From Mesostigma viride (Eukaryota > Streptophyta > Mesostigmatophyceae > Mesostigmatales > Mesostigmataceae): a DNA stretch of 64,000 nucleotides. A program made the translations under genes and the position numbers. The notes beneath the pieces were generated by a model that was not told where the DNA came from, searched no databases, and saw only the letters and a program-made list of their open reading frames with translations. The DNA is taken from assembly GCA_009746045.1 (NCBI GenBank), contig RPFO01000774.1, forward strand, positions 753,657-817,656. The letters run 5' to 3'. Each line of letters starts with the position of its first letter. The first letter of the stretch is position 1. Positions 1 to 64,000 of this stretch are shown in pieces.

Positions 1-181
1 TTTACTGTCAATGGCCTGCATGTAAAGAACTGTAATAACAGCATGGCGGCCACATGCAGCGAGACTGCCTGTGGCCTCAACGACCTTGTCTTTGCCCTTC
101 TGTGGTGTCGTGCATTCATTCGGCATGATGGTGGTAATTTCCGGCAAGATGTCTCAATTACAGACCCTGCATGGTCGTGGA
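1..181. other. Intergenic DNA, left edge
   Basis: I see no coding exon or RNA gene here. The stretch ends with the 11-bp sequence atggtcgtgga (171-181). The same 11 bases recur at 288-298, where they close the target-site duplication of the small retroposon between them. Confidence 0.5.
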
Positions 182-287
182 GACTAGGACCTAGATAGCT
201 TATACCATCCATTCCATCCCATGTTCCCCTCCCACTGAGGACTTATGCTCACGTGACGCAGTCACGTGTCTATTAATTAATTAATTA
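182..287 (+). mobile_element. 5'-truncated retroposon with TTAA-rich tail (family 1)
   Basis: A 106-bp insertion is flanked by a perfect 11-bp target-site duplication (atggtcgtgga at 171-181 and 288-298). It ends in a TTAA/TAAT microsatellite tail (about 271-287). Just before the tail is a strong hairpin with stem CACGTGAC/GTCACGTG around 250-269. The body is nearly identical to the 3' end of the copy at 49277-49548. The tail, the duplication and the 5' truncation are what target-primed reverse transcription leaves behind, so this is a short LINE- or SINE-like copy. It carries no coding capacity. Confidence 0.85.
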
Positions 288-512
288 ATGGTCGTGGATT
301 CTTATAGCGGTGTACCGCAGCCCGCAGGCTGCAAAACTCATAAGTTTGTAAGGTTGCATTCGCGCTTTTCACCTAAGCCAGCGCCCAGCAGGCGGGGAAA
401 TTTGCGCGCCAGTGGGGCTTGCGTATTTTGCCGCCTAAAACCCGTAGCGGGTCCGGACTTGGCAAAAAATGGCCTCCTGTGCGGCCAAAAATGGCCTGAC
501 ACCTACAGATCG

Positions 513-635
513 AGTCATTACCGCGTTAAGTTGCGATGGCCTCCATGCTTAAGTTGCGGTCGCCCCCCAAACTTCGGCGCCGCAACTTAACGCGGGAACG
601 CAACCTTAAGAAACGCAACTTAACGCGGGAATGAC
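513..635. mobile_element. Foldback / MITE-like inverted-repeat element
   Basis: Terminal inverted repeats of 22 bp with one mismatch lie at 513-534 (agtcattaccgcgttaagtt...) and 614-635. Further inverted copies of the gttaagttgc motif lie between them, so the whole 123 bp could fold into a long hairpin. There is no ORF. I could not define a flanking target duplication. It may be a MITE or simply a palindromic intergenic repeat. Confidence 0.55.
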
Positions 636-1065
636 TGTATTGTAGGTTGGGTTGTGATTGCGGGGGTGGCAGCAGAACAAAACCCCAGTGCAGTTGTCGA
701 AGGCTGGCACACTTGCCTCGGGCGTCCCCACGTGTTTGCCAGCAGCCCCGGCCGGGCACGGGACCGGGCTCCGCCTGTCCGCCTTGCACCTTGTTGCGGC
801 AGCTTCGCGTTAACGGGTGAATAATCCGGCGGAGCCCATTTTCGGAAGAACCAAAGGTTCGAAGAAAGGGCGAAGCCAATTTAGTTGGAGAGGTGCGTGA
901 GAAGGGGGATGCACGATTAGCGTTACCATTGGACGAAACTTAGCCGACGGTGGATCTTTGTTTAAAGTTTTTGCATCTGCGGCTGTAGTGGTACGGTCAG
1001 TTGAGAAGGGTCCAGTTTTTTGGGAAACCTCAACCTGCGAGTAGACCATCAACCGAATTTCGGCC
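636..1065. other. Intergenic DNA, nothing recognised
   Basis: No convincing exon, RNA gene or repeat was seen. Short open frames occur on both strands, but none resembles a known family. Confidence 0.4.
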
Positions 1066-1131
1066 AAACGGCTAGTTGTATTTTCTGCAAACGGCTAGTT
1101 GTATTTTCTGCAAACGGCTAGTTGTATTTGT
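1066..1131. repeat. Short tandem repeat, 23-bp unit, about 3 copies
   Basis: Three near-perfect head-to-tail copies contain aaacggctagttgtatttt. Periods begin at 1066, 1089 and 1112, and the last copy is incomplete. Confidence 0.85.
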
Positions 1132-1195
1132 TTGGCGTGGCGCGGCGCGGCGGGGTGGGTGGGGTGGTCATTTGCCGAATACTAGTAGACTAGTA

Positions 1196-1608
1196 GACCC
1201 CTTCTGAGAACACCGACTCCGACTTAACCAACTCCGACTAATTTAGTCGGACCAATAGTCGGACTTGAGCCGAAAAACGGGCACGGATTCCCCCTTCTGA
1301 GAACACCGACTCGGGACGGACAGCAGCAGCGCCGCGCCGCACGCTCAGGCCGCGTGAAGTGGCCTCTAACGCCGGTGGCCACTGCCCCACTTCCAAGCCG
1401 GTACGGATGCCAGCATGGCCAGGGCACACCCCGACTAAGCTAGTCGGACACCGACTAACCTACCCCGACTATTTTCCGCTTTTCGCGAAAATAGCGGGGT
1501 AGATTACTAGATAGAGATTAGTCGGAGTCCGACTAATTTCCCCAAAACGCGCCGCGCCAGCAATTTAGTCGGTGTTTGTAGTCGGAGTCGGTGTTCTCGG
1601 AAGGGGTC
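1196..1608. mobile_element. TIR element (MITE-like, 413 bp) with 5-bp target duplication
   Basis: Inverted termini of 28 bp with one mismatch lie at 1196-1223 (gaccccttctgagaacaccg...) and 1581-1608. The pentamer tagta flanks both sides (1191-1195 and 1609-1613), consistent with a target-site duplication. A third, internal copy of the ccccttctgagaacaccgac motif lies near 1290, and several gtcgga/tccgac motifs recur inside. There is no transposase ORF, so it would be non-autonomous. Confidence 0.65.
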
Positions 1609-1613
1609 TAGTA

Positions 1614-2340
1614 GATGTCCTCCGAAAATGGGCTCCGCCGACGAAAGTTTTAACGTGAAAGTTTTACAACGCACGTTACTTGATATAATACAGCGTTGCT
1701 GTGTGCAGCTGCATGCTAATTGAACGTAGGGCGAGGCTGGCATTGAAGGCTGGCGAGGCTGGCAGGACGGGCATGATACACGAAATAGGCTTCGGCCAAC
1801 TTTGCCGCTTTTGTTGCGGCGTCATGATGGTTTGAGAGGGAAATGAAGGATATCATTTCCGCAGCAGCAGTGCATGTGTACTCCCCGTCGCTTAAAACTA
1901 GACGGGGTGTATTTGGGACTAGTTTGACGTCTGCTGTTAATAATCCAGGTAAGTTCAAGAATGCAGAATGTGCCGTTGCGGCGACGTACATGCTTTGCTA
2001 ATGCTCCTTCCACAATGGGGAGCCGCTGTTGTCAAGCAATGACTGCAGCTACTACAACAAATGCGTGTGCCAAAAGCAGGAAGCCGACCGTGTATTGGAG
2101 CACATTAAGTTGGAAGCAGATCGTGTAATAGGTTTATTGCAGGGACAATTAATGGGGCAAACTAAACAGCTTAGGTACCTCATCGAGGAGGCACAAGCGC
2201 GAGGAAAGGCGCGGCCAATCAGTCAGAGTAGGGTTTCCGGGTATTGAGCCTCCGCATTTTTGTCGTTTGTGGTATATCTAGTGTTTGATGGTAACGGTTC
2301 CCCCCTCCGCTTGACCCTTCTATCATCGCACCGTGCGCAG
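1614..2340. other. Region upstream of the first traced GCN1 exon
   Basis: This stretch should contain or approach the missing first GCN1 exon, since roughly 35-50 N-terminal residues are expected before position 2341. I could not pick it with confidence. A short frame at 2029-2247 (non-ATG start) would encode a charged, coiled-coil-like peptide with the segment EADRVLEHIKLEADRVIGLL. I do not recognise it and it does not look like GCN1. The C-rich tract at 2299-2320 and the AG at 2339-2340 form a reasonable splice acceptor. Confidence 0.35.
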
Positions 2341-5300
2341 AATTTTCTATATCTAGCCATGCGTCCGAGCTCGCGTCTCTTGTCTTCCAGACGGTGGATT
2401 TATACGCCGACGTGGACTCCATGTCCACAGTCGAGCGATTCATTGCCCTCGTGGCCGGCAAGGACGAGGCATTTGTCAAGGCATTCGCCTCGCAGTTGAT
2501 CCCATTCACTGAAAAGAACAAGGGCCACGCGCCGCCCCGCACGTGCTTCAAGCTTCTGCGATGGTCCATTCTCCTCCTGCACAAGTCGCCCCAGACGCTG
2601 CTCTCCTCCAAGGCCGGCTTTGGCCGCCTGGCGTCGGCGCAGGCGTCCCTGCTGACCAAGCTACTCTTTGGCAGCAGCGAACGCTCCCCTGCGCCCACCA
2701 TGCGCGCAATGCGAGCACTCCTCGCCAAGGTGGGCAGCAACCGAGTGAATGCATGAATGCATTGTGTTCAGTAACAACGAAGCATGCGCTTCTGGCCAAG
2801 CTGGGCTGCAAGCAAGTAAATAACTACATCGGCAATCTATCTTCACTGAGTATGATGTGGGCACTCCTGACCAAAGTGGGCAGCAAACATCTACACACTC
2901 GCATGGATGGTAATATCAGATGCCCACCGTGCCCACAGCCATCTGGCCAAGGTGCACAGCCAACAGAAAGAGAATATGTAAGGAGCGCATGTAGGGTCCA
3001 TGTAATAATGTCATGCTTGCCCTTGTAATCCAATCACTGCTCCGATCACTGCTGGTGATCGCATGAACGAAGCATGTGCATACCGCGTGCACAGCCCTTT
3101 GGCATACCCCTTGAGTGTGCTCCCCCCCCCCCCCTACCCCCTACCCCGCCGGCCCACCCCCACGACAGAGTAGTAGGGGCCACTCTCCGCTTGCCCTGCG
3201 TGGCCCTAGTCGCACGGTACTAGTGTTAATTGCGGGTTGGTCGAATCAGGGGCGTGCACTCTGCCAGCTCCCTGCACCATGGCCATGTGTGGGATGGAGG
3301 GATGACTGGTAATTGACTAGCGTGGCAAGGCGCTGGTAGGCAGTCAGCCCCGTGGCACGGTGCTGCTAGTAACCGTACAGCCCCGCCCAGGCCATGGTGC
3401 CAGGCACGGGCAGGTAGCCAATGTTGGCTGTGGGTATGCCTCCCGCACGCACATGTATGCCTTCCCACTCATGCCTCCTTACCTCGGCCGCTGTAGGCGA
3501 TGGGTTCTGTAACTCTGGCCGTGTGCGCTCCCTCGCGCTGGCATCCGCTCCCTCAGGCATGTAAGTAATTATCACTTTGTTCGCTCGCGCTGATATCTTG
3601 TTCCCCCACCCTGGCATCTTCCACCTGTCCACAGGACCCGGCGCTGGAGGCCGGCTACTATGAGGTCGTGCAGGCGTGCGCGTCGGGCAGCACACCTTGG
3701 AGCTGGGAGATGAGCGGCCTGATCGCGGTGCTGCTGGAGCACGTCACGTCGCAGCCAGCAGGGGGGGATGCGGACAAGGCGGCCGATGAGAAGAAGGTGA
3801 GGGTTATCTCTATTCGTCAAACTATTATTCTTTATGGAGGAGAGGAAGGCGGGGGCCATTTCAGTCTGATGGAGAAGGTGGGGCTGGTGGGTGCTGTAGG
3901 AAGGAGTTCCCTGGTTGTGTGCATGCTAGTAGGAGACGAAGGTGGACACTTGAACAATGTTGTGTGCATGCTAGTAGGAGAAGAAGGTGGACACTTGAAC
4001 AATGTTGTGTGCATGCTAGTAGGAGAAGAAGGTGGACACTTTAACAAGTCACTTTTGTGGTTATGTGGAGGAAAAGAAGGTGGACATTTATTTCAGTTGT
4101 CTCGATGGTTATATGGAGGAGAGCACGGGTCCCATGCCCTCTTCCAAAAGGTGGGCATGCGACCCGTGTGTCCCTTCTGGGCATGTAGGGGAGACAAAGG
4201 CGGCCACTTTACAGGTGGCTTCTCGTTCTGCACTCATGATTGAAGGTGAAGAAGGTGGGCATTGCATATTTTTTCTTTATGGCTGCAGTGAGGAGTAGTA
4301 CTTTTTTTTTCGACTAGTATTGCTGATGGTTGGTATCCCTTCCTGCAGCCCCCTAGGATGGCGCATGGTACGAGCCCACCTGTGTAATTTTGCTTCCAAG
4401 AGAGTAAGCGCTCGGGAAACCTGTGCTATTGTTACTCATGCTCTTGATTGTGCACGCTTCTTGCGATGCGCGACGTGGCCCAATCCACGCCCACCAGTGT
4501 CACTGCTTTTCAGGGCATGGCATGTCCTTTCACCAGGCGGTGCGGATCTGTGCCTCCCCTCATCCTGTGGCAATGCCTCCTTCCCCCCCTTGCCCCCGTC
4601 TTGCCCCCTCCCCCTCCTTACCCTGCCCTCTTGCCCACTCCTGCACCCCCTCCCATCTGGCCCCCTGTCCTGCCCCCCTTTGTCCTCGTGGGTTCGCAGG
4701 CCACCTACCTCAACCTCTACTGCAAGGAGGTGCTGAGCGCCCGCACGCAGCCGCCACCGTATGCAACGCGCGCGTTCCACCCGCTGCTGCGCCGGCTGAG
4801 CCATGCCGAGTTTGCCGACCTGGTGCTTCCCGCCGCCACACGCGCACTCAAGCGGTCGCCCGAGCTGGTCATGCGCGCGGTGTCCTCGCTCCTCTCCGCC
4901 ACGCCCCTGGACATGAGCAAGTACGCCGAGGCGCTCGTCCCAGGGACCGTGCAGCTGTGCCGCCACGCGGACGCGGCGCTCCGTGACGATGCGGCCGGGG
5001 TCGCGGGGCAGCTGGCGGCCCAGTGCAGCGACTACGACGCCGTGGCCACCGCGGTGGAGGCCACACAGGCCGTGCTGAAGGGTTCAGAAGGGCGGCTGCA
5101 GCAGCACTACCAGCGTCTGGGCGTGGTGGCCGTGCTACAGGCGTTCTCGCGTGTGCCCAAGGGCAAGGGATGCATCCCCCTTGCGTGCAAGGCGGCCACG
5201 TTCCTCTGCGGCACGTACAAGGAGGAGCCCAACGAGGAGGTCAAGGTGGCAATGCTGGCGGCGATGTCCGCATGGCTCTCACGGGTGCCTGCGGGGGAGG

Positions 5301-8300
5301 TACCGGAGCCCGTGCTGGAGCTGTTTGTGGCGGCGGCCAAGGCGCCGGATGTGCTGCGGCGTGCCATGCTCAAGTGCATGGTGGACACATTGGAGGAGCC
5401 GGAGAGCTGCCCGGGGGTGCGTGTCTGCATGCAGCTTGTGCGGTTAGAGGAGAATCGCCTCGGGGGGGGGGGGGGGGGCAAGATGTGCCCAAGTGATTGG
5501 GCTTGGGGGGAATTTGTCCGGGGAAGATGGGGTACAGGGACAGCTTGCGAGGCTGGGCATTGATTCGGGACTGAGAAATGGTTGTGGGTGGTGGCTGTAG
5601 GAGAACATGTTGACCTGCTGTTGGCACGCGAGGTGGGGTGTAGGAGTCAGGGGGCTTGCTGGGTTGGGATAGGCAAGGTGTCCATGTGTGTGGCAGCCAG
5701 TACGTTGCCACTCGGAACAAGATGGACTTACACATGTTAGCACCACCTGCATGAGGTACCCTCCTGCGCTCCTGCCCTCCTGCCCTGTGGCAACATGGCC
5801 TCATGCCAGCTTCTCCCGATGTCCTTGAGCAGGCTTCGATGGCTTTGCCCACTGGGTTGGTGATGCAGTGCGCGCTTTGTACCTGCAGGGTTCTGCCCTG
5901 CCAAGCAACCTGTTGTGACTTCAACACGTGCATACATGCCTGCCTGTTATCGTGGGCGGTAGGCTATGGTACGTACATGACAAAGACGGAGAAACAATTG
6001 CGTTCTCTCATTGATATAGATGCCCTATCAGGCATGAACATGCGTCGATGTATGGCCATACCCTGGAACCACCGCACAGCCTGGCATAGCCAACTGCTCC
6101 TTACGAACCCCCCATCATCATGATCGGGCATTGCCCCCCAACATCGCACCACACGTTGCCAGGTGTCCAAGCTGACGGACGCGCTCCTGTCCATGCTGCG
6201 CAACGGGGTGGAGCGCGCGCCCTCTCGCGGCGACGCCGTCTACGCGCTGATGCTGCTCGCCCGCACCGCCGCAGTGGCACCGGACGCCCAGGACCGTCTG
6301 GCCAAGGAGAAGGTGTGGCCGCTTGTGCTGCAGAAGGAGTCGGCCGTCTTCAACAGCTCCGTGGTGCGTGGCGAGGCACCGCCATGGCAACATGCCTCAT
6401 GCGTTGCGGTGAATCTTGTGGCAATTTGCGTGGCGAGGCATGTGTCATGGGACCGTGTGTGGGGAGTTGTCGATATGTGTATAGATGCATATTGCCATGG
6501 CAACGTGGTAGGTGTGTTGCCAATGCATGGGCCAAACAGTAGGCTAATTGTCATGATGGCCCCACCTGCCTGTGCTGCAATGTGCAACGACGTTGGGAAA
6601 AATACATGTTCGCTGGGTGGCTTGGGAGCTTCCTTGCCTGGAAAGGAGGTTACAATAGGGTATGCAACGTATGGTATCTCGCACAGTCTGGGCCATCATG
6701 CGGAAGGTTTGCGTCTCTTTTGGGTAGGTCAGCTGCACAACAGTGTCCCTGCATGCTTGGGTTATCTTTCTCATTTTTGACATGGTGGCTACGGGGGTAT
6801 ATACTGTTTGCATCTGCGCTGCTAGCGCCTTGGTTATCATTTTTGTGAGATCAAATTCGACCATGGCGGCTCTGCACGTGCTCACACCCGGCTGGGTACC
6901 CTCACACGCATCCAGAGGCACCGCTCCGGGGATGATTGTCACCTCTGCACCCATGTCGTGGCTGCAGCTGCTGGCCTGTGTGGCTGAGAGGTCTTGGGAT
7001 CCCTGCGTGGGCATTGCGGGTCCCGCCATGCCCTCCTGGTCATCCAATAGCATGCTTTTCCCCACGGAGCTGTCTCACCACCCACAAGTCTTCTCGCCAC
7101 CCACACAATGGTCCTCGCACTTTCATGCCCGTGTGGGGTGCCACCCCTGCATGTCTCCATTCCTCCCCCCCCCATCGTCCATCGCCCACGCGTTGGCCCA
7201 TGCCTTTGTCCATTACCCACAGCCCTTGCCCATCACTCATCGCCCATGCCATCACCCACCGCCCACCAACCATTCCCCGTGCCCATCGGCCCCCCAACCC
7301 CACCCCCGCGGCAGATCTCTCGCCTCTCGCCCACGGAGTGCGTGTCGCTGGCCCAGCTGGTGGAGCTGCTCTTGCACCGTCACCCGTCCCGTGTGGCCGA
7401 ACACCAGGATGCCATCGTGCCGCAGATCGCGGGGTTGTTGGCCCAGTTGCTGCTGCATGCCGCAAAGGACGTGCGCACGGCTGCCGTATCCGTCACGGCC
7501 AAGTGCAACTACCTCTACCCGGCGCTCTCGGATGGGCTGATGTCGTCTCTGGCGGCGCTGATGACGGCCACCGAGCAGAGCGCGGGCAAGAAGGGTGTCA
7601 AGTGCGTGTGAGCGAACGTAGGAGGCTTCCTGGCTGAGTGGGTGGATGCGCGGGTGGGTGGGAAGCAGAGTAAAATATTAGGGAACAGCGGGCGGATGTA
7701 TAAGCAGATATGTGAAACGTGGGGGGCGGCATTGCGCTATGGGGAGGGATGAGGAGAACATAGTTCGGAGCATCCAGATGCCATATTGTTAGCCGTGGAA
7801 ATGGGTGACAGCATTCCTTGGGAAGGGGACCCAGGACACGGAAGGGACCAGGCTGCTCTCAGAGGGGTTTGGTGCCGTCTGCGCGTTTCCCAACATTTCC
7901 ATGATTGACCGGGCGCTACGTTGACTGGGGTCCTCGCGTGTGCGCGTGCCCTGTGCTATATTTAACTACCTCACATTCCGCTTCTGTAGCACACACTCAC
8001 TCGTGTTTGGTTGAGTGGCACCGCTGGCAAGTATGCGCCATGCTTTTCCTGCGGCATGTCACGGACATGTCGTACGGATGACGCCCATGCCTCGGCCGGT
8101 TTGCTTATCTCGCGCTCTTTCTCGGACGTTGATGCCATTCTCCTGGACTCCTATGTTGACGCGTCGGCTTCCTCCAGATCGATGGATGAGAGCGCACAAG
8201 CCGGGCCCTCTTCCGCGGTCCTCTCCCGCGCTTTCCTGGCCTGTGCGCCCCCCGAGCCGTCCCTCGTGTCCGAGGCATGGCCACTTGGCCAGCTGCTGCT

Positions 8301-9178
8301 GCTGGCTCACCGCCGGTGCCTGCGCGGCATGCACTCAGCATCCACCACATGGGTTGCCTTCAGCAACAAGATGGTGGCCAAGGATGCCAACTTTGTGGCC
8401 AGCGTCAAGGCCAGCATGAGCGACATCTGGAAGGTATGCCGGCATCCGGTTGCTGATGCTTGTTCTGCTATGCAAGGAGGTACGCTGGCATCTCATTCCT
8501 GATGCTTCCCTTGAACAGCATTTTGGAGGAGGAGACTTTGCGTTGAATTCCTTCATGGAGCTTCTGTTCTTTGTCTGGAAACAGCCACCTACGGATAGGC
8601 AACGGCTGTGAGGGACCTGGGCCATCCTGTTCCCATTTCCAACGCACTATATTTTGTTTTTTCTGCCATCTGTTTGGGTGGCCAGCGGGGCAGCGCCTCA
8701 TGCTTAGCTTGTAGCACACCCGCGTTAGTGTGGTTTCAGCTGGTGGTAATTGGATCGATTCCGGGGGGGGTTCTGTTTCCAGAATGAGTCCACGCCGATA
8801 CCAGTCGGCAAGGAGCCGTCGGTGTCCTGATACGGGGCACGCTGCTCCAGTATACCCATCCATTAGTACGTTACACACCCGTTCGCCCTTCTGTCACCCA
8901 TTTGTACTCCCTTTCTCTCTCCCTCTCTCCCACTCTCTCTCTCTCTCTCTGCCCGTGACTCCGTCTGGCCACCGCTCCCGCTTCCCCCCTGCCAGGTGGT
9001 GCTGAGTGAGGAGCATGGCCTGCTGAGTCCCAGCGACACGTCCAGGGAGGCGGCACTGGCGTCTGCACGGAGCCTGGCGCGGCTGTACGGCGCCGACGCA
9101 GTCCCTCCGCTGCTGGAGCAGATGGGCCGCCTTCTGGACCCCGCCATGCACCACGCGCTCAGTGACCAAGACATTGAG
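2341..9178 (+). CDS. GCN1: GCN1 N-terminal HEAT region (exons 1-7)
   Basis: These seven exons encode the less conserved N-terminal helical repeats, which in other species contact the ribosome. The first traced exon reads [20 protein letters not shown] and continues in frame through the AG at 2390, so the acceptor is at 2340 rather than 2390. This exon includes the GCN1-typical motif around [12 protein letters not shown]. Exon 3 (239 codons) carries the [13 protein letters not shown] and [17 protein letters not shown] segments characteristic of the family. The exon 5 to exon 6 join requires the donor at 7602 (aa/gtgcgt) to keep frame. These exons are the most diverged part of the protein. Confidence 0.85.
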
Positions 9179-12100
9179 GTGAGTGGGCCAAGCGTGACGG
9201 TTTTCCGAGGGGTCGGTGTCTGGTCCTGCCGCTTGCGAGATGCATGGCTCAGGTCAACACTTTTCTTTTCGTACAAACAGTGCACCGCCTTAGATTGGGT
9301 AGCCCAGATGGGGGCGGGGGATGCACACAGCGTGGATGCGAGCGCATGACGGGCACCGCACAGATGCAAGCACACGCACGTGCTGGGGGCACAGACTTGG
9401 ATCTGGGGTGCTACCATGCCAGTGATCTGTTTGGAAGGGCTTTCAAAGCCTGGCTGTTGGCGCAACTGGTGCTGGTTCTCCCATGTCAGTCGTTAAGGTC
9501 ATAGTTGCTGGCATGGAATTTCTAATGGGCAGTGCGGCATTGCCTCCAGCGCTGGGCATGTTGAGAATTTCTCGGCGTGTATGACAATCATATTCTTGAC
9601 GCTGTTCCATCAGCTGGTACACCGCCCAGCGTATGAGGACGGTGGGCAGTGTACATGCATCGCATTGGTATGACACATAATACTTACACTTGTCAGGCGT
9701 GTGAGTACGTGGACGGTGGGACGAGAGGGGGGGTCCGAGGGGTGGGACCGGAAGGAAAAGTTGAGGCTCGTTTTCCGCTCTGCAACTGCTCTGCTGCTTG
9801 CTGGTAGTCTCGGCATTGTTAGATGTGGCGCTAGCATACATCTGTGGATGTCTACTGCTAGAATGGACCTGCACGTCCTAATATGTCAGTATGCACGCTG
9901 CCCCCACACCCCATCTTTCACGTGTTGACAAAGGACAGGTCTTCAACACGCCGCCGGGCGTCCTCAGCTCCGAGGTGGGCGTCTATAAGGGCGAGGTGGT
10001 GGCCAACAAGAACCAGCGGCGCGCGCGTGGCCGTGTGCGCATGGACTACTACGACGCCGACGATGAGCCAGTGACCAAGGGGGGGGCGGCCGCTGCGCCA
10101 GCCAAGGCCGGGGCAGCAGCCCCCGCGGCGGCGGCAGCGGCAGCAAAGAAACCGGCGACGTCATCGGCGGCATCTGCGGGTGCTGCCGCGGGCAAGAAGG
10201 GTGAGCAGCGGTGGCATGGAAAATGTGCACGAGGCAGGGAGGGGGGGGAAGGATGAGCGAAATGTAGGTGGGGGGGGAGGAAAGGGTACTTGACCAAGCT
10301 GAATGTGGTGGGGGAGGAAAGGGTAATTGAACAGTTGCAGGTGGGGGGGAAGGAAAGGTGGTGGAGCAAGCAGTAGGTGAGGGGGGAGGAAAGGGTGGTG
10401 GGGCAAGTTGTGGGTATTGGGGGAGGAAAGGGTACTTGACCCAAGTTGCAGGTGGGGGGGGGGAGAAAGGTGGTGGAGCAAGTTGTGGGTATTGGGGGAG
10501 GAAAGTGTACTTGACCCAGTTGTAGGGGTTGGGGGAGGAAAGTGTACTTGACCAAGTTGTAGGGGTTGGGGGAGGAAAGTGCACTTGACCAAGTTGTAGG
10601 GGTTGGGGGAGGAAAGTGCACTTGACCAAGTTGTAGGGGTTGGGGGAGGAAAGTGCACTTGACCAAGTTGTAGGGGTTGGGGGAGGAAAGTGCACTTGAC
10701 CAAGTTGTGGTGGTTGGGGGAGGAAAGTGTACTTGACCCAAGTTGTAGGGGTTGGGGGAGGAAAGTGCACTTGACCAAGTTGTAGGGGTTGGGGGAGGAA
10801 AGTGCACTTGACCAAGTTGTAGGGGTTGGGGGAGGAAAGTGCACTTGACCAAGTTGTAGGGGTTGGGGGAGGAAAGTGCACTTGACCAAGTTGTAGGGGT
10901 TGGGGGAGGAAAGTGCACTTGACCAAGTTGTAGGGGTTGGGGGAGGAAAGTGCACTTGACCAAGTTGTAGGGGTTGGGGGAGGAAAGTGCACTTGACCAA
11001 GTTGTAGGGGTTGGGGGAGGAAAGTGCACTTGACCAAGTTGTAGGGGTTGGGGGAGGAAAGTGCACTTGACCAAGTTGTAGGGGTTGGGGGAGGAAAGTG
11101 CACTTGACCAAGTTGTAGGGGTTGGGGGAGGAAAGTGCACTTGACCAAGTTGTAGGGGTTGGGGGAGGAAAGTGCACTTGACCAAGTTGTAGTGGTTGGG
11201 GGAGGAAAGTGTACTTGACCCAAGTTGTAGGGGTTGGGGGAGGAAAGTGCACTTGACCAAGTTGTAGGGGTTGGGGGAGGAAAGTGCACTTGACCAAGTT
11301 GTAGGGGTTGGGGGAGGAAAGTGCACTTGACCAAGTTGTAGGGGTTGGGGGAGGAAAGTGCACTTGACCAAGTTGTAGGGGTTGGGGGAGGAAAGTGCAC
11401 TTGACCAAGTTGTAGGGGTTGGGGGAGGAAAGTGTACTTGACCAAGTTGTAGGGGTTGGGGGAGGAAAGTGCACTTGACCAAGTTGTAGGGGTTGGGGGA
11501 GGAAAGTGCACTTGACCAAGTTGTAGGGGTTGGGGGAGGAAAGTGTACTTGACCAAGTTGTAGGGGTTGGGGGAGGAAAGTGCACTTGACCAAGTTGTAG
11601 GGGTTGGGGGAGGAAAGTGCACTTGACCAAGGTGTAGGGGTTGGGGGAGGAAAGTGCACTTGACCAAGTTGTAGGGGTTGGGGGAGGAAAGTGCACTTGA
11701 CCAAGTTGTAGGGGTTGGGGGAGGAAAGTGCACTTGACCAAGTTGTAGGGGTTGGGGGAGGAAAGTGCACTTGACCAAGTTGTAGGGGTTGGGGGAGGAA
11801 AGTGCACTTGACCAAGTTGTAGGGGCTGGGGGAGGAAAGTGCACTTGACCAAGTTGTAGGGGTTGGGGGAGGAAAGTGTACTTGACCAAGTTGTAGGGGT
11901 TGGGGGAGGAAAGTGCACTTGACCAAGTTGTAGGGGTTGGGGGAGGAAAGTGCACTTGACCAAGTTGTAGGGGTTGGGGGAGGAAAGTGCACTTGACCAA
12001 GTTGTAGGGGTTGGGGGAGGAAAGTGCACTTGACCAAGTTGTAGGGGTTGGGGGAGGAAAGTGCACTTGACCAAGTTGTAGGGGTTGGGGGAGGAAAGTG

Positions 12101-15100
12101 CACTTGACCAAGTTGTAGGGGTTGGGGGAGGAAAGTGCACTTGACCAAGTTGTAGGGGTTGGGGGAGGAAAGTGCACTTGACCAAGTTGTAGGGGTTGGG
12201 GGAGGAAAGTGCACTTGACCAAGTTGTAGGGGTTGGGGGAGGAAAGTGCACTTGACCAAGTTGTAGGGGTTGGGGGAGGAAAGTGCACTTGACCAAGTTG
12301 TAGGGGTTGGGGGAGGAAAGTGCACTTGACCAAGTTGTAGGGGTTGGGGGAGGAAAGTGCACTTGACCAAGTTGTAGGGGTTGGGGGAGGAAAGTGCACT
12401 TGACCAAGTTGTAGGGGTTGGGGGAGGAAAGTGCACTTGACCAAGTTGTAGGGGTTGGGGGAGGAAAGTGCACTTGACCAAGTTGTAGGTGGGGGAAACG
12501 AAAGGGTTATTGGGCAAGTTGCAGGTGGGGGGGAGCAAAGGTGGTGGAGCAAGCAGTAGGTGGGGAAGCGGAGGAAAGGGCGGTGGAGCAAGTTGTAGCT
12601 GTTGGGCGTAGGGGGCCGGCACTGGGGCGGCTGGTCATGGAATGGTAGCCTTGGTGACGGGTGCCGGGTGCTCAATTTATTTCCTGCTGTAGACTTGACA
12701 TGGTTGCTTTGCAAAGCTATAGCCCCTAGGCATGGCTGTGCCCTTCTGCTCCGTCATGGGCTTGTTACGTGCGTATCGCAGGCGCACATTCTCGCGTTGG
12801 ATGTGTTTCGTTCGATGTGGGGGGGCATGACATCGTCGCTGCCACCATACACGCCGGCAAACTACTGCCAGGAGAACTACGACTGCTAGCAGAGAACTGC
12901 AGGCCGCAATCTCAGCTGCCACGTGGCATGGAAAGAGCAGGGAGAGGCTTGGCAGACCATGTGGTGGTATGTGTGTCCTCCCCCCCATCCCTGCAGGTTG
13001 TAATTGCAGTGGCTGCGACATGACCACATTGTGTGTCACAAGTGCCATGTGTGAGCAGCACCCACTGTGAGCCTCGGAAGGGGAGGCCCTGCCCATCTGG
13101 ATACAGTGACATGAGTGTGTGTGAGGCCAGGCAGGCTTTGATCAAGAACGACTGAGTTCCCCGATAAAAACAGCTGGGTGCAAAGCCTCGGATGTTAATG
13201 AGGGCTTTCACGCGCAGCAATCCTTGGCAAGGCGCTGACAGTGATCCTTGACAAGGTGTGGTTCATCATCGTTCGGCCGCGCACACCCCTACAGGCCCCA
13301 CTCCGGGCAAGGGCAAGCCAGACCCCCGCGAAGCTGAGCTGGCGGCGGAGGAGGCGGTGCGCGCGCGCGTGTGGCGCATTGGCCGTGACCTGGCACTGGC
13401 TCTGGACGCGCTGGCTGCCGCCGCGAGGGGGGGACCAGACGGCGTGCGGCATCACCTGCCAGAGATGGTAAGTAAGATAGTAGTAGGGTCAGCAACAGGC
13501 ATTACCTGCCAGAAATGGTGTTTGGGATAGTTACGATCAGTGCGCTGCTAGAATTTCAACGCAAGATTAGGGAAAGCAATGGGCATTACCTGCTGGACTT
13601 GGTGAGTAGGTAATGCATGGGATAGTCATTCCTGCCGTCCTGCTCGGCGTGGTGAATGTTTGAACGCAAGATCAGGGAAAGCAATGGGCATTACCTGCTG
13701 GACTTGGTGAGTAGGTCATGCATGGGATAGTCATTCCTGCCGTCCTGCTCGGCGTGGTGAATGGCGATGGCAGGTGCTTTCCCTTGTGCCTGCATGGTAG
13801 AATGTATGGCGGGTGTGTTTATGCAGGTGCACGCCAAAGTGCCGGTGCATGGTACCTGTGGTGGGGCAGTGCCATTGGGACAGTGGGCTGTCGCCTAGCT
13901 GAGGGTTATCTATGCCCAGTACAGAATGTTTAAAGAGGACCATGCGATGTTTCGGCACGCAAGCGTGTCTTTAGATCTATCACAGCCTCTGTACTGGCGC
14001 TTGGTCCCATGACTCCCACCCATGCATTCTTTATCTCGAGATGTCTGACTTCGGCTTTTGATAACCCACGCCTTTACTTTGCCCGCCGCACTCGCTCCTG
14101 CCAATTGCCGTCATCCCACCACTCCATTCCTTCCTCCCCCTTTTCCCCCCAGGCCTCGCTGGTGTACCCCTTCATGTCCTCCCCCCTCGTCGCCGTTGAG
14201 GCCGCGCAATGCCTCGAGGGCCTTGCCTGCGCGTTGCCGTCACAGCTACGGCCCTCGGCCAGGGGGGTGGCGGCGGCTCTGCGTGTGGCAGCGATCACCT
14301 CGGCCGACGCGCGCGAGGGTCGCTGCAGCAAGGAGCAGTACTTGGCGGCTGTGGAGAGCAGCGTGGTGGAGGGCGCGGTGAACACCCTGTGGAGGCAGGT
14401 GGAGGCCAGGGGGGCCCTGGAGCCGACGTGCTTCTGCTTCTGTTTCCCGGTGCGTGGCGCCTCGTGCTTCGCTGGTTCACCTGTTTCTCTTCGCTGGTTC
14501 TCAGATCGGGGCGTCTTGATCAGTTTGTGTGCCTCGGTGCCGTATTCGGAGATGTCGTGCGTAGCTGCGGTGTCTGGTTGGTCGTGTCGGGGATGTATCG
14601 TGAGAATGAGACCACTTTTGTAGCTGCCGTGTCCGCCGCAGCTGTGGTCATGGTCGTGCGTCCTGCGTCATGATGGGTGGGAGGAAAGCTTGGGAGGAGC
14701 AAATGTCTGGTTTATGCATCATCCGTCTCACGAGTGTGTCATGTTTCACCCTAGACCGTGCTCCTAGACCGTGTGCTGGCTGGCACACGGCACGCATGCC
14801 CCACAGCATGAGCACGTGCCTTTTGGGTCACTATCTCCTCTTGCGACTGAAATCCGTCCTCTGCTCCGGCCCAATGCCAACAATGCCAAGGATGCGCTTG
14901 TCAGCTGGCCCACCGGTTGGCAGGGGTTTGCCACAACAGATGGGTAAGCCACCTCCGTGCAATCGAGGCCTTGTGGGTCATGTTATGTTTTGTCGTCCGT
15001 TCTCCCTGGGTGGGTTGGTGCACCATTTGAAGTCTGTGCTCCATGTGGTTGCTGTGGCCTTGCTCTGCTCGCGATGTGGGTAGTTTGGTTCCACTCCCCT

Positions 15101-18100
15101 TTGTCTCACACTCAAACGTGGAGGGGCACTTCGAGGGGCAAACTTGTCTGAATGGCTATTATGGCACCTTATGCTCTCCCCTACCCTTCTATGCTCTGCA
15201 CTCCCCTGCTCCCGCTCCCCTGCATCGCCACATGTCGCGATCAGGTGCTGGAGCTGGTGATGCGTGCGCCCAAGCACACGCACGCCTCGGAGCATGTGCT
15301 GGCGGTCGTCAAGAAACACGCGGCACCGGGCACACCGGTCCCGCGCGTGGCCATGATCCACGTATGTGCCATGCTTTGCATGTGTCTAGTGTGTTGCCAT
15401 ACTAGGTGAAATGTCTGTGAGTGCCGCATCAGGCCACTAGCGCTGTGCGCTCTGCAGCATGATCCATGTTCGTGGGTGCTGGATTGCTTGTGTGGTTGCA
15501 AGAGCCGCACATGTGCTGGCTAGTGATGTGCGTGCTGCCTTTCGTGCCTTTCAGTGCACGGTTGCATGCGGTGTTTTCTATCTGGTGTTACAAGTGCATT
15601 CTGCTAGGCTTCACGAGGCCCCTCCCCCACACACCACCCCCACCCCCTCACCCCATTTTCCTTTTTTTTCTTTTCTTTCCCGCTTTTCCTTTTTTTTTTT
15701 GGCCAGTGTGCTGTCTCCAGAGACCTGGATACTGTATCTCAGGGCGGATCATCTAGCAATTTTTGAGTACAGGCTTCGTGTCGAGTATAGACTTTGCGGT
15801 GAAGAATGTGTGGAAGCCATTCTTGGCTTGGGCTGGAAATGTGCCGTTGCGTTTCGGTAGACTGTGCACGAATGCTGCTTACGTTGGTCCTTACCTTTGT
15901 TGGCATGGGGCTCCATGCACCCCCGTCCACCTGCCACGCGTGTGTGTGCAGGCGCTCTACCACGTCCTCTCGTACATGCCCTCGGCGCAAGCCCAGGTGC
16001 TGCCGGTGCTGCAGGAGCTGTGCCGGGGCCTGGATGCCTCCAGCTTGGAGGCCGCGCTGGCTGGTCTGCTGTATGATCAGGCGCTTGTGCGCAGCTCTTG
16101 CCTGCAGGTGGGGGTCCACATGAGTCTGTGGGTGGATTCCAAGCATGTTCACTATCGCAGGTGGGCACCATCACATCCACTTGGCCGGCCTGACAAGCCG
16201 ATGCGCCACCCCTCGGTGTGGCCAATATTATCGGTGTGATCGAGTCGATAGCGATGGATGTGGCTCGGCCAGGGGTATGATGTAGGGTGGCTACATCATA
16301 ATGTCATCTGCGGTTGTATCTAAGCCAGGAAAGAATCTAAGCAAAGAGCATGTAAGAAGGTGCATCGTCCGGATGCATAGTCGACGAGATCGGCGGGCTT
16401 TGATTGTAAATATGTAATAATAGAATATGTAATATGCGGGTGCTGTGTCGTAGGGGCCCATGCGGGGATTTGGCAGTCTACTTGCCACGGCACATGCTCC
16501 GTCATGGTCCCCTCTTGTTCCCTCCTTGCTGTTGCTTTGCGTAGCGCCAGAGCATGGGACAGTTGTAACCCATCCTTCCAGCGGCTCGGCCAAACACATT
16601 ATTAGCAGTATCACTTTTTCATCGCCATGGAATGCATGGATTGTCTGGTAGAAATGGGTGTGCACCCACCATGGCTCGAGACATGCGCTTGCCTAGGCGA
16701 ATTGCCCCTCAGCTTCTGCAGCTGATCTCTGTGACATCACCTGCATGACAACAGCTCTGAGCGATGATCGAGTACTGCTTGCCTCACTTTTTCGGGCCTT
16801 CACCGTTGAAACGCTCCCGCATCAGCCGTCCTTCATGGCTAGGTACACTTTGCCAACAAAACTTCACCCCCACCGCCTGCCCGTGGAGTCACTTGTTAAC
16901 CCCACGTCCTAATCCCGCTCCCCACCCGCGTGTTCTCCGTGCTGCAGGCATGCAAGTGCGTGCCCCCGTTGGCGGCGGGCGAGGTGCCGGAGGATGCGCG
17001 CGTGTCGGCGCTACTGTGGATGGCGTGCTACGACAGCAACGAGCAAAACATGGAGCACGCGGACGAGGTGGGTCCCTGCGTAGCGGGTCCTTGCCTAGCA
17101 TGCGCATGGGAGCATGGCACAGGACAAGGCACGATCTCAGCCCTGCATCATCTGAAGTTATCTCTAAGGACCCATGATGCCGTAATCCTACGGTCATGGC
17201 TGCTTACCTACAGGTGCTTGGCAACCAGCAACTTGTCCACTCAGGACATCACGAAGTTGTTTGTTGGGAACTAGTCTTGCCCTTGCACACAAGCGCAGGA
17301 AAATTCCCTGGGAATCGCGTTCTGTAAAGGTCCTCTACAGCCGATCAGATCTGATGGTTCTTCTCACGCATGCCTCGAGCCTCGAAGGGGAGAAGGGAAG
17401 CATACCACTGCATGGGCCAGTCATGCGTGTGTAGCCAGCCGTACACACTCGTGACCACGCCCGTAGTAGTGCCCCACCCAGAATCTCAGAAGTCCCCAAG
17501 TGTCCCATCTTCAGTATACCTTGTGGAATATTCAGTATACCTTGTGGTATATTCAGTATACCTTGTGGTATATTCAGTATACCTTGTGGTATATTCAGTA
17601 TACCTTGTGGTATATTCAGTATACCTTGTGGTATATTCAGTATACCTTGTGGTAGCTCCTGATGGAGACTGTAATCGGCGACAAGGGCGATGGCTCATCA
17701 GCCTCATCCGGTATTCCTGCTCTTGAATGACACCTGCGAAACTACCAGGGATCAGTTTTTACATGTGCATTTGGCAGTCGTGACATTCTCAGCACGCGAG
17801 GCACTCACCAGCTGTGATTGTAATGAGCAATGGGACCTATCCATATTTCGTGGTAATGCTTGTGCACTCATTCTCGCCGCAAGTCCCCCCCCCCCATGCA
17901 CACCCCACCACCATCACCACCACCTGGTGCCATCTGCCAGGTGTACGACATGTACGGCCACGACTTGAGCAGCGCGACTACAGCTGCACTTGTCACGCTG
18001 CTGTCCAACCAGCATGGGAGTGTTAGGCTGGCGGCCGCAAAGGGACTTGCTGCTGCCATGGAGGACTACCCAGAGACCGCGCAGGTGGGTGGGTGGGTGG

Positions 18101-21100
18101 GCCTGCCCAGCTTAGTGAGCTTGGAGTGACAGACCTTCCAAGCAAACTCGTAGGCGAGTACACGGAGGCTATGTGGGGTGACCTCATATCCGTGTCTGAA
18201 GGGGACGGATCCCCTAGTTCCGCACAGGCAGAGCCAGACGCCCTAGTTCCAGCGCACAGGCAGAGACGGACGCCCTAGTTCCAGCACACAGGCAGAGACG
18301 GGCACCCTAGGGATGGCTGTGTATACGCGGTGGCTCTCCGCTTGCTACCAGGGGACGGTGTGCCAAGGGTTGCCCCTCGTGTTGATCCGTGTCTTTCACA
18401 GAACTTGCCTTGGTGGCTGGTGGTCACTTGTCAGGGGTGCATGACTTTGCCATTGAGGTGTGTGCATCATGGTCAGGAGTGTGCTGCGGGAATCTAATAG
18501 AATGTTTGCCATATGCTGGCGTACACGGGCACGCTTCCATGCAGGAGTCGCTGCAAGCCCTGTTCAAGTGCTACCGCGACTGCCTGCCCAAGGCACTCCC
18601 GCCCGCCCCCAAGCCCGCCCCACTTGCCCCCCTCGCTGGCAAGGGTGGCCCCATCGTCATCAGCATTGAGACAGGGCCCCCGCAGCCCCCCCCACCTGAC
18701 AAGTGGGAGGGCCGCGAGGGTGTCGCGCTGGCGCTTCGTGAGTGCGTGCGCGCGGTGACCCCCGCGGACCTGCCCGGCGTCATCACCTTCCTCATCTCGA
18801 CCGCTCTCTCCGACGGCAACGCGGACGTGCGCGAGCACATGGTGCAGGCGGGCGTCTCACTGATCGACGCCTGTGGTAGGGACCACGTGGGCACGCTGCT
18901 GCCCATCTTCGAACGCTTCCTGGAGAAGAAGGTGCGGATGCGAGCGCGGATTATGCCTGTACAACACAATACTCAGCACACAACAATGAAACTTGGTGTG
19001 TGCTTCACCAGCGATGCCAATGTACACAGAGGTGGGCGGGTGCAGCTGTAGCGGCACGTTGATTGGTCGCAGCGTACCTTGATTGGGGGCAACCAGACCA
19101 TGCCATGCCATGCCATGCCATGCCATGCCATGCCATGCCATGCCATGCCATGCCACGCCACGCCACGCCACGCCACGCCACGCCACGCCACGCCACGCCA
19201 CGCCACGCCACGCCACGCCACGCCACGCCACGCCACGCCACGCCACGCCACGCCACGCCACGCCACGCCACGCCACGCCACGCCACGCCACGCCACGTCA
19301 CGCATGGTGAGGGGTACGCAGCCGATGCACCTGGGTAGGGTGAAGCATGCTTCGAGTGTGCCACCCTGGCAGTACACCTGGCAAAGGGGGAGCACCGTGG
19401 CGCGTACCATGCCTGTGCTGCGCCATGCCTGGGAGGTATCCATCTGCTTTCGGACCTCAGCTCGTTCTGTGCCCTTGTTGTATTATGTCCTGCTTTCTGA
19501 CAGCACCTGGGTCATTGCCACTCCTCGCGTTTCTCCCTCTCTCGTGCTGCCCATCAGCCTTGCGGGGCTAACTGACTGATGTGTTGTCAAATCTTGGCCT
19601 GTACTTGCGCGTGCACGCACACATGGACATGCTATGCTGCCAATGGCCCAAAATTTGCCGCAGGAGGTGGTGTGTGAAGAGACCTACGACTTGGTGCGCG
19701 AGGGGGTGGTCGTGTTCCTTGGCGCGTCCGCCAAGCACCTCGCGCCCACCGACCCCAAGGTTCTCGTCATCGTGGAACGGCTGCTAGAAGTGCTCAACAC
19801 GCCATCAGAGGCCGTCCAGCGCGCGGTCTCCGACTGCCTGGTCCCGCTGATGTCTTCGTTTAAGGCAGAGCCGGACACCATCGTGGGCCGCCTGCTGGAG
19901 CGCGTGCTCAAGGGGGAAAAGTACGCGGTGCGGCGAGGGGCCGCGTTCGGGCTGGGCGGGGTCATCAAGGGGCTGGGCATGGCCGCGCTCAGCCAGTGTG
20001 GAGTCATGGACAAGCTCAAGGCGGCGGTGGAGGACAAGTGGGTCGCGCGCAGTCCATGCCTGTTGGTGGTGGTGATCATGGCACGCTTGGTCAGAGGACA
20101 GAGGTTTGGCGGTCGTGATATGCTCGCACTGGTGGTTGCAGCTGGTTTCAGTGGTGGTGGCGCTCATGGCGGCGGTGGTGGCATACCGGGCGATGCTGGT
20201 TGGAGGCTGACTGGGTGGCGCATGTGATGTGCTGGTGCTTTAGTTGTCGTGGTTGTCACGGGATATGCCTGCTGGTTGTTGTAGTCGATGTGGTTGCAGC
20301 TGGCGTTGTTGGTGGTGGTGGCATGTCTGGCGATGCTGGTTGGAGGACATTTGGGCGCCACGTGGGCGATGCACTGTCACGGTTTGTGCTGTGCGAGAGG
20401 TCCTTGATGATGCCTGTGACGTATCAAAGTAGAGGTTCGACAGGCATAGTTACTTTCCATCCGTGCCTTCCTTGATACCTAGCACGTAGAGGAGGGTTCA
20501 AAGGCTCGACTTGGTTAATGAAAAAAGCATACAAAATGTCGAGTTGTCCTTTTCCCGTGGTGCGAAGTGCATTTACCTTTCACCCCCTGCTGCCCTACAC
20601 CTGTCTACTGCCGGCTTTCCTTTGGTCCCCTTGATGCCGTGGAACCACGCTTGCCTGCTCTCCCTCGCCCTACCTTGTCTTTGCCTGCTCTCCCTCGCCC
20701 CACCTTGTCCTTGCCTGCTCTCCCTCGCCCTACCTTGTCCTTGCCTGCTCTCCCTCGCCCCACCTTGTCCTTGCCTGCTCTCCCTCGCCCCACCTTGTCC
20801 TTGCCTGCTCTCCCTCGCCCCACCTTGTCCTTGCCTGCTCTCCCTCGCCCCACCTTGTCCTTGCCTGCTCTCCCTCGCCCCACCTTGTCCTTGCCTGCTC
20901 TCCCTCGCCCCACCTTGTCCTTGCCTGCTCTCCCTCGCCCCACCTTGTCCTTGCCTGCTCTCCCTCGCCCCACCTTGTCCTTGCCTGCTCTCCCTCGCCC
21001 CACCTTGTCCTTGCCTGCTCTCCCTCGCCCCACCTTGTCCTTGCCTGCTCTCCCTCGCCCCACCTTGTCCTTGCCTGCTCTCCCTCGCCCCACCTTGTCC

Positions 21101-24100
21101 TTGCCTGCTCTCCCTCGCCCCACCTTGTCCTTGCCCGCTCTCCCTCGCCCCACCTTGTCCTTGCCCGCTCTCCCTCGCCCTACCTTGTCCTTGCTCGCTA
21201 ATCATTAGTAACGTATCACAATCACGCTATTCTTACCTTACTCATCTTCGTGCTCGTCCCTTGCTCTCTGCCATTGTCCCTGCGGTCATCCCTGCGCTGC
21301 CACGCGTGCAGGGCAAGCCCCGAGTCGCGCGAGGGTGCCCTGTTTGCGTTCGAGTGCCTGTCGGAGAAGCTGGGCCGCCTTTTCGAGCCGTACGTGATCC
21401 ACATACTGCCCCTGCTGCTCGTGTGCTTCAGCGACCCGGTGGCCCCCGTGCGTGACGCCACAGAGGCCGCCTCGCGCGCGATCATGGGGCAGCTCACGGG
21501 GCAGGGCGTCAAGCTGGTGCTGCCCGCGCTGCTCAAGGTGTGTGCCAGTTTGTGTGCGCTGCTCAAGCTATGGGGCAGGGGCCATGACCATGCCTGCCAC
21601 GCGCACTGCTCAAGGTGGGGACATGGGTCCTGTACCGTAAGGTGGGTAGAGGCATGCGTGCTGCTCCAGGTGGGTAAGGGTATTGGCGTTTTCAAAAGGT
21701 GAGTGGGGCAGGTGTGCGCTGCTCGAGGGTTGGTTGGAGGTGTGCGCGCTGCTCAAGGTCAGTAGATGGGGGGGTGGGGGGCATGCTCGGTGCCGGGGCT
21801 GCTGAAGATGGGCTCAAGCATCTGAGCTGCTGGTGGATTTCTGTGGGGACATGGCAAGGATTGAGCAACCGGGTGTTGTCACCCATCGTCGTATGCCAAA
21901 GGAGATGCAGCGGTCACGTGCACAGAGGCTATCAACCAATGGCGAGGTGTACTCATGTTGTGAACTGCAAGTACAGCCTGGTCTGCTGTGCCTGCTGTAT
22001 GCTTTTATCTTGGCACAGATGTGCCTCTGCTTCCGAGCTGCATATACATCAGGAAAGTGTCCCTTCCCCCTTGAAGAAAGCCACCTACCTACGAGAAGCT
22101 ATAAAGTCGCAACTGCTCACCAAGTCTCTTCCTGTTTGATGCTGACCCTTGCCCCATTGCCCACCTCGCCTATGTGTCACCATCTCGCTTGTTTGTGCCC
22201 GCCCCGCCCGCATGGCTGCTCTGCTGCGTGTCCGCCTGGACCTTTTGTCCGCCTTGCGCGCCTCGCGCAGGGCCTGGAGGACCGCGCATGGCGCACCAAG
22301 CAAGGCAGCATCCAGCTGCTGGGCGCGATGGCCTTCTGCGCACCCAAGCAGCTGTCCTCGTGCCTGCCCACCATCGTGCCAAACCTCAGCGAGGTGCGTG
22401 CTGTGCAGAGTATAATGTACTCTGTGGGGAGTGGGAAGGTTGGGAGCGTTAACGTGGGGATAAGAGGGCACTGTTTCAACCTCGGCGGTGTGAGAGGACG
22501 AGCGTGAGCGATGGTTGGAAGCATGAGATGGCTGAGGCGGAGACGCTTCTAGATATGATATTTTTTGTTATGATGTTTATAGTTGGAAGACAAGGTGGAA
22601 ATGGTTTTAGTTATGATGCTTACTGTCATGGTGTTCAGATATGGCTGCGATGGTAGACGGCAAATTGCATGATGCTTTTAGCCCTGATAACACCCTCCTT
22701 CCCTTACCTCAGCTGTCATGTGTCCAGTTGGGCGGTTTGAATAGCTATCGGACTGTTTATGCTGGTAGCAAGGGGTAAACATACGCTGGTGTGGAGCAGG
22801 GAGGTGTCAGTGCATGGGAGCTCTTTGTTTCGGCCCGGATGCTGTCGTAGGACATGAGCCACCGTCTATACTCGATCTGCCTGCCCCACGCCTGCTCCAT
22901 GTGACCTCCGCCATGGCCCTGTGTGCATTCTTCCTCCCACACCTGCCAGGTGCTCACGGACACCCACTCCAAGGTGCAGGCGGCAGCGCACACCGCGCTG
23001 GAGCAGGTGATTGCCCTGTCCCCTCGGCCTTGCACCAGCGGGTGCCGCATTTCCCAACGTGGCTAGGAGGGTTGCATGTGCGGCTGGACCAGGCGCCACT
23101 TCCCTGGGTTGAGGCCACCACTTCCCATGCTGCCCACCACGCAAACGGTTGAGGATGATATGCACATAGTCCCTAACGGCACATCCTTGGGCGCATTTTT
23201 TTTCAGTTGGGTGTAGCGCGCTGCCAAGCCAAAGGATCGCATGGTCACGCTTGCCAGGCAACCCGTGCAATGCCCTGAAATAGAATCAGAATCAGTTGAA
23301 GTTATTGTGAGGCATTTGGCGTCTTTTTTTTCGTGCTTTAGCTCTGTTTTGCACACACATGCCACGTGGGGTAGTGCCAGAGGCCCCTTCTGCCCCCGCC
23401 TTGGCCTCCTGCCCCTTTGTTCTCGCTCCTCCCCCTCCCTCTCCCCCCCCCCCCCAACCGCATTGGCCCCCTCTCAAACCCGTTCATTCATATCCGATAC
23501 CTGATATTGCTGTTCCACTACACTGGCCCCCCACTCGCCGTGGCATCACATTACGCTGACACCTAACCGGTGGTCCATTTCCCCCCCCTTCCCCGCCTGT
23601 ACTGCCCACTCCTTGCCCCCTCCTCGCCCCGCCTGCCCCTTGTGTCACTGCCCCCCCCTTTTCTCACCGCCTGTATTGCCCCCCACAAAGGTCGGCTCTG
23701 TCATCCGCAACCCCGAGATCGCGGCGCTGGTCCCCGTGCTGATCCGCAGCTTATCCGACCCGACGGCGCACACCAAGGGGGCGCTCGAGACGCTGCTGGG
23801 GACGACATTTGTAAACACGGTGGACGCGCCCTCGCTCGCGCTGCTGGTGGGTGGTGCCCGCACGATGGTCAATCGATGGGGATGCGCCCGTTCCCTTTGC
23901 AGGCAGCAAGGCAATGGTGGTCCAGTTCACTAATCACTGCCAGGTTCACGCTCAGGTTCACTGCCAGGTTCACTGCCAGGTTCACACTTCCAAGCTCAAC
24001 CGCGGTAGTCCGTACGATGACCATGCCAATGTGTGCTGTACAGTGACAAAGTTGTTTTTGGCCACAGAGTCCGCATTTACTGACAGAATTTCACTGATGT

Positions 24101-24349
24101 CGCAGATTTTCAACTTTGTCGCATTGTATTACTGTGGTTGCTGAATTACATTGTTGTCACGTCTTGGTTTGTGATTGCGACATTTGGTCTGGTTCAGCTC
24201 ACCTGTGCTACACTACCTCCTCCCACCACCACCACCACCACCACCACCACCACCACCACCACCACCACCACCACCACCACCACCACCACCACCACCACCA
24301 CCACCACCACCACCACCACCACCACCACCACCACCACCACCACCACCAC

Positions 24350-24384
<35 letters not shown>

Positions 24385-27300
24385 TCAACATCATCAACAG
24401 GTGCCCATTGTCCACCGCGGTCTGCGGGAGCGCGGCACCGACGTGAAGAAGAAAGCGGCGGCCATCGTGGGCAACATGTGCTCCCTGGTCTCGGATGCGC
24501 GCGACATGCTGCCCTACCTCGACATGCTGCTGCCGGAGCTCAAGAAGGTGTGTGTGGGGTGCCTTCAGATATAGGATGGAGGGGAGGGGTGGGGGGGAGT
24601 GTCATTCTGCCAGAGCTCAAGAAGGTGAGGGGGGTGCTTATACATATGGGAAGAAGGGGGGTGGGGGCTTAAGTGTCATGCTGCCATTTCTCAAGAAGGT
24701 GAGAAAGGGTGCAGTGCTCATACATATAAACCGGGTGGGGGGGTGGGGGGGCGGGGGGGGCGAATGCCATGTTGCCAGATCTTGAGAAGGTGAGGAGGGG
24801 ACTGAATGCTCCTTGGCTAGGAAACGGGGTCGGGGAAGGCGTGCAATGGTTAAGGGCTTACAAACTCAAGGGAGGATAAATAAAATCGTACAAACTGGAG
24901 GGATCTTGATACCAAAAGGGGGGGGGGGGGGGGGGGGGATGAGTCCCACACAAAGGAGTGAGGAGGGGGAGGAGTATTTTGCTTTTCAATGGAAGAAGAG
25001 GCAGGCGCATGGGCAGGGGCGGGGGGGGGGGAGGTCAGGGGGGCGAGCAAGGGGGGGGCGAGCAATTTGGGGGAGGAGGGGGGAGGGAGAAGGGGAAACA
25101 AATTTTTTAGACAATTCGTGAGAGGGAGTACCCGGTTTCCTGCGTAAGAGGTTGCCAATCGTGCTTCAACTGGTGGGGGAGGGGCCTGCTCCAGGCATCA
25201 TCTTTTCTTCTCGGAAGTTGATGTCTTGCAGCACAATGCCCCGCCTACTGCATTTCTAAAAAAGTGCCCACTATAGGTAACCGTTCCAGGCGTGAAGGTG
25301 GCAACAACACAAGCATTGAGGTCATATATGGCTGCACGAAATGTCGTGGGCGGTGCGGCTGGAGTTCCCACCAAATAAAACCTTCCGTCATGTGGTCCTG
25401 CCCTGCCATGGGGGGTGCTGCCCCCTGCCCCCAAACCGCTCCCCCCCCCCCCCCCCCCCCCCCCGATCCCCACCCTGCTTGTGGTTTATGCTGCTCCCCG
25501 CCCCCACCGACCGCCGCGCCCCAGGTGCTGCTGGACCCCATCCCCGAGGCGCGCGCCGTTGCGGCCAAGTCGCTGGGCGCGCTCATTCAGGGCATGGGTG
25601 AGGACAGCTTCCGCGACCTGGTTCCCTGGCTGCTGGAGACGCTCAAGTCCGACGCCAGCAGCGTGGAGCGGTCAGGTGCTGCGCAGGTGAGGGAGGCAGG
25701 GAAGCACGGGCAGGGGGGGGGGGCTGCTCTGGGGGGGTGTAAGGTAACGGCACCACCTAGGCTCGCCCTTAACTGCAAGACTCCTGGTGAGAGCAAGACT
25801 GGGCCAATACTAACTTTCAGCACAGATTGTGAACGCCTGATATGAGCTCTACTTGGGGAAAATATCACTAGGACCACCCGAGCAACATCTCGTGGTCGAG
25901 GGGGGAGGTCAGGTGGCCAAGTTCTGTCTTAGGCACAGGGGGGGGTTATGGCTATTTACAGGTGGGATGGATCCGTTCAGGTTACCCGGCCTGCCAGCAT
26001 TCGTAGACACGCAGTACGTGATGATGGTCCAACGATGACCGTTCGACAGACCCTGGTTCCTTGCACAGGACAAATGCTCATGCCATGATCACCGTGGCAT
26101 AGTGCCATAGTGACTTAGAGTGACCTGAGGTGCAGACCTCCAAGAACCCTCAAACCGCTATACCTCCACCAAAGTTCCATGAATTACAAAAAGCTTGTGG
26201 CTGAGATGTGCATAAAGCCACGTGCTGCACCTTACTTTGACATTTTTGCTCAGGTTTTGCGCCACTTTTTCACGGAAAACAACCCAGGTGGTGGAAGGGG
26301 GGCGGGGAGATGTGTGCCAAAGGCATGCCTGCGCCTAAGACATGCCCCTACCTTACCGACGAAATAAAGCCTGCGTAACGTGAAGAGTAGTACTGATAGT
26401 TTTAGTCCTGGCGCCAACTTCCCGAATCATGGCGAGCATGATGGGGAAGCGACCCGAGTGTATGCTCTCGCAACGAGACGGGTTGGGCCCGCTGTGCTCA
26501 AGCACCGCTACTTGTACGCAACCCATGTCCTGAGTGCCGCTGCTCACGCACGTCCCTCGCTTACTGCTGTCAACCCATGTCCTGAGTGCCGCTGCTCATG
26601 CACGTCCCTCGCTTACTGCTGTCAACCCGTGTCCTGAGTGCCGCTGCTCATGCACGTCCCTCGCTTACTGCTGTCAACCCGTGTCCTGAGTGCCGCTGCT
26701 CATGCACGTCCCTCGCTTACTGCTGTCAACCCGTGTCCTGAGTGCCGCTTCTCATGCACGTCCCTCGCTTACTGCTGTTTCTCAAATGGGGGGGGGGGGG
26801 GGGCGTGCCTATAGGGATCCCCGCTCCTGTCCCCCATCGTGCGTCCTTCGATACCCCCACTCCGTCCCCCTCTGATCACGCCTGCTCACGCTCCGCTACC
26901 ACGGCCTCTGTGTGTGTGTGTTCATGCGTGCGTCCCTGGTGTATGCGTTCCTGTACACATGTTCCTGTGTGTGTGTATGTATGTGTGTTTCTGCATGTTT
27001 CTGTGTGTCCCTGTGTGTGTTGCGTGCGTGCTCTGATGCGTTGCCTCGCTTGTACGCTCGCATGCCATCCCATGTATGCCTGCTCGCATGCCTTGCCTCG
27101 TGTCGGTGCACGCGGATACTGTATTGTGTGCCCATGCGAACGAGCGTGCAGGGCCTGAGCGAGGTGTTTGCCGCGCTGGGCAACGCCCACTTTGAGGCAC
27201 TGCTGCCTGACATTCTGGACAACTGCCGCAGCGCCAAGCCGCATGTGCGCGAGGGCTACGTGGGCCTCTTCAAGTACCTCCCACTCTCTTTCCGCGACCA

Positions 27301-29940
27301 GTTCGAGCCGCACCTCACCAAAGTGCTGCCCTCCATCATCAACTGTGCGTGCGCGCGGCCATGCAATGCTGTGCCAGGAATCCCTAGCGCCAGCACTCTG
27401 TCTTTGCCTGGGACCCGAAACGTGGTAGGGCCTGCAGGGAAACGGGGCACGCGGGGTGCAGGGCTGGGCGATGCACGCTTCATTCAAGGCCTGGACTTGG
27501 TCCGCTGCATTTCCTGTAGATCCTGAAAGTTGTGGGGCATGCGAGGGTGCAGGCGTTCCCACGTCGACCTTATTTCTTACGCCTTCTCCTCCCCCTCCCT
27601 CCCCTGTCCCCCTCCGCTTCCCCTTCATGTTTTCCTCTGCCTCCCTCTTCCCCTCCTCATTTCCGTCTTGTTTCCTTCTTGTTTCTTCCTTTCCCCCTCC
27701 CAGGCCTTGCGGACGAGAGCGAGTTGGTGCGTGATGCCTCGCTCAAGGCCGGCCACGTGATCGTGGAGTTGTACGGGAAGAGCAGCCTCACGTTGCTGCT
27801 GCCTGCCGTGGAGGCCGGCGTTGCCAGTGACAAGTGGCGCATCCGGCACAGCTCGGTGGAGCTGCTGGGGGAGCTGCTCTTCAACATCGCGGGTGGGTGG
27901 CAAGCCGCTGCTGGAGGAAATCCGCTTTTTGAAACATGTGTCACTTTATCCTGTTCATTCCATGTATCTTCTCTCAGGAGTCAAGTCTTCCTGCCGTGTT
28001 CGTACCGTGTCCGTGTTTTCCCTGACCTTCATTACCGCTCTCTAGGGTTAATGCTCCGTGGTTCCCCAACGGGACTGTGTGGCCAATTAATTAGATTTTA
28101 ACCCTCTGTCTCCCCTTGACGTCCCCACCCTTGTATCAGAACGCCCTGCCCCTCTTACCAGCCCACCCTCCTCGCCCCTTCCCCGTGTTCTCTGTATCTT
28201 TGGCCAGGCACGTCCGGCAAGATCCAGCACGAGGGCGGCAGCGACGACGAGGGGGCGAGCACCGAGGTCCACGGCCGCGCGATCCTGGAGACGCTCGGCC
28301 TGGCCAAGCGCAACGAGCTGCTGGCCACTCTCTACATGTGCCGCTCGGACACCAGCCTCAACGTGCGGCAGTCGGCGCTGCAGGTGAGGAAATAGGGGGG
28401 TGGCATGTCAAGCTGTGGGGGTGGGGGGTGGGGGGGAAGGGAACCGGCTGAAGGTGGTGCAGATGGGGGGGTGGGGTATGGCATAGCAGATACCGTGGGG
28501 AAGGGAGGGGAGGGGGAGAGACCCTGCAGGTGAGGGAACGGGCCAGGGAATGCCGGGCGGGAGGGGAACGGGGGAGGTGGGGAGAAGGAAACATGCAGCC
28601 TGTGAGGGCGCCAGTGTGGGGAGGCATCAATCCTTGATCGTACACGTTGAACCTCTTCCGGTGGCATGTCCACCCCTTCACAACCGCATACATAACGCAC
28701 ACCACTTTTGCCCCCATCACGCTCTTACTAATCATTCCCCACCCCCATAGCACGCTCTCTAGCTAAGCCCTGCCCCCATCGCACGCTCTCTAGCTAACCT
28801 CTGACCCAATAGAGCGCTCTCTAATCATTCCTACCCCCATAGAGCGCTCTCTAATCATTCCTACCCCCATAGCGCGCTCTCTAATCATTCCTACCCCCAT
28901 AGCACGCTCTAATGAATCCCTGCCCCTGTCGCATGTCTGTTTGTTGTCCCGGGCTATTATTACAACTGCCCCTGTCCCATACCTGTTTGCTGTCCCCCAG
29001 GTGTGGAAGTCCATTGTCGCCAACACGCCGCGCACGCTCAAGGAGATCCTGCCCGTCCTAATGCGCACCGTTATCGCGTCCCTCGCCGCCGAGTCGGAGG
29101 AGCGGCGCCAGTCAGGTGGCCGCTGCCTGGGGGAGCTTGTCCGGAAGTTGGGCGACCGCTTCCTGCCGCTCATCATCCCCACGCTGCGGGTGGGTTGGAT
29201 CAGGGGGAAGGGAAGGGAGGGGGGCGGGGGGGGGGAGAAGAGTGCCGTGAGGGGGGGGGGGGGCATATTCAGAGAGGGGGGGGGGGCACGTGAGATTAGG
29301 ATTAGGCATGTGGATCAGGCAAGCCCTAGTGCCCCACTGTGCTGGCCCAACAGGCAACCTGAGTCCAGCAGGTGCGGACTGTGGGTCCTTTCCATTGCAC
29401 TCCGCCCACTGGCTGCTTGTGCTCATCTTGGTTCGTGGGTGCTGGGTGTCTGTGCCTGCGTGCACGCGTCTGCTTGCATGGGATGGGCAATATGCATGGG
29501 ATGGGCCATGCTTGCATCTGCGAGAGGCTCCTCGGCGAGCATGTGACAAGTGCGCATGTTTAGCATGCACGCTTGATCATGTTTAGCATACACGCTTGAT
29601 CATGTGCGTCGTGCTTATTTTTATTTCCGTGCACGTGGATGTGGCATGCACTCATGCGCACGGGTCCGCAGGAGGGCCTGCAAGACGCCAACGACTTCAC
29701 GCGCCAGGGCGTGTGCAATGGCCTCAACGAGGTCATCTCCAGCGCGGCCAAGCAGCAGATCGAGGCGTTCCTGCCCGAGCTGGTGCCCACCATCCAGTCG
29801 GCGCTGTGCGACCGGTGAGTGCGTCGTCCCCTGGCACGCAATCGCAGCACTGTGGCTGATCTGCCCTCTACCCTTAGCACACGCACCGCTGCAAGGGGGG
29901 ATTGTTGGCCCACCACACACAATCGTGCACATGGGCAATG

Positions 29941-29982
<42 letters not shown>

Positions 29983-32709
29983 GCAGGCCCGCACAAACAC
30001 CTTGCGTGGTAGGGAATGGGTCGCATGCACAGACCCACCCCTACGAAGACCAAGGAATGGGTCGCATGCACAGACCCGCCCCTACCAAGACCAAGGAATG
30101 GGTCGCATGCACAGACCCACCCCTACCAAGACCAAGGAATGGGTCGCATGCACAGACCCACCCCTACCAAGACCAAGGAATGGGTCGCATGCACAGACCC
30201 ACCCCTACCAAGACCAAGGAATGGGTTGCATGCACAGACCCACCCCTACCAAGACCAAGGAATGGGTCGCATGCACAGACCCACCCCTACCAAGACCAAG
30301 GAATGGGTCGCATGCACAGACCCACCCCTACCAAGACCAAGGAATGGGTCGCATTCACAGACCCACCCCTACCAAGACGGAGCCTTGCAACCGCAGCTTA
30401 ACGAAAAAACGGGCCACTGCACCCTGGCCCTTGCGTGGTTAAGGCTGTCTTGCCACGTTAGCATGTGTTTGTCTGTAGCAGCCAATGATGTATTGTTTAA
30501 GATTTTACATCAGACAGACGTTTGTGAGTATCACATACCAGTAATGATTTGAAGCAACATCCGTGTATGGGCTTACTGTGCCCCCTCCTCTCGCTGGCCC
30601 CGTCCCTCATTGTTCTGCTGGCCGCTCTTGTTATTGGCCCGCGTCGGTGCTGGCTCTTCAATACCTCCCCGATCGCCACCACCCGGTGCCCCCTGCGCTT
30701 GCCTCCCTGCCAGGTCTCCTGCGGTGCGCGTGGCGGCCGCCCAGTCCTTTGCCGTCCTGCAGCGGTCCAGCGGCATGGAGGTGGTGGACGCGGTCGTCCC
30801 GAACATGCTCTCGGCGCTGCGTGACACCTCCGTGTCGGCGTACGCGCTGGACGGGCTAAAGCAGATCCTATCGCTGCGCTCAGCGCTGGTGCTGCCGCGT
30901 GTGTTGCCGCAGCTGCTCGCGACGCCCATCACGTGCGTGCCGTGCGCCAGTGCATTGATATTAGTAACAAGAACAAGAGTCAACCTTGTCCTCATCCCAT
31001 GCCCATGCCGCCCATCACGTGCGTGCCGTGCGTTAGTATTGGCAGTATTCTTCAAGTATTGAAGTGATCAAGTCTAGAAGTGATCGTCCTCACTGCCAAT
31101 GTTATGCTCGCACAACCCATCGTGTGGGGGGGGGCCTTGTGCAGGTCTAGCAGGAATAGTAGCTGCTAAATACTGCCGTCATTATCATAAGCTGCGACAT
31201 GACTGCGCCACCCATCACGCACATGCGGCTCCTCGTGCATGAGTAGTACTAACCGTGAATGGAATGACCATATGCCAGTCATCACTACCACCCATGCTGT
31301 GCCCACGCCAGCCCTGGCGTGCAGTGAGGTTGATTGTCCCAGCGGAACGTAGGAATTGTTTGGCACGTTTGATATGAGTCATCGTAGCAAGTCTGTACCT
31401 TGCCTGACACCCTATTAACGTATTTGCTTGGGAGCAACGGTCGATGTGATTTGCCTCCCATCTGCGCGTGTTTTTCCATCCCTTTGGCGCATGCCTCGGC
31501 TTGCCCTTCCTTCCCCCCCCCCCCCCCCCTGGGCCGCAACATTCCACCCACCCACCCATCCACCCACCCACCCACCCACCCGCCCGCCCGCCCGCCCGTC
31601 CGCCCGTCCACACACCCACCCACCCACCCCACACACCAACAAACAACAAACCACCCCTCCCGTCCCACAGCGCGTTCAACGCACGTGCCATCGCGGCTCT
31701 CGCGGATGTGGCCGCGCCCTCCCTCCAGATGCAGCTTTCCTCGGTGCTGCCGCCCCTCATCGAGGCGATGGGATCCGAGGACGCACAGGTGGCAGCGGCG
31801 GCGCGGGAGGCGGCGGAGGCGGTGGTCGCTTGCGTGCAAGAGGAAGGGCTGCACCTGCTGGTGCAGGAGCTGGTCAAGGGGCTGGGGGATACATCTGCCA
31901 GCACACGGCGGGGTTGTGCGCACCTGCTGGGGTACTTGTACCAGAGCGTGAAGCTGGCGGATGCGTTGGAGGAGCAGCTCACGGGCGTGGTGCAGAACCT
32001 GTTGCTGCTGTTCATCGACCCTGTGCAGATGGTGATCGAGGTGGGCGGATCACTAGGCTTTTCGTCATGGTGCTGATTTTTTCATCACTAGAGCAGTGTT
32101 CATATAACACTGTGGTCATCGCGGCGGGCAGATGACTATGTTTTGTTTTGTGGACAGGTACGTGTTGTATTTAAAAAGTCCTCATCAAGGTGGTCGGGTC
32201 ATGTTTTGTAACAGCAGGCCTCATGGGGGGGGGATGGTGCCCTTGTGTACTGAGTACCTGTGCAAGTAAGAAAATGTACTGATCTAGAGTACCTGTGCAA
32301 GTAAGAATAAGTACTGATCTAGAGTACCTGTGCAAGTAAGAATAAGTACTGATCTAGAGTACCTGTGCAAGTAAGAATAAGTACTGATCTACGGTACCTG
32401 TGCAAGTAAGAATATGTACTGATCTAGAGTACCTGTGCAAGTAAGAATAAGTACTGATCTAGAGTACCTGTGCAAGTAAGAATAAGTACTGATCTAGAGT
32501 ACCTGTGCAAGGAAGAATAAGTACTGATCTAGAGTACCTGTGCAAGGAAGAATAAGTACTGATCTAGAGTACCTGTGCAAGTAAGAATAAGTACTGATCT
32601 AGAGTACCTGTGCAAGTAAGAATAAGTACTGATCTAGTCACTATTCATCGTCCCGCTCGATGTCGAACACCCTGCCTCACTTGAAATGATGTCTGCTCTT
32701 CTGTCCTCC

Positions 32710-32755
<46 letters not shown>

Positions 32756-35000
32756 ACCCGCGCGTACCGCACATTCCCTCCCTCTCTTACGCACATGCCA
32801 CATGAATGCCCCGCCTTGCCCCACACACATATCACCCCTACTCCGGCCCCAAACCCATGCGACACCCCCACTCCCACCCACACCTCTCATCCTCACCTTC
32901 TCACCCCCCTATCCCCCACCTGCCCACACCTTCCCTGGCCACCAGGCGGCATGGGCTGCGCTTGGCCACGTGATGGCCACCGTGCCGGAGGTCGACGGCG
33001 TGCAGCACGTGCGCATGGTGGTGGACGCTGTCGACACGGTGATCGAGCGGCAGCGGCGCAAGCGACTGGGGGGGGAGCTGCTCATTCCTGGCTTCTGCCT
33101 GCCCAAGTCGCTCGCGCCGGTACTCCCTGTCTACAAGGCGGGCCTCATGAGCGGGTCGGCTGAGCTGAGGGAACTTGCGGCGGATGGCCTGGCGCGGTTG
33201 ATGTCGGTGTCGGCCGAGGCGTCCATCTCGCCGTTTGTGATTAACATCAATGGCGCGCTCATCAAGGTCATCGGAGACCGCTTCCCATGGCAGGTGTGTG
33301 ATTAAGGAGCAAAGGGCAACACGTGGGGGGCGGGGGGGGGGGGGGGGGGGGGCAGCGGGGCATGGGGTCAAATGGCAGGAGCTGTGAACCCCATGAGCAG
33401 GAGCTGTGAAAAATATGTTCTGACAGTTGGCTGCATCCCATGGCAGGCAGGCGGCGCGCGGCTGGAACAAAAGGAGCCGACCCCTTCGAACGAGGGGCGC
33501 CATTCGCAAAACCTAGGTGAACTTGTTGTGTCCAATCTTTCCCTTTACCGAGGGGGATGGCAGACACTCGTTGGCGGTTATGGAGCGGGAAGGGGGAGGA
33601 GGCTGTGCTGCTTGGCATGCCACATAAGGCCTCTGTTCAACCCGATTTCCTATTTATGTCACCTAAGTGACTCTTACTTTTATGTCATTCATGCTGGTTA
33701 GATGGTGCCAATGTGGCTGCCTCCTCTCTTACCCACGCACCGCATCCATGCACACACGGCCGTCGAATCGCCCATCCCCCCCCCCCCCCTGCCGCCTTCT
33801 TCCTTTCGTTTTCTCCTCTCTGTCCTCCCCCACCCCACCCCACCCCACACCCTATTCCAGGTCAAGCTGGCCATCCTGGGTGCGCTCGAGGTGACCATCC
33901 GCAAAGGCGGCGCCGCCATCAAGCCCTTTGTGTCCATCCTGCAGACCACATTCACCAAGTGCCTCTTCGACGGCGTGCGCAACGTGCGCGACAAGGCTGC
34001 CAAGAACCTGGGAAAGCTCATGCGCATCAACCCGAGGGTGGACCCTGTCGTAGATAGCCTCCTCACGGGGGTCAAGGCCCCGGCGAACGCGGGCGGCCCC
34101 AACGATGCCCACCTGCTGGCACTCGAGGGCGTGGTCACGTATGCTGGCGAACGCGTCTCAGCCCCCGTGCTGGCCAAGGTGCAGCAGCTCTGCCTCTCCC
34201 TGCTGCCATCCGAGGAAGAGTTCCAGCGCCGCACTGCCGCGCGCACGCTTGGCAGCCTCATGCGGCTGGTGGACGCGGGAGCCGAGTCCGGGGCATCCCC
34301 GGCGGATGGTGTCCCCTTCCCCCAGCTACGCCAGCTCATCAAGTCGGCGTGCGCGATCCGACCCGATGCACCGGAGGCACAGAACTGGCTGGCGAGGCAC
34401 GGCGCCGCGCTGACCCTGGCCGCTGCGATGAAGCAGGTCCCTGCGCGTATCACCAGGGACGCGGCGCTGCTCTCCTTGTGCGTCGCCGTGATCAAGTCGG
34501 AGGCCAAGGACGACAATGTGCCCGTACGGGAGGCATGCCTAAAGTCCGCCCGCCGGTTGATCATCAGCCAGCTGCGGGCAGGGGCAGCAGGGGCAGCGGC
34601 GGGGGCAGATGCCAGTGATGGGGGCAACACGCCCCCTCCCCCTTCCTCTCTCACAGATCTGCTGCCCACGCTGGTGGTGAAACTCGGGGATGATGCGAGC
34701 TCGGTTCGCCAAAAGGCACTCAGCTGCCTCAAGAACATTGCCAAGTCGTGGCCGGGCGTGCTGGCACCCTCGTATGCGACCGTGGTGCCCCCCATGGCCG
34801 AGTGTATCAAGGACAAGGCGGCCGCGGTGCGCGTGACAGCGGATCGTGCTCTCTTCCACGCCCTGCAGGTTAGCCGCGGGGGCGAGCACGCGCAGGCGCT
34901 GCTGATCCCTAATGATGCGCGCCGGCTGGGCAAACTGCCTGCGCAGAGTGATGACAGCGACATGAGCGACCCGGATGAGAACTGGGCGGACTCATTCTAG
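2341..35000 (+). CDS. GCN1: GCN1 homologue (ILITHYIA type), translational regulator, 31 traced exons
   Basis: This is a giant HEAT-repeat protein that binds ribosomes and activates the eIF2-alpha kinase GCN2 during amino-acid starvation and ribosome stalling. Exons: 2341-2729, 3635-3796, 4700-5416, 6163-6363, 7315-7601, 8178-8433, 8996-9178, 9939-10200, 13295-13467, 14153-14449, 15245-15361, 15952-16107, 16948-17067, 17941-18084, 18545-18931, 19664-20037, 21312-21537, 22271-22393, 22950-23006, 23691-23846, 24401-24547, 25525-25686, 27152-27344, 27704-27892, 28208-28383, 29001-29189, 29672-29814, 30714-30932, 31671-32040, 32946-33293, 33861-35000. All introns are GT-AG and exon phases join without frameshift to about 2,690 codons, the usual GCN1 length. 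The first exon with the start codon is missing from this model. The least certain junctions are the ends at 5416, 6363 and 7601. The order of conserved blocks follows plant GCN1 throughout. Confidence 0.95.
2713..2960 (+). repeat. Exon-end echoes in GCN1 intron 1
   Basis: The sequence spanning the exon 1 donor (gcactcctcgccaag, then gtgggcagcaa; 2713-2740) recurs in degenerate form downstream in the intron at about 2786-2816, 2858-2887 and 2942-2965. Each copy has a ccaag or ccaaa segment followed by a g/ctggg or gtg-like donor. Confidence 0.75.
3832..4262 (+). repeat. Exon-end echoes and 45-bp tandem repeat in GCN1 intron 2
   Basis: The exon 2 end is gatgagaagaag followed by gtgagg. Copies of the form gga-ga-gaag-gtgga recur at about 3932, 3977, 4022, 4068, 4190 and 4244. 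Those at 3932-4031 form a 45-bp tandem array (ggtggacacttgaacaatg...). A continuous open frame across this array is a repeat artefact. Confidence 0.8.
8434..8516 (+). repeat. Exon-end echo in GCN1 intron 6
   Basis: The donor region ggaaggtatgccggcatcc, followed by ttgctgatgctt (8429-8461), is repeated in degenerate form at 8474-8506 as aaggaggtacgctggcatct then attcctgatgctt. The second copy preserves a GT donor-like site. Confidence 0.65.
9939..18084 (+). CDS. GCN1: GCN1 linker and middle HEAT region (exons 8-14)
   Basis: Exon 8 begins [16 protein letters not shown], a recognisable GCN1 motif. It runs into a lineage-specific Ala/Lys-rich low-complexity linker before the 3.1-kb intron that holds the 37-bp minisatellite. 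Exon 9 restores the [10 protein letters not shown] motif. Exons 10 to 14 align without gaps to plant GCN1 ([14 protein letters not shown] across the 10/11 junction, [10 protein letters not shown] at the start of exon 12). This continuity shows that no exon is missing in introns 10 to 13. Confidence 0.9.
10211..12600. repeat. 37-bp minisatellite filling GCN1 intron 8
   Basis: The unit of exactly 37 bp contains cttgaccaagttgtagggg and ttgggggaggaaagtgca. About 53 near-identical copies run from roughly 10502 to 12487. Diverged edge variants lie at 10211-10501 and 12488-12600. Rare variants (tgtact for tgcact, a 38-bp unit with gacccaag) are scattered and repeat as blocks, indicating unequal exchange. 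Because 37 is not a multiple of 3, all frames stay open on the minus strand, giving three huge spurious ORFs. Confidence 0.97.
13440..13735 (+). repeat. Exon-end echoes in GCN1 intron 9
   Basis: The exon 9 end and donor (gcatcacctgccagagatg, then gtaagtaagatag) recur at 13499-13530 (attacctgccagaaatggtg) and in two longer, almost identical copies at 13581-13625 and 13686-13730. The last two read attacctgctggacttggtg and continue with agtaggt, keeping a near-consensus donor. Those two are part of a 105-bp direct duplication starting near 13556 and 13661. Confidence 0.85.
17512..17652. repeat. 21-bp tandem repeat in GCN1 intron 13
   Basis: Seven copies of a 21-bp unit contain cagtataccttgtggtatat. 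The unit is partly palindromic. The period is a multiple of 3, so all frames stay open without implying a gene. Confidence 0.95.
18545..25686 (+). CDS. GCN1: GCN1 eEF3-like HEAT region (exons 15-22)
   Basis: This is the best conserved part of the protein. It is related to the HEAT domain of fungal elongation factor eEF3 and is known to be needed for the GCN20 (ABCF) partner. Hallmarks visible here are [72 protein letters not shown] and [18 protein letters not shown]. Exon 19 has only 19 codons. Exon 15 carries a Pro/Lys-rich insertion ([18 protein letters not shown]) not typical of the family. Confidence 0.95.
19098..19297. repeat. Pentanucleotide satellite (CCATG)n(CCACG)n in GCN1 intron 15
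   Basis: About 11 units of CCATG are followed by about 29 units of CCACG with a sharp border at 19152/19153. A single T/C difference separates the two blocks, so one variant has spread by slippage. The related GGCAT/GGGGC run at 59279-59600 has the same kind of two-block structure. Confidence 0.97.
20030..20366 (+). repeat. Exon-end echoes in GCN1 intron 16
   Basis: The exon 16 end and donor (ggtggaggacaa, then gtgggtcgcgcg; 20026-20049) recur at 20195-20222 (ggttggaggctgactgggtg) and 20337-20365 (ggttggaggacatttgggcg). They are interspersed with ggtggtgg-rich DNA and a repeated gcgatgctggttggagg segment. Confidence 0.6.
20651..21199. repeat. 30-bp minisatellite in GCN1 intron 16
   Basis: About 18 copies of a 30-bp unit contain ttgcctgctctccctcgccc and accttgtcc. 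Copies differ mainly at a single C/T position. All frames are open because 30 is divisible by 3. Confidence 0.97.
21520..21805 (+). repeat. Exon-end echoes in GCN1 intron 17
   Basis: The exon 17 end gcgctgctcaag followed by gtgtgtg recurs at about 21554-21567, 21601-21617, 21656-21676, 21711-21730, 21743-21762 and 21795-21810. Forms include gcactgctcaaggtgggg, gctgctccaggtgggtaag and gcgctgctcaaggtcagtag. Most keep the AG/GT step of the true donor. Confidence 0.8.
24222..24380. repeat. Trinucleotide run (CCA)n(CCG)n beside the exon 21 acceptor
   Basis: About 43 CCA triplets are followed by about 9 CCG triplets, ending only 20 bp before the exon 21 start at 24401. The run replaces the usual pyrimidine tract of the acceptor. 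The polyhistidine and polyproline frames across it are not genes. Confidence 0.95.
24527..24800 (+). repeat. Exon-end echoes in GCN1 intron 21
   Basis: The exon 21 end (ctgctgccggagctcaagaag then gtgtgtg; 24527-24555) recurs three times at 24602-24637, 24675-24711 and 24766-24799. The copies read tctgccagagctcaagaag, gctgccatttctcaagaag and gttgccagatcttgagaag. Each is followed by gtgag, a better donor than the true one. Spacing is about 70-90 bp. Confidence 0.9.
24919..25090. repeat. Long G-rich stretch in GCN1 intron 21
   Basis: There are several G homopolymers of 8-19 bases (24919-24938, 25020-25031, 25052-25058) within a purine-rich strand. A matching C-homopolymer lies at 25441-25464 near the exon 22 acceptor. 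Possible G-quadruplex material, and the exact lengths are prone to sequencing error. Confidence 0.8.
26520..26779. repeat. 52-bp tandem repeat in GCN1 intron 22
   Basis: About five copies of a 52-bp unit contain tgtcctgagtgccgctgctc and cgtccctcgcttactgctgt. They differ by a few substitutions and end in a G homopolymer at about 26790. Confidence 0.93.
27152..32040 (+). CDS. GCN1: GCN1 C-terminal HEAT region, GCN2-binding (RWD-binding) part (exons 23-29)
   Basis: In yeast and plants the region after the eEF3-like block binds the RWD domain of GCN2. Conserved stretches are [78 protein letters not shown] and [20 protein letters not shown]. Intron phases alternate (phase 1 or 2 at several junctions), and all joins keep frame, for example N-C-L-A-D-E across 27344/27704. 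Confidence 0.93.
28045..28094 (+). mobile_element. Retroposon 3'-end fragment in GCN1 intron 24
   Basis: The segment agggttaatgctccgtg, with the hairpin TCCC-CAAC-GGGA at 28063-28074, closely matches the 3' end of the retroposon at 57072-57130. It ends with a short aattaattag tail remnant. No clear target duplication is left, so it is an old or degenerate copy. Confidence 0.6.
28735..28917. repeat. 30-bp tandem repeat in GCN1 intron 25
   Basis: About six imperfect copies contain gcgctctctaatcattccta followed by cccccat. They precede the exon 26 acceptor by less than 100 bp. Confidence 0.85.
29941..29980. repeat. (CA)n microsatellite in GCN1 intron 27
   Basis: About 19 CA dinucleotides form an uninterrupted run. 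Confidence 0.97.
30013..30378. repeat. 41-bp minisatellite in GCN1 intron 27
   Basis: About nine copies of a 41-bp unit contain ggaatgggtcgcatgcacag and cccacccctaccaagacc. Only isolated substitutions separate the copies. Confidence 0.96.
30920..31240 (+). repeat. Exon-end echoes in GCN1 intron 28
   Basis: The exon 28 end and donor (gcccatcac then gtgcgtgccgtgcg; 30924-30946) are repeated at 31010-31036 as cgcccatcacgtgcgtgccg, again followed by tgcg. A shorter form lies at 31205-31222 (gccacccatcacgcacatg). The first echo preserves the complete donor. Confidence 0.85.
31521..31670. repeat. C-rich (CCCA)n/(CCGC)n tract before the exon 29 acceptor
   Basis: A homopolymer of about 18 C is followed by cacccacccatccaccc-type and cgcccgcccg-type tetramer repeats. 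They lead directly into the CAG at 31668-31670 and act as the pyrimidine tract of this acceptor. Confidence 0.85.
32253..32638. repeat. 35-bp minisatellite in GCN1 intron 29 with donor-like motif
   Basis: Eleven copies of a 35-bp unit contain gtacctgtgcaagtaagaat and aagtactgatctaga. Every unit holds CAAGTAAGAA, close to the eukaryotic 5' splice consensus (AG/GTAAGT). The start of the unit resembles accctgtgca near the end of exon 29. Confidence 0.93.
32711..32751. repeat. (CA)n microsatellite in GCN1 intron 29
   Basis: About 20 CA dinucleotides follow a short T/C-rich stretch. Confidence 0.97.
32946..35000 (+). CDS. GCN1: GCN1 C-terminus (exons 30-31)
   Basis: Exon 30 contains [17 protein letters not shown] and [14 protein letters not shown], both strongly conserved in GCN1. 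Exon 31 is a single 1,140-nt exon with [19 protein letters not shown] and the plant-like C-terminus [17 protein letters not shown] followed by an acidic tail and TAG at 34998-35000. The long uninterrupted last exon contrasts with the 57-390-nt size of most others. Confidence 0.95.
33424..33452 (+). repeat. Exon-end echo in GCN1 intron 30
   Basis: The exon 30 end cttcccatggcag (33281-33293) followed by gtgtgtg has one echo about 145 bp downstream, reading gcatcccatggcaggcagg. Confidence 0.5.
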
Positions 35001-35200
35001 GGACCTGTGGGGTGTACTCACTCTAGGGGCTGGGCGGATTTCGCTCTAGGGAGCGAGGTAAACTCTTGTTACTAGCGTTGGCGATGTCAGAGCAGGGGGG
35101 ACAGGATCTTTGCTGCACCCAACGAGAAAAATTGTACAGCGCCCCCCTGACGTTGTCGGTTAACTAAGAATAAAGCAGGTGCCTGAGTGGATGTTGGCAT
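35001..35200 (+). terminator. GCN1 3' UTR with probable AATAAA signal
   Basis: The stretch after the TAG stop contains aagaataaagcagg at about 35167-35180, a canonical AATAAA polyadenylation signal roughly 170 bp past the stop. The UTR starts with a short ggg-c-tctaggg repeat. Confidence 0.55.
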
Positions 35201-36108
35201 GCAATGGCAGCATTAGTAATTAGAACTGCGATCAGCATGTGGTGCGCTCTGTGGCAAGCATATGGACAATCTCTTTTACACATAATATAAAGCATTAATC
35301 ATGTATCCGTATCTGTTGTCTCACTTCATACATGATAGTTGTAGTCCACCTTTGGAATATCAAAGGAAACCAGAACGATGTGAATTTGAAAGTCTCTACA
35401 TATGTTGTGTTCAAAACTCCTTGATGTCACATAGGACGTTCTGCCAGGTCGCTTTCAAAAAGAAATGCGCATGAGCGACTGCATGCATCGATCACCAAGC
35501 CATACTCAGCATTGTTCTCGGCCCATATGCGTATGTAGATGTGAGACGTACGCATATTGTAGCCTGATCAAGCATGCTGTTTCCGGCCCCACCGTCTAGG
35601 TCATCTAGTCGCTCTACACGTAAGCCAGCCATAATTTCAATGCACAAGGATACACATTTCCATCACCATTCATCTTCATCATCCTGAACGACTCGAACAC
35701 GCGGACAAGATAACGGCAGGCTCGAGCTACCATGGTCCGGATTCTCCCGATTTCTGGCCTGCGCTGGTTGTCTCCTTGATATTGTAGCTCTTTACTACGT
35801 ACAAACATGGCCGAGTTGGTGTGATGTATCTAGAGGGTCAACATTAGGAGTTAGCCATGCAAATGAGTCGACAAGTTGCACCGATCGATGTCGGTACACG
35901 TGTACTCACTTCTAGTCATTGTACAAAACCGACTGGTGAACTGTAGCGCAAGCATAGTTGGACCATGGTCCGGATGATTCGTCTCTTTGACGGACATCCA
36001 TGGTTACGAAAATTTTACAAAGATTAGGTAAATTTTTGCTATGAAGTTACCGGGCGGCACTCAGAAGATCTAGCATTGACGTCGAGGTTTTCCTTACTTA
36101 TTATAGAT
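35201..36108. other. Intergenic DNA, nothing recognised
   Basis: The DNA is AT-richer than the gene. Only short unconvincing frames occur. An 11-base segment catggtccgga appears twice (about 35731 and 35964). Confidence 0.4.
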
Positions 36109-36120
36109 ATATCAGAATTC

Positions 36121-37971
36121 TAAAGCTATTACGCAATATACGATGAGCAAACGCCCATCGACGCAACGCAGCCTGGCGGCTGCGCTCGGCAATGAAAATA
36201 CGCCTGCAGCTCCGGCTGCCGCTTTGCCCACCGGCCCAGAAGGCAGCGGCGCCACTAGCCAAGCTCTAGTGATCGTCCAGCCCCCTGCTGCGCCCGCTTC
36301 GCCAGCAGCGTCGCCCGAACCCAAGCGCAGTCGCCCTGATGGGCTGCTGGACGAGTACGACTTTGACGCCAGCCAGCCCGGCTTTTTCGACAAGCTCACA
36401 CCCGAACGCATCCTGGGCTACGTGTTTTTCGGGACGCGTGCCTCTCTTATAGAACTATGCAAGCAGCTTTCCCACCAAGGTCGCCTTGTCGATGCCTCCC
36501 TCCAGAGGCGCGATTTCGACAGGGCCGTCCCCAACGCCCGCCGCCCCCACATTCAGCAATTCGCCCTCTTTTCCCTCCTTGGACGCTCCATCGAGGAGCT
36601 TTGGCCCCCAAAGCCCCTCACCACCACCCTAACCGAAGCCTCCATCCGCTCACTCCTCAAGGAGGCCCTCGAGCAGCACGTGGCCCCCATCGCTGCAGAT
36701 GTGGCGGCCATGGGCAGCACGTTGGCTGCCGAGCTCCCCCTCCTCTCCACCATTTCCACCGCCACCTCCACCCTCCTCGCCTCCTCCACCGCCGCCATCC
36801 CCTCCTCCGACTCCATCACCGCCCATGCAGCTCCGCGACATCGACCAGCGCCTCAAGGATAATGCAATCGCTATCGAGGTCTTGCAGAACACAGCAGGCC
36901 TCACCGCCCAGGCAGTGAAGGACATTGCCGCCAAGCCAGCCTCGGCTGGCCCGGCCGGCGATGCCCCTCCCATCGCGACCTGGGCGGACATGCTTAAGCA
37001 ACATACCACCTCCACCACCTCCGCCGTCGCAGCCCAGCTCCAGCGGCAGACGCTTGACCTCCGCGAGGAGGCCGAGCTCGCCAAGCGCAGCCTCAACGCC
37101 ATACTCAAGAACTTGGACATGGAAGAAGGTGAGAATTCCGAGAAGCTTGCACGTGCGTTTGAGAGCAAAATCCTTGCACGCATGGGCCTTCTTGGTGAGA
37201 TCAAGCTAGCTGACCGCCCACCGCCTCCCCCGCGCGCGGGGTAAGGCAGGGGCGCCTCCGCTTCTTCTCATCTTTGATAGCCCAGCGGACAAGATTTCGT
37301 TTCTCAGACGCCGCAAGCGGCTCGGGAATACTCCCTTCACCGTGGACGACGACTTGACCCTGGCACAGCAACAACGGCGACGGGACTCTATGGCCGACCT
37401 ACATCCAGCTCCGGCAGACCAAGGCGGGCCAGCCGGTGTACTGGAAGGGGGCGGCCATCTACGTCGGCCACAAGCCCTGGCAAGCGACCCCCTCGACCAC
37501 CGCGGCCCCAGCAACTCCAGCCCCAGCCTAGGGGAATACAGCAGTAGTGTAGAATAGTTAGACAGTGGCCTTGTACATGCCCGCCTACTACAGGCACTAT
37601 ACCAGCTTAGGCCTAGCCTTTTTAGTCATGTACATGTGTGCCTATGCTGAGCCACCCTCCAGACGATGCCTAGCCTTATTTAGTAATGTTGTGCCCATGC
37701 AGGGCGTCACTCCCTGCTGAGAAGCCATGCCATAGCTCTTGTATAGCCATGATGATCTTCCCCCTCACAGGCATGCTCCCCCCTTACCCGGGCATAGCGT
37801 GATAGACCATGAGGGTGCGGGTGCCCTGGTGCACCTAGAGCAAGTGTTGTTTACATTCCCACCCTTGCAGGAAGTAGCTTAGAATGTATTATAGGCTCAT
37901 ATGCCCCTTCTCAGGGCTATGTGCTACATATACTCCCAACGGAGTTATGTTCCTAATTAATTAATTAATTA
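36121..37971 (+). mobile_element. ORF1-only LINE-like retroposon with 12-bp target duplication
   Basis: A 1,851-bp insertion is flanked by perfect copies of atatcagaattc (36109-36120 and 37972-37983). It contains a LINE ORF1-like reading frame broken by frameshifts, a 3' UTR, the hairpin ACTCC-CAAC-GGAGT at 37932-37945 and a (TAAT)n tail at 37953-37971. There is no endonuclease or reverse transcriptase, so the copy lacks ORF2. The perfect duplication suggests a young insertion mobilised in trans, or an internally deleted LINE. Confidence 0.85.
36143..37537 (+). pseudogene. LINE ORF1-like protein, frameshifted
   Basis: The first frame (ATG at 36143, to 36862) has a Pro/Ala-rich N-terminus and a globular segment around GLLDEYDFDASQPGFFDKL. 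A second frame (about 36699-37244) continues with a predicted coiled coil (QLRDIDQRLKDNAIAIEVLQ). Further shifted frames near 37262-37380 and 37386-37530 encode FLRRRKRLGNTPFTVDDDLT and GQPVYWKGAAIYVGHKPWQ. That order (low complexity, coiled coil, basic nucleic-acid-binding C-terminus) is the usual ORF1p plan of LINEs. At least two frameshifts are needed, so it is broken or uses recoding. Family assignment is by motif resemblance only. Confidence 0.6.
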
Positions 37972-38033
37972 ATATCAGAATTCAGAACTCACGAAAATTT
38001 TAGCCGGTGAACCAATGAATGAGCTGGCTACGG

Positions 38034-38170
38034 TTCGGGACGGTACCCGTTACTACCGGAAAAAAATGGTACCGATACTTATCGTTATTGATAACGATAC
38101 CGGTACAGGCATTAATGATAACGATACCAGTAGCGGGTCGGGCATCGACAGCCGGCTAGGCCAGCGGTAT
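38034..38170. repeat. GGTACC/GATACC-rich palindromic repeat, copy 1
   Basis: Dense alternation of ggtacc, cggtac, gataacgatacc and related motifs follows ggttcgggacggtaccc. The opening motif is found inverted at about 57318-57335 in a second GGTACC-rich block. Confidence 0.6.
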
Positions 38171-41100
38171 ACACATCACCTAAACATGGCCTTTTTTGTT
38201 ACATGGGGTCATATCTCCCACACATATAGTCAGATCGGGGTGCCTTTCTGGACTTAAGGTCCCCCTAGGACCCTGTTCACATCACATAAATTGGGGGGCC
38301 AACTGACCTATTTTTAGCATCAAACCGTGACGTGGAAAAGTGCAAAAAACGATGTTTTCCAGGCATAAGGAGGCATAGCAGCCACACACAAGTAGTAAAT
38401 GTAGTCCAATTCAGCTGGAAATGGTCATGCTTATTAATTTATATCCAAAGACAAAAACCGCCCTTAAGTATGCAATGTAGGACCAAACTATGTGCTATAA
38501 TTCTGGCATACATTAGCCAAAACACCGTTTTAGTGCATTATTTTCAAACTTATGAAGCCCCTACCAGCACATATGCGGCCCAATCATGCCAGAATTCGTC
38601 ACATTAATAGCACAATACTTGAATTTACACTAGAACACAAGTTGGACATATTAGGACCACTGCCGGCCCACTAAAAGTGACGGATGCAAGCAGAAATAGA
38701 GCGATTTTTGCAAAAATACTCCATATTCTGCGCCATTGTCTTGGAAAACTTTGCATTCTTCACTCAATTATCGTCATGGCTGTCATGGGATTCATATACA
38801 TGCCACTGGGGCTGGATACATTAGCCAACACAGACTAAAAAAGCGATCATCAAGGGATAAAATCACCATCAATCACAGTAGATGCTGGCATTCGGAACAA
38901 GCACCATAGTGCCTACAAGCCTCAAGAAGGGGAGCTTGGCTGACCAGTCGTGCCTGTCGGCTGACCAGTCTCTTTTCTAAACGGGCCCCGCTCGGCAGCA
39001 CACACAATCTCCTTTGCAGTACTTGGCCCACTCTGCTGGGCACCCCTGCTGTGCGTGTCTTATAGCAGCTAATCCAAATATATATCTGCCAGGTGCCTCT
39101 CTGCTACATGGAAATACAAAGCGCAATCAAGGACAGCAGTGGCTTGGGCTGCTATTCAATTGAGCTCAGCACCTAGCTGCTGTACAACATAATTCTGCAT
39201 CAGTGCCTGTCCTAATTGCGCCCCCCCGCCCCCTTGCCATCATCGTCATGCTCATCATAGTCTTTGGAACGTGCACTGAACTCCAACCCTTGGACAGTCC
39301 ATAGGTCATTAAGAATCTGTGCATGTAATGCTAGCTCTTCTCAGTTGAACTCATCTACCACCCTCTCATGGTCGTGTCATCTCTCATGTAATCCACCTAG
39401 GTTTATCGTGGCCACTGATCTTTCAGCCCCTCCTGACATCAAAATCTGGGCAAACACACTGTTGACATCGCCCTTCCGTTTTAGCCTGCATGGCTCCTCA
39501 TGTTTACCCTTATCTCATCCCTCAACACACCTATAACTGTCTATTCATCCCCCTTGCATAGGCGGTGCATAACTGCGGCATGATGGGGGCTTGCCAAAAA
39601 TAGGTGTAAAATGCATGGGATGGCACGGGGAGGCTCACACTCATCGGTTTACAATCACACTCATGTGCTAACAGTGTCCCTCTCTGCTTTTGACACTGCA
39701 TGCACATGCATTTCCTACCGGCTATATCAAGCCTTTAGTGTGGTTTGGTGCATCAAGAGAAATGGCAGGTCAGCTGAGTGCATCAGACCACATTTGTGTT
39801 AAGTGTACGCTTGCAACGCTGTTTGCCCACCGCATGGAGCTCCCCTTTCGGACAGTGGCGCAAGTAGCACTTACACCTTACTCCCAGCCGCTCACCCTGC
39901 CCATGCTAGCAACAAGAACAAATGCATGGTCCCCATCCCAACGTAAGGTGCATCACATGGATGGCCCTGCCATCACCTAGCAGTGTGCCACCCCTCTCCA
40001 CCTCAACCTACTCTGAAATGCCAGGGCCCCAACAAACCTTTCAAGACATGGCACTCCTCAAAGAAGGCAACCCCTCAAAGAAGGCGAGGCAGTTTAGGTC
40101 TAGGGGGGCTTTGGGTAAGTTAAAAGATGATAGAGTTCACTAACACAGGCCACGGCAACGACAACCTGCCTCACCCGCTGCATCCATACATCACAAGCCA
40201 TAAACTGCACAGCCTGGCATGATTGCCTAAGGGTCACGTGATCCAAGGTGCCCTTCAGGCTCACCCCAGCACACCGGCCCATCCTCACCACCCCACTGGT
40301 CATAGTCATCTACAGTGGCATCAAACTCCTCTAGGACAGAGTGCAGTAAAGGCAACATAGACGTCCTGACACAATTGAATAAGAACGTGGCTGCTACCTA
40401 CTGCCCTTAATAAAAAATGTCCATGGCTTGCACAAATACGCATTCAATTCTTCAAGCAAGCATGCTAACACCTTCACAGCACATCCCAAGGTTTATATCC
40501 ATCGAGCTTTGTCAACAAGCATGACTTCCTGATGCAAACTTAGCTGTCAAGCTAGGAGGAGGAAAGCTAGGTAAAGAGGTGAGATAGACCCCCCCACAGC
40601 ACCTTCCTGCACCAAAACCATGACAATATCATCCAGAGCTTGCTAAATACGTACAGCTAACCGGTAGCGGGCGACCTTGCAGTCCAGGTTCAGCGCGAAC
40701 ATCTCGTGTCAGCACCCGGCGGAGATGGCGGACGCGAACCCACAATGCTATAAAAGCGAGTCATAAGACTATTTCGGGGAGCGGTGAACGGCTTGGAACA
40801 CCGAAGGTATGCCGCGACAAAAGCCTGAAGTTTTTCTCGGAAATACACGCCTGGATGTGGATTAGGGCACCGTTGTCGTGCTTGTGCTTGCGTTGCGAGC
40901 AGGCAACCAGTGTTTCTTGCAGTGTCGAGCAGTAACAGATGGTGGCGCGAGAGCAATATGTGACTTTTAAATCATGGCTACACAGCTTACACCTCCGCAG
41001 GCATGTTGGAACAAGCCCCGCCATGCCGTGAGCCGAAAAAAAGGAAGAAACGCATCAAGCAAGGACGGTCGTAAACGTCACTGAAAACAGCAAAATCTGA

Positions 41101-41593
41101 CCTGCCGGCAGGTAATGCGACAGCCTGGAAAATGTGATTCGTTTCTCGAAAAACTGATTAGCGCTCGTGAAAGTAGACTTGAAGCCCATTCGGATTCCAC
41201 CTTTTGGGAATTGTGAGCTTCCAACAAAAAAGTTTCCCCCACAATTAATAAACATGCATTTTCGCTGCCAATTCCAGATCTGGCCGACACAAAAAATCAG
41301 CGTCTCAGTTTGCGAATTATTTTGACGCATGAACATACGCGAATAATATCTACCATGCATCATCGCAAAGCAGGAGAGTTTACGCGTCGTTTGCATCCAT
41401 CGCAGCGACTTAACATGCATAATTGACTTTTGACTGATATTCCGGCGGACATAGGGTCGACAGCCATGCGAGGTGGAATTTTTCTGGTCCCGTCGTCCTC
41501 AACGCGACGCGTTCGCGCCAAAATTCCCAGGATCTCATGTAACCGGACGGACCGATTTTAGGTGAACCGACCGTCTCGAGAATGACAAGGAGT
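38171..41593. other. Gene-poor AT-richer region
   Basis: About 3.4 kb lack any frame I can assign. Short ORFs (38332-38607, 39264-39536, 39690-39980, and 40690-41420 on the minus strand) show no recognisable motif and no intron structure typical of the neighbouring genes. I saw no terminal inverted repeats within it. Confidence 0.4.
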
Positions 41594-41850
41594 GGTATTT
41601 CTTATTCCGGGGCCCAATGGCCGGCGCCGCGCCAGACTCGCCCGCCTTTGGGCTTTGGGCGTCTTGGAATTGGGCTTTGGGCGTCTTGGAAGTTGGCTTT
41701 GGGCGTTTGCGCTTTTGGATTTCTACACTACACTGGTACTACGTAAAAAAGCACAGACTGGTGCAGCGTAACATCCATACAACGTAAAATTACCGCCGCA
41801 CATGAGGCCGGCAGCAATAAACTGGCAGCCAGCAAGAACCGGACAATGGC
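41594..41850 (+). repeat. Left long inverted repeat of the 9.9-kb block
   Basis: It begins ggtatttcttattccggggc and includes three copies of gggctttgggcgtcttggaa or its variants. It ends in an AT-richer part with aaaattaccgccgcac. Confidence 0.8.
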
Positions 41851-43616
41851 GTCGGTTGCTGGTATTTCACTTACACTTCACAGACTGCTTTGGAGTTTTG
41901 AGCATTTCCAGGCTAACCGAACTTAACATATTACCACATACAGCCTAGGAGGCTCCGGCGTAGTTCTTAAGCAGGAGCGTCCCGGCCGTTTCCAATGGCG
42001 CATGATGCATTCAAGCACCATGTGGCTTTTATCTCGACATTATTGCTCATCGTGTCTACATCTTTCGGCGTGCGGGCTAGCACTGACACGAGTGCGCAAG
42101 GCGGTTCTGATCGTGGGACTTCAATCAAGATCTTACGTAAGCTAATTTTTGTACACAAGCGAGGTTCCGAATGATCCAAGGGACCCGGCCCCTCATTATT
42201 CGGCCGCGGGTTCTTCTTATGCATGATGCTGCTGTGGATTGTCCGTGCCGGTAGTCTCTGTTCTACAGTAATGACGCGAATCCGCGTTGTGCTTGATCAT
42301 GTAGTCAGCCCTTCGTGTTCATTACCTGTAAACGTGGCAACTTGCACAGCGATGGAGTGTAGGGTAGAGGGTTGTAGACCCGCCCTGCGCACGCCTGTGA
42401 GGGTGCTCCGGTATGTAGTGTGCATCCTTTGTGTGTGTTATCATTAGTTGGCCTACTCACTACCAAGTGGGAGTGTAATTGTTCGTGGTGGGAGTCCTGC
42501 CTTGGATGCCGTCCGCCCCGGCAAGCCCGTCCTCCAGGCAGTCAGGGGAACCACCATTGGGGGGAGGTGGCTCAATTGATGGAGGTGGTAAGCCCCTGCA
42601 CCGATTGGCTAGTCGGTCGAATCCCACCAGATGATGTAACTCTCACTGCGTAATGGGGAGCTAATTGGTGGTGGCATAGTCATGGGATGCGTAGGTCTAC
42701 TTCATGATTACCCGCTATCTTACTTTGTTTTTATCGTGGTCCTCTCTACTGCTGCAAGGGGCTCCCTACCTGTTGGGGGCGGGGGGGGCAGGTTATCATT
42801 TGTTAGTTATATACGCCGTCTCTCAGTGGTGTTACGTCCGTTCGATATGGACTTGCCTACAGAGGGTGGTACTGACGTGTTGATCGGGAGTTCCGGTTGA
42901 GCCTGTGATACATTATTTTTCAATTTGCGTTTCAATTTGCGGTGGTTGATCAAGCATGACTATATGGTTGTCTCCTTGATATGCTGTATAGTTTTCGGAA
43001 GACACCGACGCACGGCTGACACGCATGGTTTACACTATACGTACCAACTTGATTATTTGGGTGGTTATGCCCTTTCATACGGCTTCACGTTGCATGGCTT
43101 TACATTTCCCTTCCTTATTTAAGTGAATGACATGGGGAGACATGCTTTAGGACTTGGTGCACTTTGCCTGAGCAAGGTGTGACAATTAATTCACCGCTAT
43201 AAATGTGAATGGACCTGTGAATGGACCAAGTTCGTCGAAACGGGGAAATAACGTTACTTGATACTAGATTTAGGGAGGTCCTGTGTTCGTAACTTGCTGG
43301 TAGCTACTGTGGTTTCTCATTTTCGGTGTTGTCCGTGGAATCTCATATTTGGGCAGCTAGCCCCATGCACGTTGAGCGCTTACTGACAACAATACAAGAT
43401 TTAGACGCGTAGGGGGGCAAGAATCAATTGTGCGTCGGCACGGTAGCTTGCATCATTCACGATTTGTGCGTTTTAATCGAAGGGCATCTACTTAGTTCGG
43501 CAGAGCAACGGGGGTTGTTTAGTTAGTAGTTAGTTAGTACTTACTTAGTTAAAATAGTTAGTCAGTTAGTGAGCTAGTGAGCTAGTTAGAACTTGATAGG
43601 TAGGTCAGGTAGGTAG
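41851..43616. other. Interior of the 9.9-kb block, left part
   Basis: I see no confident gene. The region has short unassigned frames (42223-42447, 42682-42900, 42925-43122), a tRNA-like segment at 42568-42628 and a run of agttagt/gagctagt microsatellite-like sequence at 43520-43620. Confidence 0.4.
42568..42628 (+). other. tRNA-like segment with A-box and B-box (degenerate tRNA or SINE head)
   Basis: The sequence tggctcaattgatgg matches the pol III A-box pattern, and ggtcgaatcc, 47 bp downstream, matches the B-box. A T-arm of four out of five pairs can be drawn around tcgaat. The acceptor stem does not pair, so it is not a functional tRNA as read. Confidence 0.3.
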
Positions 43617-43667
43617 GTAATTAATTAATTAACTAATTAGACTCGTGCTCCCGTTGGGGAGTCACGG
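43617..43667 (-). mobile_element. Retroposon 3' end, minus strand (family 2)
   Basis: Read on the minus strand it gives ctccgtgactccccaacggg, then the remaining hairpin arm and a (TTAA)n tail. It is the same 3' end found at 57072-57130. The 5' boundary and target duplication were not resolved. Confidence 0.7.
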
Positions 43668-43760
43668 AGCCCGAACTGCCTTTCATCCCTTTGTTTGCAC
43701 AACAGGAAGGAAGGTCATAGACCCCCTTTCTCCTTCATGCTAGAGGCATGCCACAGCTGC

Positions 43761-43804
43761 GTGACTCCCAAACGGGAGCACGAGTCTAATTAATTAATTA
43801 ATTA
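43761..43804 (+). mobile_element. Minimal 44-bp retroposon copy with 13-bp target duplication (family 2)
   Basis: Only the 3' hairpin (CTCCC-AAAC-GGGAG) and the TAAT tail remain. They are bracketed by perfect copies of atgccacagctgc (43748-43760 and 43805-43817). Together with the inverted copy at 43617-43667 it mimics a MITE with 32-bp terminal inverted repeats. The target duplication shows it is an independent, extremely truncated retroposition. Confidence 0.85.
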
Positions 43805-44008
43805 ATGCCACAGCTGCAATCGGACACGCTAAACGATCCTGCAAGATATGTGGGTGCAATGAGACCCATGTGAGCTTATCATAACAAGGAGCGTGGGCAA
43901 GTAATGTGAGCATAGCCAAGACGTAGCATCATTAGATGTACAAGGGAATATTTAATAGCTATCTTGATGTGCGTGGAGGAATAACGGCGAACATGAAATG
44001 AAGGAACA

Positions 44009-44122
44009 AGTACCCCACAACCAGGAACGTGTTTCCCACCACCAGGAACAAGTATCACATAACCAGGAACGACTATCCCACAACTAGGAACGTGTATCCC
44101 ACAACCAGGAACAAGTATCCTC
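44009..44122. repeat. Short array with ccaggaacgtgtatcc-type units, left part
   Basis: About five units of roughly 22-24 bp contain cccacaaccaggaac. The same family forms the larger array at 50330-50755, so the material between the two may have expanded inside one original array. Confidence 0.85.
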
Positions 44123-46405
44123 TGCCGGCAGTGCCACCCCATGCAAGACCCCACAAGCCATCCTTGCGTCAAGGGGACATGCAGTCATCACAAGGAGCGG
44201 TAACTGCCGGCAGTTCCACGCCATGCAAGACCCCACAAGCCATCCTTGCGTCAAGGGGACATGCAGTCATCACAAGGAGCGGTAACTGCCGGCAGTTCCA
44301 CGCCATGCAAGACCCTACAAGCCGTCCTTGCATAAAGGGGACATGCAGTCATCACAAGGAGTGGTAACTGCCGGCAGTGCCACCCGGCCATGCAAGACCC
44401 CACAAGCCATCCTTGGGTCAAGGGGACATGCAGTCATCACAAGGAGTGGTAACTGCCGGCAGTTCCACGCCATGCAAGACCCCACAAGCCATCCTTGCGT
44501 CAAGGGGACATGCAGTCATCACAAGGAGTGGTAACTGCCGGCAGTGCCACCCCATGCAAGACCCCACAAGCCATCCTTGCATAAAGGGGACAAGCAGTCA
44601 TCACAAGGAGTGGTAACTGCCGGCATTGCCACCCCATGCAAGAACCCATGCACAAGCCATCCTTGGGTCAAGGGGACATGCAGTCATCACAAGGAGCGGT
44701 AACTGCCGGCAGTTCCACGCCATGCAAGACCCCACAAGCCGTCCTTGCATAAAGGTGACATGCAGTCATCACAAGGAGTGGTAACTGCCGGCATTGCCAC
44801 CCCATGCAAGAACCCATGCACAAGCCATCCTTGGGTCAAGGGGACATGCAGTCATCACAAGGAGCGGTAACTGCCGGCAGTGCCACCCCATGCAAGACCC
44901 CACAAGCCATCCTTGCGTCAAGGGGACATGCAGTCATCACAAGGAGCGGTAACTGCCGGCAGTTCCACGCCATGCAAGACCCCACAAGCCATCCTTGCGT
45001 CAAGGGGACATGCAGTCATCACAAGGAGCGGTAACTGCCGGCAGTTCCACGCCATGCAAGACCCTACTACAAGCCGTCCTTGCATAAAGGGGACATGCAG
45101 TCATCACAAGGAGTGGTAACTGCCGGCAGTGCCACCCCGGCCATGCAAGACCCCACAAGCCATCCTTGGGTCAAGGGGACATGCAGTCATCACAAGGAGT
45201 GGTAACTGCCGGCAGTTCCACGCCATGCAAGACCCCACAAGCCATCCTTGCGTCAAGGGGACATGCAGTCATCACAAGGAGTGGTAACTGCCGGCAGTGC
45301 CACCCCATGCAAGACCCCACAAGCCATCCTTGCATAAAGGGGACAAGCAGTCATCACAAGGAGTGGTAACTGCCGGCATTGCCACCCCATGCAAGAACCC
45401 ATGCACAAGCCATCCTTGGGTCAAGGGGACATGCAGTCATCACAAGGAGCGGTAACTGCCGGCAGTTCCACGCCATGCAAGACCCCACAAGCCGTCCTTG
45501 CATAAAGGTGACATGCAGTCATCACAAGGAGTGGTAACTGCCGGCAGTGCCACGCCATGCAAGACCCCACAAGCCATCCTTGCGTCAAGGGGACATGCAG
45601 TCATCACAAGGAGTGGTAACTGCCGGCAGTGCCACCCCATGCAAGACCCCACAAGCCATCCTTGCATAAAGGGGACATGCAGTCATCACAAGGAGTGGTA
45701 ACTGCCGGCAGTGCCACCCCATGCAAGAAGACACAAGCCGGGGACTGTCATGCAGTCATCACAAGGAGTGGTAACTGCCGGCAGTGCCACGCCATGCAAG
45801 ACCCCACAAGCCATCCTTGCGTCAAGGGGACATGCAGTCATCACAAGGAGCGGTAACTGCCGGCAGTGCCACCCCATGCAAGACCCCACAAGCCATCCTT
45901 GCATAAAGGGGACAAGCAGTCATCACAAGGAGTGGTAACTGCCGGCAGTGCCACCCCATGCAAGAAGACACAAGCCGGGGACATGCAGTCATCACAAGGA
46001 GTGGTAACTGCCGGCAGTGCCACGCCATGCAAGACCCCACAAGCCATCCTTGCGTCAAGGGGACATGCAGTCATCACAAGGAGCGGTAACTGCCGGCAGT
46101 TCCACGCCATGCAAGACCCTACAAGCCGTCCTTGCATAAAGGGGACATGCAGTCATCACAAGGAGTGGTAACTGCCGGCAGTGCCACGCCATGCAAGACC
46201 CCACAAGCCATCCTTGCATAAAGGGGACATGCAGTCATCACAAGGAGTGGTAACTGCCGGCAGTGCCACCCCATGCAAGAACACACAAGCCGGGGACATG
46301 CAGTCATCAAGGAGTGGTAACTGCCGGCAGTGCTACCCCATGCAAGAACCCACAAGCCAGCCATGCAATCATCACAGGGAGTGGTAACTGCCGGCAGTGC
46401 GCGGC
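44123..46405. repeat. 82-bp satellite array, about 28 copies
   Basis: The unit contains ggtaactgccggcagttcca, cgccatgcaagaccccacaa and gacatgcagtcatcacaagg. The spacing is exactly 82 bp in regular parts. Each unit includes the perfect 12-bp palindrome actgccggcagt. Blocks repeat at a higher order of roughly 750 bp (compare 44380 with 45132, and 44615 with 45365). The rightmost copies are deleted versions (aacacacaagccgggg). There are no unique spacers, so this is not a CRISPR array. Confidence 0.95.
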
Positions 46406-46476
46406 CCTAACGTTAATTCCCACACCCCCTCTGCTAACGTTAGTTTCCACACCCCTCTTCTAACGTTAGTTTCCAC
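46406..46476. repeat. AACGTT-rich array, left fragment
   Basis: Three units of the form ctaacgtta(g/a)t-tcccacacccc lie immediately upstream of the Gag-like ORF. The same array resumes after the ORF. Confidence 0.85.
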
Positions 46477-46641
46477 AACAACAAGGGGAAGGCGCCTGCC
46501 AGGCGCACCTCACCCCGCCTTTCGCCGGAGGGCACGCCCTCCACCACCGATGCGAGGGTGACGCCCAACGTCACCTTCCGCACGGTGGTCGCTGACCAAC
46601 CCAGGCGTCGGGGCCCGCAGGTGGGGCCCGGCGCCCGGGGG

Positions 46642-49164
46642 ATGGCGAGCGGTCGGCCGTTTGCCACTGGCGGTTCGTCCGCCATGGCACCTGGGGGGCA
46701 GGTCCCCCGGGCACGACGTTCCCCCGTCGCAGGTGACGGGGGTCGTGAGCGGAGTGATTCCTCCGAGGAGGATGGCGAGGTGCAGCCTGCGAGGCCTCGG
46801 CCTTCGCTTGAGCTTTCGTCGCAGACACCTGCGACGTCTGGTAACCTTTCCGTGGGCCGACAGATGGCCACCATGGACATTGACCGGTATGGGGAACATG
46901 TTCCGCCCCCGGTCGCGTTCGGGCGCCCACCCCATTTTCTCCCCCTTGGGGAGGACGACATCCCGGCGTTCATTGCGGTGAACGGCCGGATCATGCACCA
47001 ACGTTTTCAGTTGCTTCCAGATGAGCAGATCCATGCGATAGAGATTCATCGGGTGCACACGCTGATCGAGGGGCGTCTTAGGATGCAGATCCCACTGGTT
47101 CAGGTGGCGGTTTGGCTGTACTGCTTCGCCAATCGGCCGAGGCACAACCCCGGCACTGTTGATCAGTGGGCGTCCAGGCAGCGCCAGAGAGAGGCGCTGC
47201 GCGTGGTCACCAGACCAGAGATCCAACTGACTCCGTTGGGGCCGTGGCCCCAAGTCACGCCAGTTGGCTGGGGCCCGGAGCGGCGTGAGGCGGCTGCGAT
47301 GCCGCCTGCGACGGAGCGCGGGGCGGCAGACGCCCCCAACACGCCCATGGGTGGTGAAGCCACCCAGGACCCTCTGGCAGGTCAGAGGGTCCAACCTCAG
47401 CCGCAGGCTCCCCCGCCCAGCGTGGGGGGCCAGGTGGCTGAGGAGGCCACCGGGGTCGCAGGGACCCCGGCGGCGACACAAGCGCCCGGGGTCGCAGGGA
47501 CCCCGGCAGCGACGCCGGCGCCTCCGGCGCTGGCGGGGGATGCAGCCCCCATGGAAGGTGTCACGGGCACCTCCAGCGGCTCTGGGGGGCAGGCCCCCTC
47601 TAGTCGCAACAAGGACAAGTCCCTGGCAGGGCCGGAGGGGCCCCAGGGTCCCACCGCAGCTGGGCAGCAACCAGCACTGCTGGAGGGCGACCTGCAAGGT
47701 CGCGACTTCATCACCCTGGGTGATGAGGCCGTGTGGCGTGCCATACAGACAGCCACAGCCTCCTTCCGTGGGCTGGCCGACAGGAGCCAGCAGATGCACG
47801 TCGCGGAGGCGGGCAGCCTGGTGTGTGCAATCATCACGCACATCCTGGGCCTGCCCAACCTCCAAGCGGGCACACGTAGGGTGTGCGACGACCTGCTGCC
47901 TGCCCTGCAGGCTCTCCTCTCAGGGAGGAGGGTGCAGGGCAGCAGGGTGCGTCTGGTGCGTTTGCTGGAGCTCCTGCACAACGCCATCATGAGAGGGGCG
48001 GGTAGGTGGCTAACTCTGCCTACCTGGTTGCATCATGATCTTACTAACCCTACTGACGATGAAGTGTCCCTCTCTCCCACCTTCCATGATTGGGAGGAGG
48101 CCCGCAGCAGGAGGCGGGAAGTGACACACACTCACACCCCCACCCAGCCCTCCCCTATGTTGTCTAACCCTCCTACACAGCCCATGTTTGCCCATCCTGC
48201 TCAGCTCACTCAAGTAGCACTTCCCTCTCAGCAGGTCTCTCCTGTGAATGCTGCAGCAGCAACACCATCTTCTCCCTCTCCCCCTGCATCCCCCTCTAGG
48301 TTGCCCACTTACAATGAAAACCGTCCTGTGGATAGGATTAATGTCAGGGGGCTGCCTGAGGGGTATACTAGGGAGCAGGGGAATCATGCACTTCTCTCTC
48401 TGCAGCTGGCTAGGGAGGAACTGAATGTCAAGAATTGGTTTGGATCTCTCATGCAGGGGGATTTCTACCATCAGTCCTCTTCTCAGATTCAGAATCTCAT
48501 TCTTGTCTTCCAGCGTAGGTATCCCAAGTGGCAGGACACGCAGGCTAGGGCAGTTTGGGAGGCTTTCATGAAGGAGCTAACTGACCTCCTCTCCACCCCC
48601 TCATCTGTGGACATATATGGGGCATTCAGGTGGGTAGAGGAATACAGGGTCACATCAGTGGACTATGTGGCTGAGACAAAGAAATATGAGCTAGCCATCA
48701 AAGCACGTCCTGATGTCCAGCAGCTAGATCACAAGTTCTTGCTGCGTTCTTTCCTTGAGAAACTCAAACTTGACAAAAACACCTACGCTATGCTTGCCAC
48801 AGGGATGGCAAAGTACTGGGAGGACATGAAGGAGGCATTGGATTATATCAAGCTGGCCTTGGCTCCCCTTAGCCAGGGGGCCATGGGCACCTCTGTAAAG
48901 AGGGTCAGGGGGGAAGAGAGGGAGGAGGAGGATAGGGAGAGGGAAGACAGGAGCAAGAGACCTGTCACTATGGCAGAAGTCAAGTCCCTGCTGGGACAAA
49001 TGTTTAAGGGCAAGGGCAAGGGCAAGGGCAAGGGCAAGGGCAGGGGCTGGGGCAAGGGCAAGGGTAAGGGGCAGTCTCCCTCCAAGGGGGGCAGCTCCAG
49101 CAACAACAACAACAACAGTAACAACAACCACAACAACAACGTTAGTGCCCACCCCCTCGGCTAA
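46642..49164 (+). CDS. Gag-like structural protein of an unknown element, about 840 aa
   Basis: An intronless frame is open from 46444 to the TAA at 49162-49164. The first in-frame ATG is at 46642 (MASGRPFATGG), and upstream only non-ATG starts exist. The N-terminal half is Pro/Gly/Ala-rich and GC-rich. The C-terminal half (from about codon 560 of the open frame) is a helical domain with AREELNVKNWFGSL, LILVFQRRYPKWQDTQARAV and YELAIKARPDVQQLDHKFLL. It ends in an acidic/basic ERE-rich stretch, a (KG)n tract and an Asn-rich tail. This plan (helical capsid-like domain plus basic tail) fits retroelement Gag. There is no zinc knuckle, protease, reverse transcriptase or integrase nearby. I do not recognise the family. 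Confidence 0.5.
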   Translation: MASGRPFATGGSSAMAPGGQVPRARRSPVAGDGGRERSDSSEEDGEVQPARPRPSLELSSQTPATSGNLSVGRQMATMDIDRYGEHVPPPVAFGRPPHFLPLGEDDIPAFIAVNGRIMHQRFQLLPDEQIHAIEIHRVHTLIEGRLRMQIPLVQVAVWLYCFANRPRHNPGTVDQWASRQRQREALRVVTRPEIQLTPLGPWPQVTPVGWGPERREAAAMPPATERGAADAPNTPMGGEATQDPLAGQRVQPQPQAPPPSVGGQVAEEATGVAGTPAATQAPGVAGTPAATPAPPALAGDAAPMEGVTGTSSGSGGQAPSSRNKDKSLAGPEGPQGPTAAGQQPALLEGDLQGRDFITLGDEAVWRAIQTATASFRGLADRSQQMHVAEAGSLVCAIITHILGLPNLQAGTRRVCDDLLPALQALLSGRRVQGSRVRLVRLLELLHNAIMRGAGRWLTLPTWLHHDLTNPTDDEVSLSPTFHDWEEARSRRREVTHTHTPTQPSPMLSNPPTQPMFAHPAQLTQVALPSQQVSPVNAAAATPSSPSPPASPSRLPTYNENRPVDRINVRGLPEGYTREQGNHALLSLQLAREELNVKNWFGSLMQGDFYHQSSSQIQNLILVFQRRYPKWQDTQARAVWEAFMKELTDLLSTPSSVDIYGAFRWVEEYRVTSVDYVAETKKYELAIKARPDVQQLDHKFLLRSFLEKLKLDKNTYAMLATGMAKYWEDMKEALDYIKLALAPLSQGAMGTSVKRVRGEEREEEDREREDRSKRPVTMAEVKSLLGQMFKGKGKGKGKGKGRGWGKGKGKGQSPSKGGSSSNNNNNSNNNHNNNVSAHPLG

Positions 49165-49276
49165 CGTTAATTCCCACACACCCTCTGTTAACGTAAGGTC
49201 CCACACCCGTCTGCTAACGTAAGTACGTGCCCCTCCCCCCTCTACTATCGTTAATTCCCTCCCCCCTTTACTAACG
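49138..49276. repeat. AACGTT-rich array, middle part
   Basis: The array continues directly from the Asn-rich end of the ORF with ctaacgttaattcccacaca-type units, up to the retroposon insertion at 49277. Confidence 0.8.
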
Positions 49277-49548
49277 GCCCCGGGCAGCCTCCTGGTTTGT
49301 CTGTAATATGGAGGCAGATGGTACGCAAGGATAGATGGCAAGTAGTGATGAAGGATCTACCACCCCCAAGCCTGTGGGGGCTCCGCGTGTGACCAAGTAT
49401 GGCATTCATAGCGATTCGGGCCGCGGTGCCCACACCCCTGTAACTAGGACCTAGATAGCTTACACCATCCATTCCATCCCATGTTCCCCTCCCACTGAGG
49501 ACTTATGCTCACGTGACGCAGTCACGTGTCTATTAATTAATAAATTAA
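49277..49548 (+). mobile_element. Retroposon inserted in the AACGTT array (family 1)
   Basis: A 272-bp insertion is bracketed by tttactaacg (49267-49276 and 49549-49558), although these bases also belong to the array unit. Its last 100 bp match the copy at 182-287, including the CACGTGAC hairpin and the attaattaataaattaa tail. It has no ORF of note. Confidence 0.75.
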
Positions 49549-49615
49549 TTTACTAACGTTAGTCCACAGCCCCCTCTGCTAACGTAAGTGCCCTCCCCCC
49601 CTGTTATCGTTAATG
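49549..49615. repeat. AACGTT-rich array between two retroposons
   Basis: Two to three units of the array (ctaacgtaagtgccc type) separate the family 1 insertion from the next retroposon. Confidence 0.75.
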
Positions 49616-49627
49616 CCCACCCCCCTT

Positions 49628-49887
49628 AAAAAATTAAATTAAATTAAATTATAACATGCCTCCGTGGGGAGATCATGTAGCACATATTCCGTGATGGATG
49701 GGGTGGAGGAAGCCGCCTGATCGAACTATCCTAACTCTAAGCTATCTAGAAAATACTAACTACACTACTCATCAAAACGCCTCCTCCGCTTGGGGGGAGG
49801 GGGCTTGCCCACAGGGTCGGGCGTGTGCGCCTTGACAATCTTCTTCCGCCGTGTCTTGTCCTGCATGGCAGTCCAAGACGGGAGAGT
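49628..49887 (-). mobile_element. Minus-strand retroposon with AATTT tail and ORF C-terminus
   Basis: It is flanked by perfect 12-bp copies of cccacccccctt (49616-49627 and 49888-49899). Read on the minus strand it encodes the end of a basic protein (MQDKTRRKKIVKAHTPDPVG, then a Pro run and KRRRRFDE, stop near 49776), a 3' UTR, the hairpin CTCC-CCAC-GGAG (49660-49671) and an (AATTT)n tail. It is a truncated LINE-like copy whose C-terminal peptide looks like a nuclear-localisation tail. Confidence 0.75.
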
Positions 49888-49899
49888 CCCACCCCCCTT

Positions 49900-50325
49900 C
49901 ACTAACGTTATTCCCCAGCCCCCTCTGCTAACGTTAGTGCCCGCACCCCTTTACAAACTTTAGTGCTCGTGCCCCTCTGCTAACGTTAGTGCCCGTGCTC
50001 CTTTATTAACGTTAGTGCCCCCCCCCTCCCCCCCCTCTGCTAACGTTAGTGCCCGTGCCCCTTCACTAACGTTATTCCCCAGCCCCCTCTGCTAACGTAA
50101 GTGCCCGCGCCCCTTTACAAACTTTAGTGCTCGTGCCCCTCTGCTAACGTTAGTGCCCGTGCTCCTTTACTAACGTTAGTGCCCAGCCCCCTCTGCTAAC
50201 GTTAGTGCCCGTGCCCCTTCACTAACGTTAGCGCCCGTGCCCCTTCACTAACGTTAGTGCCCGTGCCCCTCTGCTAACGTTATTCCCCAGCCCCCTCTGC
50301 TATCGCTAATGCCCGTGCCCCTTTA
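49900..50325. repeat. AACGTT-rich array, right part
   Basis: About 15 units of 25-35 bp alternate between ctaacgttagtgcccgtgcc and forms with ttccccagccccctctg. The core TAACGTTA is a perfect palindrome. Occasional units have decayed cores (acaaactttagt). Confidence 0.9.
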
Positions 50326-50329
50326 TATT

Positions 50330-50760
50330 TGGACCAGGAACACATCCCACAACTAGGCTCGACTATCCCACAACCAGGAACCCATCCCACAACCAGGAAC
50401 GAGTATCCCACAACTGAACTAGGAACGTGTATCCCACAACCAAGAACAAGTATCCTACAACCAGGAACGTGCATCCCACAACCAGGAACGTGCATCCCAC
50501 AACCAGGAACGACTATCCCACAACTAGGAACGTGTATCCCACAACCAGGAACAAGTATCCTACAACCAGGAACGTGTTTCCCACAACCAGGAACATGTAT
50601 CCCACAACCACGAACGAATTTCCCACCACCAGGAACAAGTATCCCACAACCAGGAACACATCCCACAACCAGGAAAGTGCATCCCACAACCAGGAACAAG
50701 TATCCCAAAACAAGGAACACATCCCACAACCAGGAACGTGTATCCCACAACTAGTCGCGC
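50330..50760. repeat. Array with ccacaaccaggaacgtgtat-type units
   Basis: About 18 units of 17-24 bp contain cccacaaccaggaac followed by variable gtgtatcc, aagtatcc or gactatcc. It is the same family as 44009-44122, in the same orientation. Confidence 0.92.
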
Positions 50761-51229
50761 AGTCGGTCTGAATGACTGGCATTATAACGAGCGTCATATT
50801 CGTCTCCGGCTTGGCAGTGCCGTCATCCTGCATACAAAAAGCACATTGGAGCCAGCACTTTCCCGCGGGTTGTAGCCGATATTCCTCCATGCAGCGATAT
50901 TCACCAATGCGCTATCAATAAACAAGTCGACACCATCCGGGTATGTAAAAAAAGCACGCTGCTGGCCACGACGGTCACGGCGATGATGAACGACAATAAC
51001 AAGAACGCCTAATAGCAGGCGTCATACAAACTAGAACAGACTGGAACAACTACTTACCCGGTCGTCTGTGATCTTGACACAGAGCCTGGTTTACAAGGAA
51101 GCGAGGGAAACCGGCCACTATGAGCACCCCTACTTAACCCACATAATGAAGGTTAGGAATCCTCCCCATCATGCTAACCGTAGACTCGGTGAAACGCCCC
51201 ATGCTACAAATACGATAGCCCAGCAACGA

Positions 51230-51480
51230 CTACTTGCGGCCATCACCTTGTCCAGTTCTGGCTGGCTGTGCGGCGGTAATTTTACCAAGTTTAAAAATGT
51301 TACGCCGCACCAGTCTGTGCTTTTTTACGTAGTACCAGTGTAGTGTAGAAATCTGCCAAAAGAGCAAACGCCCAAAGCCAACTTCCAAGACGCCCAAAGC
51401 CAAATTCCAAGACGCCCAAAGCCCAAAGGCGGGCGAGTCTGGCGCGGCGCCGGCCATTGGGCCCCGGAATAAGAAATACC
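51230..51480 (-). repeat. Right long inverted repeat of the 9.9-kb block
   Basis: This is the reverse complement of 41594-41850 with few substitutions in the outer 190 bp. Small insertions distinguish the copies, for example an extra cag before atttctacactacactgg. Confidence 0.8.
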
Positions 51481-51524
51481 GTGCCAAGCGATCGGTGGTG
51501 AGTGACGAGTCGCCCGAGTCGCCA

Positions 51525-53320
51525 CTTAACCCGTGTTTTTTTACAACGCGATACATCGCGTTGTAGGGTTAGAACGCGATGTAATATCACGTTGTAATCT
51601 GACAACTGGCAAGCCTATTAATAAACATGCGATTTTTGGTCTGAAACTTTCAACACAGGTCAGAAACATCTCATAGAATTCAAGAAAAAATCCTGGTATT
51701 TATGGATATTTTTTTTGTGACAGCTGCAAACAAATATGTACCACTGAAATCAGGCATTTTTGCGGGACGAAGGTGATGACGATGGCGATGGCGGCAGGTA
51801 GATCTCGCCAGTTTTCGCGCGAATTTCAGTGGCTGTTGGGTGGCACGACCATGATGATGCGCTCAAAGGACGATAATTAGGTTTCTATGAGTTTGTTGAG
51901 GTACTGGGGCAAAGGAAACGTAGTTTTTTTCAGTTTATCACCCAACTTTCATGCGGAAACCCTGGAAACCGGCATACATATTATTACGGCAAGACTCGGG
52001 TCTGCTGCAGCACCAAGCTTGGTATTTCCATGGTGTTTCAACTTCTTAACACATGTTTATTCATTCCGAACGCCCGAACTCTCGGCTAAACCGAGATTTG
52101 TGCAGACTTGTATTGGGTAGCTCCGGGCATGATGGTGCCTGCAAATAGCGTAAGGCGTGACCGTGGCTATTGCTACGGTATCTTGTATTTTCCTGGAAAT
52201 GGCCTCTGCCACCGGCTCAATAGTGCTTGCAGGCGTATGTATATCGTGTTTCTACCTAGTTTCTGCCAGTTTTCCACTTATTTCTACCGACCTCTGCCCA
52301 GCCTCTCTAAGACCTCCATCCTACTCGACGTTGCTTTATGCATGATGTCAGCCATACTGATAGCAGGTTGCAGTTGTGCAGTATTTAGGTGCTGTATACG
52401 TCGTCAAGCCGTGCGTATATCGTGAGGATTGGATGTTGATGGTTTATACTGCTTTGATTGTGCAAGAAGATCATCTAGGTGCCCATAATCATGGTGTATA
52501 ATCGTGTGTTGTTAGCATCAGACTTGCCACCATTTGCTAGCATGCATTCCAGCGTCACTCATCTTTGCCTGCATGTAAGCTCATGGATCACTGAACCTAT
52601 CCAAGCCTTGTATTAATTACACGTGCCTCTTTCTTTCAGTATTGCACGCGTTATGGAATGAAAACCCAGCACCTCCCTTCCCACGAGGCATGTGCTCAAC
52701 ACGTTGTGATAGTGGATGATGCTTTGGCTATGGCTGCCTGGTTCAGTCATATTAGGTCATCCAGTCATGATGTATGATGCATGTTTGATGTTGTATAACT
52801 TACAAAACACCTATTTTCAACGTTTTGACCCTCCAAGCTCAATATGGCCCCGTTTATGGGGCTCGTGTCGTTGCGTCATGTTGTGAAGGGCTCTCATTTT
52901 TCCCACTGCGTTGTACCGCGTTGTGTTTGTGATGCTAATGAAAAATAGCTCCAGTGGCCCAATGGGCCTGAGTTTTGTTCCACAAAGCCTGCATATGTTG
53001 CCCATATAGCTCGCGGTGCAAGAATTATAGCCAGATTTTTTTCATGATCGAACCATTTGTGAATAAGCACACTGACTTGTGACCTAGGGTCAACAAATCG
53101 CGGTAATGGTCAGACCCCCCTGTATTCAAACCAGTGTATCTCTCTAATGAATTAGCATGTTGATGAAGGTCTGAGTAGCTCAAAAAATCCTTTGATTTAT
53201 GGGCTTTCAGGAAAGTATATACATGACCATGAAAAAAAAAATTCCTTAGGTGCTATACGCGTTCTAAAAAAAGCTTACAACGCGATATATCGCATTCTAA
53301 TTAAAAAAACACGGGTTAAG
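51525..53320. mobile_element. 1.8-kb TIR element with subterminal palindromes
   Basis: Perfect 19-bp inverted termini lie at 51525-51543 (cttaacccgtgttttttta) and 53302-53320. Just inside each end is a palindrome-like hairpin of the form acaacgcgat-a-atcgcgttgt (51544-51563, and about 53277-53295 in decayed form). The interior is AT-rich with no recognisable transposase, so it would be non-autonomous. It starts only 45 bp right of the 9.9-kb block. Confidence 0.7.
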
Positions 53321-53394
53321 ACTACGCGAGCTCTCAAAGAAATTTTCAGTCGGTTCTTGGCGCACGTGTAGTCTTTCATGTGGCCACGAAGCAA

Positions 53395-54640
53395 CTAACG
53401 CGAAGCCCGCTTCGCCCGGGTGGAGGGGCGCCCGCCGGGGATCGATCGAGGTCACGGAGTACGCCCAGCTACGGCGGGGTTGACCCACCCTACCGCCTGA
53501 GCGATCTGATCTACGCTGATGACACGACACTCGTGGAAACCCCGGGCGGAGTCAGCCCAACTCTGGCTAGACAGCTTATCACTGGAAGCGCGGGCGGTGG
53601 GGCTTATGATCAGCAAGAAAACGGAGGTCATGGCCATCGGCTTCCCTGGTGGGATAGCCCCACCCACCCTCCTCTTGCTGGACGGCAGCCCCGTCCCCCC
53701 GGCGACAAGCTAATTAATCAAGCTCCTTGGCAGCGGGCTTCCCTCCACGGACGGCGACATCAACACCCGCATTGGCCAGGCCTGGGCGGCCCTCCGGACG
53801 CCGCCTCGACAGGTTCTGGACCTGCCGCTACCTGAGTGAGCGACGCAATTAAGCGCATTCTGTTCAAGGCCCTTGTCCTCAGCATCCTCCTTTATTCTGA
53901 TCAGACACTCCGCAAAGGTGAAAACCTTTGCGTTCAGTGCCAGGCCGCGGAAAACGCGGAGAACGCGATCCTCCTTTATGGCTGCAAGGCGTGGACCCTG
54001 GACCAGGCGCTAAGCCAGTGCACCTTGACGGCACCATCACTCGAATGCTCCGTCATATCCTCGGCGTCCGGACGCTACCAAGAACGCCGCACCTGGGCCG
54101 AGCTCTACTGCGAGCTCCCTCTTGTCACCCATCATACCATCCGACACCGCCGCCTCCTCTTTGCCGGCCATCTTGCCCGCACAGACCAGGGGAATACCGA
54201 TGTGGGCCCTGCCGGGGGGCTTAAGACGGGCCAACCAGGTAGACACCTCCTCCTATATGGCAGGGTCCCATTATCCCATCGCAACCCACTTGCAAACTTG
54301 CGCGCGCCGGGCACCGGCGCGGCGCGACCCGGACCTATGTGACACTGGACACAACTGCTTGAAGATGCAGGGCTTCTGGGACTATCCGTACTCTGTGCCC
54401 GCATGATTGACAAGGAGAAATGGGCTACCATCTGCGATAAGCACCTTCCTGAGGGGTATGCTCCTGTTTTCTCCCCACGGGCCCCGCGGCCCGTTGCTAG
54501 CCAGGGTAGAAGTCCGCAGGAGGAGTTTATTGGTCCTGAGGATAGCCGCTACACTATACCGCCTCGTCTGCCATTACAGTAGAGGACAGCTCGGATGAGG
54601 ATTACATCCCCATCTAGTTCACGCTTAACGGGTGGGGGAT
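53395..54640 (+). pseudogene. Decayed LINE reverse transcriptase (C-terminal half)
   Basis: The frame at about 53480-53560 encodes YRLSDLIYADDTTLVETPG, with the YADD catalytic motif of reverse transcriptases. After a frameshift, EARAVGLMISKKTEVMAIGF is the conserved LINE segment that follows. Further broken frames encode LGSGLPSTDGDINTRIGQAW (about 53729-53788), LDGTITRMLRHILGVRTLP (about 54020-54080) and HHTIRHRRLLFAGHLARTDQ (54130-54190), all typical of the post-RT region of LINEs. At least four frameshifts or stops show that it is dead. The N-terminal endonuclease part is absent. Confidence 0.85.
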
Positions 54641-54757
54641 GATGCAAACGATATTTGTTTAAACTTTTGTGTAATTATTTTTCTAATGAGATTAGCATAG
54701 TACTCCGTGGCATGCATTTGCGCATGTGACACGCAAGTACTTACTTACTTACTTAAC
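54641..54757 (+). mobile_element. 3' UTR and (ACTT)n tail of the decayed LINE
   Basis: The LINE remnant appears to end with acgcaagtacttacttactt and one further unit (tail at 54733-54757). This is a different microsatellite tail from the TTAA families. I found no target duplication. Confidence 0.5.
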
Positions 54758-54762
54758 CCTAG

Positions 54763-56546
54763 TGTCTAATCACCAAGAAAATGTCCTCAAATGAGGACAT
54801 TTTTAAGCATGGATACCATTTGTAATAACTCACACATGTCAACAAATCCATGGGTACGGTATGGAACCATGTTCATTTATGATATGTTCAAGAGTTGCAA
54901 TGCTTAACATCCATGAAATATGATCATTGTATAATTTTCTGATTGTATAATTGTTTACAATTTATGAATGCAGGGGGGTCGCTACGCGAGTGACCAAATA
55001 GCACTCAAGTCAACAATATGCCAAGAAAGAAGGCATGGCCAGGTCATGGCTGGTCCTGAAAATGCACCCAGGGTGCCCACAGCATGTCTATGTTACACCC
55101 TCGCAGTCCTAGACCCTGCAGCCTGCCAGGGGGGGGCACAAAATGTAACTGGCAGCCAGGGACCATGGTGCAGGCCAAACAGCAGGTGTAAAGCTAGCTC
55201 AGTCCAAAGAGTGAAATATGAAGCAAATACTTGCCAAGGTTAGGTCCATGATCGTTAGTAGAGGCTCGGCTGCCACCACGGTGCTAAACCATGATGCTGA
55301 ACCCTTACGTTATATATGAAACATATACTGCAAAGAGGCACAAGTTGTAACACAAGCACAATGTAAACATGACAAGCTCAAGTTTCCAAGCCAGTCTTGA
55401 TCACTTGGACATGAGTTGAAGCATTAGAAACATATGGGCAACATACCAGCAAGCCTTGAAAAACTTCTCAGCAACAAGGCAGTATATGTGTTGAATCAAA
55501 CTACCACATCGCAATTAAGCACAGCGACTTCTACTTGCTGCTGTTTTGATAACGCAAGGCCGTTTACCTTTTCAGTGACGCAACGGGAAAAGAAAGTACT
55601 GCCCAGCAAACTTCCGTTATTCCCCGGACACAAACGTAATCAAAACCACGAAGTTGGGCATTGAAAGCAACCGGAATTATCACGTCTGCGGGAGTTACAG
55701 GTTACAATCCGCTTAACACGCTTACTTAGAACGATGCGGTTGAGAATGACAGTCGGAACCTTGTTCTTGACGTGCGCCCAGGCCGCCAGCTGCGCGGGCC
55801 AGCTCAAGAAATATATATTAAAGGACGGTGACGCGTGGGAAGCACCCAGCCTTGCGGCAAAAGAAAAATATGGCTCGCGCTCGCCCTGGTTTTCGCCAGG
55901 CGCGACTGCGACATCACGACGAAAAAATAGAGACTCTTTGACGCATGCAACTGCCCAGGTCCCTCTTCTCCCCATGTCGCCCATAAGCCCAGAAGCGTAC
56001 CATAACCCATACTCGCGATATCCGCAGCGCCTGGGCGGAAAAAGATATTGTAAAACCGATCTGCGAACTGACCTATCATGCGATCTACGTAGCTCTCAGA
56101 TTTTCTTCAACAATGCCAAAATCCGTTCATGAACAAAATTTTCGACATTATTATACAAAGCACCTGCACGTGAAGAATAGCATCTTCGAAATCACTAGAT
56201 GACGATCTAAAATGCTGTCTTCGTCCGGGGCAAAATAATGCCCTATAACATTCAGGCAAGCCTCGGAACTGGCACGACCCCATAGCCGCCACTCGACAAA
56301 ACACTCGATTGCATTGCGATGTTCTTGCTGTTGTAGGTACTTTTCGTCGCCTCATATTTTCCAGGTACGGTCGACCCCTGTCGACCCTAGGGGCCTGGCG
56401 CGCTCAGTACCTATCCCAGTTTCGCGCCAAAACCCACCAAGTGACCCTAGGACCAAATTTGGCGCCAAAACCACGCCCCTGACCCCCCCCGTCTCAAACG
56501 AGGACTATGTCCTCAAATGAGGACATTTGGTTTTTGGACACTAGTT
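54763..56546. mobile_element. 1.78-kb TIR element with subterminal hairpins
   Basis: The ends ctagtgtc (54763) and gacactag (to 56546) are inverted. Each is followed inwards by a caccaa/accaaa motif and by the hairpin tgtcctcaaatgaggaca (about 54782-54799 and 56508-56525). The interior is AT-rich, with only short unassigned frames (for example 55734-56132). The architecture, though not the sequence, matches the element at 51525-53320. Confidence 0.55.
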
Positions 56547-56589
56547 ACTAAGCAACTAACTGGTTGTTTGCAACAAGCTCGGAGCGAGT

Positions 56590-56945
56590 GTGCAGGGGGC
56601 CGGGGGGGCGGGGTCAGACCCTCCCCACCCCTAGCTGGTCAGGGGGGGGGGGTTGAGTGAGCTCGAGGGTCCTACTAACCGGCCCACCCACCCATTGGTA
56701 CTGGTCGAGGGGGTAGGGGCGGGTCGCGCCCCCCCCCCCCCCCTGCCCCCCTTATGCAGTACTAGCAGGGGCGGGAAATAGAGGGGGGGGGGGGGGGGGG
56801 TTGAGGGTCCGACTCCACCCCGGCACCCCGTGGTAGGGGGACGTGATGGGGAGGGGGTAAGTTGAGACCCCGCCCCCCTCTCCCCCCCCCTCGAGGGGGG
56901 CACCTGGGGACGGGGTCAGCCCCCCCACCCCACCCACAGACTGCT
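56590..56945. repeat. G/C-homopolymer-rich low-complexity region
   Basis: Alternating G runs and C runs up to about 18 bases are separated by short motifs such as gagggtcc and ccaccc. All frames are artificially open. No gene was seen. Confidence 0.8.
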
Positions 56946-57071
56946 CCCCTAGCTATAGGGCAGCGGCTGTCTAGATAGATGTTGTAGTTAGAATGTTGTT
57001 AGCTAGATGTAGTATGTAGCTGATGTAGATAGATTAGACCGGTAGCACTGTTTGCACCCATCCATCCATCG

Positions 57072-57130
57072 GGGTTAATGCTCCGTGACTCCCCAACGGG
57101 AGCACGAGTCTAATTAATTAATTAATTAAT
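57072..57130 (+). mobile_element. Retroposon 3' end with (TAAT)n tail (family 2)
   Basis: The 3' end contains ggggttaatgctccgtgact, the hairpin CTCCC-CAAC-GGGAG and a (TAAT)n tail at 57111-57130. It matches 43617-43667 (minus), 43761-43804 and the intronic fragment at 28045-28094. The 5' boundary and target duplication were not resolved. Confidence 0.7.
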
Positions 57131-57179
57131 AGGCTGGTCCGACCAGCTGACTTGGGCAGTTCTCTGCGCTTGGGCTTTT

Positions 57180-57336
57180 CCAGAGAGTACCGGTACCGGG
57201 TACAGGTAGTCTGACCCCGGATACCGGTACCGGGCGCGCCCATCACAGGTACCGGGTACCGGTACCAGTTGCCCTTGAGAAGTTGGGGTTAGTTCCGGTA
57301 CCGGTTGACCAAATTTGGGTACCGTCCCGAACCCTA
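57180..57336. repeat. GGTACCGG-rich palindromic repeat, copy 2
   Basis: At least eight ggtacc or ccggtacc motifs lie in 150 bp. The end gggtaccgtcccgaacc is the inverse of the start of the block at 38034-38170. Like that block, it sits just downstream of a (TAAT)n retroposon tail. Confidence 0.65.
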
Positions 57337-57740
57337 GAGCTGGCAACTGGCAAGTGGCAGATTTCCCGCGGGAGCCATCAAACCAACATGCATGGCCGGA
57401 GGGTGCCTCATCGTCGGCCTTCAATGCCACCTGCGTGTCAAGTGCGCAGAGCGAGGCCGCTCGCTTGGTCACCTCGCGCGGGTTTTACGTAAGCGGACTA
57501 CCTGGTTACGCGGGACCCAGTGGCTGCGGCAGGACGCCATCGCCGGCGACTGTGACAGCGGCAAGCCGGCAGGCATTTCAGTAAACATTTAGTCGGTAAT
57601 ACCTCGCGACGTTTTGATGCGCAAATGCGTGAGCACAGGGGGGGACGTGGCAGAGGGAATATGACTTTGTCGTAGAATGTGCCGACTGTTTCTGCAGCCA
57701 GGGAATCGTGGAATAGAGAGTGTGACAAATACCTGCGAGA

Positions 57741-60700
57741 ATGCCGGAGGGAGGCTACGTCCCACGCTCTCGTGCCGCTCAGAAAGAGCCGCCGGCGGGT
57801 TATGTATTCATTTGCAACAACGATACCATGAAAGAGAATTTCGACAGGCAGCTATTTGGTAAGGTTATCCTCGTTTGGCACTGGAAAGCCTTTTTTTTTG
57901 TATGTTTCACCGAGAATGCCGCTTCTGCCTAATTTAGCCGTTGGAATGATCGTTAAGTGCCCGATGCCCTCCATCTTTTGTGTAATTCGAACTTACTTAG
58001 ATTGTCAATGTCACAAGGTGCTCGCTATAGAGGTGGCGCCTAGGCGCGGCACCCCGGCAGCGCCTGCGTGCTTCACGCTCCATTTTCTATGCATTGACAA
58101 AAAGCAGGGCTGTAACATAGCCAGCCGAGAACCATAACCGCAGTAAGCAAGAGGCATTTCTGTTGCCATGGATTGCTCGGCGTCCGTTGCATGGCGGAAT
58201 CGGTGGTTGAACCGTCAGCCACATTGACCATCTGGACGCTGCTGTGCGCTGCTGCCAACTGCAGGACTGGGGATCACGTACGCGGCATCTGTCAGCCTCA
58301 TCTATCCAGGGCTTCCTCTCTTCTTGTACAATTTCTCCACACGGATGCTCCATGGCGTGTTTGAGGTAAGCGTGTGCACATCACCGAACTGCATTCAATT
58401 CTCCACCCCAAGGAGGACACCTATGCCTCGAGCCGACTATGCTAGATCTCACAACCTATATGAAGTCGGTCCTCCCTTCGTTGCTTCTCCATTCATTTCT
58501 GAATGTGCGTGAGTGTTTGCATGTTTGAATGCTCCTCCTGCCTCGCCCAGGCCACGTCCCAGGGTGGCCTGAACCTGGAGCCCGACGCGTGGTCTGGCAG
58601 CAAGGCCCAAGCATTGTCCCCTTACCCCGCACAGGTTCGCCAGCGGCTGTTTGCCAACTGCCGCCCCATCCCCGCCGGCCAGTTCCGCCCCTGCCTGCGC
58701 TGCTTTGGACCCAGCAAATCCAAGTTCAGCCTCGAACTCAACCAGAGGGAGGTGTGTGCGACCCTGGGCGCGTGGCTGTGTGTGTTCTTTCGAGTACTGC
58801 TCTCGCAAACGTCACACACATGCCTTGTCCCTTTTTGGCCATGCAAAACCAAGGGCTGTGTGCGGGCTGGTCCAGCAGAGAGTGCAGCGTGCGCAATGTA
58901 TTCTAACATTCCGCAAACGACTTGCCTCAAGTTGCCTTGCTGGCTGAAGTGTGCGCATGGGCGTGCACTTTCCGTTGGCTGATTTAAGCACAGGTGTCAG
59001 TGTGCCTTGTGTGTGGTGACGCCTTACAGGTGTCAGTGTGCCTTGTGTGTGGTGAAGCCTTGCAGGTGTCAGTGTGCCTTGTGTGTGGTGAAGCCTGGCT
59101 CGTTTGATTTTACACCGCCAAATGCATGCCTCGTTGTTGCAGCTGCACACCCCCTTACAGCATTGCCATCTGCCCCATTCCCATTGGCCCATGGCGGCGG
59201 GACTCCTCAAGTAGCACATCGCCACCTGTCCCACCAGCGGGGTACTGCTTCCTCCCAGCTCATGGAGGCACCGTCGTGCCATGGCATGGCATGGCATGGC
59301 ATGGCGGGGCGGGGCGGGGCGGGGCGGGGCGGGCGGGCGGGGCGGGGTGGGCGGGGCGGGGCGGGGCGGGGTGGGGCGGGGCGGGCGGGGCGGGCGGGCG
59401 GGGCGGGGCGGGGCGGGGCGGGGCGGGCGGGGCGGGCGGGCGGGGCGGGGCGGCGGGGGCGGGCGGGGCGGGGCGGGCGGGGCGGGCGGGGCGGGGCGGG
59501 GCGGGCGGGGCGGGGCGGGGCGGGCGCGGGGCGGGGCGGGCGGGCGGGGCGGGGCGGGCGGGGCGGGCGGGGCGGGGCGGGGCGGGGCGGGGGTGGGGGC
59601 GGGTGGGGGGGGGGGTGGGGGGGGGGTGGGGTGGGGGGGTGGGGTGGGGTGGGGGTGGGTGGGTGGGGGGGGGTGGGGTGGGTGGGTGGGGGGGTGGGGT
59701 GGGTGGGTGGGTGGGGTGGGTGGGTGGGGTGGGTGGGGTGGGTGGGTGGGGTGGGTGGGTGGGGTGGGGTGGGTGGGGTGGGGTGGGGTGGGGTGGGGTG
59801 GGTGGGGTGGGTGGGGTGGGGTGGGTGGGGTGGGGGTGGGTGGGTGGGTGGGGGGGTGGGGGGGGGGGGGGGGGGGGATGGGAACACCTAGATGCCTCCT
59901 TGCCTTGGCCATCCTGCGGATATCAAGGCCACGCGGGTGGGATGGCATAGGGTTGTGGCCTGTGTTCCACTGTGGGAAGCTGGGGTACCAGTACGAGCCA
60001 GTAGGAATAGCAGTGTCCACTAGAACCACCCTGGCCGGCGGAGTCGCCCTGTAGGTACTGGTACGGGCCCTACTGCTACCTGTGCCGCAAGCTGAGGTGA
60101 CGGGAAGAAGCTGTACCGGGTGCCAAGCCTGGCAGTAGGAAGCTGTTGCTGCGCTTGGCCACCACAGATGCCACGACATGCATGCCACCACGCGCATACA
60201 TGTCGTCCCAGCCACCACTGCCATGCTTGTGCTTGTTATGGAATGGGCGAAGTCCCTTGGCCTTCGCGGACACTGTGGCAACGCCACCATCCTCCTACCG
60301 GACCGGCTCTCCTCATCGCGCTTCCCCACAAACCATGCCCTCCCGCATGCGCTTCCCCACGAAGCACGCTCTCCCGCGCTTCGGTTGGGCCGCCCCATGC
60401 CATCCCCTCCTGACAATCAGCCCCGTTGGCCCATCCCAGCAGACAGGATCCTTACGCCTTGTTCCCTCGTGTCACACGCAAGATGCCGCGTTCTCAAGAT
60501 ACCTCACGCACTTGACCTTGTGAGCGCGGGTATCAACACCCTTGGTTTGTCTCACCTACGACGATTCACATTTGTCATCATGTAGTGCACTTCATCTCAT
60601 GCGCTCCTTCCCGCGCAGGTCAAGGGCCTCCTCGCCCTCTTCCAGGTGGCCTACGACGATGCCACTGGTCGTTTGGTGGACCCATGCGGCGCCGCACACC

Positions 60701-61281
60701 CTAGCGGGGCGCCACCTGGCGGAGCCGCATCAGGCCAACGGATCATCTGGGGGCCACCCGCCGCGGCTGCCAAGCCCAACCGAAGTAACCAACGGGCCAC
60801 AGGCAACGGGGCCTCCACCACATCCACCACGTCCACATCCACCCCCACCCCCACCACCACATGGAGCACTGCCAACGCAGCCACATGGCCACCGCAGGAC
60901 GCCTCGGCGTCGTCTTCGGTGATGACGTCAGCGGCATCCTTAGGGGTGTCAGACCCAGGGACCCAGGGGCACAGGGGGGAGACAGATGCGGTCGCGCAGG
61001 CGCCAGCTGGCAGCGGGGCCAAAGTTGCGGGGCGCAGCGGTCAGCCAGTGCACATGCAGCTGGGGCCCGGAGCTGGAGAGGAGCCGTGGGCAGGACTCCT
61101 AAGTTCTGTGGCCAGCGCCGACGGTGCACCGTTGGGGGGAACGGGTGTGGCTGTTCCTGGCGCTGGGCATGTGGCCACTGGCGCGGCTGGTCGGGGCGGT
61201 GCTGCGGCTGCCAGTAGTTCCTGGCCGGGGATGGCAATGCCAGCTGCATCCATGCGTAGGTCCCGGGGGGTGGTTTCCTGA
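57741..61281 (+). CDS. DCD-domain protein (4 exons, about 360 aa)
   Basis: The Development and Cell Death domain is a plant-lineage module of stress and cell-death proteins (the N-rich protein group among others). Exons are 57741-57858, 58265-58365, 58551-58751 and 60619-61281, joining in frame with phases 1, 0, 0. The DCD spans roughly residues 19-150: GYVFICNNDTMKENFDRQLFG at its start, LPLFLYNFSTRMLHGVFEAT in the middle, then a basic/Phe segment with FRPCLRCFGPSKSKFSLELN and VKGLLALFQ at its end. The C-terminal 200 residues are Gly/Ala/Ser/Thr-rich without a recognised domain. The ATG at 57741 is the first in frame. The biochemical function of DCD proteins is largely unknown. The last exon could be spliced further. 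Confidence 0.88.
58991..59098. repeat. 36-bp tandem repeat in DCD gene intron 3
   Basis: Three copies of a 36-bp unit contain caggtgtcagtgtgccttgt and gtgtggtgaagcctt. Each unit opens with a CAG/GTGT splice-like motif. Confidence 0.88.
59279..59877. repeat. 600-bp G-rich simple satellite in DCD gene intron 3
   Basis: GGCAT repeats (59284-59304) lead into GGGGC/GGGC repeats to about 59590. GGGGT/GGGT repeats follow to about 59850, then a G homopolymer to 59877. The + strand is almost free of A and C in the last third, so G-quadruplexes are possible. The long Gly- or Pro-rich frames on both strands are artefacts. Confidence 0.95.
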
Positions 61282-61448
61282 TCTATGACATCTGCCGTGA
61301 AAATCGTGCCTCTGTTGCTGCTCATGCTAAGTGATTGTTGCTGCCTGCTGTGAGGTGTTGGTTACGGCAAAATGTGTTGCTGCACTGATTTCGAATCGGC
61401 AGCGGTTTTGAGTGCTGTCTCTGGCCGTTGTGGTGGTTGTGTGTATTT

Positions 61449-61461
61449 TCCAACCTCCAAT
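61449..61461 (+). terminator. Probable polyadenylation signal of the DCD gene
   Basis: A ccaataaaatcc sequence lies about 175 bp after the stop codon at 61279-61281, at a distance similar to the GCN1 signal. Confidence 0.45.
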
Positions 61462-61555
61462 AAAATCCACCAAACTGCAACTGTCCCTTGTTGTCAGGAA
61501 GATAACCAGTATGTCAACATGGATTATGTCAGCTGTATCAGTGCGGATTGTCGAC

Positions 61556-61629
61556 ACCGTGGTGTGATAGTGTACCGTGGTGTGATAGTGTACCGTGGTG
61601 TGATAGTGTACCGTGGTGTGATAGTGTAT
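61556..61629. repeat. 18-bp tandem repeat downstream of the DCD gene
   Basis: Four copies of gtgtgatagtgtaccgtg lie head to tail. Confidence 0.95.
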
Positions 61630-62349
61630 ATGGTACTATGGTACGGATTTCGAGCATCCTAGGCTCTAGCTGGCGGCGTAGTTCCAACAGCAAATAGTCA
61701 TGTTCACCATCCTTTCGTGGCATTTGTTGTTGGCATCCTTGCCTGTCATGTGAGCCCATCGCTACCACGCATGGAATGCTTCACTGGCATCCTTCTCATG
61801 GCACCCTTCGCCATTATGCTCGGAAAACCATTGCTGGCCATGATCTCCACCGCGTGGCAGGCGCATCTATATACTGGCATCTGTCGTGCATGGCGCGGTG
61901 TTCTGGGACCGCATTAGCCCTTGCTGGCAGCAGGGAATGAGCGGGTGGCGTGTGGGCGACCTGGCCCCTGGCTGCTCCCGGGTGCGCAGTCCACCAGAGC
62001 ATCGTCAACATATCGGATTCATATTTCGACCCTGTGAAGCAGGGCTTGGTTCATACGTCATTAGCGCATTGTTTTGGCAGATAGGCAACACGCAGAATTT
62101 TTTTGCTACAATATGGTGATACACAGCGGTGATAGTGCTCGAAATGCATAGTTCCATGGTAGTAATGGACTGATGGACTCACCAACTTTTATATCCTTTT
62201 TGGTTGGTTGATGCCACCCCTGCCCCACCGGCCCCCACCTCCACCTTACCCAACCTTACCCCCGCCCTTCCCCTGCCTCCTTCCCTTTTTCCCTTTGGGA
62301 CATCGCCTGCCCCCACACGACAGCCCACGTTGCGTTCGCCAGCGTCCCT
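61630..62349. promoter_or_regulatory. Intergenic region between the DCD and HSP110 genes
   Basis: No gene was seen. A C/T-rich stretch at 62210-62330 precedes the HSP110 start codon and could be 5' UTR, promoter or an upstream intron end (a CAG lies at 62320-62322). No obvious heat-shock element array was recognised by eye. Confidence 0.3.
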
Positions 62350-64000
62350 ATGGACGATGGCACGCGCGTGGCAGGTATGGACCTGGGCAATATCAAGTGT
62401 GTGCTGGCGCTGGCCGACACTCAGCGCGTCTGCGTGTTACGCCATGGAGATGATGTGCCCTCACACCCTGGTGGGGTAGGGGCACCCCCGCTGTCTGGTC
62501 AAGGGGAGCCGCCTGGCGCGGGTGGCGCGACCGATGCCTGCCAGGTGTCCACCGCCGGCACCAGTTTGTCTGGCATCAAGCGGCTGCTGGGTCGCGGGTT
62601 CTTGGATCCGATGGTCCAGCGCGAGCTGTCGCACATGCCCTGCTTTGTGCAGGTGAGGGTTGACCCGCACACGCCCTGCGTGTGCAGGTGAGGGCAGGCG
62701 GGTGCAGGTGGCTGGCATGAGGATGGGGCGTCTTGTGGTGCTGATGCCATGCTGGTGCTTGTCACGTGGAGGATGCTATGCAATTGTCTGCCAGTTTGGT
62801 GTGTCACATTGTGACTGCGCCCTGCTTATCTGTGCCCATTGTTGTCGTGAGGCCAGGGGTCACCATCCAGACTGTGGTCCTTATCCTAACGCACGCCTGG
62901 TGTGCACCCCTAGTGCCCTACGCCTTGTACCCATGCCCACTCTGCGCCTAGTCACCCATCGGCGGCTCTTCATGGGTATTGACACGCGTGCACAATGGTG
63001 CAGCCCATCCCTCCCCCTCCTCCACCCCCTGGTGGCCCTACACAAACACAATGCCCCCCCACCCCCCCATGCTCACCCCCCAACCTCCATGCAATGCCTG
63101 GTTGAAACGCCCCTCCCCAGCCGGGCACTGACGGCATGCCACAGGTGCTGTCCCACACCGCCATCGGAGAGCCTCGCCTTTTCACCCCCCGTGAGCTGCT
63201 GGCGTCTTCACTCGCGTCGCTCAAGGAGATGGCCGAACGCCATGGTGACAAACGCCAGGGGGGCGAGGGCACGACGGAGAGCCACTGCTGCCACAGCAGC
63301 CCACTCACACGGAACGATGCTGCCGGCGACACGGCCAAGCTTGCCTTGTCACATGATAGTGACGGGTGCCAGCGGTTGGCCCTGGCCGGCTGCGTGCTTT
63401 CCTGCCCGGTCTACTTCACGGACGCGCAGCGGAGGGAACTTCTGGCCGCCGCGTCACTGGCGCAGCTGCCGGCCCCTCGCCTGCTGCATGATACGAGCGC
63501 AGCCGTGCTGGCATACGCGGCATCGGTGTCCCCCGCCGAGTTACTGCCGGCGTATGGCACCGACGCGCGCCACCTGGTGTTTGTGGACATGGGGCGCACG
63601 AGCACGCAGGTGGGGAAGGGAAGGGGGTCACTATATATACAATATAGTAATCTGATTAATAACACCACATACACAAGCGGTGTTTGTGGGCATGGGACGC
63701 ACGTGCACGCAGGTGGGGCAGGGAAGGGGGTCACTAAGATTTAGTTATTGGACCTGTGCCTTTGTGTCACTGGGTTTACTACAGAATCGAATGTGAGTAC
63801 ACAATCGTGTGTAACTGGAGGCCCGGACGACTGGTGGTGTTCATGCCCACGCGCATGAATGCCCACACGAGTGAATGGGGTCCTCGTACCCCCTGGCATG
63901 TAAACCAGCACTCGTCCCCAGTAGCCAGTGGCAAGCGCGTACCAGCCTGTGGTGTGCCAGGCCAGCACAGACCTCTTGAGCAACACAGCAAGCCCGTGGG
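62350..64000 (+). CDS. HSP110-type HSP70 homologue, 5' part (cut by window end)
   Basis: HSP110 proteins are nucleotide-exchange factors and holdases for HSP70. Exon 1 (62350-62652) gives MDDGTRVAGMDLGNIKCVLA, the first ATPase loop in its HSP110-like form, and GIKRLLGRGFLDPMVQREL. Exon 2 (63145-63609) gives GEPRLFTPRELLASSLASLK, CVLSCPVYFTDAQRRELLAA, LLHDTSAAVLAYA and VFVDMGRTSTQ, the equivalent of phosphate-binding loop 2. These fit the HSPA4/HSP110 branch better than canonical HSP70. Odd points: the usual segment after the first strand (the TPS/FGDKQR region) is replaced by Gly/Pro-rich sequence, and exon 2 has a 40-residue Ser/Thr/His insertion before ALAGCVLSCPV. The remaining exons lie beyond 64000. 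Confidence 0.88.
62640..62715 (+). repeat. Exon-end echo in HSP110 intron 1
   Basis: The exon 1 end tgctttgtgcag followed by gtgaggg is repeated 36 bp downstream as ccctgcgtgtgcaggtgagg (62674-62694). A weaker third copy, gcgggtgcaggtggc, lies near 62697-62711. Confidence 0.7.
63579..63736 (+). repeat. Duplicated exon 2 end plus donor in HSP110 intron 2
   Basis: The last 30 bases of exon 2 and the first 25 of the intron (gtgtttgtggacatggggcg ... acgcag, gtggggaaggg) recur about 100 bp downstream at 63680-63736. Identity is about 90 percent, and the copy includes the intact CAG/GTGGGG donor and the agggggtcacta segment. The second copy is outside the reading frame of the gene. Confidence 0.9.
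63737..64000. other. HSP110 intron 2, continuing beyond the window
   Basis: No acceptor-exon pair matching the next HSP110 segment was found before the window ends. A short inverted-looking segment with gcccacgcgcatgaatgcc lies near 63845-63863. Confidence 0.4.

Follow-up and report, generated by a model that had tools for sequence, protein, structure and literature searches.

In the 64,000-nucleotide stretch of DNA analysed here (the window), introns of unrelated genes contain degenerate copies of the edge of their own exon. These exon-edge echoes are in direct orientation, are specific to their own exon and are present in several copies in some introns. Donors carry them in the window; in other genes of the genome they are also present at acceptors, for the most part in a single gene. 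With a probability of roughly 0.55, we read them as the decayed remains of recurrent short direct duplications that spanned an exon edge and were silent through splicing.

Thirty-five introns are modelled in the window: 30 in a GCN1 gene, three in a DCD-domain gene and two in an HSP110-like gene. Once joined, the GCN1 exons form a single open frame of 2660 amino acids, with HEAT_GCN1_C domains at the 3' end and an exon that has a sequence match to one 2898-residue PDB chain. Searched at the protein level, the last GCN1 exon had no homologue at E<=0.001 in the 7996 candidates that were scored, and one viral scan and one genome-contig scan returned no relative. The end of intron H2 lies beyond the window, and the prediction for the HSP110/HSP70-like gene runs on into L009. 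The genes and their echoes are the following.

2421-35000, + strand: GCN1 gene, 31 exons and 30 introns (G1-G30)
2786-2821, + strand: G1 echo 1, source -15 to +21, donor GT changed to CT (G1 donor at 2730)
2855-2886, + strand: G1 echo 2, source -21 to +11, 27/32 identical
2943-2975, + strand: G1 echo 3, source -9 to +21
13498-13540, + strand: G9 echo 1, source -20 to +25 (G9 donor at 13468)
13582-13608, + strand: G9 echo 2, second copy at 13687-13713, within a 105-bp two-copy tandem repeat
20162-20181, + strand: G16 exon-only echo, source -24 to -4, 18/20 identical (G16 donor at 20038)
21556-21832, + strand: G17 ladder of six exon-end echoes, junctions at +30, +77, +132, +190, +220 and +270 (donor at 21538)
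24607-24650, + strand: G21 echo 1, junction at +77 (G21 donor at 24548)
24679-24726, + strand: G21 echo 2, junction at +151
24761-24800, + strand: G21 echo 3, junction at +242
28447-28538, + strand: G25, two weak echoes (28447-28474 and 28524-28538), exon part not significant
31000-31041, + strand: G28 echo 1, source -19 to +25 (G28 donor at 30933)
31205-31240, + strand: G28 echo 2, source -14 to +23
33433-33447, + strand: G30 exon-end echo without GT, 14/15 identical (G30 donor at 33294)
57741-61282, + strand: DCD-domain gene, introns D1-D3, joined exons matching Dev_Cell_Death at 126/126 positions
62350-64000, + strand: HSP110/HSP70-like gene, introns H1 and H2, HSP70 domain across H1
62668-62694, + strand: H1 echo 1, junction at +35 (H1 donor at 62653)
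63679-63736, + strand: H2 echo, the freshest copy, source -34 to +24, 54/58 identical (H2 donor at 63610)

Identity of the echoes to the exon part is about 70-100%. The H2 echo begins 45 nt past the end of its source segment and has sharp ends at -34 and +24; the 45-nt spacer is non-homologous (spacer against following DNA, p=0.34). H1 contains a shorter second echo with its junction at 62708. The 105-bp repeat that holds G9 echoes 2 and 3 starts downstream of the donor. In G6, the repeat covers the intron start only (-2 to +28). The G2 matches are short and purine-rich, and 5 of 24 other introns are equally good. A 75-nt echo period, present in G1, G21 and G25, is absent from G9, G17, H1 and H2 and was rejected.

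When the last 30 exon bases are used as a probe, the own intron outscores every other intron in the comparison for 8 of the 35 introns (G1, G9, G16, G17, G21, G30, H1 and H2). For G28, one of 26 other introns equals its own. The same probe gives a dinucleotide-shuffle p<=0.05 in 9 of the 35 introns and finds no exon-end echo in D1-D3. Exon-suffix matches that include no donor base number 21 at a score of at least 9, compared with 1.0 expected from other introns of the window. The reverse complement of the exon-end probe scores 6-11 in all 35 introns. Of 29 non-array direct repeats in the window, 8 span a donor, whereas all 14 inverted repeats lie clear of donors. An earlier note on this DNA described same-orientation copies, each matched to its own exon, which these counts confirm, and it needed no dispersed, introner-like element, which is congruent with echoes that match their own exon and not other introns. 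Its figure of at least ten introns in two genes is upheld in part: the own intron is best in the eight cases above, G2, G6 and G25 are weak or unconfirmed, and G16 and G30 are exon-only. Chance, or the common composition of GC-rich exons and introns, is a scarcely credible source of the echoes. It accommodates G2, G6, G25 and G29, where the exon-part match of the last-30-base probe is within chance range, but is already contradicted by G1, G9, G17, G21, G28 and H2, as well as by the 21 suffix matches, the near-identity of the H2 copy and the rank test in other genes described below.

Within the window, the matches peak at the donor. Sliding 30-mers that end at -30, -20, -10, 0, +10 and +20 are copied downstream in 0/34, 3/35, 3/35, 9/35, 11/35 and 10/35 introns, respectively. 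A strict junction match, judged against 71-72 control introns, is present in 11 of 35 window introns, so most window introns are without one. Exon-interior windows have a match in 5 of 326 cases, and the claim that exon ends are matched more often than exon interiors therefore survives within the window; among 38 introns from other genes, the strict counts are close (exon interior 3/37, junction 5/38). At the 3' junction, which the earlier note proposed as a control, acceptor exon-start windows have a match in none of 34 introns of the window.

The 38 introns from other genes of the same large, probably algal genome comprise 28 from helicase loci and 10 from flanks. Seven helicase loci contribute 28 of 48 predicted introns, with all five introns of L032 and those with doubtful boundaries left out. 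The flanks contribute 10 of 39 predicted introns; the rest are mostly retroelement-like or in unsupported frames, as judged by eye. A junction match is present in 2 of the 39 predicted flank introns. One left-out intron of L028 (donor at about 258, reverse strand) contains donor-edge copies.

For 8 of 38 donors (P=0.0005) and 6 of 38 acceptors (P=0.011) in these genes, the match to the own intron ranks among the best 5% of introns. The corresponding counts for exon-interior windows are 1/37 at -30, 3/32 at -60 and 1/20 at -90. The junction is separated from the exon interior by this rank test only, the strict matches being barely apart. Direct repeats touch a curated exon edge in 11 of 35 cases in the new genes, compared with none of seven inverted repeats. 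Ladders are visible in the alignments at loci L028, L029 and L030. In one SNF2-type gene, three introns contain upstream ladders of their own exon start, and three of the four strict acceptor echoes are in one gene. The acceptor over-representation and these upstream ladders make the feature an exon-edge echo, not a donor-only one, and the donor specificity claimed earlier is contradicted by the acceptor-side ladders. First-come splicing as a cause of a donor/acceptor asymmetry rested on the absence of window acceptor matches and was dropped given the L030 acceptor ladders.

The favoured reading, local duplication, starts from a source segment that would span the exon edge, with tens of bases copied, mostly to sites 30-300 nt away. 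The mutational step is probably local duplication of an ordinary kind, caused by slippage or template switching. Tolerance may come from exon definition, in which the splice site that adjoins the whole exon would win. A copy with some tens of exon bases would then leave with the intron, either after the donor or before the acceptor. Since the exon original is unable to drift, exon-echo pairs should also stay visible longer than pairs internal to the intron. When uniform local duplication is simulated with short units and a constrained exon, the shape of the unmasked profile is reproduced, with low values at -30, a rise at the donor and a plateau inside the intron.

The comparison with the intron interior depends on tandem arrays. 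The junction is not clearly distinct from the rest of the same intron when arrays are counted (Wilcoxon p=0.21, n=34), and is enriched when they are masked (p=0.0018, n=29). With arrays masked, a junction match is present in 13 of 30 introns, compared with 0.138 per comparable interior triple (P=7.5e-5; 0.046 with visibility doubled). The event counts used for binomials, grouped by hand, are 8 edge and 3 interior in the window and 7 and 6 in the new genes. With intronic arrays taken as interior events (about 36 events), the window P is 0.0005, or 0.03 with doubled visibility. A low-complexity filter reduces the donor-edge repeats in the window from 8 to 6 (that of G21 is lost and that of G25 is scored as interior). 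None of 240 neutral simulated sets with a matched interior rate reaches the observed junction rate or ratio; among all 480 neutral sets, two attain the rate and none the ratio. A homology-driven seed model with gain and loss was also simulated and rejected; it produces no excess, and its interior rate is too low for a matched test. None of the 26 intronic tandem-array loci spans an exon edge, and no array begins in the 72 nt next to a donor, a distribution not expected from a uniform process. The non-array class has an exon-edge excess beyond neutral expectation, which lies outside the duplication explanation.

This excess, together with the exclusively direct orientation, is consistent with a tentative alternative, in which exon edges are preferred sources of local copies and a process tied to splice sites or transcription repeatedly writes the 40-60 nt that surround the boundary into introns, at donors and acceptors. 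The dedicated junction-targeting mechanism proposed in the earlier note is possible. It is somewhat unlikely that the preferred source is a segment of about 45-60 nt around the splice site, set by a property of the exon edge itself, for example stalled replication, R-loops at the G-rich intron start or the copying of a footprint of splice-site-bound RNA. In the junction-anchored set, identity is down to the background level at about -25 and +20, in line with such a segment. The left edges of echoes in 13 introns lie within -2 to -34 while their offsets span 35 to 190 nt, although this test assumes simple tandem units and a hand-made echo list. The 5' ends of introns have a G skew (+0.32 over the first 50 nt) that is stronger in echo introns (0.46) than in others (0.26; first 100 nt, p=0.065). 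Against edge-targeted copying stand the lack of a clear excess over the intron interior with arrays counted and two L030 repeats that involve exon interior (about -66 to -35 and about +28 to +53). The acceptor-side ladders sit toward intron 3' ends, which are C-rich in the window (skew -0.36 to -0.41, last 100 nt); a model based on G-rich R-loops would therefore leave these ladders out.

Among the listed echoes, 23 of 32 keep the GT, and 10 of 32 keep it with a score within 1 bit of the real donor. A GT directly follows 14 of the 21 own exon-suffix matches (score at least 9), compared with 36 of 280 null matches (score at least 7). Retention in both the exon-anchored and the listed sets is roughly that expected at 80-85% identity. 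Splice dinucleotides seem to be retained above the neutral level in two small sets: 11 hand-picked long echoes, which keep 21 of 22 GT bases compared with 127 of 165 bases in the exon part, and the L030 acceptor echoes, which keep CAG in 8 of 9 cases (counted by eye). These sets and the ten donor-like echoes would fit selection for useful extra splice-like elements, such as U1 sites that might act against early polyadenylation, or alternative or recursive sites. This is an unlikely explanation, as exon-anchored GT retention is what neutral decay predicts and selection on a splice motif alone would not copy 15-40 bases of the own exon. Within the first 400 nt, sites that equal or exceed the score of the own donor are not clearly more numerous in echo introns (mean 0.86) than in others (0.76). 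Of the ladder of decoy donors proposed earlier, usable-looking sites are borne out in several echoes, and a surplus of decoys is not. Echo offsets are divisible by 3 in just 5 of 32 cases, so that use of an echo donor would mostly shift the frame; the same count contradicts an origin as former coding repeats. The proposed lengthening of introns is not borne out, as echo copies make up 728 of 27,938 intron bases (about 2.6%) and are not the main cause of intron length. Echo introns are not significantly longer than others (median 738 compared with 684, p=0.21).

The echoes could also be relics of intron birth, left when an AGGT-bearing coding segment was tandemly duplicated and the repeats turned into intron. 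The mechanism is known from single cases, as summarised in PMC3443670, PMC2891723, PMC3629103 and PMC4974935. For the echoes it is very unlikely, because it predicts the exon end near the acceptor and the next exon start near the donor. The mean z is -0.02 for the first (last 400 nt of the own intron, 18 introns) and -0.09 for the second (first 600 nt, 34 introns).

If the edge-copying reading is true, introns gradually gather decayed copies of the edges of their own exons. The echoes offer natural tests of how a cell chooses the correct splice site. Each ladder is a natural splice-site competition, with similar candidate sites tens of bases apart and a whole exon set against stubs. Reed and Maniatis (1986) reportedly carried out experiments with duplicated splice sites. 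In the ladder introns, RNA reads would reveal how far exon context outweighs motif strength.

Introner elements, known from algal introns, are similar sequences dispersed over many introns; the echoes instead match their own exon. Intronic minisatellites are likewise direct repeats within introns, and many are present in the window. The echoes differ in being few per intron, degenerate and mostly spaced, and contiguous high-identity units over a donor or acceptor are absent from the array loci. If the edge excess is true genome-wide, it would point to a source of intron sequence other than transposons and minisatellites. The literature, judged by titles and abstract beginnings, describes no class of exon-edge echoes; this negative is weak. 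Intron gain by tandem duplication, as outlined in PMC3443670, PMC2891723 and PMC3629103, is likewise a local direct duplication that touches splice-site sequence in genes. There the new intron lies between two copies, whereas here partial exon-edge copies lie inside existing introns, and the donor and acceptor ends are dissimilar, unlike those of an AGGT duplication. The potato RdRp case, as summarised in PMC4974935, involves a duplication over an intron/exon boundary, like the L030 acceptor ladders. It yielded a new intron in one event, whereas here there are several decayed copies and no extra intron is modelled. The tandem-repeat introns with dual-specific splice sites outlined in PMC10809524, for example in UBC and VCX3A, share with the echoes repeat units that contain splice sites. 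Those repeats are gene units with sites that double as 5' and 3' splice sites, whereas the echoes are mostly intronic and contain decayed candidate sites.

The feature is an exon-edge echo, a degenerate, same-orientation copy of an exon edge and its splice site inside the exon's own intron. The echoes of exon end and donor that the earlier note described are genuine, and they are restricted to roughly one quarter to one third of the 35 introns in the window. This intron set includes H2, the second intron of the HSP110/HSP70-like gene, which is truncated at the window end. It represents one window only, picked because echoes had been spotted there, from an assembly of 2243 contigs (440-Mb). Besides a DCD-domain gene, the window takes in the beginning of the HSP110/HSP70-like gene, together with:

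2421-35000, plus strand: GCN1

The checked splice models of GCN1 give a single open frame (2660-aa), and those of the DCD-domain gene leave its DCD domain complete across the introns. The presence of this domain suggests a host of plant or algal type. Positions 36144-37243, between GCN1 and an inverted-repeat element, form an open-frame region without introns and with no Pfam match. This is probably a repeat-family frame, because resembling peptides occur (by eye) in the flank predictions. The ~9.9-kb stretch at 41594-51480 lies between near-identical inverted repeats (arms of 125-nt and 57-nt, 98%) and is probably a young TIR element. It contains a 906-aa open frame with no Pfam match and satellite arrays, including:

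44122-46366: 82-bp satellite array, within the inverted-repeat-flanked stretch

The clearest ladders, in which several echoes share an intron, are found in GCN1 introns 1, 9, 17, 21 and 28 (G1 to G28 by number); H2 adds a single copy. Junction positions are counted from the intron's own donor.

G1: ladder with junctions at +71, +146 and +222
G17: ladder of six echoes
G21: ladder with junctions at +77, +151 and +242
H2: one echo, 54/58 identical

Without gaps, the copies comprise 2-34 bases of exon and 1-30 of intron; G21 extends beyond this range once gaps are allowed. In a junction-anchored set, identity is at background by about -25 and +20. The best exon-suffix score belongs to the first echo in four of seven ladders.

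In the window, exon-end probes score above shuffles in 9 of 35 introns (p<=0.05). The earlier note's claim that each echo fits its own exon is borne out, with the own intron scoring above every other compared intron in 8/35 (exon-end probe). When the donor is ignored, there are 21 exon-suffix matches against 1.0 expected, and GT directly follows 14 of these 21. With a larger pool of control introns, strict matches to the junction occur in 11/35 window introns. The corresponding counts are 1/34 for exon interiors, 0/34 for acceptors and 0/35 for the reverse-complement junction. Within the whole stretch, the donor stands out from exon interiors, where 5 of 326 probe windows match. It also stands out from the acceptors, the control that the earlier note suggested; this contrast does not extend to L030, a helicase-domain locus of the same genome, where acceptor ladders are present.

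Tandem arrays make up 22% of the intron bases in the window, and none of 26 arrays there lies at an exon edge. A 37-bp minisatellite of ~60 copies (10273-12489) accounts for most of GCN1 intron 8. A strong GC-skew gradient also runs along the window introns, from +0.32 over the initial 50 nt down to about -0.4 over the final 100 nt upstream of the acceptor. Compared with intron interiors, the junction does not stand out when arrays are counted (p=0.21) and stands out when they are masked (p=0.0018). The masked junction level is reached in 0/240 neutral simulations with a constrained exon and a matched interior rate, a test from which 5 of the 35 window introns drop out. An earlier unmasked simulation gave a profile similar in shape to the observed one, and in a 48-set pilot the junction/interior ratio reached at most 3.3 in simulation versus 4.6 observed. 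In view of this similar shape and these pilot ratios, the donor may or may not be special relative to intron interiors.

Additional genes came from two sources: flanking sequence totalling 172 kb, and seven segments of 10 kb surrounding exons with a helicase domain. The flanks have a gene-poor look, and their gene-finder frames include reverse-transcriptase-like retroelement pieces (by eye). A simple trained gene finder, exact for 30/35 window introns on its own training sequence, was used, and 38 introns with predicted boundaries were kept. Of these, 28 are from helicase loci, 5 look ATP-synthase-gamma-like by eye, 4 belong to an unnamed gene and 1 is HSP110-like. Strict matches in these introns number 5/38 for junctions, 4/38 for acceptors, 3/37 for exon interiors and 0/38 for reverse complements. 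In the rank test, donors fall in the top 5% in 8/38 introns (P=0.0005) and acceptors in 6/38 (P=0.011); exon-interior windows do so in 1/37, 3/32 and 1/20.

The non-array direct repeats of the extra genes comprise 5 at donor edges (4 introns), 6 at acceptor edges (3 introns, all in L030), 14 in intron interiors and 10 others. In the last group the H2 echo reappears, alongside donor-edge copies from an excluded intron of L028 (another helicase-domain locus) and two repeats of L030 involving exon interior. None of seven inverted repeats in the extra genes is at an exon edge. The richest case seen is:

G000:C954:139001-149000, reverse strand: L030, SNF2-type gene (by eye)

Here, three introns carry acceptor-side ladders and others carry donor echoes. 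Judged by eye, 8 of 9 acceptor echoes still have CAG in front of the copied exon start.

Ordinary local duplication would create copies of exon edges, and the splice site of the whole exon would be the one used. This combination would account for the orientation, the own-exon specificity, the ladders, the decay and the involvement of both edges, and we give it a probability of about 0.55. It accounts neither for the excess at edges among non-array repeats nor for the lack of arrays at exon edges in the window. For these two reasons we retain the boldest reading, a process targeted to exon edges that generates the echoes, which we consider rather unlikely.

The H2 copy differs from a plain tandem repeat: its source ends at +24, the copy starts at +69, and no copy of the spacer between them follows.
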